64,000 bases of DNA from Protonemura montana (Eukaryota; Arthropoda; Insecta; Plecoptera; Nemouridae): NCBI GenBank assembly GCA_947568835.1, contig OX387603.1, positions 18,810,651 through 18,874,650 on the forward strand. The letters run 5' to 3'. The position numbers and the translations under genes are program-made. This document shows positions 1-64,000 of this stretch, in pieces; position 1 is the stretch's first letter, and every line of letters starts with the position of its first letter. The notes beneath the pieces were generated by a model. The model did no database searches and was not told the origin of the DNA. It was given only the letters and a program-made list of their open reading frames with translations.

Positions 1-791
1 CCAGAACCTGCAAGGTGAGGATGTGGATGGCGAATTTGAAAAAGTCCGTTTGGACCTTTGCATTTTCCAATTCTTGAGACAAAGATGAGCGAAAACCAAA
101 TATTCTAAGAGTAATTATTTCAGCTGAACATTTGCTGAAAATTGTTATGGTATTCTAGCATGACATACTTAGCATGGCATAAGCGCCAGTGTGTATTTCA
201 ATTTTCTTAACTCCTAGACAAAGTGGGAGTGAAATCAATCGCCATGGCAACAGCCAATCACAGGCAGTAAAATTCAGCTGCTTCTGTGAGTTGAGAGTAA
301 CTCAAAGTTGAAAAATATTTTAATACCATTGAGTGTGCAAGTCATAGGTAGAGGCACAACGTTAATGTTACAGTTTCTGCGTGAAATATGGCCGCCAAAT
401 GACTAACTTACCGACAAAAATACAGAATACCGGAACATCGCCTTAAGTGAAGCCACTGTCATTTGAAATTTAATTTCAAAATTTCTTGTAGGTCAACTCG
501 CTTTTGAGACTTTTCATGCTCAAAAGATCTCAACAGTAATACTGAGTCTTATATCTTTAGTTAGGTATGATTAGTTAGGTCTGTGCTACAATTATAACAT
601 TCTTAATTAAAGTGAGAGATAACATACTTTGCTTATGTACTGGGAGAGAGGGGGGGTCGTCTTTGCCTCTTGACCCCCCTTGACCACTTATGTAGTGTAC
701 TTGGTTTAGTTTACTTGTCAGAATTATTTACCCGACCTCTTCACCCAATTCGTTTTGAGTAATCAAGATTAATTCGCCTGACAAGACCTAC
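1..791. other. Intron or flank 3' of the partial serine protease gene
   Basis: AT-rich sequence with no supported exon. The protease exon that ends at 792 closes with a phase-1 donor (CAG|GTAGGT on the minus strand), so this stretch should be intron, with the catalytic-serine exon beyond the left edge. I looked on the minus strand for the usual disulfide/GWG and GDSGGP coding patterns and saw none. A short G-run lies near 649-656 and a C-run near 673-679. Confidence 0.55.
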
Positions 792-959
792 CTGATAGGA
801 ACTGCATTGCGGAATGTGGCAGGCAAACGGGAGCAACCCGGTATCCGTCAATAGTCAACGGGGGATTTAGTTGCAGCAAAGCGATGTCGTTTTTGAAGTA
901 AGTCACCTCCAGATCGGAGCGAGTGACCACCTTGGAGATCGACCGAGTCTGTTCGTACC
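792..959 (-). CDS. Serine protease exon 5: catalytic aspartate
   Basis: Encodes the FKNDIALLQL motif with the catalytic Asp, followed by APVCLP, whose Cys usually links to the light chain. The exon ends in phase 1 at CAG|GTAGGT. Confidence 0.88.
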
Positions 960-2368
960 CTGAAAGAAATGGAAAACGTTTTGAACACGAACGGATGAAT
1001 ATCGGAATTGTGGAATGAGATTTTGGTGGAGAGTAAGGATTAACGAATGCTTTTGTTCTGTGGAAAGTCATCCAGAATGAACACCTGCAGGTCATGGTTA
1101 CGCTTAAGTCTGACAATCTCTTTCATTGACCTGACAGAATTAGCATTGCCGATGGTAAAAAATCAGATCAAAAATCACCTCAAATGCGGACCTCGTCTAG
1201 TGTCTTAAGAAGCACTAAAAATTAATAACAAATTTTTTTTTATCTTCCATGGACAGAGCGTTTTTAATTAAGACTCCTGATCCCTTCCAGTTGTAGGTAT
1301 ATTATGGTAAGGTAAACCCATGTGTTTGATTACTTACCGTCCTCCCATATGAGATCGAACTCTCCGGCAACGACTGATATTTTGTGCAGAGGGAGCCCGT
1401 CAACGCAATGTGCGGCAGTGATTGCCCATCCAGCGGACAGCACGGCACCTCCACACACGTGCCGAGGCGGTTTGATTGTCAGCAGTTTGATGGAAACCAA
1501 CCATGGAAACTCGCCTGCCCAAAACGATAGTTAGTTTTTCAGAGGAGTTAATGCCAATCAATTAACAAATCACGGAATTTTAGAATCTTTATTTGATCAC
1601 TGAAAACCGGTCCTAAATTCTGATGCAATCCTAATGCTATACCCGTTTTAAATATCTGTTAGGCGATCTCAGCATCTCCTTAGTTACCAAATTTTGAATC
1701 TATACCATATCATATGCTTGATTTTTTTTTCGAAGTTGGTAACGAAAATGACAATTTTTGAATATTTTGAGTACATTGGTATATCTGCAAAGATCACGTC
1801 GATCGTTTGCAATCCACTACCATCGCAGTTTTTTTCGTTTCGTGGTCTCACACTCTTTTAAAGTTTAAAGTAAGTGGTGGGAAATGCAAACGGTTGTTCA
1901 ATATGTATCACCTGGAGATGCACTTGTTCCTCCAACGATTCTTGTGCGATCATGTCCACGACGAACTCCGCACCCACCAGAGTATCCAATGCTGTGTAAA
2001 GTAATTATTTAATTGTATATTATTCAATTACTATTCTTATTATTATTATTATTATTATTATTTATTATTTTTTCAATTATTCAATTATTTAAGTTATTCG
2101 ATTTTCAAACGAGCTTTTTGTCATGTTTTAAATTTTGGTCACGGCTCACTGAATGAAAGTTACTTACCTTTTCGAGTTTTGATCCGTTCGCTCGGCGCCA
2201 TTGGGTTTCACAGATTTAACCCCTTCATCTCCTGAAATAATGTGCAGGGAATTAAACAGGTTACAGTTCGAAGCGCAGGTCACGTTAAATACGAAATTTA
2301 CCTTCTCCAAACGCTAGATTGACAAAAAGAAGTAACACAAAGTAACACGTGGTAAGGACGAAATCCAT
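792..2368 (-). CDS. Trypsin-like serine protease, 5' part (five exons, 3' end outside window)
   Basis: Secreted S1-family (chymotrypsin-fold) protease zymogen. Exons on the minus strand are 2302-2368, 2168-2231, 1912-1991, 1338-1514 and 792-959. All introns are GT-AG and the phases are consistent throughout (1,2,1,1,1). The start at 2368 gives a hydrophobic signal peptide (about residues 1-20), then a short polar propeptide with a single Cys in a GCGV motif, then the activation site Arg61|Ile62 (RIVGG). The GWAITAAHC motif puts the catalytic His at about 106, and the NDIALL motif puts the catalytic Asp at about 154. About 185 residues are visible; a full catalytic domain needs about 110-120 more, including the Ser and the specificity pocket, so substrate preference cannot be read. 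The Arg at the activation site implies cleavage by another trypsin-like enzyme. No CLIP domain is seen: the propeptide is short, and its lone Cys probably disulfide-links to the catalytic chain as in many insect trypsin-like enzymes. It is divergently transcribed from Dr1, with start codons about 650 bp apart. Confidence 0.88.
1338..1514 (-). CDS. Serine protease exon 4: catalytic histidine
   Basis: Encodes the EFPWLVS beta strand, then HVCGGAVLS and TAAHC, the signature around the catalytic His with its disulfide Cys pair. The donor is a strong G|GTAAGT in phase 1. Confidence 0.9.
1912..1991 (-). CDS. Serine protease exon 3: propeptide Cys and activation cleavage site
   Basis: This exon reads through a GGCGVRRG segment and then DRTRIVGGTSA. 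The R|IVGG bond is the canonical zymogen activation point, and the new Ile N-terminus inserts into the activation pocket. It is bounded by an ACAG acceptor and a CCAG|GTGATA donor. Confidence 0.88.
2035..2061. repeat. (TTA)n microsatellite
   Basis: Nine near-perfect TTA/ATT units inside the serine protease intron. Confidence 0.9.
2302..2368 (-). CDS. Serine protease exon 1: signal peptide
   Basis: ATG at 2368 is followed by a run of Leu/Val/Phe residues (the YFVLLLFVNLAFG core), typical of a cleaved secretory signal. The exon ends at a GAAG|GTAAAT donor in phase 1. The next exon (2168-2231) continues with a polar propeptide rich in Lys, Glu and Asn. Confidence 0.85.
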
Positions 2369-3019
2369 TGTAGAAGTGGACGCTCCTTTCGATATGTAGC
2401 CTTAATGAATGTTTAAAATTTGATAATTAAACTATCTTCTTAACATTATCGGCTAAAAGTCTGTTTCCTTGGGCAGTTTATTGAACCTGAGTAATTTAAT
2501 GACAAAGAAGTCTTTTGTGTCGATAAAATTGACTGGAGAGGTAGATATCCTCTTATCAACAAAAAGTCTACTCCCTCATTATTTTCTCATTACCATTCCC
2601 AACGATATTAATAGTAATTCGATGAAAATACGCACTTCGTTCAGAGAAGTTTCCCAATATATTCGCGAAATCATCGATTCGAGATAAGTAAACAAGCATT
2701 TTTCCCTCGTCAAATATTGGCGCCATATCCGACACCATCTGGCTGCATCTGGAGCCCAGCTGTCAGTGGGGTGATCGCAATTTCCAGTTTTATGGAGAAG
2801 TTTGATTTTTGGGTTTGATGCCAGTGACTGTTTTGTCGCCTTTTTTCCCCTTAAAGTGTGTTAATAATATTGCATTGATCTTCAATACGCCAGAGAGCTG
2901 TGACAACAGTATTCTATGAAGATTTTGCAGCAAAATTGAGGTTATTGTAGGCCAACATTTTTGCAATTTACCACGAAGAAATCATCGGTGCATTTGTTGC
3001 AATTGCCAGAAATTAAGTA
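2369..3019. promoter_or_regulatory. Divergent intergenic region between the protease and Dr1
   Basis: About 650 bp separate the two start codons, and this stretch must hold both 5'UTRs and probably both promoters. No clear TATA box or Inr could be assigned to either gene. A small open frame inside (2469-2687) has no domain or codon pattern to support it. Confidence 0.5.
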
Positions 3020-3806
3020 ATGTCACAGTCTGGTTCTCTTGCTCCTGAAGACGATGAGTTAACTTTGCCAAGAGCGTCAATAAACAAAATGATCAAAGAA
3101 ATCCTCCCGAACATACGCGTTGCAAATGATTCCCGAGAGTTAATTCTCAACTGCTGCACCGAATTCATTCATTTGCTATCATCAGAAGCAAACGAAGTAT
3201 GCAATGCACAGCAGAAAAAAACAATTAATGCTGAGCATGTTCTGCATGGTAAGGATGTTTTCAGCGATCCAATTCCTACTTGTTTTTATTAAGGATACGT
3301 TTTGACCTTCTTTTAGAGATGCTTGATTTTCTAGAAACCTGGTGTGTTTGAATGTGCAAAGGAGATATTTATGAGTTTTAATATATTTACTTGCCATTTC
3401 AGCACTAGATAAACTTGGTTTTGGTGACTACAAGGCAGAGGCTGAAGCAGTATTGTCCGAATGTAAAGCAGTTGCTGCCAAACGAAGACGGCAAAGTACT
3501 CGGCTAGAAAATTTAGGAATCCCAGAAGAAGAACTATTGAGACAACAGCAAGAACTATTTGCTAAGGTGCGTAGAACATTTACTTTTAAAAAGTTTACAT
3601 GAAATAGTATGATTGATAGGATTGATATTTGCTACATATTTGGGCAATTTAAAGACAATTTGAGCATTGAATAACCAATGATTCTCTTGGTAAAGGCCCG
3701 GGAAGAGCAGGCCGCAGCAGATCAACAACAATGGCAACAGGTTCAGGAAGCAGCACAAATGGTCACAATGCAAGGAACACCAAACGACGATGACGAATAT
3801 TCCTAG
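3020..3806 (+). CDS. Dr1: Protein Dr1 / NC2-beta (TBP-binding transcription repressor subunit), complete
   Basis: The histone-fold beta subunit of Negative Cofactor 2. With NC2-alpha (DRAP1) it binds TBP on the promoter and blocks TFIIA/TFIIB entry, repressing TATA promoters in the nucleus. Exons are 3020-3248, 3403-3566 and 3696-3806, with GT-AG introns, giving 167 aa (human about 176). The histone fold covers about residues 14-90, with the family hallmarks LPRASINKMIKE, VANDSRELILNCC and EFIHLLSSEANE. It is followed by the conserved KRRRQSTRLENLGIPEEELL segment, a Gln-rich stretch and a short acidic tail (NDDDEYS). The start is fixed by alignment of the N-terminal acidic-then-LPRA layout; an upstream stop lies close by. 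Two AATAAA signals follow the stop. It is a single-copy housekeeping gene, and identification is near certain. Confidence 0.97.
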
Positions 3807-6183
3807 ACGTTTCATTTGCCATGTTGTTTATGGCAATTGTCTCAACTCGCTTACAAAACTTTACCCTACTTTGCATCTGTGGAACATGCAATTAATGAAC
3901 GAGTCATAAAAATAATTTTTTAAGAAAAATAAAACACCTGTCTATATTTTTTTTTAATGAATTAAACCAATAAATTTTGCACAGTATACATACCTAATTA
4001 CCATAACTTTCACTTGAATTTACTATCTAATTTTAACAGCACTTGTCTCTTTTACTAATCTTTAAAACCATTGGTGATTGATGCTTCCCTTCTAGGATGT
4101 CAATTGCTGAGTCAAGCCTACTTTGGTCAAACACTGCTCTTTACTTTTTGTATCAACTATTGTTGCTTCACTGTCTAGGCAGGACAAGCGAAACAGGCAA
4201 AAGCATGTGTCTGGAGTAACCACAGAGCAAAAAATAGAGCAAAGGCAACACACCTGAATTTATTAAACACGACACAAATAATTCATTTTGACTAAAAACT
4301 TTTCCCAAAATTTGGCAACCTTTTCCTTTTACCAGCTAATCAGTGGAGTGGGATTATTGGAGATTGTGAGTCTTCTGTGACAAGTTTCCTAATAGTTATT
4401 GCAATTATTTATTTTCTTCGGTGGTACTGGTACCACACCTTAAGCATTGTCATTGACTGATCACAATTTGAGCAGCATTTATATTTCTGGTAATATTATT
4501 TGAAATCATAGACTAATCGTTTACCCTGCGTATCTCACAGAAAAATGTGCGTCTGTTCGAAGAGTGATTTTCTGACGATTGTGAACCCTGTAAGACCTAG
4601 GCTTGGTAGGTTTACGATAAGAGGGTAGTTTTACCGTTCAAATGCACACTCAATGGTTCTACGATACACGATAGTTCTAAACGAGAGTGGCTAAAACTGG
4701 GCATGTAATAAGGGGCTCCACTTCATTTTTTAAATTTATTTAAGAATGGTAAATAGTGTTGGGTTTACAGTATAGTTTCATAAACTTTAATAATTCACAG
4801 ATCAAATATATTATTAAATCTCATAACCAGAAAGTTACAGTGATCCTTGCCTGGCCACATCGTACGACATGAATATATCTTCAGATAATAATATATTTTC
4901 ACATTAAATATTTAAACTTGAGTCAACAACATATTATTTTGATTTGCCATTCACAGCACATCTAAACTTTGTAAGGTAGGCATGAGTAAGAAATACCTCC
5001 AATATTTGGCACAATATCAAAAATTGCTTTACATGAAACAACAAACATAGAAATGCAATTTTCTCCAGATAAAAATCATTTGTGGTCGCTTTGCTATTTA
5101 GTTATGCCTTTTGAGTTTGATTTAAATGGTGGACTGGAGCTGAGATTTTCTTAGATTGCTATGTTTAACCTAGTCTAGCTCAAAAATTACAGCAAAGATG
5201 ATGTTAACAATTTATTTTTGAGTAAGAGCTAAAGCTTTAAGTCAGATGGGAGAGTTCTCTAGTTTTAGTTATATTTTTATTTGTGATAACGGTCTATGAA
5301 TCAATTCTCCTATATTATTATTATATTTTTTTTTTAGTAAATCCACCTTCCCATTATTTGTTTTCTGCTACAGACCTTTATTATATTGCAATTCTTTATT
5401 ATTTGTTCATTAAGCATTTTCTCAGCTGTAACAGCATATTTGATTGATTTTTTTCAGCAATTTTTTGAATTAATTTTTGCCGTACATTACTGGTACCTAG
5501 CATTTGTTATCCTACTTGACTTTCGTACACAACCCATTCTATTATTGAGCTCGAAATCATTGCACTGAACTGGAAACCCTCGACACTCATCCAATAACTT
5601 TGACTAGGTACCTACCTATCATCATGCGGTAGAAGATAATTTTCAGATCACCCTGTTCATTGCATAATCGTAGCATCCCTTTACATCTAGCATCTCACAA
5701 TCTCTTTAGCAAGGCAATTTACAGCGGGAGTTACACCCAAAAATAATGCGACCATCTTTTCCTCATGGCACACTGATTTTATAATTTATGTCGACTTCAC
5801 AGCAGGCTTTGATTTGGAAGTTACTATTGCATTGAATTTGATAAATTACATTTCATAAGCACATTTATTTAACGGATTACAGTTTTATAGTACTCCTATG
5901 TTAAATACAAGGTAACATCGTTTAGTAGTTTTGGTGTATTCTTACATTTTGTAAGTATATTGTACACAAGCATTTAGTTACGTTACCAGTTATCTTCAAA
6001 TTTGTCCTAATATTGTCATTTTGCTACCATTAAATGCATTAACTTTCTGAAATTGAACTAGATTGAAACACCAAGGTAGCACGTTGAATGGTCGTGGATG
6101 AAGACTCTCAAATGTTGTGTTGGTTTCCAACAACTTATAAACCGAATCAATCATTGATTTCTTTCCTAAACAACACACTGACA
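3807..6183. other. Convergent 3' region between Dr1 and the AJM-like gene
   Basis: AT-rich, with no supported exon. It should hold the 3'UTRs of the two convergent genes. A minus-strand AATAAA (plus-strand TTTATT at 5864-5869) about 315 bp after the AJM-like stop is a candidate poly(A) signal for that gene. Other TTTATT copies nearer Dr1 are too far to choose between. Small open frames here (for example 5386-5568) have no support. Confidence 0.45.
3928..3933 (+). terminator. Dr1: Polyadenylation signal of Dr1
   Basis: Canonical AATAAA 122 bp after the Dr1 stop codon, followed by a T-rich stretch. A second AATAAA lies at 3969-3974. Confidence 0.65.
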
Positions 6184-7352
6184 CTAGGTGCCTTCATGTT
6201 CAATGCTTATGTCAATAGTCTGAACCCTACTGCTATCTTGCGGCACCATTTCCAATTTCTCTGGTTCTGCATCCGGCATAATTATGCACATAAAATTCTT
6301 CCCAGACACTGTATCGCGAGGGTAAATAGTTACAGGCGTAAACTTTTCAACAGAACCCTCCACATAACCGCAAAGCTTTTTATACACATCAGGAAAGTGA
6401 CGTCGCAAGCTTACTCCCTTTTGTCGCAAGTGCCGTTGTATATTCGTGAAGCTGATTTCCCTGGCTCGTTGCGGGTCGACCGTTCCTTGCACGCCAGGTA
6501 GCGACGTCAAAATCAGCGTCTCCGGATTCTCCATATCGCGTGTAATATTTGGGGAAGTCCTCCGCGGTGGGACCGCTGGCGGCTGGGGCAGAACAGCGGT
6601 CAGAGACCGACATAAGCGCATTTTGGCGCAACGCGAGACAAGCTGCCGCTCCCATTTGACTGCGCCTGACGTCGGCACTTCGCTAACCACGCACACGGCC
6701 ACGTAGAGCACCAATCGCGTGTCTGGATTGTACGACTTGCACAGCCGGACCAGCTCGGAATAAAGCTCCGGACCCATCTCGTTCGGCAGCAGATCTGACC
6801 ACCGCACGTACGCTGGCTCTCCCAAGTCGAGGAAACCACGCGAAACAAACTGTTCAGCCAGTTCGGGACTTGAGAAAAAGCTTTTCACGGCACCTCTACC
6901 CTGAGCCAAGTAGCCTCGTCGTGCTAGCAACGAAATATGTTTCAAAGTGGCGGGATCTTCTTTGGCAGCTGCTAAAACCTGCCTACAAAGTGCTCCAACT
7001 CTCGAATGCAAGCAAGTTTTCCGGTGTCGTTCCCAGTGTGCTCGGCGACACTCTCGTGAGCAGTAGACGTGCGCGCAGTTGTGGCACGTCTTGAAGTTTC
7101 TACGTGCGTCTGCGACAGTCGCTGTGTTGGAACACTTCGAGTATCGGCATCGCACGAGTGGTTCGGGCTCGAGTGCGCCGACGATGTCAAAGGAGACACG
7201 GCGAGCGGCGCGGGCGTGGACAGCCACTGCCTTGCCGGGGTGGCGCAGCACTGGTTCACTGCCTTCGCTGCGCCGGCGGTGTGTGTCGCCCACGTAGTAT
7301 GGAGGTCGTTCAGTCGTCGCTGAAGTCGACCTCACACCGTCGCTAGCTGACT
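6184..7352 (-). CDS. AJM-like gene last exon: MYND-like zinc finger and conserved C-terminal domain
   Basis: A 1,169-nt terminal exon of about 389 residues ending at TAG (6186-6184). The Cys/His cluster encoded at about 7013-7149 has spacing C-x4-C-x15-C-x2-C-x4-C-x3-C-x7-H-x3-C, a MYND type with a wide first loop. MYND fingers are protein-protein interaction modules that bind Pro-rich partners. After it come LHSRVGALCRQVL, a KHISLLARRGYLAQGRGAV block, YVRWSDLLPNEMGPELYSEL and RLVLYVAVCVVSEVP, a compact alpha/beta-like domain of about 200 residues. A tail with NIQRHLRQKGVSLRRHFPDV and FTPVTIYPRDTVSGK follows. This is the most conserved-looking part of the gene and the basis of the AJM1 call. 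Confidence 0.88.
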
Positions 7353-10300
7353 CTGGAAGGAGAGGCGGAGGATGTTAAGATAGTAGTGGGAGCAGATGAA
7401 TACTAAGTTACCCGTTCTTCTCAGTTTTTACTTGTGGTATAATTTGGGTTGTCTAGGTGAATGATATGTCCTCTCACTTTCATTCTGTAGACCAGAGTTT
7501 CCTTATTTAATCCTAATTTACCCCCAACTAATCGTAATCATAATGAAGATCATTAACTAAAAGAGTGTAGAATAGTGTTTGATAGTGTTTGGATAGCGTT
7601 TGTCAGGTGTTTGAAAATTATATCATGGAATGATATGGAATGAAACATTGGCAGCTCAAATGGAAATTTAATTATAGAACCTTGAATGGAGACAATGGAA
7701 ATAGATTGAGTCTGACTTTATAGTGTAGGAAGGAAGTGTATCTAATGTTAACAATGCCCACTGGGTTTAATAGCGCTGGCATCAATTTGTTTTATCATGT
7801 GTATAATTAAATCAGGAATTTGTGCTATTGTCTTCGTAAAGAGCAGAAGCTCTAAGGCAGAAGTAAACTCAGTCATCTACAGTTATATTTTGCAATGCTG
7901 ATTTTCTGAATTTCAGTAGTTGAAGGTTATTTTGTGAGAAAAGCTGTGATATATCCATCTCCAGTCCAGGAAAAGTGGCTTATGACACAAGTGCGATGGA
8001 TGAGTTGGCTTATATTTTAGCTCTCAACCCCAAAAAGAGTGAACAAAAATAAAATAAATTTCTGCTTTTTTGGTTTCTACCTGGTATGTAGATAGTTGTA
8101 TAAAGAAATATGTGAAGATTTAGTAAAAGTCACCGATGATTAGCTCTGGAACATAACGCAAAAAACCGAAAAAAATCAAAACAAGCCACATGCAACCCTG
8201 ACGAAACTAACCTATGAATGAGACTGAAGAGGCTTTTCGAAACTTACACGGTCCTCCTACCTGCGAGGTCGGTGCGTATGTCCCCACAGCTACGTCGCGC
8301 ATGGGAGCGGCCGGGGGGCTGGAGTTGGGGCCGGCTGGGGCTGGAGACTGATGCTCCTCCGGGACTTGGGGACCGTGAGGTTGGGGGCAGGCCAAGCAAC
8401 GAGTCAAGAACGTCTTCGAGTGTGGTTGATCCTGGGCTTGGCTTGTTACGCACTTCAGTCACTTGCGTTATGCGGCGTAGTTCAGTGTCGACATTGTGGA
8501 GGAGGTCAAATTCGGCGTCTGGTTCGTAGTATTCGGTTTCGTCGTCAGTGCCTGAAATCAATGGGTGATTTCTTTAAACAGGTTTTAATGAAACATATTA
8601 TCTGCTGAGTGTGTTTTTAATACACACACCAGCTGCCAAAATGAAGATTTCACCTGAGACATTGGTTCTCAAAAAAACAGATACTTTAATAGTTGAGAAA
8701 GATTTTTTACTGAACCACATTCTTTAATTTAACTTTAAAAAGAAATTAAGTTTATTGCTAAGAAAAAATTGTTCAAACTTGGCAAAACAGTGAAAAACTA
8801 TTTTATAGCTTATGGCATCCATTGAAAATTCATAAATGTGGTTCTCATTTCCCAAGCTTTGAAATGAAACGAAAAGCCAAGAACGTCCTAAAAAGGGAAA
8901 GCTATCTAATAATTGAAACTCCCCAATGGAGTTAGTTGAAAATAGTTGGCATGTTACGCTGACATTATGTTAGTGTTAGAGCTTTGTTATACCCAGAAGC
9001 TACAAGCTGCTTGTTAAAAACTTTTCCAATAAATATTTTAGTAGAGTTAATTTTTAAGGGAACTGGTCTATGTGAAGGTGAAATTATCGGATTAATGATG
9101 AAACTCTTCATTTAGCATTCCGTGATTCGTTCACTAGAATAGAAAATGAGTTACTTGCCGTTGATCCACAACAGCTTCATGCCTGGAGGTAATTAATTAT
9201 TTTTTTACAAGCGAGGATATTTTGACGGTGGTGAATGTCAGTCAGCATGTTGGTCAGTTAGTTACGTCAATGATGCACTTCTGTGCACTCTCAACTTACC
9301 CTTGAAGCGGCTGGAGAAAAATAAAATTGCATAAATAGTGGGATGGTTTTGCTATCAGAACAGGGTGCGCTTGGCTGGAAACAAATCATAAAACAAGAAA
9401 TAAGTAAAAGAAAAAAAATCAGAGTATAAAAAATAAACATTTCGTGCATTTTTGACAACTTAATTTAGCTGATTGACCTGGAGATTTTCAGCACTGCCAC
9501 TGTCAATTTAAAAATTATCACGATCCACAATAGCCATGTCTCTCAAAAAGGATCATCCTTTTTTCATACCCTTCCTTTCAAAGAGCCTAAGAACTGATTA
9601 GAACCATCACCTCAACAACCTGGAAATCCTAATATCACCTTTATTGAACGTCCATACAATAGGACATTACGTGTGGATATCTGATCCTATACACCACAAC
9701 GGCGCCCATAGAATATTGCCGTAAATCTCCCATTGTGGACGCCAGTCTCCGAGCTATTTCCCAGTCCCGACGTCGCGACGGCGGCGCTCATACCGACGCC
9801 TTGTTCACAACAGCCGTTATAACTTTCTGAACTAAATTTCTGGAAAACTTTCGAACGAAAATATCTGCGGAATGTATAGTATAAGGTAACACAATTGCTC
9901 TTAGATTAAATTAATGTAATTCGTCTGTCACGTGTTGTATACGCTTAAAAAACTGCAAAGGTTTTAATTATAAGTGATTAGCTGCTCATTTTTTAGGTTT
10001 TTGCACATTCTTGTCCTCGTCGCTTTGGTTTCTTTTCTGACGGTCTCTTTATTCCGTATAGCCCTTGTTAAGGCACTTTAATTACTATGTCAAATTAATT
10101 ACGGAGCGACGGGTCGAGCACTTACTATTTCACCACTAATTAAAATAGATCGTTAACCAGAGCACCACCATGCGGAATATAAAATCGTAATTATTTTAAG
10201 AGCTAATCCATGATCCCTTAGTTTTATCTTAGGGTCTTAATATTTAGAAAGCATGTACTTTTAGGGATAAGCCCATGTCATGTTATCGTCCACATGAATT

Positions 10301-13300
10301 ACGTTATATACACCCTTCTTTGGCGCGTTATATGTTCTGACGATACCTGCAAAGTCAGTTATCGTGGTAATCAACCGTCACAGGGGTTTAGGGAGCGTAA
10401 AGTTGTGAGCGTGCATAGGTCTTCTTTGGGGTGGGAAATCGATCCGGCTTTTCATGGACTTTGGAAAAGTCTCTGACACTCTGAAGTCTGAACCCTTCCT
10501 GTGCACTGCAAGTAAATATGTGTGTCCCATTCTTTCATTTTCAGACATCGTTAAGAGCTATTGACAATCAAGTGTTCTAGTGGAAAAGTCTAACTAAAAG
10601 ACCTGGAAAAGTTTCACCCTATCATTAGGAAAGCTGATATGGCAATCAACACTCGATAGAAAAGCGTAAGCCCCATTCTTTTGGTGATAGCACCCTTCGC
10701 AACTATAGCGAGGGTGGAAAATAACTGCAAAGCTGCAAGAGCGGCGTAAGTGTATTTAAAAGTGCACTGCAATTTACCAAGCGTAAAGCCTATGGTGTGA
10801 ATGTATAAACAATACAATTTCCCCTCTAGTTGGCTCATACATATATATATATATATGATATTCGAGAAAGGATTGAGTATTCATTTCATAAAATTTTGCC
10901 AGCGGGCCGTATATCATAGGAGACAGGTGCCGTTTTTTAGTCCGCGTCTGTTTTCTTGTTTTCAGCACGCAGGGTTAAGTGCTGCAACCGGCGCTACACG
11001 CACGTTGATATATTGGTATCCCTGCTAGGTATCGTTCAGGCTGCAACTCATTTTCCGCCGGATAAGTTTCGTTGCGAATAAAAGTGCATTCGAAAGCAAT
11101 TACCGGTTAACAGAAATCGTGCAGTATGCAGAGGGTGTTTATGGTTAGCAAGTATAAATGAGGGAAGGTCACGAGAGGTATTATGGTTGCGAGAATATAT
11201 GGTCTGGTTTGAATTGTTTTGGAGCACTTCGATTTGAATTGTCCGTTTCGTCAACCGTCAACGCCACCGGTGTACACGGCGACAGTTGTGCATTAGATGT
11301 CTTGGTGTGTTGGTGTAATCACAGAAAAAAAACCTCAAAAATACTTTAATGAGTGGTCAACTGATGAGAACTCTAACCGGTAAGTGCACGTTTAAATATT
11401 GAGATTCTCCCTGTCAGGATTATACATACGTGCACACACGAAAAAGATACAAACACAGAATTAAAACAAATATTATTTATTTACAAGCAGTTCATAAACC
11501 ATTCAAAATATTGCGATAATTATTAAATTATAATATTGATGATAAATAAAATAACATTACAGGCAGGTTACACGAACAAAATGTGAATTGATGCATAAAC
11601 AAAATATGACAAAAAATAAAATTGCAAGCCAAAATTGATAGAAAAATGATAAGAACAGTAAATTGTAGCTGAATTGATGACAAGGTGTTGTTTACATATT
11701 AGAAAATACAAATAGGGTTCATTACATTGACCAAACATAATGCAATCCAAAAATAAAACAACATGCTATTTGTAATGCAAATGTGCTGGGTAAAAATTGA
11801 TAAATGCAGACTTTGAATAAGAATATGTATAGTGATGGTAGTGATTCTGAGTAACAGGCAAATATGCTGCGTAGTAAAAACAAAGAACAACATAGGAAAA
11901 CCTTTCTTATTAGGAATGAGTATGCACCTCACCTATCAAGCGGTGATTATGAAGGGGAAATTACTTTCAGGCCTAATGGAATTTGCCTTCTTCATTAGGA
12001 GCTCACTCAAACTAATTTAGTCTACTTCTCAAAAAAACTCGATCGATATCGACCGTTGTTTAAAAAAATGATTTCCTCAACTTCTGTCTCGTCTGGTACG
12101 TGCAACGTTCAGCCTAGATTGTTTGGCGTCCCGTTTCGTTGACGTTTCTAAGCAGACATGAAAGAAATGAACATTTGTCCTCAATTAGAGAGTAGAATGA
12201 TGAATTTCAGTTTCCCGTTTTCCTATTTTGACTTTAACAGACGGAAAATTTAGTAAAAATTCATGATCTCTTGAGCTGTTCGATTTATTACATGTGCTGC
12301 CTTTTTTCTAGCTATCGAAGATAATAAAAATCTATCGCAACTTATCGTATTATATTGGTCAGTTTAAATATACACCACATAATTGTGTCTTAGTACAAAT
12401 TTTCAATCAGTCATCATTCACTTAATTGATTGCATTCAAACTCTCCAGGGGCAAATATTTTATATTTACAATATTGCAATGCTATTTACAATTACAAGTT
12501 CATGAACATTTTCCTTCCTCACTTTCATTTAGCACCCCTATTCTGAACTACTTAATTTAGTGATCAGGTAAATTCCTTAATCGATGCGTAAACAATACCA
12601 CCTGGCTGGTCTTAACAATAATGCTATCATGTTCAACATTCTACTTTGTACTACCATGGTACTTGAGAGTTTATCTCTATATTTTTTTCATGTTGATAGT
12701 ACCAGTACCTTATTTATCTAAATTTAAAAAATTCGATCATCCTGCAATTGACCTTGGATAAAAAAGAATTTAATAAATGAGCAGCCTAGCCTTCAGCAAA
12801 TGTTTTATCTAAGAGATATGATATACAAATACCACTCATTCACAAATCCCAAGTGCTCTATTCCCTTTCCAAATGAATCTAGATGGAATCATTGATGAAA
12901 GAGCAAGCTTAAATTTGAAATAAATAGAGGTAAAATTGGCTGATGGATGGTTCCTAAATACTGGCATGATGAAAAAATAACAAAAAAAAAAACTTACAAA
13001 TAGCATTCAGGCCCAAATTACAGTCTAACCTTGGATGAGAAACATCCTTAATTCTACCATCCAGCATTCCATGATTTTGACCTGCTAGCTGCAACCACAA
13101 TTATCTCGGTGAATTGAAACCATGACGACAACCTCAAAAATTAATGGCAAGCAGCAAATAAACATTCTCATTACATTTCACTTCATTTACCTTCTTAATG
13201 AGACAAAACTAATGACAACAGATTCAACTGCTCAACTCGAAACTAACAATACAGTAAAGAACAAACGAAAAAAAAAATAAAACAACATGTAAATTACGCA

Positions 13301-16300
13301 ACATCAACTCATGCTCACGTCAACAAGTACTCACCGTTGACCCGATGTGCAGCATTGAACCGCTGCTGTTGTTTACTATTATTCAGATCCAAGTAGAGGT
13401 CAGGCCCGCTCATAGCCGCTATGTCGTTGTTGATGGTTTTGTTGACGTCATTTGAAAGCGTTTGCGGAGTCTCCGGCACTTCGAGCGGCCGGCTGCCGAC
13501 GAAGGAGCTCTCGAGCCAACAGAGTCGTCCGCTACCTCGGGGGCTCGAAGACCGACTCACGTTTCCCCAGAGGGTGTCTCGTTCCCAGCGGGGGCTGCGG
13601 TTGGCGGGGGACTCGTCGGGATGCGTGATCTCACCCGAACCGTCGCGCACGCCGGACACGTAGTGGACGATCGCGGACGTCACTTCTTTTATCGAGGTAC
13701 GCACTTCAGATAGGTTCGGCACCTGAGGGCGATTGGAAACGGGTTAGATGAGGTTTTACTGCGATTGGGTTATAGCTAACACTGTGTTGCATGGTGAAAC
13801 CTGTTCAGTGTTCAATTTTCATTCCCAGACAAATTGTATTCCTAGTTAATTTCACTTAAGAAACAAATATAGAAAGTACTAATGTTTGATATAAAGCAAG
13901 TGAGCATTTCTTGTCTTGGGTGGTGACAGCTTGGATTGATATACCTATGTATTATTAATCTTGCATGAATTGCATGAGAGCTTTGAAGTGAAAGGCATTA
14001 TTTAGGCCATCAACTTGGCTTCGTCAGCTGCTGCTTCTGCAATTTTTCAGAAACATGTTATCTTCCTGTCAGTTTGCCATGAGTTAAAAAAGTATTTTCA
14101 AATTTAACCATGTAAGAAAATGGTTGATGGACAGAGTCTCACCAACTGCATAACAAATGAATTGAAAAAAAAACAAGCTACTTTTCTACTTTATGTCTGG
14201 ATATTAACAATCCGCAATATTATTTTATAGGAGCAAAGGATAAGTTAATTAATCCGATGCTTTACAGGGGGTTCTTCTAGAAAATTCAGTGTTATGCAAA
14301 CGTCTCAGGAGTGAACAAAAGTTCACCAGTGAGTGCTATTGTTTGCAAATTTCCATTATTTTCATTCCCTCTGACTGCACATTGTGTTAATTCAAATTTT
14401 TTTTCACTTGACTACACTTGAGCTTCCTTTTCCAAGTGTCCTCATTCACATCCCCTTTGAAGCTTTTCAAGTTTCAACATTTTGACATAGTGAAAAGGTC
14501 CAATCTCCCCCAAACATGTAGACTATCTTGATGCATTCAGCCTTGGGAAGTAAAGGCATTGCTTGGATTTCACACTTAGCAATCCCTTTGGCTAAAATCT
14601 GCCACCAAGGCACATGATTTCACACTACTGTCCTGACAGTTTTGCTCCAGACAGACTCTGACAAGTTAATCATTACATCTCCACATTCCCATCCAGAGTT
14701 ACTGCATTTCAAACACTGTCACTGCCAGCACATTTCGGAAAGTTCAACAGAGGTCATTAACATTAAACATCCAGAAACCCATTTTCTAAGATGATTCTAA
14801 AAATGGACAACACTTTTTCAAATTTCCTTGCAACTCCCTCTGGCACAAACAAGTACGTCTAGACATTGCACATAACATCAAAACTTGCCCTCATTAAAAT
14901 CCCATCAACTCGTCACCCTCCAACCAAGCCTTCATGAAGGGGGCGAAATAGCCACGCGATTCCCTCACATCAAATATGAACGATCCCATGCGGTCCTGCA
15001 CTTGATGCATATCCACAAACCCCCACGAACCGCACACATACCACCATCCAAATTACCTGTTGTTGCTGCTGAACGGGCACCGGTGGGGGAAGTATTCCCG
15101 CTGCCAACCGTTCGGCGGGCGTTCTTGGTCGGGAGAGTCGTTCCTGTGAACGCCATCCCAGATAGGGTTGTCGATAGTTGAAAGACGAGCGCGTCGAATT
15201 GCATGGCGAAGTGCTCGCCGACGTGCCACCGCTGTTCAGTCGACTGGTGCTCCATCTTGTGAACACGTGGGCGCTGGGTGTGGGACTGGGGCTCAGGAGG
15301 TGACCTGCAGAGTAACATGATGTGTCGTTAGAGTTGGTTGAATAAGTCATGTGCTGTTTTGTGTTGAAATGTCAAGATTTGAATGGGGGTGTGCTGTTAT
15401 CTGTGTCAAATGGTTGACTGTGTATGAGGGTAAATCACATACGTGAGAGATTTTGTATTTTGCGCTGTCAACGGGTTTCGTACCTCACGACTATCGGTAT
15501 CAAACTGCATAAACATGATTGAATTAGTTGACTAAAATTTAAATTGATTTCTATGCGGGAATTTATATGGGGCGTGAGATTATTCCGTAGTCTCCGTTCT
15601 TGAATACCACTCGAATACCCTGCAAAAGTAGGCAGAGACAAGTGAGTCGATAACGATCGAAAAGTGCTATCGGATTATGGTAATCAGATTTGACAGTAGG
15701 TGAACTCCATTGCCCGCGAAGCTCATATGCTGTAAAGGTTTCACGATTGTTATCTGGCGGCTATGAAAATGACCATGTATGCCGGTGAAAACGTGACTCT
15801 ATTGATGCCCCATGGGAGGCCATCATAATTTGTTTGACCGAAATCTTTGGGCCTTGCTCGGCGGAGCTAAATTCCTAACGTAGCCAAAAATAGACAGTCA
15901 TGGAAAGTGATTAACCATGAAATTTTATGCGTATCGATTAAATGTTGCTCTGGCTCGCATCATCCATTTGCTTCCGACCATTTATCCTTGCCAATGAAGA
16001 TGAATGGGAGATCTGGACTAGACACTTTTTTATAAACAATATTTTCTTTGAAGGAAACCAGAGTTTGTTTTATATTTTTATGTAGATTGCTAGAGCACTT
16101 ACCCCTTTATTGTAAAAAAAAAAAAAAAATTTTAAGCGCACTTTCCCCCGTCAAACATTCATAAGCACCAAAGTTTAACGTAAGCGTGTCCTCCAATTAT
16201 ATTTCCATGTTAACCAAAACAGTATTTTATTTAACAGTACGTAGCCTTCTTAACTATTAGCTCTTACGGCTAAATATTGTTAGAAGGCTGTGTCCGCCAC

Positions 16301-19300
16301 TTTTGTTGGTTGTGCTTATCCTAAAAAAAAAAAACTGAACAGGGTCAGAATTTTCGGTTCAGTTTTTATAGCAACGAACATTAGAACTTAGCATAGAACG
16401 AATACAAGAAAACTTCAATTTTAGTATTTCAATGCAGAAATTCCCCTCTGTTACAAGCGGACCTATCGATTCTATTTACCATTTCCTTGCGAAAGAAAAT
16501 CTAATGGAGCTGGGGGTAGGGGCGGTTTCCCCCGAGATGCCCCAAAGCCTACGACTAGAAGGGCAGAAGTGAATTTCTATTAAATGACTCCATTTATCCG
16601 CATGTATATTGCAAAGGGATGAAGAAATACCAAGTCCACGCGATCATCGATATATTATGATGTGTGCTATAAGCATTGCCAGTACTTTTATAGTGAAAAG
16701 GTGATTACCGTTAAAACCTTCAAGTTCGATAAAGTAGTTAGATATTTTCGTGAACGTCCAAGGTGAAATTTACGACTTTTTCGAACAAGTTTCCTGGAAA
16801 GCCGCCCCAAGTTTCTACCAAAGTTTCTACCAAAGCTCATGTCTGAAGGGGAGTCAAAACGACAACGTTAACCACAGCTTAGTTGACAGAGTGCAAGGTG
16901 AAGATCATAAATCGGGAAATGTTCGCTATTACGCGTTGAATATCGAAGTTTTTATGCACATTGGTTCCGTTGGATGCGCGATAAGTATGATTTTCTTCCT
17001 ACATTTGCATTGGAAAATAAAAGGGATCTTTAGTAACCATGGGTTAGTATTCTTAGGAATCAAGGTTTCAAAAATTTGACATAACTCTGAGAAAAAAACA
17101 CTCAATGCACGGGATTTTTATATAGCAGATCAATTTTCGAATATTCAATAACTGTTTTGTTCGTCGCTGATGACATTATAGTATCGGCAATCTTCACAAC
17201 CGTTACTTTTCCTAGCCGTAACAGCCCGTTAAATACATTCCATTCATGTCGCCTGAGAAAAGTGTGTGGTTAATTTCACTTGCAAATGGGTTGAATTTCT
17301 TGCACACTCAACCGCATAAATTTAGCCAAACAACCCAATTTAACTCAATCAACCTTTAGGGCTGAACCCTCCTCTACCCTATCACCCAATATCACTTAAA
17401 ATCACCCAATACACCCCAGAAAACCACTCACTTGTCGGACTCCTCGCCGCCGCTGACTGCGTGGACCCAAGACTTGACAACGAAGTGGTCTTCGAGCCCA
17501 ATCCTGGCCATCCTTGGTGCGTGGTCTCCCTTCCTTGCTGTGCAGCGTCCTTCCTCAGGAGGAACCCTTCGTGGCCCCGTGCGACAGTGGAGTTCTTGTA
17601 CCAGTCGGGCACGTTAAGCTTCTGGAGAGATCGCTGTACTCTTAGCTGGTGTTCGGACATGACGCGGTCGCCGCCCCCGCCGCCCTTCTGCAGCTCGTTT
17701 TCCGGCGGCTGAAACAGGGAAATAACAAACATGTTGATTGATCGGTCGTTTTGAAACTGAACTGGGCTTGTAACATTGCCTTGATTTAACGTGAGAATAT
17801 GCGACGAGAGACCAAGTACAATTGCAACCAATAGATATGACCTTGAAAAGTCGTTTTTATACGCTAGATGAAACTATGTTAGAGGCAAAATAATAATAAT
17901 AATAATAATAATAATAATTTTATTATCACAATTGATCGCATATATGTGATATTAGCTATGTCAATACAATACAATACAATAAAATACCAAGTCAATGAAA
18001 ACCAAGTCAAGTCAAAATGTTGACTGATGGCGCTGGTCGAACTGAGTCGTTGAATCTGTTTGGAACACCTACTTCAGTCAAGGTTTTCACTGAATTATTA
18101 TTTGGTTACCTATCCAACTGCTAGCTAAGTGCCGTGTTTTTTTAACCCGGAGTCAAAAACGAGGTATAGGTACTGCGTTACGTTTCTGACAAGCCAACCC
18201 GTTCGAAGTAACCATGCACTATGTAAGTTTTCCATTACAGAGCTGGCCGAAGTAATTGATCTCGGGGTGATTGCGATTGACACGTGGAAATATGAATAGG
18301 GCGTTGTCTAATCGTCATGGACGACGTCGAATGACATGATCGCTGGATTAACGGCTTCCTATTCCAATATTTTATTACATATTTTTATTTTACTTACGCT
18401 TTTTACCAAGGATACAATTATTTTCAAATTTCGAAACACATACGAGGACTTTTAGAAAACGTGACCTTGATAGATATCAGACACCATTTCGTAGCGACAG
18501 GTATATTTTTTACGATTATTGATATCAAACAAGGGTAAATATTCGACAGTCTTCTCTTAGTTTCGCCTGAACAGTTTACTTAGCAATTATCTTCACAAGG
18601 CAATGACCTACAATCATCACGATCGATAACGCCTAAAAGCAAATATCAAACACATCCGATAAATCTAACAAGAACACTGGAAAACCGAGTCATTTCGCAA
18701 AGCAACTACTGCAAGCCGTCTTACAACATCAAAGAAAATTGCGCTTTGCCTTTTACGATGCACTCTAGACTCTTACGAGTTCTGTCACTGGCTTCAGGTA
18801 CATAAATCATGAAGTGCCAATTCAACACCCGCTTCTATCTTTGAACCAATTACTGGTGAGGCATGCGCCTGCTTTTCACGACCTCTCAGCCATGTGAAAA
18901 TGACGAGCACGTTGCGCAAGATTTGATCGTGAACGATGGAAATGGAGGAAACGTCCATTAGCTGTATCAGGGCGCGGTATCGTGACGTCTTCCTCGGGGC
19001 TCTAGTTCTTTCCGACAAGTCAAATAACTCGAGATGATGTTCCGAGCAAATATACATTGAGAGCATGTGTACAAACCACGCATTTCGAAACGTTTTCAGA
19101 GATTGAGACGGGGAATTATTAAATAGGGTAATGGCTTTTGGGTCGGCTCCATGGAAAATGGTGCATGGCTTTCTGGAGCAATTGCAGTTCCCACACAGAA
19201 TGATAAATAAATGTGTGTTACTTTTTTAGTGGGGGGGTTAAATCTAGTGAAGTGGTGTGAATGAGCCAGTGTAAATTGACCCATATATCCATATGATTGA

Positions 19301-22300
19301 ACCAAAAATAAAATCTAAGATGACGCAGTTTTGATAAGCCTAAAAAACTGTTTCAACTGAACAATAAAACACGATTTTGATCGCTTTGAAGGAATTGGTA
19401 AACTTGTATGGAAATTCGTCAATCTATCAAACTTTTCATTTGTATGTGCCACTTTCTTTTACCTCCCAATCTTCCCATCTGTTTTCGTGCACTGACCACT
19501 TATACATTCCTAAAACCGAACGGAAACTACGCTCTTTCAGAGGCATCTTTTAATTAATTTGATAAATATCTCAAAGCGCACGTGCAATTCGAGTGGCACT
19601 TCGTTAACACTTGAAACGCCTGGTGTGAATTCAGCAACGCGGAATAAAAGTGATAGGAAACGAATTTAGCGGAGAAATTTTAAATTTAAGGACCACTCGA
19701 AAGTATAAGAAACTCTAGTTAAAAACTTGAAGAGCGTCACTGTTTTCTCGATCACTGTTTAATGAACTGTGCTCTTTGCAGACTGCAGCAACACTGTCGA
19801 TTGTTCTACTAGTTAGATCACTAATTAGTAGGTACTGTTGTTAGTTAGTGAACTTGTGCTATGCGGATTACCAACGCAATGGTCTTAGCTTACAAGCGAA
19901 GGATTTAAGAAATGCTGGGAGATAATTTCACGTTTTATTGGTGAAAGATTTGAATCAGAGTTCAGTTCTCGGCCTGATCAGGCAACTTTTTTAAGACACG
20001 AAGAAGTGTACCAAGCGGTTTTAAGCACATTCCCAATTTACACGTAGATTACTAAGCAAGTGTGTATGATTATTGCACGTAGTATCCGGAAATTATGCAA
20101 ATGTATGTGAAATTGAAGCAAACATTTGTATCTTTGGCACGGATATCAGAGCATTATACGGTGATTGGGATCCTTGATGTCATAAATGTCAGAAGACGTT
20201 TAGCGACTAGGTGTTAACAATGCAAATAGTCTGTGCTAATCGCGATGAATACATGGATGACGGCTTTGTAGCAATGTAGGTTGTGATCTGATATCTCTCT
20301 GGTTTAGCTCTTGTAGAGGTGGATAAAACACCACAAGGAGTTTAAAACGCGTTTTCACGGAATGGAACTTTTTAGCCAGGCTCCTAGCGTGCGATTCAAC
20401 GCGAATGAGCTAAAATTTTCGCAAATTTTCCTATTTTTTCCTATAGTAATTGGATTGAACAAAAACCTCTCATCTCACTGGAAAAAGCTAAATAAGTAAT
20501 TTTGCAAATTCTCTTGCACATCAGATAAAAAAAACCGTGTTAGCTTCTTTCCAAAAGCTATGCCTATCGGATAGGGTTACGCAAATAAACCGTTCGATTT
20601 AGTCTACCTTTTGGTATCCGCTAAAACTAGGTGACCAAGTAGGTTAATGATTTTATAACCCCTAGCCTTGCAAGATTCAACCCCGAATTCGTTGAGCAAG
20701 CTCGAGAAGTTTTGACTCGAGACTTTAAAGGCATCGTATGTGCTTGACCATTAAATGTGCTGCGATTGATTTTCGTAATATGCTGGATTTTGAAGTGCGA
20801 AGTTGTCACATTCAAGCAAAATATCTGTTTTCATTTTCTTCTTTTTGTTTGTAGCAGAAGGGCAAGTTACTTGGATCTATTTCTTGTTTATGTAAAAGTA
20901 AGAATTTAAACGTTGTTTCTAAACTAAAGCTTGAAATGTTGAAAGCATAAAGCTGATTTCAGAAAAATTACGGACAAAACACGTTGTTGCTTGGGAAAAC
21001 ACGTCGAGGAATTATTTTCATCTACACACTTTTTCGCTTTACAAAATCCCGGACTGTTCTCACGGAGGTTTTCAATTTTAAGCTCACCCGTTTATTGCAC
21101 ATAGAAAAAAGTAAATTAATTTCAATATCGTCCCCATTAATCTAGCTCCCTCTCACCGTCTGGCCATCTAAATCAACAAAAACAAGCAACAAAATATTTT
21201 AATTAAAAGTTCTTTTATCTTTTCTCGTCATATTTGAAGTCTTTCAGAATCAATACACAGACGCACTTCAATACCGAAGTACATATGCACGTTACTATCA
21301 CATCTCTTTGAATACCTTATGTTTACAAAACCGACACACCAATCTTTTATCTCAGTCTTTCAAAAACCTCATCACATGACCAAAAAAAAAAAAACTAACA
21401 AAACGAGGAAAGTTTGTATTCCCGTCGGCATTCCATGATGTTTTGTAACAAACACACGTCTGCGAGAATGTACGGCTTCTTTGGCTTCCCTGGCTCACGA
21501 CATTCCTGTTACTTTTGATCCCTCCCTCCCACTATTTTTAGCCCTGCTTTGTTTGTTCACTTTAGCGCTTTTAGTAAGTTCCTGGCATGCATCTTTACTC
21601 TGCTTCTCTCCGGCTATGGTACAAACCTTTAGCGCCGATACGATGCAACTCAACTCTGAAGGGGCCGAGATTACCCATGGGCTGAGATCACCCATACATA
21701 ATCTCATTTCACTCTAGATTCCAGCCCAGTGGCATATTCACAGTATTTTTACTTGCAAAGTAAAACGATACGTTTTGGTAATTACCATTTATTGAGATAT
21801 TATGAAATGGAAACATGACTTTAAATACCAATTATTCAAAACCATTTCCATCGGAAGCGATCTTGATCATCCCCAAGGAAGTCAAAGTTATAATGTGTCT
21901 ACTGTCTACTAATGATCAATAATGCAAGGGAATCATCTCTCTTATATAATTGCTTTTCCTCGCTCTCTATAATTGCCACTCGCTCTGAGATGTTGTAGAC
22001 GGCTCAACAGCCTGGGCTCGTTTTATTTAGAGGCATCTTGAATTAAATGACAACGTCAAGACAATTGGGTGACAAAGAGACTGAAAAGCTCTTGTGTAGA
22101 AGAGTGACGATGGCTTACTGTCATTGTAGAACATATTATATTGTCACTCAATTCTTAGACCACATATTAAAAATACATAAATACCCGGTTATTTGTCGCC
22201 GACTAGAACTGCTATTAGTCTAGGAATATCGAGCGGCTATCTCTTCAAATAGAGAAGTTAGGATATTCGGTGTTATATAAAGCTGAAATTTTGATATTAT

Positions 22301-25300
22301 GTGCATAACACCATGACACAACTATTGTCACAAACCCGGACAAAAAATTTTCATCGGAAGACATTCAAAAAAATTACCAAAGTCAAAATTTCTTAAAAAA
22401 TGAAAATTTCTTAAAAGTTGAATAAGTATGTCATTTTTGAATTTATAAACGTCTAGTTTCCGCAGAAGCCTAGGCATTAATACGTTATATCGATGCCGTT
22501 TTTAAAAAACATCAAAAAGTTTTTTCTAACCTATGATATGAGCCAAAAAGTAGCTAAAAAAACGCAAAAAAAATATATACCACTTTTCACTTAATGCCAC
22601 GGGACTAAATATTGGCCAAATGTTATAAAACGAGTTTGTAAAGATAGCTCAAATCATTGTCTACAAGACTGCAGATCTAACTTTTTGAACACGTCAAGTT
22701 GACAACAGAGATTTTTACTTTTCCCTACGAGAGGTAACTCTTGGCGCGCTGCCAAGCGCCGATAAGCCGTGCGGCTGGCTGGCAAATAGCATGCTATTGC
22801 TTGGAACGCTCTTGATACATCCATGCGTGCGTACATCATTGAAGCGTTTCTTCGTCGGCATTGTCGATCATGTCACTATAGGCATTGTAGCATTCCCTAT
22901 CACACCTGCATACGTCGATGCATCCAATTCCATTGCTATTGCACGTGCAAGTGGGGTTTATGCTGCAGGATTTCTTGGACTTGACTGAAATTTTGCAACG
23001 TTTCCATGGCTGTTTGACCCTCGAAATATACAGGTAAGACGAACTTTCTGCCCAGGCTCTGACACCAGCCACTGTCTTCGGGACCTATCACCACAAATAA
23101 TAAAAATAATAATAAGAAGAAGAAAAATAGAGACGACATTTAAATTCTAGTTCAAAAACCTCTGATAGCTTTGAATATTACTTTGGCAAACTTAAGCCAC
23201 ATTTTTGGAAATTGCACGTGCGAGTTTACCTAAGTGCTAAATTGCCATGCAGCTCGTCGAAGGTGCTGATGAAATGCCCCTTCGCTCGGGAGTATTTTGG
23301 CAATTGAGATAGGTCGCGACACTGCTATCTTAAAACGCAGCGCATTTAGCGAGTAATGATACTGTCGGAATTTCTTGTTTGTATCGTACAATTTAACCAC
23401 CAAACTTCGAGCAGTTTTTCACCTTTTCCAAAATGTCTGAAAAATTGGCCAAAAGTGACAACTCGTCTCGGGTCATTTTATTCAGTTGACGCCAGATCCT
23501 GTTTTTACCGATTCCGAAAAACGTTTAAAACAGTGTCACAGCCGGACAGTGCATGGGGCTGCAGGTAAAGCGATGCTTATTGGGAGCCCAATTTTCAATG
23601 CAATTTCGTGTACAGGAATGAACCGATGTGCATAGGTGCTTTTCCCGACTGATCCCGTTTTTGCTGATATAACAGCCCAATAGAAAGAAAATCTGAGCAC
23701 ATGATGCCTGGGAGGTTTCCTGTGCAATAGTGGAATGAGATGGTTTGGTCTTTGCTGTTGCTAATAAGTTTATTGTGTATTAAATACTTGTAGGTGACAC
23801 GAACTTGCCACTTTAGTGTCTACACCCTCAGCAATGAGGTATTCCCTGTATTTTTCGCAAACGTTGGGAATTGGTATAATTTTCCATCTCCTCATTTTAT
23901 CCGAAATAAACGCTTGTGTGTTGACAGCAGCGCGATCGTATTGTGAGACGGTTTGGACCTTTTTACATGCCTCTATGCTGTTAGCACTCAGATATTTCGA
24001 CAAACAATCTGCATGGTAGCTGGCGTTTACCTCAAAGAGGGAACCGAATGTCATTCGATTTAAAATTACCTCGTCATTTCTCTCTTTGGTTGCTTTCAAT
24101 ACATTTTCCCTAAGAGACTCCGGATTCATGTCAACGAGAGAAACTTTACGTCCTGTCTTGTTTGTATCTCTTAATTGATGGATAATGAAACGGTATATGC
24201 TCCAGTCAAACTCTGGCATTGTTGAACGCGATACCCGTTTGTTTGGGGGTGGTGTTTCACCTCTGTTTAAGTTAGGGGACTCGAGCCTACGTTTTTTGCC
24301 ATGTCAATATTTTTTTTGTTGGTGTACTGCTCTCTGCAACTTCCTTGCCTTGATATTTGTAAGGAAAAATTTGATACCCTTTCTTGCTTGCTTGATTTAT
24401 TGTTCTTGCAATATCATTGTCTTTTGCTTATTAGACCCTTTTCTGTTAAATTAGGAACATTCTCGCTGGTTAGGAACGCTAACTGAAAAAAATTTCCAAT
24501 ACCTGTGGTGGAAATTATTTTTCTAGATTCTGTTGTGGAGGGTTCGCAGCTATCTCCTGTTTTCTCTGCTAAGTGAAAATAGTGAATAAAATTAACTGTC
24601 ATGTTAACATGGATCTAGTATGAGGAAGCATGCATTACTACATACCCATACGTATTGCTAGTTATTCCGTTTTGTAGGCGATCTTTTCACTTGCACAAAT
24701 AAACAAAATCATTGCTGAGTAACTAGTGAATTAGTGAGTAAACAAGTGAGTTTACGCGCATTTTATTTATCTTCATGCCATTTGCATTCCATATATTTGG
24801 GAGAATTTTCAGAAATTATCAATAATATTCGTCGTCCTGCTTTGAAAGTGAGTAGGAAACTAACTAGCAAGCCAGCAAACTAACCCTGCAAGCCATCGAA
24901 ACCCATGTCAAGTGGATATACCTCGACAAATCTGTTCGCAGTCTTCTTGAAAATCATTATCTCGGATTCTGTAGATCCTCAAACCTCTGCACGTGGTTAA
25001 AACAGAGCAAGGTATGGTTGATATAAACGAATATATAACTTTTTTTTTATGTAAAAATCAAGAAACAGACCAAATTTACAGACAAAAAACAAAAAGCCTC
25101 CAATTTTAGGTAAATAATATGAAATCAAGTGCGGACCTAACGTAGTATCAAAAAGCCTGCGCACTCAACGCTAGTATGCCATTCAAAGCACCCTACGCAT
25201 GCTATTAACCAGCCAGCCGCACGGCTTATCGGCGCTTGGCAGCGCGCCAAGAGTTACCTCTCGTAGGGAAAAGCAAAAATCTCAGTTGTGAACTTGACGT

Positions 25301-28300
25301 GTTCAAAAAGTTAGATCTGCAGTCTTGTAGACAATGAATTGAGCTATCTTTACAAACTCGTTTAATAACATTCGGCCAATATTTAGTCCCGTGGCATTAA
25401 GTGAAAAGTGGTATATATTTTTTTTGCGTTTTTTTAGCTACTTTTTGGCTCATGTCATAGGTTAGTAAAAACTTTTTGACGTTTTTTAAAAACGGTATCG
25501 ATATAACGTATTAATGCCTAGGCTTCTGCGGAAACTAGACGTTTATAAATTCAAACATGACATACTTATTAAACTTTTAAGTAATTTTCATTTTTTAAGA
25601 AATTTTGACTTTGATAATTTTTTTGAATGTCTTCCGATGAAAATTTTTTGTCCGGGTTTGTGACAATAGTTGTGTCATGGTTTTATGCACATAATATCAA
25701 AATTTCAGCTTTATATAACACCGAATACGGACACGCCCCTTTTTGCCGTCGATATTCCTAGACTATATCAAGAGGAAGTAATAACTCATATCCTATCTCC
25801 AATCTTGGACGCATCAATCAAGGAAGAGTGCCGTCGATCACACGACTTATCGTCGGGATTCCTCCGGTCGATTATTGACCCATAAACCTTGGAGAAATTT
25901 CATTATGGCGTGTTTTATTAGATCGGGCGACGGTCGAAGTGCGTTTTTAAGATCCTCAGCTGCCGCCGAAGAGCGCAAGACGACGTCCAATCTCATTTCA
26001 TTTCATGTCTTCTCAAATTACTGGCGAAGATAAGGTTCAGAAATGACATATTGTCAACGAATGTACCCGTAAAACGTGTACTTATAGCGGACCATTGCTT
26101 GTCTTGGAAAGCGGTTGTAAATATAATCCTTTTTTTTATTCTGTACATCTTTTGCGGTAATAACAAACATAAGAATCACGTCTCTTTGAGTTGCTCATAA
26201 AAATATATTTCAAGAGATTTAATTGCATTACACTAATTTCGAATCGATATGTCTCTCGGTATCCAACGTAGAGTAAGATCAGTAACACATACAAATAATT
26301 CTGCTATATTATATGCTGTGCCGGAAATCACGTCATCGGAAATGGCTCGTGGAGCTTCTTCTTCGTCTGCCTGTCACTTAACTCATTCTCCCTCATATTT
26401 CACAGCAATGCATCTCCTCCAGCTGACACTTAGACCGGCAGTTGACAGACTGCATTCAAGCATGCAACAAGCAATCGCGCAACTGCATTCGTGATGCATG
26501 CAAGAATCGCGGTGTTAAAGTTGTTGGGTCCAACAGATTTTCAGGGCGTTTTTCTCGTGACCTCCAAACGGAATTTTGTTTCTGGTGATGCAATGTAACT
26601 GAGAAATTCTACCTTATTAGGATATAATAATGACCATTCATAAGTAGGTGTTACTAACGTTTAGGTGTAATTGAAGAAAAAAATATTAGATAACGTAAAA
26701 TAGATTGGTCTAAATAATAGGGCAATATTCAAATATGCCGTAATTTCGTGTTCTCAGCATTACAAAAGTTAGCTAGGGGCACAACATGAAACATGGTGAA
26801 ATGCAACAAAAGGTGTCCAGTAAAATCTGCAAACGCCGTGAGCGATGAGTCAAATATCAGCTGTTTTTCGGCAAACACTACAAGAGAGCAGAGATATCAA
26901 GAGATTTTTTTCGTATCTGCCAGTGGCAAGTCAGTCAAGAGTCTGATGCAAGAGAATCTTAGAGATGCCTTCCTCGTGGCCAATTCATGTCTCTCTGAGG
27001 ACCAGAATTTGCTCGCTAGTCGCTTGGTACAGGGAAACCTGATTGTTTTCCAAGTGGAAAGCGGGAAAACGGGCACTGCTAGTTCGCCCGAAGGGACGTC
27101 GCGAGACTGCCTCTGATTGCGCGACTTTTGCTGCCTTCATGAACAGCACTGATTCCCGCTGCCTGCCCCGCGTCCCATGCAGTGCACCAGAATGAATAAT
27201 TCAACGAAAAACACACGATGCGGTTATATCAGTTTATACACCTATCTCTTGTTATGTTATTCCCGATCCCGAAACGTGTTACGGGAGGGATTTTACTTGT
27301 CGCCGTTTTCAACATAAGTTCGTCATCTTTCATCAGATGGTATTCTTGTTGTTTTGTTTTTATTTCGGCAAGAAGCAAGGACGTAAAGCTATACACCTGC
27401 ATCACTCTTAAAGCAAAAACCTTCGCAGTTCGCACCCAGCATTCCCAGCGTCATTATTACACCAACTCAATAATGGGAAGTCAGATTATTAAAAAATGCA
27501 TCCTACATGCATAGCTAATAAAAATATACTCCGTTTTTTTTCCCGACCTGGCAAAATGACGCTCTGAATCGAGCTCAGTTACAGGTGAACCGTGAGAGGG
27601 GAAGTGCGGGGCGTAGACCGAGGTATAGTGAAGGGTGGCTTAGTCCTGATATTATGTGGGACACCGACCCACCCTCTCGAGCCCGTCCTGATCGATACAT
27701 CTCCTTACTGACGTCAGCAAGGCTTTACAACCATCAATGTGTAGTAGGTATCCACGTCGAGGCCTACTCTAGACTTCCTCCCTCCCTTTCCAAGCACCTG
27801 ACTCTTCCCTATTGTAGTAAATAGCGTCTGACATACGCGGAAGTTTAATATTTGCCACATTTTTCACTATGAATCTTGACGTCTATGTTATGAGCTGACC
27901 ACAATATGAATCTATTAAAAATTACTTTTTGACAAGGCGCAAACATTATGGAAATCCAACCCCATTACATTCATGTAGCTTCCGACCACATTATCATCAA
28001 GTTTTCTTTCTCTGAAAACGAGGCATTGATGGTCTAGACTAGATAATGGACTTGATGTATTTTTGCCGTCTCGGTTTACTCGAAGTTTGCCTCAAAAACA
28101 ACAATTTTTCTTCTCCAACTCTCTGAAACTAACTTTCGGAAAAGCTACTCTAACTTTGGCGAAAATAGCCCTAACTTGACATGGGACAAACATTACTGTC
28201 GTCCCTCGTTTGCTGGCGGTGGCACTGGTCACTGACATCTCTATATGCTGACCAGCACACATTGCAACAGCGAAACGGAATAACCAAACTGGACAAAACA

Positions 28301-31300
28301 TTCCAAACACAGGAAATCTCTGCCGTGTTTCCAACTCTCAGGCTTTTGATATATTATTGAGCACCACTCGAATGGAATTGGACTTGGCAAATACGAGGTG
28401 GACAGAACGTAAAGAGCGATCACTCTTTGGGACATACTAATGCCTTTAGTCAAAGGGGGGTAACATTCGGACACACTATTTCTGTTTGTTTTGGAAATTG
28501 AATGTGCGTTTCGCACACATGTGTGTAACGTTTGGCAGCCGTGGAAAAACAACTTTCACCAATAATCAAATATCTTTCTGGCAATGTTTTGATGTGTTTT
28601 TCGGTTTTCCTCTATTTTTCGGAGGTTTGCGGCCCTACAAAGAGCCTGAATTCTGAATATTTAGACGAGGCAAGGCTCATCATCTTCAAGTGACTGAAGT
28701 TTTTGAAGTTAAATTATCGAGTTTTTCTCCAAGTTAAAAAATGAAACACTAGCCCTCGTAGTTTGTAGCAAAACAATCTGAAAATGGGGACCACAGCAGA
28801 CTCAAAATGAACATTCATTTTGTTTACGTTTGTTTATCTTAAACTTCCAGATGTCATGCGATGAAAGATACATTATATGCAACATTGAAAATGTTCGAGG
28901 GTTGACGGCTACTAAAGTTACCGGTTGCTGTCTAAGTAGATGAACCCCCTCCCCTCCCCCTCCCACCCCCAGCATATAAATAAGAGTGCTGTTAGAAACC
29001 TGGAAGTAATTTAAGAAGCGGGTGCATTTGTTCCCGATAATATTGGTTGACGTCACTTGGATCGTCATCTCAAGATTGATCCCAGCGGTGGAGGATATAT
29101 TGTGGAACGCCTCAGGGACTATCCATTATCTGGACAATTTCTAGCTACCCCACATCTAAAAATCGTAGATATATCCAATCTGAGTCGAGTCAGCCCCGGG
29201 CAGTATTACGTATTATTGGTTACTTCGATGCAGACATTCACGTCTCGAGAGAGTTGTTGAAGAAATGTTTCTCGATGGCTCAACGCACTGTTTTGGGCTC
29301 GTCCGCCCTTATTTGTTTTTCTTCAAACTCGAGATAATACCATATCCTTGAAAGCTTGGCATCCATCCGTCTTTTATGATAGTGTTCAGTTATAAATATC
29401 GAAAAGTGTATTTCTGTTGATGAACCGAAAATCAATGGACTTTGAAGCGTAAAGTGCATGATACTATCAACTAGAATTTCATCGGATGAGCGATATGAGC
29501 GGTACTTGCAATAAAGGACACATTATTCGCACAGCCAATTTATAAACCCACATCCTAATGATCTTCATCCCTTAATTCCCGTAGGACGTTGCTAAGGCTT
29601 CGACCACCATGGTTTGACCCAGTTAAGGATCGGTCGAACTCGGTAGGCACGTTGGGGATGGAATCCAAAGTTTCAATTCGCTGTCATTTCGTCCCATTGT
29701 AACTTTTGAATGCGGGAACTAGGAAGGTTTGGTTCATGGCACGGATGTTTATTTTGTATCGTTCCATCATCCCCTGTGATTGAAACTAATGCGTGCCATG
29801 AATAGGGTGAGCAAATCAAGTTTCACTCGCCCAAAAGAAACCAGGAAACATTTTCTAGCCAGAAGCGAACGAGTTAATTTATGAAGATTGTTCGAGTCAC
29901 GCTTTAAAAAAATGTCGATTCAGTTGTAGCTGGGGCTGCATTGATGTTTTGACGGTGGATTTTTTTGTCCATATAGTAATGGTGTGAGTAATCTTTAAAA
30001 AGCTTCCGAACGTTTCGGAAGGCTGCTTTTTACATCACCCATTTAGTTGTAACAGTTTTATATGATTCGATCTCATAAAGGAAAAACTTCAAGTATAAAG
30101 GACAAGTGCTTTAAAAAAAAAGCTCCGAGCCAAAGGTTTTTTTTAAACCGATAAAAATGAGACAGTTTGATCAATTCACAAATAAGTCGGCAAACGCAAT
30201 CAAAATATTTAATCTCCGGCATTCTCCTAATCAGATTAGAATTGATTAATTCTTTCTAATATTGAATATGATTCGTACTAAAAAATAGTTATGATAGTCT
30301 AGTCCCATTTATAATCTGAATGAAAATTGACATAAGCAATCAAACCATAAATAACCACTTATCTTTCAAGGTCTGCACGAACACCTATCGAAAATATTAA
30401 ACCATCTTTAGGATTTGACATGCTATTAACAGATTTCAGAAATTTGATCGAATTGACCACGAGTGGTCTCCATACCGCCAGAGTACAGATTCTCTTGGTT
30501 TCTAGCTTCCCAGCTAGATCTGGCCGCTAATATCAAAATCAAAAACAGAATCCTTCCCAATCAAACTCACCAATGAATCGAAAACTTCATCGTCTTCAAC
30601 GTCCGAAGAGTAATAACTTTCCCACCGACGAAGAGGCACATATCGTTTCCTTTGACCGTACACACTAGACGACCCAGAAGTCCCCTGTTCCGATCCCGAC
30701 ATATCTCTCGGCGGCCAAACGCAAGGCAGTAACAGGTGTATAGAGGGATTACTCGCGACCGCCTCTGATTAGCTTCTGCAACTGATCGCCACCTAGACTG
30801 ATGTGCGAATTCTCATCCCACTTTATGCTCCTCGAGTCAGGTGATCATTGATAAGATAGCGAGTGGCCTCAGATAAGAAAAGTCATGGCGAGATTGTGTA
30901 ATTCGTAAGTCTGTAACTCTCTTCGGTTGTAAATTTTGTCTTCTGGTTTTATAATTGGCACACGCTGTGTTATTGTCATGCAGGTTTGAATGAGCACGCG
31001 GGAATGAAAGTAGCTTTATAATTATGGGGCTCGTGCAAGGTTTTGGCATCGAGTTTGTAGGTAAAATCAGAGGTCCAGCGTTGATATTAAACTTTCTGCC
31101 GAGCAACGGAGGCGGTAACGGAGGATGATACCCGATGGCGCTTGCGATTACTACTCAACAAAATATCGATACATGTAAATCAATTTTACACGCGATTAAT
31201 CTGCGACAAATAACGAAATTAAATTCTAGCTAAGATGACCCCACCTATTAGCATCCTACAAATTTCCCGGTAAAGTAGCCACTTGGCGGAAATTTTCCGC

Positions 31301-34300
31301 GAGAACAGTTGAACATCAGCGTTATGCTAGTTGTATGGTACTGTCTGTGGAATAATCCATCTAACTTTTTAGACATCTTTCTCATGGGGCCGAGCTGGTT
31401 TGTTTTACACTTATGGTAAAGCTGCAGTGCGTGCCCGTAAGTGTAATTATGATAGTTACAAAAGATGGCTGCATTTTAGCTTTAATATTAACAGTTTAAG
31501 CTAATCTAATGACAAATCGGACAACCCTTTTAAATAATTTTCTTCCGAATAAATTTTATCTGAACCAAACCAGAACTTGTCATCTAAATCTTTCAAAAAG
31601 CATTAATTCCGTAAAAAATGCATCTGTTTTCAGCTGTAATAAAATATTTATAGTCTAGCTCAACTGTATTCACAAGTCAGTCTAGACTCGGTGGATGTAA
31701 CTGGATTTAAAAATACTTCACTTTATATGTATATATTTTTAATTCAACGCTGTTACGCTTTGACAATTTCATGTCCTGCATATTAGTCACCTTACGAAAG
31801 CTACATAAAACCACCCTTGCTTGACGCGGCAGTCGATGTCTTGACTCAAGGTAGTAAATTCAGACGCAGAATCTAGGGCGTCGCTGTTTAAAATTAGATT
31901 ACACCAAAATCTACGCGATCTCTCTCTTAGACCTAAAGCCTAAAGTAACAGTGATGCAAAAGACGAAAAACTCATTGGTCAGAGGTATTTTTAAGCAGAA
32001 AGAATGCGTTGTTTTCGAGCTGGGTACTCTTTTCAAATCCAGGTTCGTCAAAAAGAAAAGACTGTCCATTAGTTAGGTGTTTATGGTTAGTTAGTCAATG
32101 ACACATGCCATCGAGACGCATCAATTGTCAAAAAGTGTACATCCCAACACACCAGATTATAAACTAAAAATCCCAAGCTGTTGAGACTTGACGAAGGATT
32201 TTATATTTCCCAAAGAAATACAAGTTACTCTAGACGATTTTAGCAAATAATTAGATAACTCAATCTCCTGACCTTACCCCAAGGCTTCAAAATTCGGGCA
32301 TCAGATCGATAGCGATGCCGGGTGCCAAGAGCAAGGCTAAAAAAGTGACGAAACCATTCTGGTTTCTGTAAATGCATGGCATTCATGTACACGACGTCTC
32401 TGCATGTTCGCACATACAGTAAGTCACACCGGAAACACATGTATAGACGGAAAAACCCTGCGGGGCCGCGACCGGCGGACCTTCTGGATCACATCTAAAT
32501 ATTCTGTGTCATCTACGCTGCCGTCGCGCACATGTTTTGCTACGACTCCATCCATCCTATGCTTCATCGGTTATAAGTGAGAGTGTGGGAGAAAAGATGC
32601 AACGGCCATACTTGTATTTGGCTCGGGTTGGTTATCATCGCGATGGCCTATCGAGGTATTTAAAATCGTTGTTATTACCGAACATTTTAACAATTTCACG
32701 TAATTGTTTCCCGGGTACATTTTTTGAATAGTTTATACCTCGATTTCACTCATTATGAAATAATATTATTCCAAAACTATTTATAAAATAGTGTATACAT
32801 TCTGAAAGAATTATTATTGCTTTGTAGGTTACAACTTCCAATGATTGATGAAAGGTTGTTAAGAATATCTCAATCTTTGTTCTAAACTTTGTAAACAAGC
32901 AGCATCACAAAAAAGGAAGTAGCACTAGAGCCAAGTCAAGACAAAGGGGGAGGCTTTAAGCACTGACAAATGGTGCACCACGCAGGAAGGGTTATATCTC
33001 TGTGTACATCAAAGACTGGAAACAATGTTATGGTGGCCGCGGCCAGTTGAGAGTCTAATCGAGGGGAATTGATTACTTTGATGACTCGGACTTCAAAGGG
33101 GAAGTTTAGTAAACCTTGGTGACCCCGAAATAATCGTATAATTAGCCAGCGCGGCGCGTTTATTCATAGAATGTTGATGAGAGTCGTATCAGAATAGCGA
33201 TCAGGCCGGGGTTAGCTTTTACAGAACTCACAAATATTTTCGCTTTAGTAGCTTATTTAAAATACAAATCCACTTAATGTTTGTTAGGACCTTTAATAGC
33301 ATTGCTTTTTGTTATAAATTATTTGAGTAATGGTTAGAGATATTCACAGTTGATTTAGTGAATGCATAATTTATACAAAAGATCGACAGGATTTAAAAAA
33401 TACCTTGCAAGCAAAGCCCGCTAAATTTGGGGGTAAAGTTGTTATTACCATGGTAATAACCCCTAACCCCTGTAACAACCCCTGAAAATTCGGAAACACC
33501 ATATCTAATAGACAACTTTTCTTAGTGGATCCGGCTCCAAGGCTATTTTGTAAGAACCCAGATCCTTAAAGAAGCTTAAAAAATAAAAAATAAAATAAGT
33601 ACAAACTTACAATTTTCGGTAACCTATCCGGGCGATATCGTTTATCCACAGGCTTATCAACCGGCGCTGGTAGTTCCTCAGAGGTATATTCCGTCATATC
33701 AATAGTCGAAAACTCGTCCACTACAATATGGGTAAATTCAGAAATTATCGAATCCGTGTCCGATGGCGTCGATTCCTTCGCACTCACACTCTCGGCTTTC
33801 AGATTATTCACAATCCTGTCTACACCACCATTCAACCCCATATTCGTGATCGCCGACTCAGCATTCGACGTGTTTAACTCCGGCTTGGTCGGCGACTTCT
33901 TTGAAGAATTCGACCCCATCTTTGATGCTCGTCCCTCGACTTTCCAAACGCGACTAACTAACGCACGCTTCTAAAGTTGAGTGGAGTCGCTTAGACACCG
34001 TCGACGTCCCGTAGGAAATGACTAGCGAGTGACTAACACGAGGCTTGCTCGCTACGAATCCCAACCTCCTGCCAAAGCCAATGTCAAGTCGTTCATTATG
34101 CCGAGATAGTCAGTGGAGCAGTGCCAGTAGAACCTTCTTCGGCACGCACCAAGGGATGCTGTTACACTTGATCTGCCCTCGGGCTGTACCCCGTTGCGCT
34201 CCGATGGCCGAAGCTAGCCCCGCATAGATACAAAATAAATAAGAAAAAAAACCGGGCTGCACTGTAATCTTTAGTTATCACTTATCTTCTAGCTCGGAAT

Positions 34301-37300
34301 GTTCAACTGGTAACCATCTGGCTAGCGAAGACGGCAGTGAACTGATCCGAAAAGGTACCTAAACTTAATTACAAGTCTTATTTTACGTTTTTTTTTACAA
34401 GGTGCTTTGGACATGTAGGTAGGTGGTTGCCGAGAGAGTATTCAGAGCGCAACCTGTGTGTACGCGGTCGAAACTTTTCTATGGGTAATTTTATGCGTTT
34501 ATTTGATTGCGTGCGATTTAAATTACAGTTGATTAGATTGTTAATTGTCTCTTATTGTAATTTTATGTGAATGACCGAATCAAAACAAAAGAAGTATGGC
34601 GATCAACAGACCTTCTTTGGTATTTCTTGTCTGGTTTCAGGTCTGTTGTGGTTTATACTGGAATACGTCAACGAACATTATGCAGTTACTTTTCGAATAT
34701 ATAAAAAATTATGCTTTCGAACTACCATAGCACTTATGTTAAACTGTCTTCGTGAAATTTTGCCGTTAAACATTTCCATGTAAATCGATATTTTGAGCTG
34801 TAACCATTCAATTGAAGAAATTTGTTTAAAAGGTCGGCCGCAAGTGCCATCGGGTGGCCTCTTCCGATTTACCCTATGACTATACCTATATACTAAATGA
34901 TTTTATATTTTCATTCTGATCACTCTCATCGCCGAATGAATTCGGGTGTTTTCTAGCATTTATTTGGGAGAGCAATGCTTGCCCGTTGATTGAGAGGGAC
35001 GTTAATGTACAAAGTGTAACAAACTGCAATCCGACTGTCACTAATGAAAAAACCCTCGCAATAAACAATGGCTTTGTATTAATGGTCAGTATTATTTGTT
35101 GACATTCGTCACGCCATGGCCATCAGTAACAAATTACGGCAAGTCGAACGCGGTACCAATTTTATTGCCACTGAGTTCGTGTGAGTCACACGCACATTTT
35201 ATTAGTATTCCGTGGCTGCAGAAAGTGCATTTTTTTTGCTTGACCATTAGTGCAGTACTTGTTCCATCGCGAGCCGTGACGAAGGTAAATTGTGTTGTAA
35301 CAAGTGATTACAAAAACGCTATACGAATTTGAATAAATTTGCACAAACAAATTGTTAGGTTATGTTGGTAAGCTTCACCGGGTATAAAACCCAGAAATAG
35401 GAAACGGAATTTATTTTTGTTCTTTACTGTAGGTAACTGAACCAAAATGTAAAACACTTTGTCTAACATTACCTTTCAGTTATGTCTCAATGACATTTAC
35501 GAAAAGTTCAGACCAATTTTTTTTTAAAGTTTAATCGGTTTAATCACTTCCTTTTTGTATTGTTTCGAGTTTCACGCGAGAGTTCCGTGATGGGATGAAA
35601 CATACTGCGTGGGAGGGGAATGTTCTCGTTAAATTGCACTTGATATCTAGCATTTAATTGGAACTAAACGTCACTTTTAATTCGATGATGCGTTCCACAG
35701 TAACTTATATTTCTTGGAATCATTGATAGGGCCATGAGACATGAATGAATGACACCATGCCTATGGCTGATTCAAGATAAAAGCTTCACTTTGGCTGATC
35801 GCCTAATTATTGAAGACGGAATGCAACGGACAATTGCTTCGTTCCCGGTTACACATCGGTAAGTCAGGAAATAATGTGTCATGCTTTGTCTAATCGAGGA
35901 TGTTCGACACATTTCTGGTGAGATATCTTGATCGCTGTCTGTCCGGCGAGCGAAGATATCAGACCAAAGACTGCCCCCTAGCACTCACGAATGAGAATTT
36001 TAGTGGTGGAATTTCAAAATACTTATTATATCAGCAAAATAATTCCAAAGATTATTTAAATTGGTACAGACATTCTTATAATAGAGCAAAAAAAATATCT
36101 TGGCACGACAAAAGCGTTAAAACAAACGGGAAATGGCGGACATCAGCGGATTTTATTTGTAGTGTTTTTAAAAGTGACAGTTGGAACCAAAAGACCAAAT
36201 GATTAGTGGCACCCTTTGGTGGCACCTCTGCAGAAAAAGTATGTTCTCTTTCTGAACTGAGTATAGCTGACGAAATTTCTGAAAGTAGTTCCGTGATTTA
36301 TTTATTATGAGCACAAACTCTCAATTTCGAGCAAGAATGTTAGAATTTTAATTAAGTCTCATCAGCGAGCTACACGGCTTCACCAAACACTTTCCGAGAT
36401 TATCACGATTTAATCAATATCCTTCTAATTGGAGTGATAAAAAGCATGTACGCGGGACGAATTTAAATTGCCTAGAAAGCAGGTCCCTTGCTTGTGCACA
36501 TTGGGCACTGTGTTTCCTTTTTAATTTCTTCCCCATTCATTATTTACGTAGTCTCATTTTTACTCCCAAAGAAATTTATAACACGAAATTTCAGAAAAAA
36601 AAATGCGTAGCAAAAAGTATAATCAATTCTGGTTTTATTACTAGCGTCACAAGCCTACAATGCAGCGCGCTTATGTCTCCGAAAAGATTCTATAGCATAC
36701 TAACGCACGACGCCTAGTCATCAAGTCACTAATTTTTAATGAGTATGACGCAACCTGCAGCCACCTCGATGATGACAGCAGTGATCCCAACTGGTTCCAA
36801 TCGCATGAAGCATCATAATTCAGTATTGACCGCTCTTCCAACGCTGGCAATCCGAATTGATGATTCCTGGGCGTGGCATTCTCACGGCGACAGCTACACC
36901 TCTCTATTCCCGTGCAATTAAACGGGAAGTCCGATTTGCATGTCGATTAAAGCGATGAAAGCATGCAATTTAATTTGATATCAATTGTTTTCGCTGTCAT
37001 CGACAGTGACAGAACATGCTAAGTGGATATCGGCACGAAAACCAGTAAACAATAATTGATTAATGAATTGCCCGAAGCGATTTTGTGGAATTTATTTTTG
37101 AACGAATCTAAAAATAGCAACTCGTGTTTTTGAGGCCGTTATTTTAAGTTTTTCTCTGTCATGTTGGTACTCGACAGACAGTAAACACTGTTACCGGAAC
37201 AAGCACACATTTTTTTATTAAAAAAAACGCATCATAATTTATATGTAAGTCGTCCATGCTGTGAAAATCGATATAAATATATTGACTTTACCCCAGGTCA

Positions 37301-40300
37301 CACCATCTTCTCTAAACAAGGGTAGTTTACACCCTTTTACCTTCGCTTGTTTCCCTTACCCCCTCCTCACGCACCACGGAGCGCTGGCATGTTGATATGA
37401 AGATACCCTTCCATGTTCTTGGTAGGCAACACGCAACGCACGCATGCTACTAAGGCTGTCTACCAGCCAGGAGAAACATAACCACTGTAATTATTCTAAA
37501 TTATTAATTATATGCAACACCCAGGCAAAACCTCGTATGAACGTTTAGCAAACGGTGAGTTTGAGACGGTGAAAGCTGAGATGTGATTTCGTGTAGGCAA
37601 GGATTAGGTGTGAGTACATGTATTTGTACCGGCACGCCGTGTAAGTGCAGTTTAATTGCATTCACATCTGTATAACGTACACATGGTTTGGTAATGTAAT
37701 CTAATTCATAACTCCTCCAAATAAAGTGCAAGCTTTTTCATTGATAATTTTACTGAATTCCTACATTTTGAGGATATTAATTAGAGTTTCCAACGGAACA
37801 GTGCGGATTCTGACGATGACCAATATAATTTTGCCTTACTGCATTTTATTTACTTAATCGAACCATAACCACAGATGTTTAGTAGACCCATATGAACTAC
37901 ATAAAAAAATTCCTGCATCTAAAGTGACAAGTCTGTGTCCTTCGAGATTCCAGAACCCTCCATAAGCAGATTTACAATGAAGGTATCCGATCGCGCCTTG
38001 CGTAAGAGACCATAGTGTCAAGAAGAAATTGTGACACTCTATTTGAAGCAAAGAAGGGTCAACAGGCTGCAATATTCTCAGATGCCGACACACACCGATG
38101 ACAACACTGCCAACTGCGTACAATAGTGTAATGTTCTTGCCGAGTGCCGGCAATGATTCGATACACACTTCCAATGGGAATCATTCAACGGTTACGCACT
38201 ATTCCTACGTGCGTATCATCGTCAAAATAAACGTCGAATTCTACATTCCACCGAAATTCTATAATTATCGGGCCGTACGGTCGTACCATATCGTACCATA
38301 TCGTACCACTGCCCTGAGAAACAACAGCTCGGAAGTTAAAGCATCTTCTAAAATCACGATAGAACCAAGAAAATTGTCTCGGTTAGTTTTTAGGCACCAC
38401 GAACACCCCGAAGGCAAATTTCTCTGTGTTTTTCGTAAGTGCTTTTATTGGGGAAGGGCTCTTTACGGGTGTGTCACGACAGGTTGCACGTCTAGTGCTT
38501 CCGGAATGTCTGAATGTTACATCCAAAGATGGTAACGTTGTGGTCTCAAGGTGTGAGTGTCTTGAGGTCTAACAAACAGCAATATTCGTTTTCTGGAACA
38601 ATTTTTTTATTCGCAATCCTTTTTTTTACTACTCTCGATTAATAAACAACATAATTTTCCAAAAATAACACCTTTCTGGTGGTATTCTAACCTAAATGTG
38701 TTGAGTCTTTGATCTGTTATATGAAAACAGGGTCTATTCACATTTATTTAGGTTATCGTTAATTGAAGCCAAATAATTTATCCCGTTTCTTCCTGGATGC
38801 TAAATCCGGGATCGCTTCCTTTCGCCCCCGAGTCTAGCCCCCTCGTAGGCGCAAGACCGTGCCGTCATCGGGATGTATCATACAGTATTTATAGAGCAGG
38901 ACTCGCATGCATGCACTCTATGGGCTGGTCACTGTCAACTAGTCTTATATGCAAAGCACCTCCCAAGTTGCAGGTCATAACGTTGGGCTCGCTTGTTGCT
39001 CTGTTTGCACTAAATTACGACAGGCTTGCTCTCCGGGGAGGCAGTCTCTGTCATTTTAGGTGCTTTAATGGCACAAGTGCATCATTTTAAATAAAACAGC
39101 GGTCCGTTTTTAATAACTTAATAAAACGTGAGCTCGTTTTTTAATAAAGTTTCACAGTAAGCGTTTTTTTATATGCGTGTGATTGTAATGCAATGTAATG
39201 TAATGTAATGTAATATTTATTTTTGTCCGTGGCAGGTATACTATACAAGTGTGGGTAAAGTCAGGTTAGCGATAATAGAGGCGTATAATATTGATGAAAG
39301 TAAAATATAATACAAATTATAATAATAATAATTGGTTTTGTTCAAGGAGATTTACATATTTAGAGATGACAGTTTTGCAAATTGCTAGATAGGTTAGTTT
39401 CATCAAGGGAGTATTGCATGTTATTGCTTAAGTTTAAATTTATCTCGTTTATTTTTCGAAATTTGACTAAGTTTCCAATCGCATATCGACTGGCTGAACA
39501 CGTTATTTCAAGCTCTCAACATTCCAGTTCATTGAAGCCTCTATAAACTAATTCGACTTGATGTCTGGCAGTGCAGTTAATGGCTAGTAAAGATATTGCA
39601 CGTGGGAGTTATGGAATTACCCAGACGAAATTTTACGTCGAGCAGTATTTCTCTTTCTCTTTCGCAAAAATCAGGAATTCTCTGCACGTTTCCGTAGAAT
39701 GATAACAATCATTCTCAGTTCTGACATTTTCTGTACATCTATAGAGCTTCTTGGTCAGTTTTTATCGTTAAATGGTCGTGCTAGGTCGAGAAACGGTAAC
39801 CAGGAGAATTCGACCACTCATTAGAAACATTGCCGACAATTAATCTTCTGAAATCGGTATTTGGTTGTTCCTCTAATCGCTTGCACCTGTGCTGAATGCA
39901 ACAGCATGCAAGCTGTCGATTCCCCCATCCTGAATTAAACCACATATAGCGCGATCTAATCGGTATTTTCAGTGCACTCTAAATTGTAATCTCATGCATA
40001 TATATATAAACCAAAGTCGAGCTTTTCAAAGCACGGGACTGGTGGTAGGAAAATTGAATACGAGGGAAACTCAAAACGACGAGAGAAGTGCCAAGTTGGT
40101 GATTGAAAGCATCACCGCTGGCAATCGCAGCTCACAAATAGAAATTCAAAGTTTGAATGGTTCAAATAGTCGGGTTGTGTACACAAGTGTTTGCACACCC
40201 ATTTGAAACTTTGGTCGACAATTAATTGCACTTTCATTAACCAATTTTCCGGCCCTCTGGGTACATTTCATTTAACTTTTTAGTGTGATAAAGAACTGTG

Positions 40301-43300
40301 CTTTGTATTTTAAAAATGTGCAAGCAGTATTTTAAAAAGGGGGTGTCGAGGTTTGATCAATGAGATACGCAAGTTCAAGGTTGTGGAAATCAAGGTTAAC
40401 CAAAGCCAGCAAGATTAGTCCAAAGTCACGTAGAATCACATCAAAGCGAGTCTACAATATACCGCTTGACCGGAAAAGCAGCGTCTAGAAAAAAACTACC
40501 CTCAACGTATTTTTCCTTTTGCTCTACAACTTATGTAATGCCAAGGCCCAAGATGTTTTGTTTTACGAGCTATTAAAAGAATTTGTCTACCAATTATAGC
40601 TATATTGGGAATTATTTTGAAGACATAATTGGAACTTTGAAATCGCGACATAGGAATTAATAAAGGAAATTTCATTCATGAGTTGGTAGTAATTCTGATG
40701 GGGAGCAGTCCTTGTGCTGGATCGTCTCTCACAGGCTACATAGGGGAGGTCACTCACCGTCCGGAAGGTGTCACCGCACATACAGATGGTGACCAAGGGC
40801 GACGTGTCGAAGCAGGCAAAACTTGTCATTTGCTCATCATAAGTCCCCGGCAAAACACGAAGCCCGCACTGCTCTACGCCAATTGCACGAACCCGACAAA
40901 AACGCCGACAGAAAAAAAAGGTATCCCGGAAAATTCACAACGCGCAGCACAGCAGTCGTATTTTTTTTTTGCTCACTCCTACGTCCTCGTCCGAATCTAA
41001 ATTGGTAAACACATTGTGAGACCGACATTTTTTATTCACAAAAATCTTGCTTTTTCTCCATACCAACACCGTGCGGAGAGGTTTTGCATGTTTTATTTCC
41101 TTACCTAATTTTCAACGGCTATTTTTAGTTTAGTTGTAGAAGTCTGAATTCTATAAAAAGGATTTCAACCATGTAGTTCTGATCTGTGAAATCGACATCG
41201 GACCACCCAAAACGCGGCCCCTTAATTCGTGACGTAGCCACGATCCCCGATACTAATTTGAAGCAAGCTAATCGTATTATAGCTCAATTACACAACACAT
41301 ACTCTCTCACGTTACCTTTCCAGGGGGTTCGAAATTCAAAATGGCACAGCACTATGCCTTTTTGTGCTTTACCCATTTCCCAGGTTCGGTCGTAGGCGGG
41401 GAAAACCACTCCCCCCCCCCCCCCCCAACCCCCGCCACAAACACTTTCATCCCCAAGCGTTAATTGAGCACGCATTGGTGAGTTTATCAGATTTTCAATT
41501 CGCCGAACAGAAATAATTCAATATTAAAGAACATCGCCGACATTTGGAAAAACCTTTTTCAGCCCCCATGAAACCCAAAAAAGGTTTTAATTTACGAAAT
41601 TCGTACGGCCTGCCGTTCCTGTCATAATTTCATCGTTTTTTTTTCTGGTAGATTAATTTATAATTTTGTTACCATATGCGTATGGTGGCTGTAGGCATCT
41701 ACAAAGCAGTTACAAAATTTTGAAGCAAACAACAGGAATTTTTTTACTGCTTTTGTGGGCACATAAACCAAGCTGAGTTTAATTAACATATTGAGCATTT
41801 GTTTGAAATTCTCATTGAAATCAGCATGAAATTTGACCTGATATTTAAAGTAAAGACAGCTTCAGTTCAGTAGATAAACTAATTTATGCTTGTAAAAATC
41901 GTGTTCATATACAATATAATTATCCGATATTCATGTTAAATTACAGCCCCTACACATTGTCATAAAAATTTGCATACAAAAGGTTTGTTTAAATAACAAA
42001 TAACACCTACATAAGACGACTTACATAATAACACAGAACAAATCATAGTTCACATACCTACATTTTATTATTGTGCATTATTCAAGAATCTAGGTGTCAG
42101 CTCAAGTGTCAGAATACGGGATAGATATTCTTTCTTAGCATCGTCTTACAATATCAGGTACCTACATCGCAAGGATGTATTTTTCTTATATTCAAGTGCA
42201 ATCTAAAAGAAAAGTATTGCAGTATATAGCTCACCAAACTCCTCACTAGGAAGCTTTGATCATGTATGCAAAACGGCAAGAAAGACTTTGTATAGTTGCT
42301 AGCTTCTTCACATTTATAACGCAAACTGAATGTTATTTTTCCGCTCTTGAAGCCCAATCAAGCGGTTCACTCCTCGCGAGTGAAGAGACGAAACTCTACT
42401 ATTATTGTCAGCCCGATTTGACAGCGAAATCTTCTGAAAATCTACAATAACTGACCTAGTTTCCTTGCAGAGAGCTACATCAAATCGTGTGGAACAACGC
42501 AAGACAATGGTAGTGACTACCGAGAAGTGCTATTGCACAGTTTTTTGTTTTGGATGTTATGAATGGACGAAAATACAAGAGAAAAAAATTGAACTTGTGT
42601 TTTGGTTGTTCGTTATTCTGATACTGCCTTGAATCTCGTTCTCACAGTCACGGTCTAAATTTTGTGGTAATTTTTAGTGAATTAGAGTAATTAGAGTTGA
42701 AATTTTAAACAAATCAAGATATATATATATATATATCTTGAGCATGCAGTGAACCATAATTAATATTTATTGCAAACGTGGAATTTTCATTATTTTAGAG
42801 TATCCGATTTTTTTAGCTTTTGCATCCTTTTTTCATTCTGTAGCTATGACATAATTTTTGATCAAGGGAACACTAACTGCGAGATGTGGGACATATTTGA
42901 CAAATGAGCCGAAACAATCCTTTGGCAAAGGACATTGGCATACGCGCTTTAGCCACGCTTGACTTTTCCCATTATAAAGATGAAAACTCTGTCAAAGAGA
43001 TTGGTCTTTTTTCAAGATAAATAAATCAATTTTTCTCCATGCCAAACTTTCTGATGGTTCAAGACTCTTAAGATTTCTTCTAAGAGTTTCCATAACTAAA
43101 CCCGTGTTCACACAGCTGCCCCAACTTATTTTATTTCTCATGATTTTCGAAAATAATAAACGTCAAGTCTTTGTGACTCTTTCTAGTTCGCACAAAAATG
43201 TCACACTGAGTTATAACTAAGATTGAAACAAAAAAAAAACTTGTCGATTGCGCTTATTTGCGGTAAGAAACTTTTATCGCTGTCTAAGACAGCTGACAAA

Positions 43301-46300
43301 ACACATTTCCTCCCAATAACCTTACCGAAATGAAAAGTAAAGGAGGAACAGAATTCAGCACAAAAGATTCCGTATCAGTGACATAGCGAGAAACTCGATA
43401 CCCAAAATCAATACAGAGTAAACGCCCACATTACCGCTTTGAAGACATCATATGACAATTCTCATTCTGCTCACTAAAAAAAAAACTAGAACGTTGAATT
43501 TCCCTGATGCAGAATACTTTTATAACCGAGTTTGTACAACGAAGGTGTCGTATCGCTCTCCCCGATCAACGTTTATTCACAATCAAATTATGAGCGGTAT
43601 TGATCGCACTATTTGGAAGTGTCTACGTTCTGCCTCTTCGCTAATGGAAGCTGTGAGATCTGACCCATGACATAACAAAACGATACAATTCGCCAAAAGC
43701 TGATATACAAATCGGATTATCTCTCATGTTGAAGAAACAAATCCATAGCCGAGAAACTAATTTTTCGTTTACTGGCGCATAATTTACATACAAAAAAAAA
43801 TGTATTTCAGGGTTTTCTTGAAGCACTTTCAACTAACGCTATTTACTTTCCACTCTCAGTAAATAATTTCGCTGGCAAGCTTTTAGTAAGAATTTGAACT
43901 TGATTTTTGTTTCCTTTAAAAGTAAAATAGTCAAGGTAAGTTTTTAAAATCAGATTTCCATGCAAAATGTACGTCGTATTTTAGCAGACGACCTTTTGCT
44001 GTCCACGCTATCGCAATTTGCCCGAGTAAAAAAGAAGAAAACATAATTTCTTGTCTTCCCATTTAGGAAGCTCTCTTGCACTAGTCTAGTTATTATTCAA
44101 TGGTAACGCGAGGCCTTCCTGATTACACCAAGTACATATATCACAGAAGACAAAGGACGAAACTATAGAGAAAAAAAAAACCATGTTAACTAAAAAATAA
44201 CAATTCTTATGCAGATTAGCACTGTAATAACCAAGGACCTATTAAGAAACTCGTTGAAATCCTCAAATATTAACACTATCCCGGAATAATTTTAATACGT
44301 TTCCGATTGACCATCCCATCCTCTAATATTAGAAAACCCATTTACGAAACCTCTCAACGCTTGGCTATTACCAGCAATGTCAATAGCTTCAGCACCAAAC
44401 GCCAAATCCAACAATTTCTCCGACCAACTATTGCATGTGACCGGTGTTACAGTGTCGTGTTTAACATCTACATAATGAGCAAACAATTCGGTGTATATAT
44501 ATATATATATATAAGTACAGTGAGCAAGACTTTAAATTGAACAAAAATTTACCTTTTCCATCGCAAAAATCATTGCAAATTGATTAAAAAATCCGTCGCG
44601 AATTAAAAAAAAAAACACTCTTTTTGAACCGCGTCACCACATATCACGTGATTACTCGAAAAACGCGGCGAGTACCAACACAAATTCAGAGCACAATAAC
44701 GAATTTACCGAAATAACGTGCAGAATGCACATGCACCGGTTCGCGCGACTCGCGTGTGCCTGTGGTGCAGGGGCGTCGCGACGCCGACGGCCGTTGGACG
44801 CTGGGCGGACTGGGCCACTGCGGCAGTATTGCTATGGGGCGCCGGGGTAACGGTGCGACGCGCATACCCTGCCCGTGTCGGGTCGGTCAATAACTACCCC
44901 GCGCGGCGCGCACAGTTTCGTTGGATGGTGGTGGTGCCGTTACGATTGGGGCTTGCATGACTTGCGATAGGCGAAGTCGCCCGATTAGGGACGTTGACGA
45001 TATCTTCATGTAGTTTTGGGAACTATTTCGGTTGGGAAATTCATTTTGTGACGTTTTGATTTCGTTTTAGTTTTTTTTCATGTTCACATACGGTATGCGC
45101 ATGTTTTTGCTGTCGCACACTTTTGGTTTGTGGGTTAGTTTAACCGATACCTCGATGCAGTATTGAGATCTTATCTAGTTTTTTGAAGTAATAGTTTAGG
45201 GGTTTATTTTGACGTCGTCTTAAGGTCTTTATACTGCTAATAATTTACTCGTAGATATAATTTTATGTTGGAACCTGTCTGGGGATTAATTCGAATTTCA
45301 CGGTTTAATTATCACTGTGAAATTGACCTCAGAGTCCTTTTTTAAATCAAATCTCATAATAAAAAGAAGAAAATTACACTTCCAGTTAGGTTAACTCCGT
45401 TTATAATGACCAAGGTTAAGAAACTGGAAACTCACCCTTCCTAACTCAAAAGACCCTTTAAGCCATTGTAAATACTAGAGCTACCCAACAAAACCACCAG
45501 TTATTAACGATGACCATAAACCATCTCCTGTTCATACAATCCCATCTTAATTCGTTACATATATAAGTAAGGATAGAGCTGTCGCGATAGCCAAGTATTC
45601 ACAGACTAGACACATGTTCCTAAAACTCCTCCTGATTCCGGAATACTCCTGGAGAATTCTACATTATGCAACGCATGACAGGAGAAGAGACCACGTGCTA
45701 ATGGACATGTCAATGTCTCCTCCCAATCTCTGCAAGATTTCGCCCACACAATCCGCTACAGGGTGTGGAGCTTTTCGGTCTGAGATTTCTCGCTTTAGTG
45801 GGTTGGGCTTTTTTTGCTTGAAAGCGACATGTGACATGACGCCTAGTCTCTTCGAGGTGTTAGTGATTGTACATGGCGTGAATGTTTCAACGTTGAATTT
45901 CGTTGTATGTCCATAGGTGATGAAAGAAATGTTATTTCATTCAGAAACTTGTCAAGATGATTGGGATCTGAATATCTTTATGTATCAGATGAAATTTGAT
46001 TGCGATTGGGTCAAACACACAGCAACGTTTCTGATTAAATAATTCGATTTGATTACATCTGTTCACTGATTTATCGTCCATGATCAATCCGATGAATGGA
46101 TCTGATTACGAAGGTCATGTTCTTCCATTAAATAAGATTATTTTTAGTGTTTTTTTTATTTATTTTTTTATTGTCGAGCTTGAAGAACTATCACTCATAA
46201 ATAAATTCATGTGTTAATATTGTTTTGTGTCACATTACCTACCACACCGACTTCGCAAAGAATGAATCAATACAAACCTCGAAATATTGATGTGAATGAG

Positions 46301-49300
46301 ATAACAACAATGCAATGTGTCCTCAAAATAAGATCACATTATTTGGCAATTTTACATTTAAACAGCGATTCTCTCTTTCAGATTATGGTTTCCTGTCCAC
46401 GTCTTTCCTTGCTAAGCACGTGCTGTGTTGAAAACGAGTGACATCAGCCATCAGAATCCAGTAAGTTACTCCAAAAAGCAAGTCGCTATAGGTTTTTGTG
46501 TCGGACATTTCCTGCAGCGAACGGTCCGTGTGGCCAGCACGTAAATTGCTTGTTGCCGTGAATATATAAAAACTAAGGTCAACACTGGCTGGCAGGCGGC
46601 ACATGGTAATGACTCCATGTTGGTCGCCAAGCGTGGTCAATTACTTAGGTTAGAAAGACTTGATCAAAAGCCATAAGTTACAACGCACTGCTACGGGTGA
46701 CCTACTGAATTCTTGTATGGCTTGGAGAAAAGATAAAATAGCGATTTAAAAACATGGTTTCAGATTGTGGATCAGGTATAACACGTGAAAATTGTCAAAC
46801 GACATTAAAATGGCGGGTTGATGAGTCATTTACAATCAATTTCGATTGATGAGGTAATGAGGTTGACAGAATGATATTTTAGTCGATGAAAGTAGGAAAA
46901 AAAAATCAAGACACTTTCTCATCGTCGGCATCGTAAATCCTCTTGAAACCTTTTGATTTGTATAATTACCTTACCTACTCTTCAGCGTGTTTAAAATTGA
47001 AAAATTAAAGAAAGTTCTCGCGTAAAGTCTCTCAATTTCTTTAGAGCATCATTTAATATTTAATTTCCGCCAAAATAAATACTATCATAGTTGACTTAGT
47101 TTATTTTTTTAATCACAAAAGCAGCGATTTTGAATTCGCCTTGCCCGTAGAACGTGTGGATTCTTAGCTGTAGAACGGGTGCGTTTCTACTTGCTATATT
47201 AGGTTGCACGTCTTGTTAGCTGAAAATAATGAGTTCGCCTGTATGGATATCGATTTGAACATCGGCCAAGAACAGCCAGCTCGAACGCATTACCAGCAAT
47301 TACTTATGAGTACTTAGTGAAACAAATTACATGAATGAAGATGCGACTCGATCAATGGCTTCCCAGTCACAATTCAAATGCCGATCTCGAGATTCCAAGC
47401 ACATTCTGTGCAGTAATGCATTGTCAAGAATGTATATCTACGTAGCACAAGGTTCTATACACTTCTTATGTCGGGAACATGGCTGAAGAAATTTAAATTT
47501 ACACATGGAAATTGCAAATATTTATGCAGCTGCATGAAGCAACAACACACAGCCGAGATTGAAGCGATGGTGGAAAATGTGCAGCGCTGCAACACTTCTG
47601 ATTTAATTGAGTTCATAATTAGTTATCTGAAGTAATCGACCGAACAGAGCAATTATTTATGTACATTTGTATAATGTCTCAGCGAAAATTTTAATGTTTA
47701 TTCAATAACGCAAGATAAGAAAAATGTATTAACATCGCGTATAAGCTAACGCTACAACCGAACATAACCTATAAATTAAATTATCCATTAGCCGTATAAA
47801 CGTAATTTTAATTGTGTTGACCATTTCTTCCTTCTAACACTAGCTTCTTTCAATACTTTTTATCATCGCAAATTACAAAAATAGCGGGCAGTTTTAATTT
47901 CTAATCAAACAGCATTTATAGAAATCAAATTACGTGAAACCGTTTTGTATCTTAGCTCAGCTTTAATCGCATTTCGCTCTTGTAAAGGGTGAAAATCGAT
48001 TCAAAGTTCGCCTCCCTCGCTCGCACGAAATTTATTCAACAAATTTCAAACGGGATGTGAGGCTGCACGCGCAGAAGATTCGATCCCACAGATGTGGCTA
48101 ACAAGGTGTGGTTCTTTCATTCGCTCGTGTAATAACTTCTCATCACAGATCAAGATCATCAAAAAAAGCTCTGCTTTTAATTTCTTGAAAATAAAAACAC
48201 ATAAAACCTATGCATAGAGGATCCACTGTGTTTGTTCAAAGCAGAACATTGGTTTCACAGAAAATCTGTTCCTGTCCTCGTCGCGAGGTTCTCTGACATG
48301 GTCTCCGCGGTGTCAGACGATTTTGATCCTGTGATGATCACAGAGCGTGCATTTGTTTGTCCAGCAAAGGCCAGGAAATGCAAGGGATTTGATCGCCTTG
48401 GTTCAGTTCACTGGCGGATGGGACTTTTAGTTATTCGTTCCACATTTCAAACGTCCAGTTCAATGAAAACCCAACGCTAGGACATAAACTGACATCTGGA
48501 AGCATATTATCAGTAGGATAAATGTTTGCAACACAATATGATGACTGACATAACTATGCTATTTAAATTTTAAAGCTCATGCTCTCGCAACCACATGCAC
48601 TTCCATGTTGTGTCGGCGTGCGTGACTAAATATTAATGTAGATAAGTAGAAATTCATGAGGGTGATTTATTTTTAGCTTATTCCGCTTGACACTTTCGGA
48701 TAGCGATATCTTTCACTCTCAATGTCATATGTAAACGGATAATGTAGGGACAGAAAAGGGTCCACTATTTTTAGTTTAAGTCGTCAAAGTGTTTGCGTCT
48801 ATTACTGGATCTAGCGTGATCGTACGTGAGCGCCCATCCCAGCAGAGGGCTTGTCGCCCTCTCCACTCATTAGATGAGAATGTCCCAGTTATTGAACTTA
48901 TCTCTTTCGTATTCAAACCGCATCAGCGAGCCAGCGACGTCAGTCAAATGACCAAAAACGATGTCAAACGCCCCTCGCATCCCGCCACAACTATTTACTA
49001 TTTGCGTCGGGTACCCGACAGTGCGTGGGTAGAGACGCTACCGTCGGCTGCACTCACAAACAGAATACCAAGTGTGTGGAAACAATGACACTCACCAGCA
49101 CTGCAGCCTGGTTCTCCTTGTCAAGCAGGAACTCCATGCTTTTGGCCCTGGCGTCGACGGAACCCCCGTGTCCGTGGGGGCGGTGCCCGGCGTTGGCGCC
49201 AGCCCCCGTCGGCGGTTTGAGCATCCCTGTCTGTTGATGTGCCCCATTGTGTATCGACAGTCCATGGTTCATGCCCAGGTTAAGCAAGCTTCTCGCCTTC

Positions 49301-50232
49301 TTCGGTGCTGCGACATTCGGCAGCGGCGGTCTCTGCGCGCTGACGGTGATGTCGGTGTCGAGATCAGTCTCTAGCAACCCTGTGGGATGCTGGCCGTACT
49401 TCGGATCGATAGACGACGCCTTGCCGTTGACCAGCGCCGACATGCTACTACTACTGTCGCCGAGCGGCGTCGGCCGTCGATGCTGCCCCTGCGACGGCTG
49501 CAATACGGCGAGCGCGCGTCGCGACGGCGGCGCCGGCGCCTTGCTGCTGGCGCCGACAACGCGGGGTGGCATCGGTGGCAGCGGTGGCTTGCTAGAGACC
49601 ATGACGGCGGGGGCGGCGTCGACCGCGGCGTCGCCCGGACCAGGGTGCAAGGAGATGATGGTCACGTCTTCGTACTCGTTGTATTGTGCAGGTTTTTTGG
49701 CGATTTTCGGCTTCTTTGACGACGGCTCTGCCTTCTTTTTCTCTTCCTTCTTGACATCGTGGCGCCTACGGAACGAGAACCGCTGAAAGAAGCCCCCGAA
49801 CCGACTGGAAGCAGGCTTCTTGGTGGCTGCCGTAGTCTCTAAGCTTTCACCCGACCTCACGTGCTGCGCGTCCATGGTCGATGGATTGACGCTGCCGACT
49901 GCCGCCGCCTCATTTGGATTGACGCTCGCCTCGTGGACCACGTGACCGCTGCTGGGAGTGGGCGGAACTGGTTGTGTTGCCATTGTGTTGCCTCCTGCAC
50001 TATCGGCGCCACGGCCGACAACAACAACAGACCCCTCGGCTGGCGCGGGCTCGCTCATGACCGGCCGCTCCAGCTGATGTCCCACTTCCCTTGGCACTAT
50101 CTCGACTATTCGCACGATCTCTATCATCTCCTCGGCCTGACGTATCGACTTCTCTTCGATGCGATCAGCTTCTTCGTCTGTATCCTCTTCCGTGTCTTCG
50201 TCCTCTTCGTCCTCTTCGTCCTCTGTCTCCTC

Positions 50233-50264
<32 letters not shown>

Positions 50265-53200
50265 GGTGGTCTTCCGGCACCTCTTCGGCGACGTCCTCTT
50301 CGAACTCGTGCCCGTACGTGTCGTCCTCCAGCTCCTCTTCGCTGTAACTCTCGCGCCAACTGACTTCACTGACCACGGGACAGAAGTGCACTCCCTTGGC
50401 GCCCGTCGACGGCAGCGGCGTTAGACTCTTCGAGGTCGCTTCCCTGTCGAGCTCGTCTTCATCGACGCTGAAGTGTTTCAGCGGCACGCGGTTCAGAGAT
50501 AGCTGCGACTGTTGCTTCTGCTCGTTCTGAAGAAAGTCGCCTCCGTAGTTGAGATTAGGGGTGCTCACCACCGGCAAGCGATTGGCCATCGTGAAAGGAT
50601 TGAATATCGTGACACTGTCCTCGAAAACTACCTTGTCGTGGACGACGACGTCATCATGGTCGACGATGATGTCGATGATTTCCGGCACGGGCAGGCTAAC
50701 TTTGGCTCCAGGGGTGTGCGTCGTGACACTCCGAACTGGCTGGCCAAAGCTCACTGACTTGGCCGTCGACGTCTCGCCGAGTCGCGCCGCGAATCCGCTG
50801 AGATCGTCGTCGAGTTCTCCTTCTTCCCGGCACGAGTACAGGAGTGTGGCGAGATTCGGGGCGCTTTGCCAACAGCTGTTGTTAAATTTAGACTCTTCCT
50901 CACCCCACCCACCGCCGCCGCCACGTCTCTCTACGTACTCGGTATCCGTCGGTAATTTTAGCGACTTTGACGACGCCAGTACAATGTTTTCACCTTCCTC
51001 CGAATCGCCGCTGCTACTTCCGCTGGAGTAGTACGACGAGCACGAGTCTTCGTCTTCGATGATTGTTGCGCTCCTGAGGCGCCCGTGCAGGGACGACAGC
51101 TTGGGGATGTGATCGCCGAACCCGCTGTCCTCGCTCAAGTTCTCCGCGGACCGCTGGGGCTTCGCCTCCTTTATCACTGGCTCGACTTTAACTGTCACAT
51201 CCTCATTGCTGCACTGCAGCGTCAACTCCGATGTCATCACTTTGTCCTCCTCCCCACCCAGCTTGCTCAAATCGGCCGTCGCCACGACCAGGGACTTGTC
51301 GAACGAATCGAACGCGTCGTACTGCGTGAGCACGAAGTCGTCGTTGTTCAAACTTTGCGATAGCTCGACCAGTGACACGTGCTGGTGCTGTTGCTGCAGG
51401 ATGTTAAGGCTGTCGAAGCTGCGGTATGAGCGAATGCGGCTGTTCTGCGACCGGAAACTGCCCTTGGAAGACCACGACGAGTGGAGCATCGTGTCGTCTG
51501 ACGAGGCGTCGTCGTCGTCGCTGCTCGTCGAGTCCTCACCGGGGAGCTCGTCCAGGCTGTCCGGAGATCCGGAAAAGCGCCATCGGTTCGACTCCAGCGA
51601 GTCGAAGCTAAACGTCGTGTCCAGCTGCTGGGGATTTGACCCTTCGAACGGGTCAGAGGTCGCCGACGTGTGGAAGATATTTTCGCAATGTTTCTCGAGG
51701 TTCTCGAATTGGAGCAAACTCGAGGAACGCGACGAGAGGCTCGCCGCGTCCTCGTATTCGTCTTCGTCGTCGTCTTCGCCGTCATCGGTTCGACGGCGTC
51801 GTTTTTTTGGCACTGCCAAGTCTCGTTCGGAGCCGCTCCATTCTCTAGCGTCATCCTCGCCGCACAAACCTGAAACATTCCAGAGAAATCCGCCTTTAAG
51901 CCGCAATCGATTTATTATCACCCTAGGAATTTACTAGGAATTTATTTGGGGTTACAAATGGACTTGTTTGTCCCAACTCTATTATTGTCTTCCGCCCCTT
52001 CGCTGTTGCGGTGCCCCTTGCTAAACAATCTCGCCAAACATTGAGTTACTACAGCGAGTGGGTACTACTACGTTATTATACCCTCCTAGTCGAATGGGTG
52101 GTAGTTGACATAGCCAATAACCGACTTCCGGCTATCATTATTACGACTTGATTGTCGCTGCACGATCCGTACAACGCAGACAATTTGTGCATCCTATACG
52201 CGTCGCATCGCTGTCGATAAGTTTATAAATCACTCCGCTCGGTTTCAATGGCGTCCCTGCCTCAAGACGCGGTGAACACGGATTCAAAGTCTGGTCGTGG
52301 CGCTCAAAACTTATATCGTGCCTTACAAGTTTAAACGCGAAAACAGTTAATTATTTCCAGATCTGATAATAACACGACAAGAGTGATTTGTTGTGTACTG
52401 TGATAGTGTTACGAATTTAGTGACTACCGCCGCTATTGCGTGCGTGTGAAAACGGACAAATTAATTTGAATTTCCCTTTGAATATTTCAGTACCAGTTGG
52501 TATTTTCATAGCTATGTGTGCATGGATTTTTCTTTTACTATCATTGCTCACATTGGTCTTCTAGCTAGATCGCGGTTGTAATTCGTGCATCACATGGTTT
52601 ATTTCAGTCGTGAAGCTACTGTTTTTTTTTTTAACTGGTGCAGCAGTGCGTCTGAAATGAATTGAAGGGTCATTCCGCTTCATCTTCTCCCTCTTTTCTC
52701 AGTGTCTATGTCTTTCTATCTGTATTTATACTGGTACCATATGAGGTGCACACAGATGTTCACTGCAGTGTGGGAGTGGAAGAGTCTGACGAGTAAGAAT
52801 TTTGTTCCTGTTTCATGCGAACTTGCCCCAAGAAGAGGTCACGGAACTTAACGCCTCTAACTTCTTGGCGAAACTCGACACGGATTGTTAGAAAGAGATA
52901 AATAACGAGACTAGCGAGTCTTATCCAAGTCTGAGAGCTTTTTTGGATTCCACATTCCGAGGGGGTGTAGATTGCGGTATACCTTAAGGCTTAAACCCTG
53001 ACCCTTTGCGGAATGCGGAATGCCAAGGCACGGAAAATCAATGACAGGTACAAAATTTTAATATCTGTGCACAACGGGCCGTTTTGAATTCCCAATTGCT
53101 GGACGTAAACCGTTAAGTTTACTTCCTGACTAACTATAAAACGAATGTGTGATCGGAAACCACTCTAAATTTAATATACCAATTCTCCTGTTAGTTGCAT

Positions 53201-56200
53201 TTAACCTAACATAAAAGAAATCAAACTAGTTAACAGGTGGTTTTTTAATTTTTATTTCCTAGCACGGGCATTCCCGCTTAAATCATGGCACCTCCACTAC
53301 AACCCCCGCTTTAAACCAGGCACCTCCATATCCCCATGAAAATCAGGCACCAAAAGTCAACCAACACAACTCAACGCCTCCCTATTAATTAAAAATCCAT
53401 AAAAGAGGACAGCCGCATCTTATTTGTGAACCATCAATTACGATTGAAATGAACTCGGTCGGTTGCCTTTGAAAGTTGGCGGACTAGGCCATTAGCTTTC
53501 CTAGTCACGTACCGTTATCACGAGGGACATGAATCACACTTTCGGTGTCCGAATCGCTATCGGGCCATCCGGCGTGTCCGGATCTGTCAGACTCGCTCTG
53601 AAGATCATCGGACGTCTCCTCCAAGATCGTCTCGAGGAAAATGAACGGCGACTGTTGCGTTCCGTTGAGCATAGCAGCGCCATCTGTCGAGCAAGAATAG
53701 TACTAGTTAGTCGATGCGTAAATCGCTGTAGTAGACTGCCACCTAGGTGCCAGTGTTGAAACTAAAATCTTTTATTTTGAGGTATTTTTCTGCAACTTTT
53801 TACCAAATTGCATGCTAACTGCTGGGAAATGTAATAATACGTGATCTTGTGATAGAAACTGTTACGGTAATACGAATAATTCTAGGCATTTGTGTGTGTA
53901 GTAAATGGATCTATAAATTCCTCACTCTCCGATATGAAATCTATTGGAATTAAAATTGGCAAAATAGTTATAAAAGTCACTAGGGAAAGAAGTCTTCGTT
54001 CTAGGGCAGGCGTGTCGTGAGATTACTAAACAAATAAAATGTAGAACTCGACTTGAGGTAGATGAACTGTGATTCACAGCGAAATTTTATAGAATTTTAG
54101 GAAAACGTAGGTACGAACAATAGAGTTCAAAATGTAAATGCAAGTTTTAAGACACGAGCAATTAAATTGCAGTGATGTAAGATAAGCTATTAACAAAACT
54201 CTCCTGAAACATTACCATGTAAGTCATATCGCTCTCGCAAATTAAAATCCCCTAATCCAAATCAAAGCGTACCATTTTTAAATCGTAATGAAATATTTCT
54301 CTAATCGATTAACTTTCGGTTCTGACACCATTTTCATTCAAATACCCCTACAGTACGTCCTACGGTACGTCCCAAAAACTCGGGTGCATGGATTTTGGAA
54401 GTTTTTCCAGTGGCAATTGTGAGGGTCTTTGTTCGAATCGTGTTCATCTCGTCAGGTGTCAACATTTCAGCTCGTTTTGATTTTTGACCATCTAAGCTGA
54501 GCTGTCAACTCCCACACCTACTCTCTCCCTTTCCCAACAGGTAAACACAAGAAGTATAATTGCAATTAAATGCAATCAATTCTGACAGCGAATATTTATA
54601 AATGCACAAATCGATGCACCATAGTTTTTTAGATACACTATATAACGCAACAAAATAAAAATCATTTAAAATCTGCACATGCAATTGCAAAATGGCAAAT
54701 GCATAACAACGGAGATCTTGGGCGTGAGCGCTAACAATATCTATAATAGCGATTAATCGTATTGACCCGGCAGTCGCTCAACACGTTGGTAATTGAATAT
54801 TGATGGGCACTCGTCCTAAATAGATATAGCATTCAGCATGCACGCCGCTCAGTCATCTGCATGCCAGAGCGTGCTGTCGATGCTGTCTGCGCTGTTTTGC
54901 CATTGTTTGTATTGGTGAAACGGGAGAATTAAGGTCGCCTCTAGATCCTGGGTCAAATACCACTTGAGCTTGACAAGCACAGAGAGTAAAGTGAAGGGAT
55001 TAACAGTTGTTTTATAGGTTTTGGTCGCGTGATTTGAGATTTGAATTACTTCACCTATGGGATTTTTACAGCAAAATCAATTTTGTTTCTTGATTTTTTT
55101 TTCTTTCAAAAGTTGATTATTTAAGCGGTTAATTGTTGAACCAATACCTTACTCGTCCATTTCCTGCAGTTCCTATAGATCCAGTTGCAAAAGGCAAAGA
55201 CAAAATCAACTAGTCTTTTATTCTTTCAGTTTTTTTTTCTGTGACACATTAACTAATAAACATACCAATAACAAACAATTAAGATCTGATTGGTTGTTGC
55301 CAAGCAAATATTAAATTAACGGGATGTTAAATTATTAACGAACCACTAAAATACCAGATTTTCCCAGGAGCGAAAGAGATGTTTTTCTAAGGTTAAGGTG
55401 GTTCGGTTACCGCCGTATGCCTGGGACTACACCACTGGTTGTTTGAAATAACAATGCAAAGTCAAATTTATTTAAATATCAAATATTTAGGAAATTTAGC
55501 TTATTTCCGTTGGTTTCAAAGTCAAGTGCGTGGGCGAAGGTCTTTCAGATTTTGATTTCCCAGCGTTTCTGTTTTGAATACTCCTGTTTGCTTCAAATAT
55601 GTTTGATGTAAGTACATGATTTTTTCGTCTTAAAAATAGCACGTGAGTTGAATTATTTTACATGCCAATGTTTAATTCATAATAACGGAACTGTTCAAGT
55701 GTTTGTTTAGATATTCCGTGTGCATGGCGTGCACATAAACGATGCACATGCAAATTTTGGTCACTTCAGGTTCCGTGGTGTTTTGTGATTATGAAATATT
55801 TGGAAGTAAGAAATGCCGCGTTATTTTGGGGACAGTTCACATTTTTGTCACAAATTATTTCCGTTCACAGAAATATTATTGTTTCAGGTTAATTCGTTTA
55901 AACAAACATATTTTCACAGTCGGAAAAAATCTAAAAATCTATAAAAATAATTGCATTGAACTAAATATTGCCTAACGGTACACCATGCCTGTGACAGAGC
56001 TGCCCTGTGACCTGCAGTGTAACGGCCCATTGTCAGCGGTGCATCAATTGCAACGAGAAAATACATGCAATTAATTATATTTTTTCGTCTAATCACAAAA
56101 CAAGTTCAACTTTCAGCTTGACTAGGAATTGAGCGTCGAGTTAGAAATCACAGATTTCATGCTGGATTTACAACGGTCTCGGTATCTTGGAATTTGGAAT

Positions 56201-59200
56201 GAAAAAGTGGAGGAAATTGTTTGAACATTTTATAAGGCACGGATATTAATTATAAAAAGATGAAACCTACCCCGCCTTAAGATAGAGATTAGTAAACAGG
56301 GTATTATTAAGTCGTGGTCGTTGTTTTTTGGTTCGAAAAAGGGGAGTGACTGATTCCTCTCAATTATACATTTCAGTTCCTGGAAAGAGAAAAAAATATA
56401 TATATATATACATTGCTTATGGATGATTTACGACATCGGATATGTGATACCACTAAAAGTACAACGCCAGGTATTTTATTTCATTTATGACACCGATTAT
56501 CAAATAACACTCTTACAATTGATAAATAATCTTTTATTAATTGATGATCCATAAAATCGAAAGAATTTTACCGTTTACTTTCTTGAAAATGATTCCTCAA
56601 TTAAATTTCTTACCCGAATTAATACAGGTCAGGTTGTACCCATTAGCGATTGATTATTAATAGCCATCTCGCCACTCGGCAGTCCCCTGAAAGTGAGCTC
56701 CGTGGTACGAAAGCAGATTGTGATCACATAGTAGGTCTTACACATACATGACTATAGACAGTTCCTACAGTCCATCCCCAGATCGAGGTGCAGTTAGTTA
56801 AGAGGCATTCACTATAGTTTTTTGTTCGTATTTTTATCTTGTTAAGTGACAACATTTCAACCCATCTCAACTCGACTGCTAAAACTGTGTTACAAAAATA
56901 CGCAACTATCCACCCTTTTGCATTAGGTACACACTAGAAAGGCAAATGCAGTGTATGTACTCCGTGTAGGAGAAGCATTCGACATCGCTGCCAAATCATA
57001 CAATTCTGACGTCAAATGTGACTCAAGAGATAAACATTGAATCATGAAATGAAATATTTGGTCAAACGCTAATTGTGAAAAAACTCAAGACCTTAAACTC
57101 GAGGACAGACCATACCTCGTTGCAATATTATGCATGCATTTATGGTGAAGTGCAAGCGCGAGCTGGGCTTTCACACCGATGCCAAAGGTGTAAACGAACG
57201 CATGACTCGTCCTGCCATTTAGAGCGTGGGCGTGTAGGTGGCCTGAAGGGGGGCGGGGGGGTATAAGTTTTGCCACTCTTTTACATCACTGTACATTTTG
57301 TACATCACTCACGATATAGACATTGCAATGCCCTGCCTTCATTTCTCGCATAGCTTCGTCCACGCATGCAAAAAAGCAGCGATTGTACGTCAAGATATCG
57401 ATGGTTTCATCTTATTTCACTGTGAAAGAAAAGTTACAGGGTTTCTACCCTAGCAGTGTAGTTGTAACTTATCAGAATTACGGTTTGGGTTTATGGCTAG
57501 TTTATTTGGAAGCAAGAAATCATCGTTTCCAATCAGACACTTCAATTTCCATTAATCTTTAGTTGCATATTTAACTGGGCTTTCGACGCAAGATATTCGT
57601 GAGAAGATCGTTTTCTGTAATAAACAGAGGTAAATGTATTGACTCATCCAACCATAAAGCCGGCAGGCAATTCTAACCAACAATTAGCACACCTTTCAAG
57701 AACAAAGAAAATTACTACCATAGCGTGTAGCTTATTTGTACAAACTGTCAGCATTTCACGACACAGAGAAGATTTTTTTATCACGATTTTCAACATTGTG
57801 TCCACTTCCTAAAAATACAAACGAGCCAATTATTTCCGAGTCGTGTGTGCACAATCTGCTCGTGACACATTCAGGTGCAATGTTTTGGACACGAACTGCA
57901 CGCCAATTTGTGAGGAAAACTGAAATAAGTGTGTCCCCCTAAAAGTTTCATGACAACGGTGCCGCTACGACCGGACGTCCGGTGCTAATTACCAATCGAT
58001 AATCGTTAATGGTTTGGGTCAAGTTATTGGAACCACATTGACACCGGAAGTACAGCACACAAACTCTGTGGAAGAATAAAGTATGATATTTTTAGAACAA
58101 ATCCAATTTAATAGCGGATAGTGTCTAAAAACCACGTACAGACTAGCATTTCACGGGAGAAGATACCAGCCCGGGGACTGCCCCTAGCATTGCTGCAAAC
58201 TAGCCTGTGGTAGAAGATACCAGTCCAAGGACTGACCCCAGCATTGCTACAGTCTAGCCTGACGGAGAAGATACCAGCCCGAGGACTGCTCCCAGCATCG
58301 CTACCAAATCATGAATGGAAATTTAGCTATGATTTCAGCTGCGGGATTTTAAAATACTTATTAGATCTGAAAAATAATTCCGAAGATTGTTAGAATAAGT
58401 GGAAAATTCTTTTAACTCGAAAAAACAAACGATCTTGGCACGACAAAAGTTTAAAAGCCAAATAAAAATGGCAGATAGCAACGGAGATGATATGTAGTGA
58501 TTTTTTAACTGACAGTTGGATCTCATTTTACCCCAACACGATCGGTGGTGCCTCTGTCGGGAAAGTATGTTCCTTCACCTAAAGGAGTGTTTACAAGTAA
58601 TAGTAATTAAGTTCATGTAATTCGAATTGATTTCGCGGATGATCTCGACTTGTTCGATTTTTCAAGCTTTCTCCTGCAGTCCTGCACCAATCGATGTTGT
58701 GGGTATAGATACAAGATGAATCCAACCGATTAGCATCGGCCAAGAGGTTTGCCTTATTTGAACGAGTTGGAACAAATTATATATTTTCTTTTTGTTAATT
58801 TTACCTGCTGATAGGAAATCTGTGATATCGATCTGATAGAAAATCCGAAAGTATACGAAATATTAAATAACACGTGTTTAAACATTATTCTTCCGTGGTC
58901 AATTTTAAATTATTTTGTAATTGGACCTGAGCTAAGGAATTCTATTGTGATCGAGCAAAACGAGAAAGCATTTATCTAAAAATAAACACATCTAATTTTC
59001 TGAGAACGTATGCCGACGCTCGACAATTACCCATTTCTAGGTGCATTACGCGTGGGCCGAAATTCGGTGCACTCGGCTATGATATCCACACCATGTACAA
59101 GCTAAAACTTGTTGGGTAACAATTCCGGAGAGAACAAAGGTAGAACGCATACATGCCGCCTCGGCATAAGTGGACCTACCTGTGTATCAGATATCGGCTC

Positions 59201-61293
59201 AGGAGGGTGGACCAAGGATTTAGGAAGGACATTGAAGTCAGAGGCGCAGGAATTTATGTGGCCGGAGCTTGTGGAGGATTAATTGTGAGTCACACTGACG
59301 CACAAAGAAGAGTTCAGTGTATTTTCTAGTTGATCGCGAGAAATCAAAGGTACGAAAGGTGTGTGGTAAATATTGATTTGCTCAATTGTGACTTGTTATT
59401 TAATTTATGGAGCAATTTGAAACCGTCTACTAAAGAATTACTGATGAACTACTAATGAGCTACTCAAGAACGTCTCATGAACTTCTCATGAACTACTCAT
59501 AGACTACGCTTGCGGGGGATTTGCATAACATTTTCTGCGATTTTATGTTGTAAAAGCAATAATTTAAAAGTGATTTCCAGTAAAAACTCAGAATTTAACA
59601 TTTTTTCAAGGAATTTAAAAAAAAACTATGGGTAGAATGTAAACGAACGGATTTTGTTCTACAATCACAAGTATTTACCATATTTACCTTTCATTAAAGT
59701 AACAAGCTTTGGTTTTTAGCATAATGAAAAGGAGCGAGCGTAGTTAGATAAATCTGACTCCGCGCACGAGTTTTCGGACAGACCGTGGTAAACAATGAAA
59801 CATGCGTGAGTGCGTGACTGCCCCATGACTGGAATCGAACACGAGACCCCCAAGCAGTGGCCTTTTGACCGCAAACCAAACCGCATTTACCTCTGAGAAA
59901 TCGGTAATTGTGAAAATCGAATTTTTGGCCTAAATACTTCAATTAAGTTTAAACGAAGGCTGAAGGTACTATTTTAATGCTGCTTTTGTGTGGTAAATAA
60001 TCGCATTTTGGTCAGTAAATATTTATTATCATTCCGACTAAACATTATGATACAAATTGAATTAGCTTGGCACAAGGTTGTGAGCAATATCAAAACAAAG
60101 TACCTAAATTTAAACATGTATACATGTCAAATATTAAATGTCAAACGCATGGTCGAAAGTCTTAGAAATTTTGATTTTCCATCTAAACATTGTGCATCAT
60201 AAAACATGATTTTACCGTTTTAACCGATACAAACTTTATAATGACAGCAAAACTTATTCTAACAGTTTCTAATCACAATCAGATCAGATATTGAAACGTG
60301 ATTTATTCTGATCATGGTAACACCTTGATCGAATTCATTGCTCCCTTTGTAGATAGATGCGTAATAACTAATAATACCAACGAATTACGATAGCCTGAGG
60401 CAAGCCCTGTTTCACCCGGATTCGGAGCAACTTGGTAACTGGTACTTGGTCTTGTAAGTGACGCTGATGGCATCGAATCTGAACGTACCGTATCTGAAAA
60501 AAACCACAGCACCTCCGCACCGACATGTCTGAAATGTGTTCCTCTCTATAACAAAGATTGATTGGAGTTGGAAAGATAATGTTTCGACGTTGGGAGTATA
60601 CAAAAGCATGACAACGGTATGAATCCGAGCGAACATCATGAATCTTGTTGCTAAGAGAAGGAGAGGTTCATGGAATATTATTAAATCATACTTGAGATCT
60701 TGATCATTTTTACGCTAAACGTTTGTTATATTTTTCATTAAATGTAATAAATACGAGGTCAATTTTTTTGAAATGAGTATATAAACATATTTTTTTGGAA
60801 AAAACAACTAGATTTTTTAAAGAGTTAAAATCCCAGTCAGGAAATGTGATTTGTTTAAATGATATTTTATTTTAAATTTTGACGCCCATTTTTTGAATAC
60901 TTATACGCATTTTAAATACGCATTTTTCAGCTACGTAACTTGTCATGCCTCTTCAAGTACTGAAAATGTATGAAATTTACAACAAGGAAGTTATTTGATG
61001 CAAGATTTCAACCGTACCTACTCATATTTTCTCGATGGTAATAAAATTAGAGTAATCTTTCACGCTGCAGTAATTTTTATCTAAAATCATAATTTTATTT
61101 TTTCGGTCGTTGACTTTTAGCCGGGATTTCAACCACACATATGTTAAGTTAAACACATTTTTAAACTATACACCTAGAAATAATTCGTGTTCTTAAAATC
61201 ACGTATTATTTTTAAATTCCAATTTTTTTTTCCATGCTTCGATACCTCAGAACCAAAGGTGTAACACTCACTTACATGGGCTGTTCTTTCCAT
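6184..61293 (-). CDS. Apical junction molecule (AJM-1/AJM1)-like gene, long isoform model
   Basis: Minus-strand gene filling most of the window. Model exons are 61272-61293, 60416-60493, 53513-53683, 49096-51869, 17432-17708, 15057-15304, 13335-13722, 8261-8551 and 6184-7352. Phases at the junctions are 1,1,1,0,1,0,1,1, and the total is 5,418 nt (1,805 aa). The C-terminal region carries a Cys/His cluster of MYND type plus conserved blocks (LCRQVL, LLARRGYLAQGRGAV, ELYSELVRLC). This layout is what I know from C. elegans AJM-1 and vertebrate AJM1, proteins of epithelial apical junctions. The N-terminal two thirds are low-complexity, acidic and Ser-rich, consistent with a scaffold. Confidence is highest for the seven exons between 53683 and 6184 and lower for the two most 5' ones. 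The family name rests on recalled resemblance; membership of a broader MYND-containing scaffold family is the alternative. Confidence 0.7.
7353..8260 (-). other. Intron of the AJM-like gene
   Basis: 907 bp of AT-rich intron between common exons 4 and 5. No other structure recognised. Confidence 0.8.
8261..8551 (-). CDS. AJM-like gene common exon 4
   Basis: A 291-nt exon (phase 1 in and out, donor CAG|GTAGGA). The first half is acidic and helical (DDETEYYEPDAEFDLLHNV), including TTLEDVLDSLLGLP. The second half is Pro/Ser-rich and basic (SPSRPQLQPPGRSHARRS). Confidence 0.84.
8552..13334 (-). other. Intron of the AJM-like gene (4.8 kb)
   Basis: AT-rich intron. It contains a CpG-rich pocket near 9735-9800 and a short TA microsatellite at about 10840-10857. 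Open frames here, on either strand, lack coding character. Confidence 0.75.
13335..13722 (-). CDS. AJM-like gene common exon 3
   Basis: A 388-nt exon (phase 0 in, 1 out, donor G|GTGAGT). It reads VPNLSEVRTSIKEVTSAIVHYVSGV at its start; the amphipathic spacing suggests a helix. A polar central part follows, then GPDLYLDLNNSKQQQRF. It is GC-rich compared with its flanks. Confidence 0.84.
13723..15056 (-). other. Intron of the AJM-like gene (1.3 kb)
   Basis: Plain AT-rich intron; nothing recognisable beyond the splice sites. Confidence 0.8.
15057..15304 (-). CDS. AJM-like gene common exon 2
   Basis: A 248-nt exon (phase 1 in, 0 out) that is Ser/Thr/Pro-rich. It contains RQPYLGWRSQERLSRPRTP and ends in a short Gln run before CAG|GTAATT. 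The acceptor is TTACTCTGCAG. Confidence 0.83.
15305..17431 (-). other. Intron of the AJM-like gene (2.1 kb)
   Basis: AT-rich intron with one short inverted repeat (16330-16367). A 109-residue plus-strand frame at 16750-17079 has no recognisable features. Confidence 0.8.
16330..16367. repeat. Short inverted repeat
   Basis: AAAAACTGAAC (16330-16340) and GTTCAGTTTTT (16357-16367) are perfect reverse complements separated by 16 bp. This could be a solo transposon end or chance at an A-run. Confidence 0.6.
17432..17708 (-). CDS. AJM-like gene, first common exon (joint for all N-termini)
   Basis: A 277-nt exon starting PPENELQKGGGGG and containing QRSLQKLNVPDWYKNS, a well conserved-looking block, then a Ser/Gly-rich end. 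The acceptor (CCCTGTTTCAG) is phase 0 and the donor is AA|GTGAGT, phase 1. Every candidate first exon in the gene with a phase-0 donor can join here. Confidence 0.85.
17890..17918. repeat. (AAT)n microsatellite
   Basis: Nine to ten AAT units upstream of the first common exon. An imperfect (CAATA)4 pentamer run follows at 17962-17980. Confidence 0.9.
22264..22794 (+). repeat. Left terminal inverted repeat of the 3.5-kb element
   Basis: Reverse-complement match, at equal length, to 25197-25727. The arms are similar enough to suggest fairly recent insertion or arm homogenisation. Confidence 0.88.
22836..23140 (-). pseudogene. Frameshifted remnant with Cys-rich CXC-like domain
   Basis: Two overlapping minus-strand frames together look like one broken reading. 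The upstream one has GWCQSLGRKFVLPVYFEG; the downstream one has a Cys cluster (KKSCSINPTCTCNSNGIGC, then DVCRCDRECYN). The W-rich block before the Cys cluster matches the order of the same repeat-borne protein family as 23770-24290. The frame change between the blocks and the stop before them mark it as non-functional. Part of the sequence near 23100 is a simple AAT/AAG repeat. Confidence 0.45.
23770..24290 (-). pseudogene. Transposon-associated protein remnant, N-terminal half
   Basis: Minus-strand open frame, open from about 24290 with the ORF methionine at 24219, ending at a stop at 23770. A basic KKRRLESP and PPPNKRVSRS lead precedes MPEFDWSIY. It continues with ESLRENVLKATKERND, then NRMTFGSLFEVNASYHADCL, then a weakly ordered region to the stop. 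The layout (basic lead, Lys/Arg-rich helix, the YHxxC motif, an AFISDKM-type helix) resembles a family of uncharacterised repeat-borne arthropod and cnidarian proteins that end in a tesmin-like CXC domain. It stops well short of full length. An upstream remnant may lie at 24414-24602. Function unknown. Confidence 0.5.
25197..25727 (-). repeat. Right terminal inverted repeat of the 3.5-kb element
   Basis: Partner of the left arm. Divergence is limited to single-base changes and small indels in A/T runs. Confidence 0.88.
28936..28972 (-). repeat. G-rich tract with quadruplex potential
   Basis: The plus strand carries runs of C separated by single T or A; the minus (transcribed-gene sense) strand has five consecutive runs of three to five G with one-base loops. 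It lies within the AJM-like intron. Confidence 0.7.
29996..30032. repeat. Hairpin-forming inverted repeat
   Basis: The core TTCCGAA-CGT-TTCGGAA (30004-30020) is a perfect 7-bp stem with a 3-base loop, flanked by AAAAAGC and GCTTTTT, which can extend the stem past a small bulge. Confidence 0.7.
30571..30702 (-). CDS. Alternative first exon C of the AJM-like gene (44 aa)
   Basis: ATG at 30702 begins MSGSEQGTSG and runs 44 codons to an acidic end (SSDVEDDEVFDSL), closing in phase 0 at TTG|GTGAGT. Spliced to 17708 it gives a predicted 834-aa isoform. Read-through past the donor meets a stop within 60 bp, as expected of intron. A TATA/Inr-like pair lies about 100 bp upstream. Confidence 0.6.
30703..33610 (-). 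other. Interval between alternative first exons C and B
   Basis: Its right-hand part is intron for the B and long isoforms, and its left end is the promoter region for exon C. Otherwise AT-rich without recognisable content. Confidence 0.6.
30796..30827 (-). promoter_or_regulatory. TATA/Inr-like core promoter for alternative exon C
   Basis: On the minus strand, CATAAAG (30827-30821) lies 28 to 22 bases upstream of the A of a TCAGTC initiator (30801-30796), which matches the insect Inr consensus. The spacing is right for a TATA-Inr promoter. The implied 5'UTR before the ATG at 30702 is about 97 nt. Confidence 0.42.
33611..33919 (-). CDS. Alternative first exon B of the AJM-like gene: Met-Gly, probably N-myristoylated
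   Basis: ATG at 33919 starts a 103-codon exon that ends in phase 0 at ATT|GTAAGT, matching the acceptor at 17708; the predicted isoform is 893 aa. The N-terminus MGSNSSKKSP has Gly2, Ser6 and following lysines, the known N-myristoyltransferase pattern, with the basic residues as a second membrane contact. The rest is acidic and Ser/Thr-rich (SDTDSIISEF, then DMTEYTSEELP). The exon is GC-richer than the surrounding intron. The region just upstream (33.93-34.2 kb) is also locally GC-richer, and the promoter probably lies there. Confidence 0.62.
35900..36255 (+). repeat. Dispersed repeat, copy 1
   Basis: Shares with 58150-58575 the order GATATCAGACC..GACTGCCCCC, AAAATACTTATTA, AATAATTCC.AAGATT, CTTGGCACGACAAAAG, TGACAGTTGGA and GGTG(G)CACCTCTG..AAAGTATGTTC. 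It has a single head unit where the other copy has three. A 100-residue open frame within it is probably fortuitous. Confidence 0.75.
38278..38308. repeat. Short 10-bp tandem repeat
   Basis: Three copies of TCGTACCATA, the last imperfect. Confidence 0.8.
39185..39213. repeat. (TAATG)n microsatellite
   Basis: About five TAATG units. Confidence 0.85.
40758..40829 (-). CDS. Possible alternative first coding exon of the AJM-like gene (24 aa)
   Basis: ATG at 40829 opens a 24-codon frame with a Cys-rich end (ICMCGDTFRT), terminating in phase 0 at a strong ACG|GTGAGT donor. That fits the phase-0 acceptor at 17708, as do the two better supported alternative starts. Another ATG shortly upstream is in a different frame and stops after four codons, which argues against efficient use. 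Confidence 0.3.
41411..41426. repeat. C16 homopolymer
   Basis: Sixteen consecutive C bases, followed by AACCCCCGCC. Assembly length here is likely uncertain. Confidence 0.9.
42714..42741. repeat. Perfect 28-bp TA-rich palindrome
   Basis: TCAAG, (AT)n, CTTGA reads identically on both strands. It can form a cruciform; other (TA)n runs lie at 10840-10857, 44491-44512 and 56396-56410. Confidence 0.85.
44715..44960. promoter_or_regulatory. CpG- and GC-rich island in an AT-rich intron
   Basis: About 245 bp with dense CpG dinucleotides, unlike its surroundings. Both strands have open frames, as expected of GC-rich DNA. On the minus strand it ends at a TTTCG|GTAAAT donor-like site (about 44705-44714), so it may be a non-coding first exon with a promoter for the AJM-like gene. 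No initiator or conserved protein is evident. Confidence 0.3.
49096..51869 (-). CDS. AJM-like gene giant exon: 925-residue acidic, Ser-rich scaffold region
   Basis: A single 2,774-nt exon, GC-rich against AT-rich introns and open throughout (phase 1 in, phase 0 out, donor CTG|GTGAGT). Residue numbers follow the 1,805-aa model. There is a basic PKKRRRR motif (about 111-117), a possible nuclear localisation signal. Several FDSL/FDS-type Ser/Asp repeats follow, then a run of about ten Asp inside a long Asp/Glu block (about 615-660). A basic-aromatic patch, RFGGFFQRFSFRRR then KKEEKKK (about 779-802), could bind acidic lipid. A proline motif PPLPPMPPR (about 851-859) fits a class II SH3 ligand. 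The exon ends with KSMEFLLDKEN. It is absent from the short isoforms that start at 33919 or 30702, so it behaves as a cassette used only from the distal promoter. Confidence 0.85.
51870..53512 (-). other. Intron of the AJM-like gene (1.6 kb)
   Basis: AT-rich intron without recognised content. Confidence 0.75.
53513..53683 (-). CDS. AJM-like gene exon: acidic N-terminal segment
   Basis: A 171-nt exon encoding a Gln/Glu/Asp/Ser-rich segment (TILEETSDDLQSES, then WPDSDSDTESVIHVP). The acceptor at 53684 is preceded by an ACTAAC branch-point-like motif and a pyrimidine stretch. The donor is G|GTACGTG in phase 1, which exactly fits the acceptor of the 2.77-kb exon. If transcription began just upstream, an in-frame ATG in the fifth codon of the exon could serve as the start instead of the two exons further 5'. 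Confidence 0.65.
58150..58575 (+). repeat. Dispersed repeat, copy 2, with 54-bp tandem head
   Basis: Begins with three tandem 54-bp units (AGAAGATACCAG starts at 58158, 58212 and 58266), each ending in a GCATTGCTAC-like block. It continues with the same body as the copy at 35.9 kb, through CTTGGCACGACAAAAG to AAAGTATGTTCC. The tandem head plus a unique body suggests a non-autonomous element. Confidence 0.8.
59705..59925 (-). mobile_element. tRNA-derived SINE-like element
   Basis: On the minus strand, a box-A-like TTTCTCAGAGGT (59900-59889) is followed about 50 bases later by a perfect box-B core GTTCGATTCC (59840-59831), the internal promoter layout of RNA polymerase III tRNA genes. The outer arms do not pair as a tRNA acceptor stem, so it is a SINE head or tRNA relic, not a tRNA gene. 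The tail limits are uncertain. Confidence 0.45.
60416..60493 (-). CDS. Candidate second exon of the long AJM-like isoform
   Basis: A 78-nt Ser/Thr/Pro-rich exon (reads TVRSDSMPSASL, then STSYQVAPNP). It has a good acceptor (GTTTTTTCAG) and a G|GTGAAA donor. It enters and leaves in phase 1, and joined to 53683 it completes a GAT codon and continues the open frame. Confidence 0.48.
60494..61271 (-). other. Putative first intron of the long AJM-like isoform
   Basis: 778 bp of AT-rich sequence between the two candidate 5' exons. Nothing else recognised. Confidence 0.4.
61272..61293 (-). CDS. Candidate first coding micro-exon of the long AJM-like isoform
   Basis: ATG at 61293 in a good context (GAGAGCATGG) opens a 22-nt exon encoding MERTAHV plus one base. 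It ends at an AA|GTGAGT donor in phase 1, which fits the phase-1 acceptor at 60493. A competing GTAAGT donor four bases earlier (exon 61276-61293) would be phase 0 and would not fit. Support is splice logic only. Confidence 0.35.
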
Positions 61294-62616
61294 GCTCTCC
61301 GATGAAATACCAGATGTTAAAGATTGGATCTTTATCGGTCGACTCTAGTTTAAAAAGTGATCAACAGAAGTACGATCTGGGGTTTGAAAACATGACCATG
61401 ATGATAGACTCCATGTTAATCTGTTTCATTTCCCTGCCATCATGGAAAAAGCAGGTGACTGCTTGCTACAGCGACCCACCACCTGCTCACTTAGCTATAC
61501 AATATTCAACGAAATCACCTAATAAACTACCTCGCCACCATCTGAACAGAATTTTCACAAAGATAACTGTCAGTTTTTTGTAATTTTAGATGATAGCTTG
61601 GCTAGACAGAAACTAGGTTGCATTTATGAATTGCTACATTCAAAAGCTAAACAGATAGGAAAATAAAAAATCGTGAAGCTATAATTGAAATTTACTTTTT
61701 GTTTTATGCGAGTACAAAGGAATGGCATTGCTTTATCTAAAACTGATCGCGCATTTAAATCACCAGCTGACCCACCTCGGCGTAGCGTCAGAAAGTCCAG
61801 TGCAAATTTTGACTAGAAATTTTCCCAAAATGTCTGTAGGTATTTCTGTTATTCAAATAAGAGAAACGATGAAAACAAGTTAAAAATAACTCGTCACAAT
61901 GCAATACAGTGCAATCTAAAATTGTATTTGTTGTAAATTTGCCGTCACTCAGAAGAATGCAGTAAATGCTTTGTTTAATTTTTATCTTGTCCGCTGGAAA
62001 GAAAGTAGGGTACACCTATAACCATAAGCTCACGATCCACAAATTTTTGTTACGTCTCACAAATTACTTTATGCATGATTTGAGTTTTTTTTGCTAAGAT
62101 AATTCTTTCGGTCAAGACCGTTATGCAGGTAGAACTGGCAGTTAGAAAGTGCAGTCGGTCGCTAGAGTTAAATATTATTGTTGTCATTCACGAACATCAC
62201 TATTACACATTCATTGCCTTGCAACTGATACTAAAATGCAGTTTCACTGCAGTGATCTACATTTTTATAAGTGCATTCAAAGCATCGTTTCGTATATATT
62301 AAATAAATGCATTCATTGACTCACCAAAGGTTTAATAATTTGATGGCGTCATGCCAGAAAAACATTTAATTGTGATTACTATTATTCGAGCTACGAGGTT
62401 TAATGAGATTTATTTAATTAATTAATTCCATGCCTTGGTCGTGGGTGTGGCATGACCCATATAATCAGAAATAACAAATTTAATTTATTATATTGTTATG
62501 CTTCTTTGTTCTACTTTATTTATTTTATTGTAAAAGTATCGACTTTGACGCTTCTTTGTTGATGCTCGATTGATTTGTGGTGTTTAACGACGCACTGTTT
62601 TGACAACTTGCCCTGC

Positions 62617-62988
62617 AGCACTGGTCTAATGGCGTTGGTGAATGAGGATGATGATGAACCTAACCAAGCCTAGAAGGGAGGAGGGGAAACCCGGTGCTGG
62701 CACGTAGCCTACTCCTGGCGAAGAGCACGAAGAGGACCACCGGTTTAGCGTCCGTTCCGAAGGACGGTACAACTCGAACAGCAGGATTCCTCCACAAATC
62801 CATGCTGTCGAGAGGTTGATAAACAAGGCGAATGAAGTTGCTGTACTAACTTCCATCCTTTCAACCTCTCTCCCGAACAGAACTGGTCATGTGTATGATG
62901 GTCACCCATCCAAAACCTAACTCAGCGCAGTGTTGCTTAACTTCGGTGGTCTCATGAGAACCGGTGTTTCCAACACACCAAACCGTTC
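62617..62988 (-). mobile_element. 5S-rRNA-derived SINE-like element, copy A
   Basis: Read on the minus strand, the head (62988 to about 62890) matches the central part of 5S rRNA: ACACCGGTTCTCATGAGACC, then CACCGAAGTTAAGCAACACTG (box A, about 62928-62948), then GGATGGGTGACC (box C, about 62900-62911). The body ends at CAGCACTGGTCTAATGGC (62617-62634). It is 372 bp, the same length as copy B. The arrangement fits the 5S-derived (SINE3-type) class. Confidence 0.75.
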
Positions 62989-63106
62989 TATATTTGCTGA
63001 TGCTTTCCAATATTTCTCTCACGGTTTTTTTGTTTGCTATTTCCTTGCTGCTAGGCACAATCCAAGCAGCACGTTTATGATTTTGTTGTTCCTAAATTTA
63101 AACACC

Positions 63107-63478
63107 GAACGGTTTTGCGTGTTGGAAACACCGGTTCTCATGAGATCATCGAAGTTAAGCAACACTGCTCTGAGTCAGGTATTAGATTGGTGACCATCAT
63201 TCACATGACCAGTTCTGTTCGAGAGAGAGGTTGGAGGGATGAAAGTTAGCACAGCAACTTCATTCGCCTTGCTTATCAACCTCTCGACAGCATGGATTTG
63301 TGAAGGAATCCTGCTGTTCGAGTTGTACCGTCCTTCAGAAGGGCCGTTAAGCCGGTATTTAGACAGGAGTAGGCTACTTGTCAGCACTGGTTTTCCCCTC
63401 CTTTCTCCTAGGCTAGATAACGTTCTTCTTCACTCTCATGCTCATCCACTCATTTACCAATGCCATTAGACCAGTGCT
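63107..63478 (+). mobile_element. 5S-rRNA-derived SINE-like element, copy B (inverted)
   Basis: The plus-strand counterpart of copy A: ACACCGGTTCTCATGAGATC, GAAGTTAAGCAACACTG (box A, about 63151-63167), a more diverged box C (TTAGATTGGTGACC at 63182-63195), then the same body ending GCCATTAGACCAGTGC. With copy A it forms a head-to-head inverted repeat around a 118-bp spacer (62989-63106). Confidence 0.75.
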
Positions 63479-64000
63479 TGTTAAACCCCACAAATTAATC
63501 TAATTTCAAAATAAGTTTATTGCCCCTATTTCAAATAATTTGCTTAAAAATATGTAATTTAAGTAAGTACACATCGAATGCACAGGTTTTACTTCATTGC
63601 CAACGCAACATAATAACATACAATCATAGACAGGACTGGTGTTGGCAGAGGAGCAAAAACATCCAACGTCTCGTGAAGGTGAAAGATTTCGCTCCGAAAA
63701 ACACTTATGCACTTTTTGTACCTATATCTGAAACTCTCGACGACTAAAAGTAACTATTTACTTGGCTAATTCTAAGTTACAATGATAGCTCCGTTACATG
63801 GCATTAAAATCCACTCGAGTACCTATGAGATGTGTTTACTTATTTACTTCGAGTTAAAATTTCACTTTCAGTAATCAATTAACCTTTAAATAATTCTATT
63901 TCAATGGAAAAGTAAAATCGTGAGAAGAAATTAATTGATATTCAGCTGCTTTTCTCATGGAATAGCCTCAATATCTCATTAATAGCCTGGTATTAACCAT

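Follow-up and report, generated by a model that had tools for sequence, protein, structure and literature searches.

An AJM1-like gene of the stonefly Protonemura montana with a probable internal first exon encoding a putatively lipid-anchored head

The 64,000-nucleotide stretch of Protonemura montana DNA analyzed here (GCA_947568835.1, contig OX387603.1, positions 18,810,651 to 18,874,650 of the forward strand; hereafter, the window) contains on its minus strand a gene in which five exons are joined through GT-AG introns into a common C-terminal tail of 790 residues. A long coding exon lies far upstream of this tail, and the intron that separates the two harbors several ATG-bearing open stretches that might serve as alternative first exons. 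The features on which the analysis is based are the following (a slash marks the splice site in the sequences given):

6184..7352, minus strand: last coding exon (e6), from splice sites and open frame, with a MYND-type finger and the AJM1-like C-terminal region
8261..8551, minus strand: coding exon e5, from splice sites and open frame
13335..13722, minus strand: coding exon e4, whose acceptor is also phase 0, so that first exons could join here too
15057..15304, minus strand: coding exon e3, from splice sites and open frame
17432..17708, minus strand: coding exon e2, carrying the common phase-0 acceptor at 17708
30571..30702, minus strand: candidate first exon C, 44 aa, donor TTG/GTGAGT, single copy
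33611..33919, minus strand: coding part of the proposed first exon B, 103 aa (MGSNSSKK...), donor ATT/GTAAGT
33920..34222, minus strand: probable 5' UTR of B, the upstream part of a GC-rich block (34222-33617) within the CpG peak 33601-34250
40758..40829, minus strand: candidate first exon D, 24 aa, donor ACG/GTGAGT
44553..44573, minus strand: candidate first exon E, added in this work, MIFAMEK/GTAAAT, phase 0, donor 8.35 bits, single copy
44733..44984, minus strand: GC- and CpG-rich block upstream of E and its possible promoter (block gain 42.7)
49096..51869, minus strand: long coding exon A, phase-0 donor at 49096 (CTG/GTGAGT)
53513..53683, minus strand: probably a coding exon internal to the long form (U); its phase-1 donor matches the acceptor at 51869

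Exons e2 to e6 all begin at AG acceptors and, with the exception of e6, which holds the stop codon at 6184, end in GT donors; their phases leave a single frame open throughout. The 790 residues of this frame agree with the length of the common C-terminal part in a preliminary description of the locus. The acceptor at 17708 reads TTGTTATTTCCCTGTTTCAG/CC; it is not the sole acceptor to which a phase-0 first exon could be joined, as had been supposed, since the acceptor at 13722 is likewise phase 0. A possible alternative phase-0 donor is also found within e4, at 13561 (minus strand, AAC/GTGAGT, 7.8 bits). Downstream of the gene, an open frame at 1122-772 (minus strand) resembles, by eye, a fragment of a trypsin-type serine protease.

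AJM1-type proteins organize cell junctions. The single Pfam domain found in the gene product is zf-MYND, with scores of 22.5 and 22.4 bits against a curated cut-off of 22.7, and e6 can be aligned over 312 columns with a stretch of human AJM1 (C9orf172), 114 of which (37%) are identical. The letters of that human stretch are presumed to be right, and membership in the AJM1 family holds only insofar as they are. As far as could be tested, this sub-cut-off finger and the alignment agree with the AJM-like identity proposed earlier, and the gene appears to encode an AJM1-type junction protein, the localization of which at junctions is predicted.

The long form of the gene is led by exon A, preceded by exon U (53683-53513), which appears to be internal, with an incoming phase of 1. 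The two starts tried for this form, the ATG at 53672 and the ATG at 61293, yield products of 1,768 and 1,760 aa, respectively, instead of the 1,805 aa previously reported. An open stretch at 58308-58159 (minus strand), strongly periodic (period 3, z 6.5), repeats a SPRAGIF-like unit and is probably a tandem repeat. Close to the end of the window, two Rfam matches to 5S rRNA lie on opposite strands (62876-62991, minus, 57 bits; 63105-63223, plus, 47 bits).

The intron downstream of exon A spans 49095 to 17709, about 31.4 kb. It contains at 22264-25727 an element with 531-nt inverted repeats (97% complementary) that flank 2,402 nt and with a 177-codon open frame (24303-23770, minus strand). In comparisons with the insect's own genome (258 Mb, 34 contigs), the left arm of this element has at least 41 matches at 97-100% identity (40 of 195 candidates were scored) and at least 11 at the top score, this copy included; the element is recently active. 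A transposon origin was also considered for B, C and E and discarded, each being single copy in the genome.

Ahead of a single common acceptor, the gene presents several ATG-bearing exons whose donors share one phase. The ATG, open frame and GT donor attributed to B, C and D, as well as the donor at 49096, are all as first described, and the four donors are in phase 0. Joined at 17708, a junction that we infer for all of the short first exons, B, C and D run into the tail without an internal stop and would yield proteins of 893, 834 and 814 aa, respectively, the first two in agreement with the sizes originally given. Scored with a consensus matrix, the donor of the long exon reaches 10.6 bits and those of D, C and B 10.4, 8.4 and 6.35 bits; that of B, which has a T at -1, is the weakest and counts against this exon. 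The ranks of B, C, D and E for the drop in GC content at the donor (6, 18, 11 and 5, respectively, among 37 donors) are not decisive. A scan for core promoters, covering initiator-like sites near B and C, found no DPE matching any of the TCAGTY sites listed. A motif seemingly common to B and C (KRYxPxR) was dismissed because the likeness of the two heads is no better than that of shuffled sequences (p 0.455), and neither B nor C resembles U beyond its shuffles (p 0.15 and 0.945). By reading of the sequence, it also seems unlikely that B or C is inserted as a cassette exon between exon A and e2, since no in-frame xAG codon was seen ahead of the ATG of C and those preceding B have no pyrimidine tract.

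The preliminary description had argued that chance agreement of phase, start codon, open frame and donor was unlikely three times over. To this argument we can oppose the numbers of equally good candidates that this genome offers in 12 stretches of 10 kb read on both strands (240 kb, with some real exons inside). Candidates at least as long and as strong as B numbered 5 in all phases and 3 in phase 0; the corresponding counts were 19 and 9 for C, and 10 and 4 for D. Scaled to one 31.4-kb strand, a third of the all-phase counts corresponds to 0.22 B-like, 0.83 C-like and 0.44 D-like candidates, and the phase-0 counts alone to 0.39, 1.18 and 0.52. Markov sequence of the same length and of the composition of the intron is less generous, with a mean of 0.15-0.35 C-like candidates in phase 0 and a fraction of 0.02-0.07 of the runs reaching 103 aa in that phase. 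The counts refute the argument from chance, which is not upheld for C or D: with some 0.4-1.2 candidates of their kind expected per strand, splice-site grammar alone does not prove either of them. In one of the stretches (L009), a 304-codon open frame at 6974-7885 (minus strand) resembles in part, by eye, a Psq-type DNA-binding domain.

These same counts favor the reading that no short first exon is used and that the long form alone exists, as does codon choice, which offers no support to B or C. With a codon model trained on exons of the gene itself, B scores -1.8, C -0.3 and D +2.8 bits, a level that for B is matched by about 8% of the stop-free windows of the intron, and a test of synonymous codon choice with the same training set gives z values of -0.18, 0.19 and 2.00 (p 0.03 for D). 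Codon usage hence speaks against B and C and mildly for D. Against the chance reading stand the periodicity and composition of B, and on their account we regard it as unlikely. The three-base periodicity of B reaches a chi2 of 50.8, where the null averages 8.0, and none of 1500 shuffles attains that value. Among 99 stop-free windows of 103 codons, drawn from the intron and from the 12 stretches, not one reached a chi2 of 50 and a single one (in stretch L010) lay above B by z; two of the highest 103-codon windows are the frame of B itself and its antisense. In a 50-codon scan of the sense strand of the intron, the three windows with z of at least 4 all lie in B, and the four found on the antisense strand all overlap it. 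In amino-acid composition, B (z 2.89, p 0.003) lies among the known exons, 12 pieces of which score from 1.11 to 3.98, and above nine tenths of 47 null windows (90th percentile, 1.68); five other open candidates in the intron, B, C and D not counted, score between -0.09 and 0.56. By composition and periodicity, then, B reads as coding; by codon choice it does not.

The surroundings of B are in keeping with a first exon. A GC-rich block (34222-33617) stops 6 nt from its donor, a combination of fit and gain equaled at 4 of 407 control donors. Among the known donors of the gene, one of six (that of e2) lies within 8 nt of such an edge, so that this test is specific and insensitive. The block extends some 300 nt upstream of the ATG, where it resembles a 5' UTR, and the start codon has an A at -3 and a G at +4. 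The encoded head looks short, disordered and rich in Ser, Asp and Glu. Its first residues (MGSNSSKK) match the N-myristoylation motif, Met-Gly with a small or hydroxylated residue at position 6. A strict form of this start, MGxxx[ST][KR], occurs at 2 of the 4,362 ATGs scanned, that of B being among those scanned, and a looser form at 36 of them; judging from this motif, the B head probably carries an N-myristate beside its lysines.

Besides B, the notion that C and D, and possibly E, are all genuine alternative first exons driven by separate promoters draws on the fact that every candidate is in phase 0 and in frame. CpG content adds to it: the window has 14 CpG peaks, half of which fall on the gene's exons, and B, D (within the peak 40701-41050) and E (within 44501-45150) occupy three of the other seven. 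By composition (z 1.30, p 0.10), C is close to the middle of the known exons (median 1.33, 37 pieces) and surpasses nine tenths of 135 null windows (90th percentile, 1.14), and the 24 codons of D are periodic (p 0.007) as well as favored by codon choice. Against all of them being real, apart from the chance expectation given above, C lacks significant periodicity (p 0.18) and support from codon choice, has no GC edge at its donor, the nearest being 116 nt away, and falls in none of the CpG peaks listed. For D, composition is low (z -0.54), the frame continues past the donor, and over its whole 115 codons periodicity vanishes (p 0.16). The failure of C to show periodicity is weak evidence, since known exons of the gene often fail too (p 0.24 for e2, 0.58 for e3, 0.03 for e4, 0.04 for e5 and 0.11 for U). 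As for E, its seven-residue head joined in frame would give a 797-aa product. The CpG peak in which it lies has no long open frame and, with 41 CpG per 300 bp, is second in the window to the block of the long exon (47); this peak is not independent support for E, which was found by way of it. Taken singly, C is unproven and may be a first exon, with the odds somewhat against it; E is doubtful; and D, on evidence that is mixed and mostly weak, is improbable, as is the joint reality of all the candidates. Of the interchangeable N-termini first proposed, therefore, that of B is well supported by composition, periodicity and the edge of the GC-rich block, and those of C and D are not.

The coding signal of B is silent on the exon to which B is spliced, and nested genes are common. 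B might accordingly belong to a separate gene within the intron, with downstream exons of its own and never joined to the AJM1-like tail. Between 49095 and 17709, however, no other 50-codon window of the sense strand reaches a z of 4, although short exons would escape such a scan, and the phase of B fits 17708 on the strand of the gene itself; a nested gene is thus an improbable source of the signal. That the signal stems from a coding stretch of the plus strand is highly improbable, for although the antisense frame of B (33594-33971, plus strand) is open, periodic and of favorable composition (z 2.24), the sense frame surpasses it in composition and in periodicity from ATG to donor (chi2 of 50.8 versus 41.3 for the plus-strand window), and it is the sense strand that has the start context and, at the edge of the block, the donor.

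We therefore favor, with a probability of roughly two in three (0.68), a gene that makes one long scaffold-like form and has at least one promoter within its 31-kb intron, from which B is spliced as first exon to the common tail. Open frames, splice-site grammar, the coding signal of B and the common tail are its observed basis. In such a gene, transcription from the internal promoter would begin near 34.2 kb, and the first exon would comprise 103 codons preceded by a 5' UTR of some 300 nt, and would be spliced from 33611 into 17708 or possibly 13722. The B head would then stand in for the roughly 1,000-residue head of the long form, in front of the same 790-residue tail with its MYND-type finger; with the long scaffold absent, the putative N-myristate could anchor this tail to a membrane. 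Starts of a like kind may also exist at C, D and E, on which the proposed arrangement of B does not depend.

Genes of this general design have been described. The C. elegans ortholog of human AJM1, ajm-1, is a junction-protein gene with 13 isoforms, which have a common part and differing starts and vary by tissue and role; for isoforms b, c, d and f, a transmembrane segment is predicted at the N-terminus (PMC13015320). A change to a membrane-attached start is thus known in the AJM family. The common part of the worm protein is described as a coiled-coil domain (PMC13015320). In the stonefly gene, the common part is the tail of 790 residues that bears a MYND-type finger, and the candidate for membrane attachment is a myristoylation-type motif in place of a transmembrane segment. 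In flies, alternative first exons arising from alternative promoters have been documented by RNA-seq and RACE, for instance in odd-paired of Clogmia, again a single gene whose products differ at the N-terminus (PMC6783274). That gene is unrelated to the one reported here, the first exons of which we infer from sequence. The fly alternative first exons and the 13 worm isoforms make the proposed arrangement one of an ordinary, established kind. Among the matches listed in a literature search, none was a paper on the first exons of insect AJM1, which does not exclude that one exists.

With regard to the search for first exons, the locus indicates that matching phase, ATG and donor constitute weak evidence, and that three-base periodicity can single out a likely one. 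A wider reading, in which the same tail is delivered through at least four internal promoters (B, C, D and E, in addition to the long form), with B providing a lipid-anchored head and E leaving the tail nearly headless, seems improbable to us; were it true, cells would choose between a giant scaffold and small tails, either tethered to membranes or free, that might compete with the scaffold. Should B be in use, the soluble junction scaffold would gain a short lipid-anchored form, through an exact junction that is easy to test. Such a form would parallel the membrane-spanning isoforms of the worm (PMC13015320), reached by a different route.
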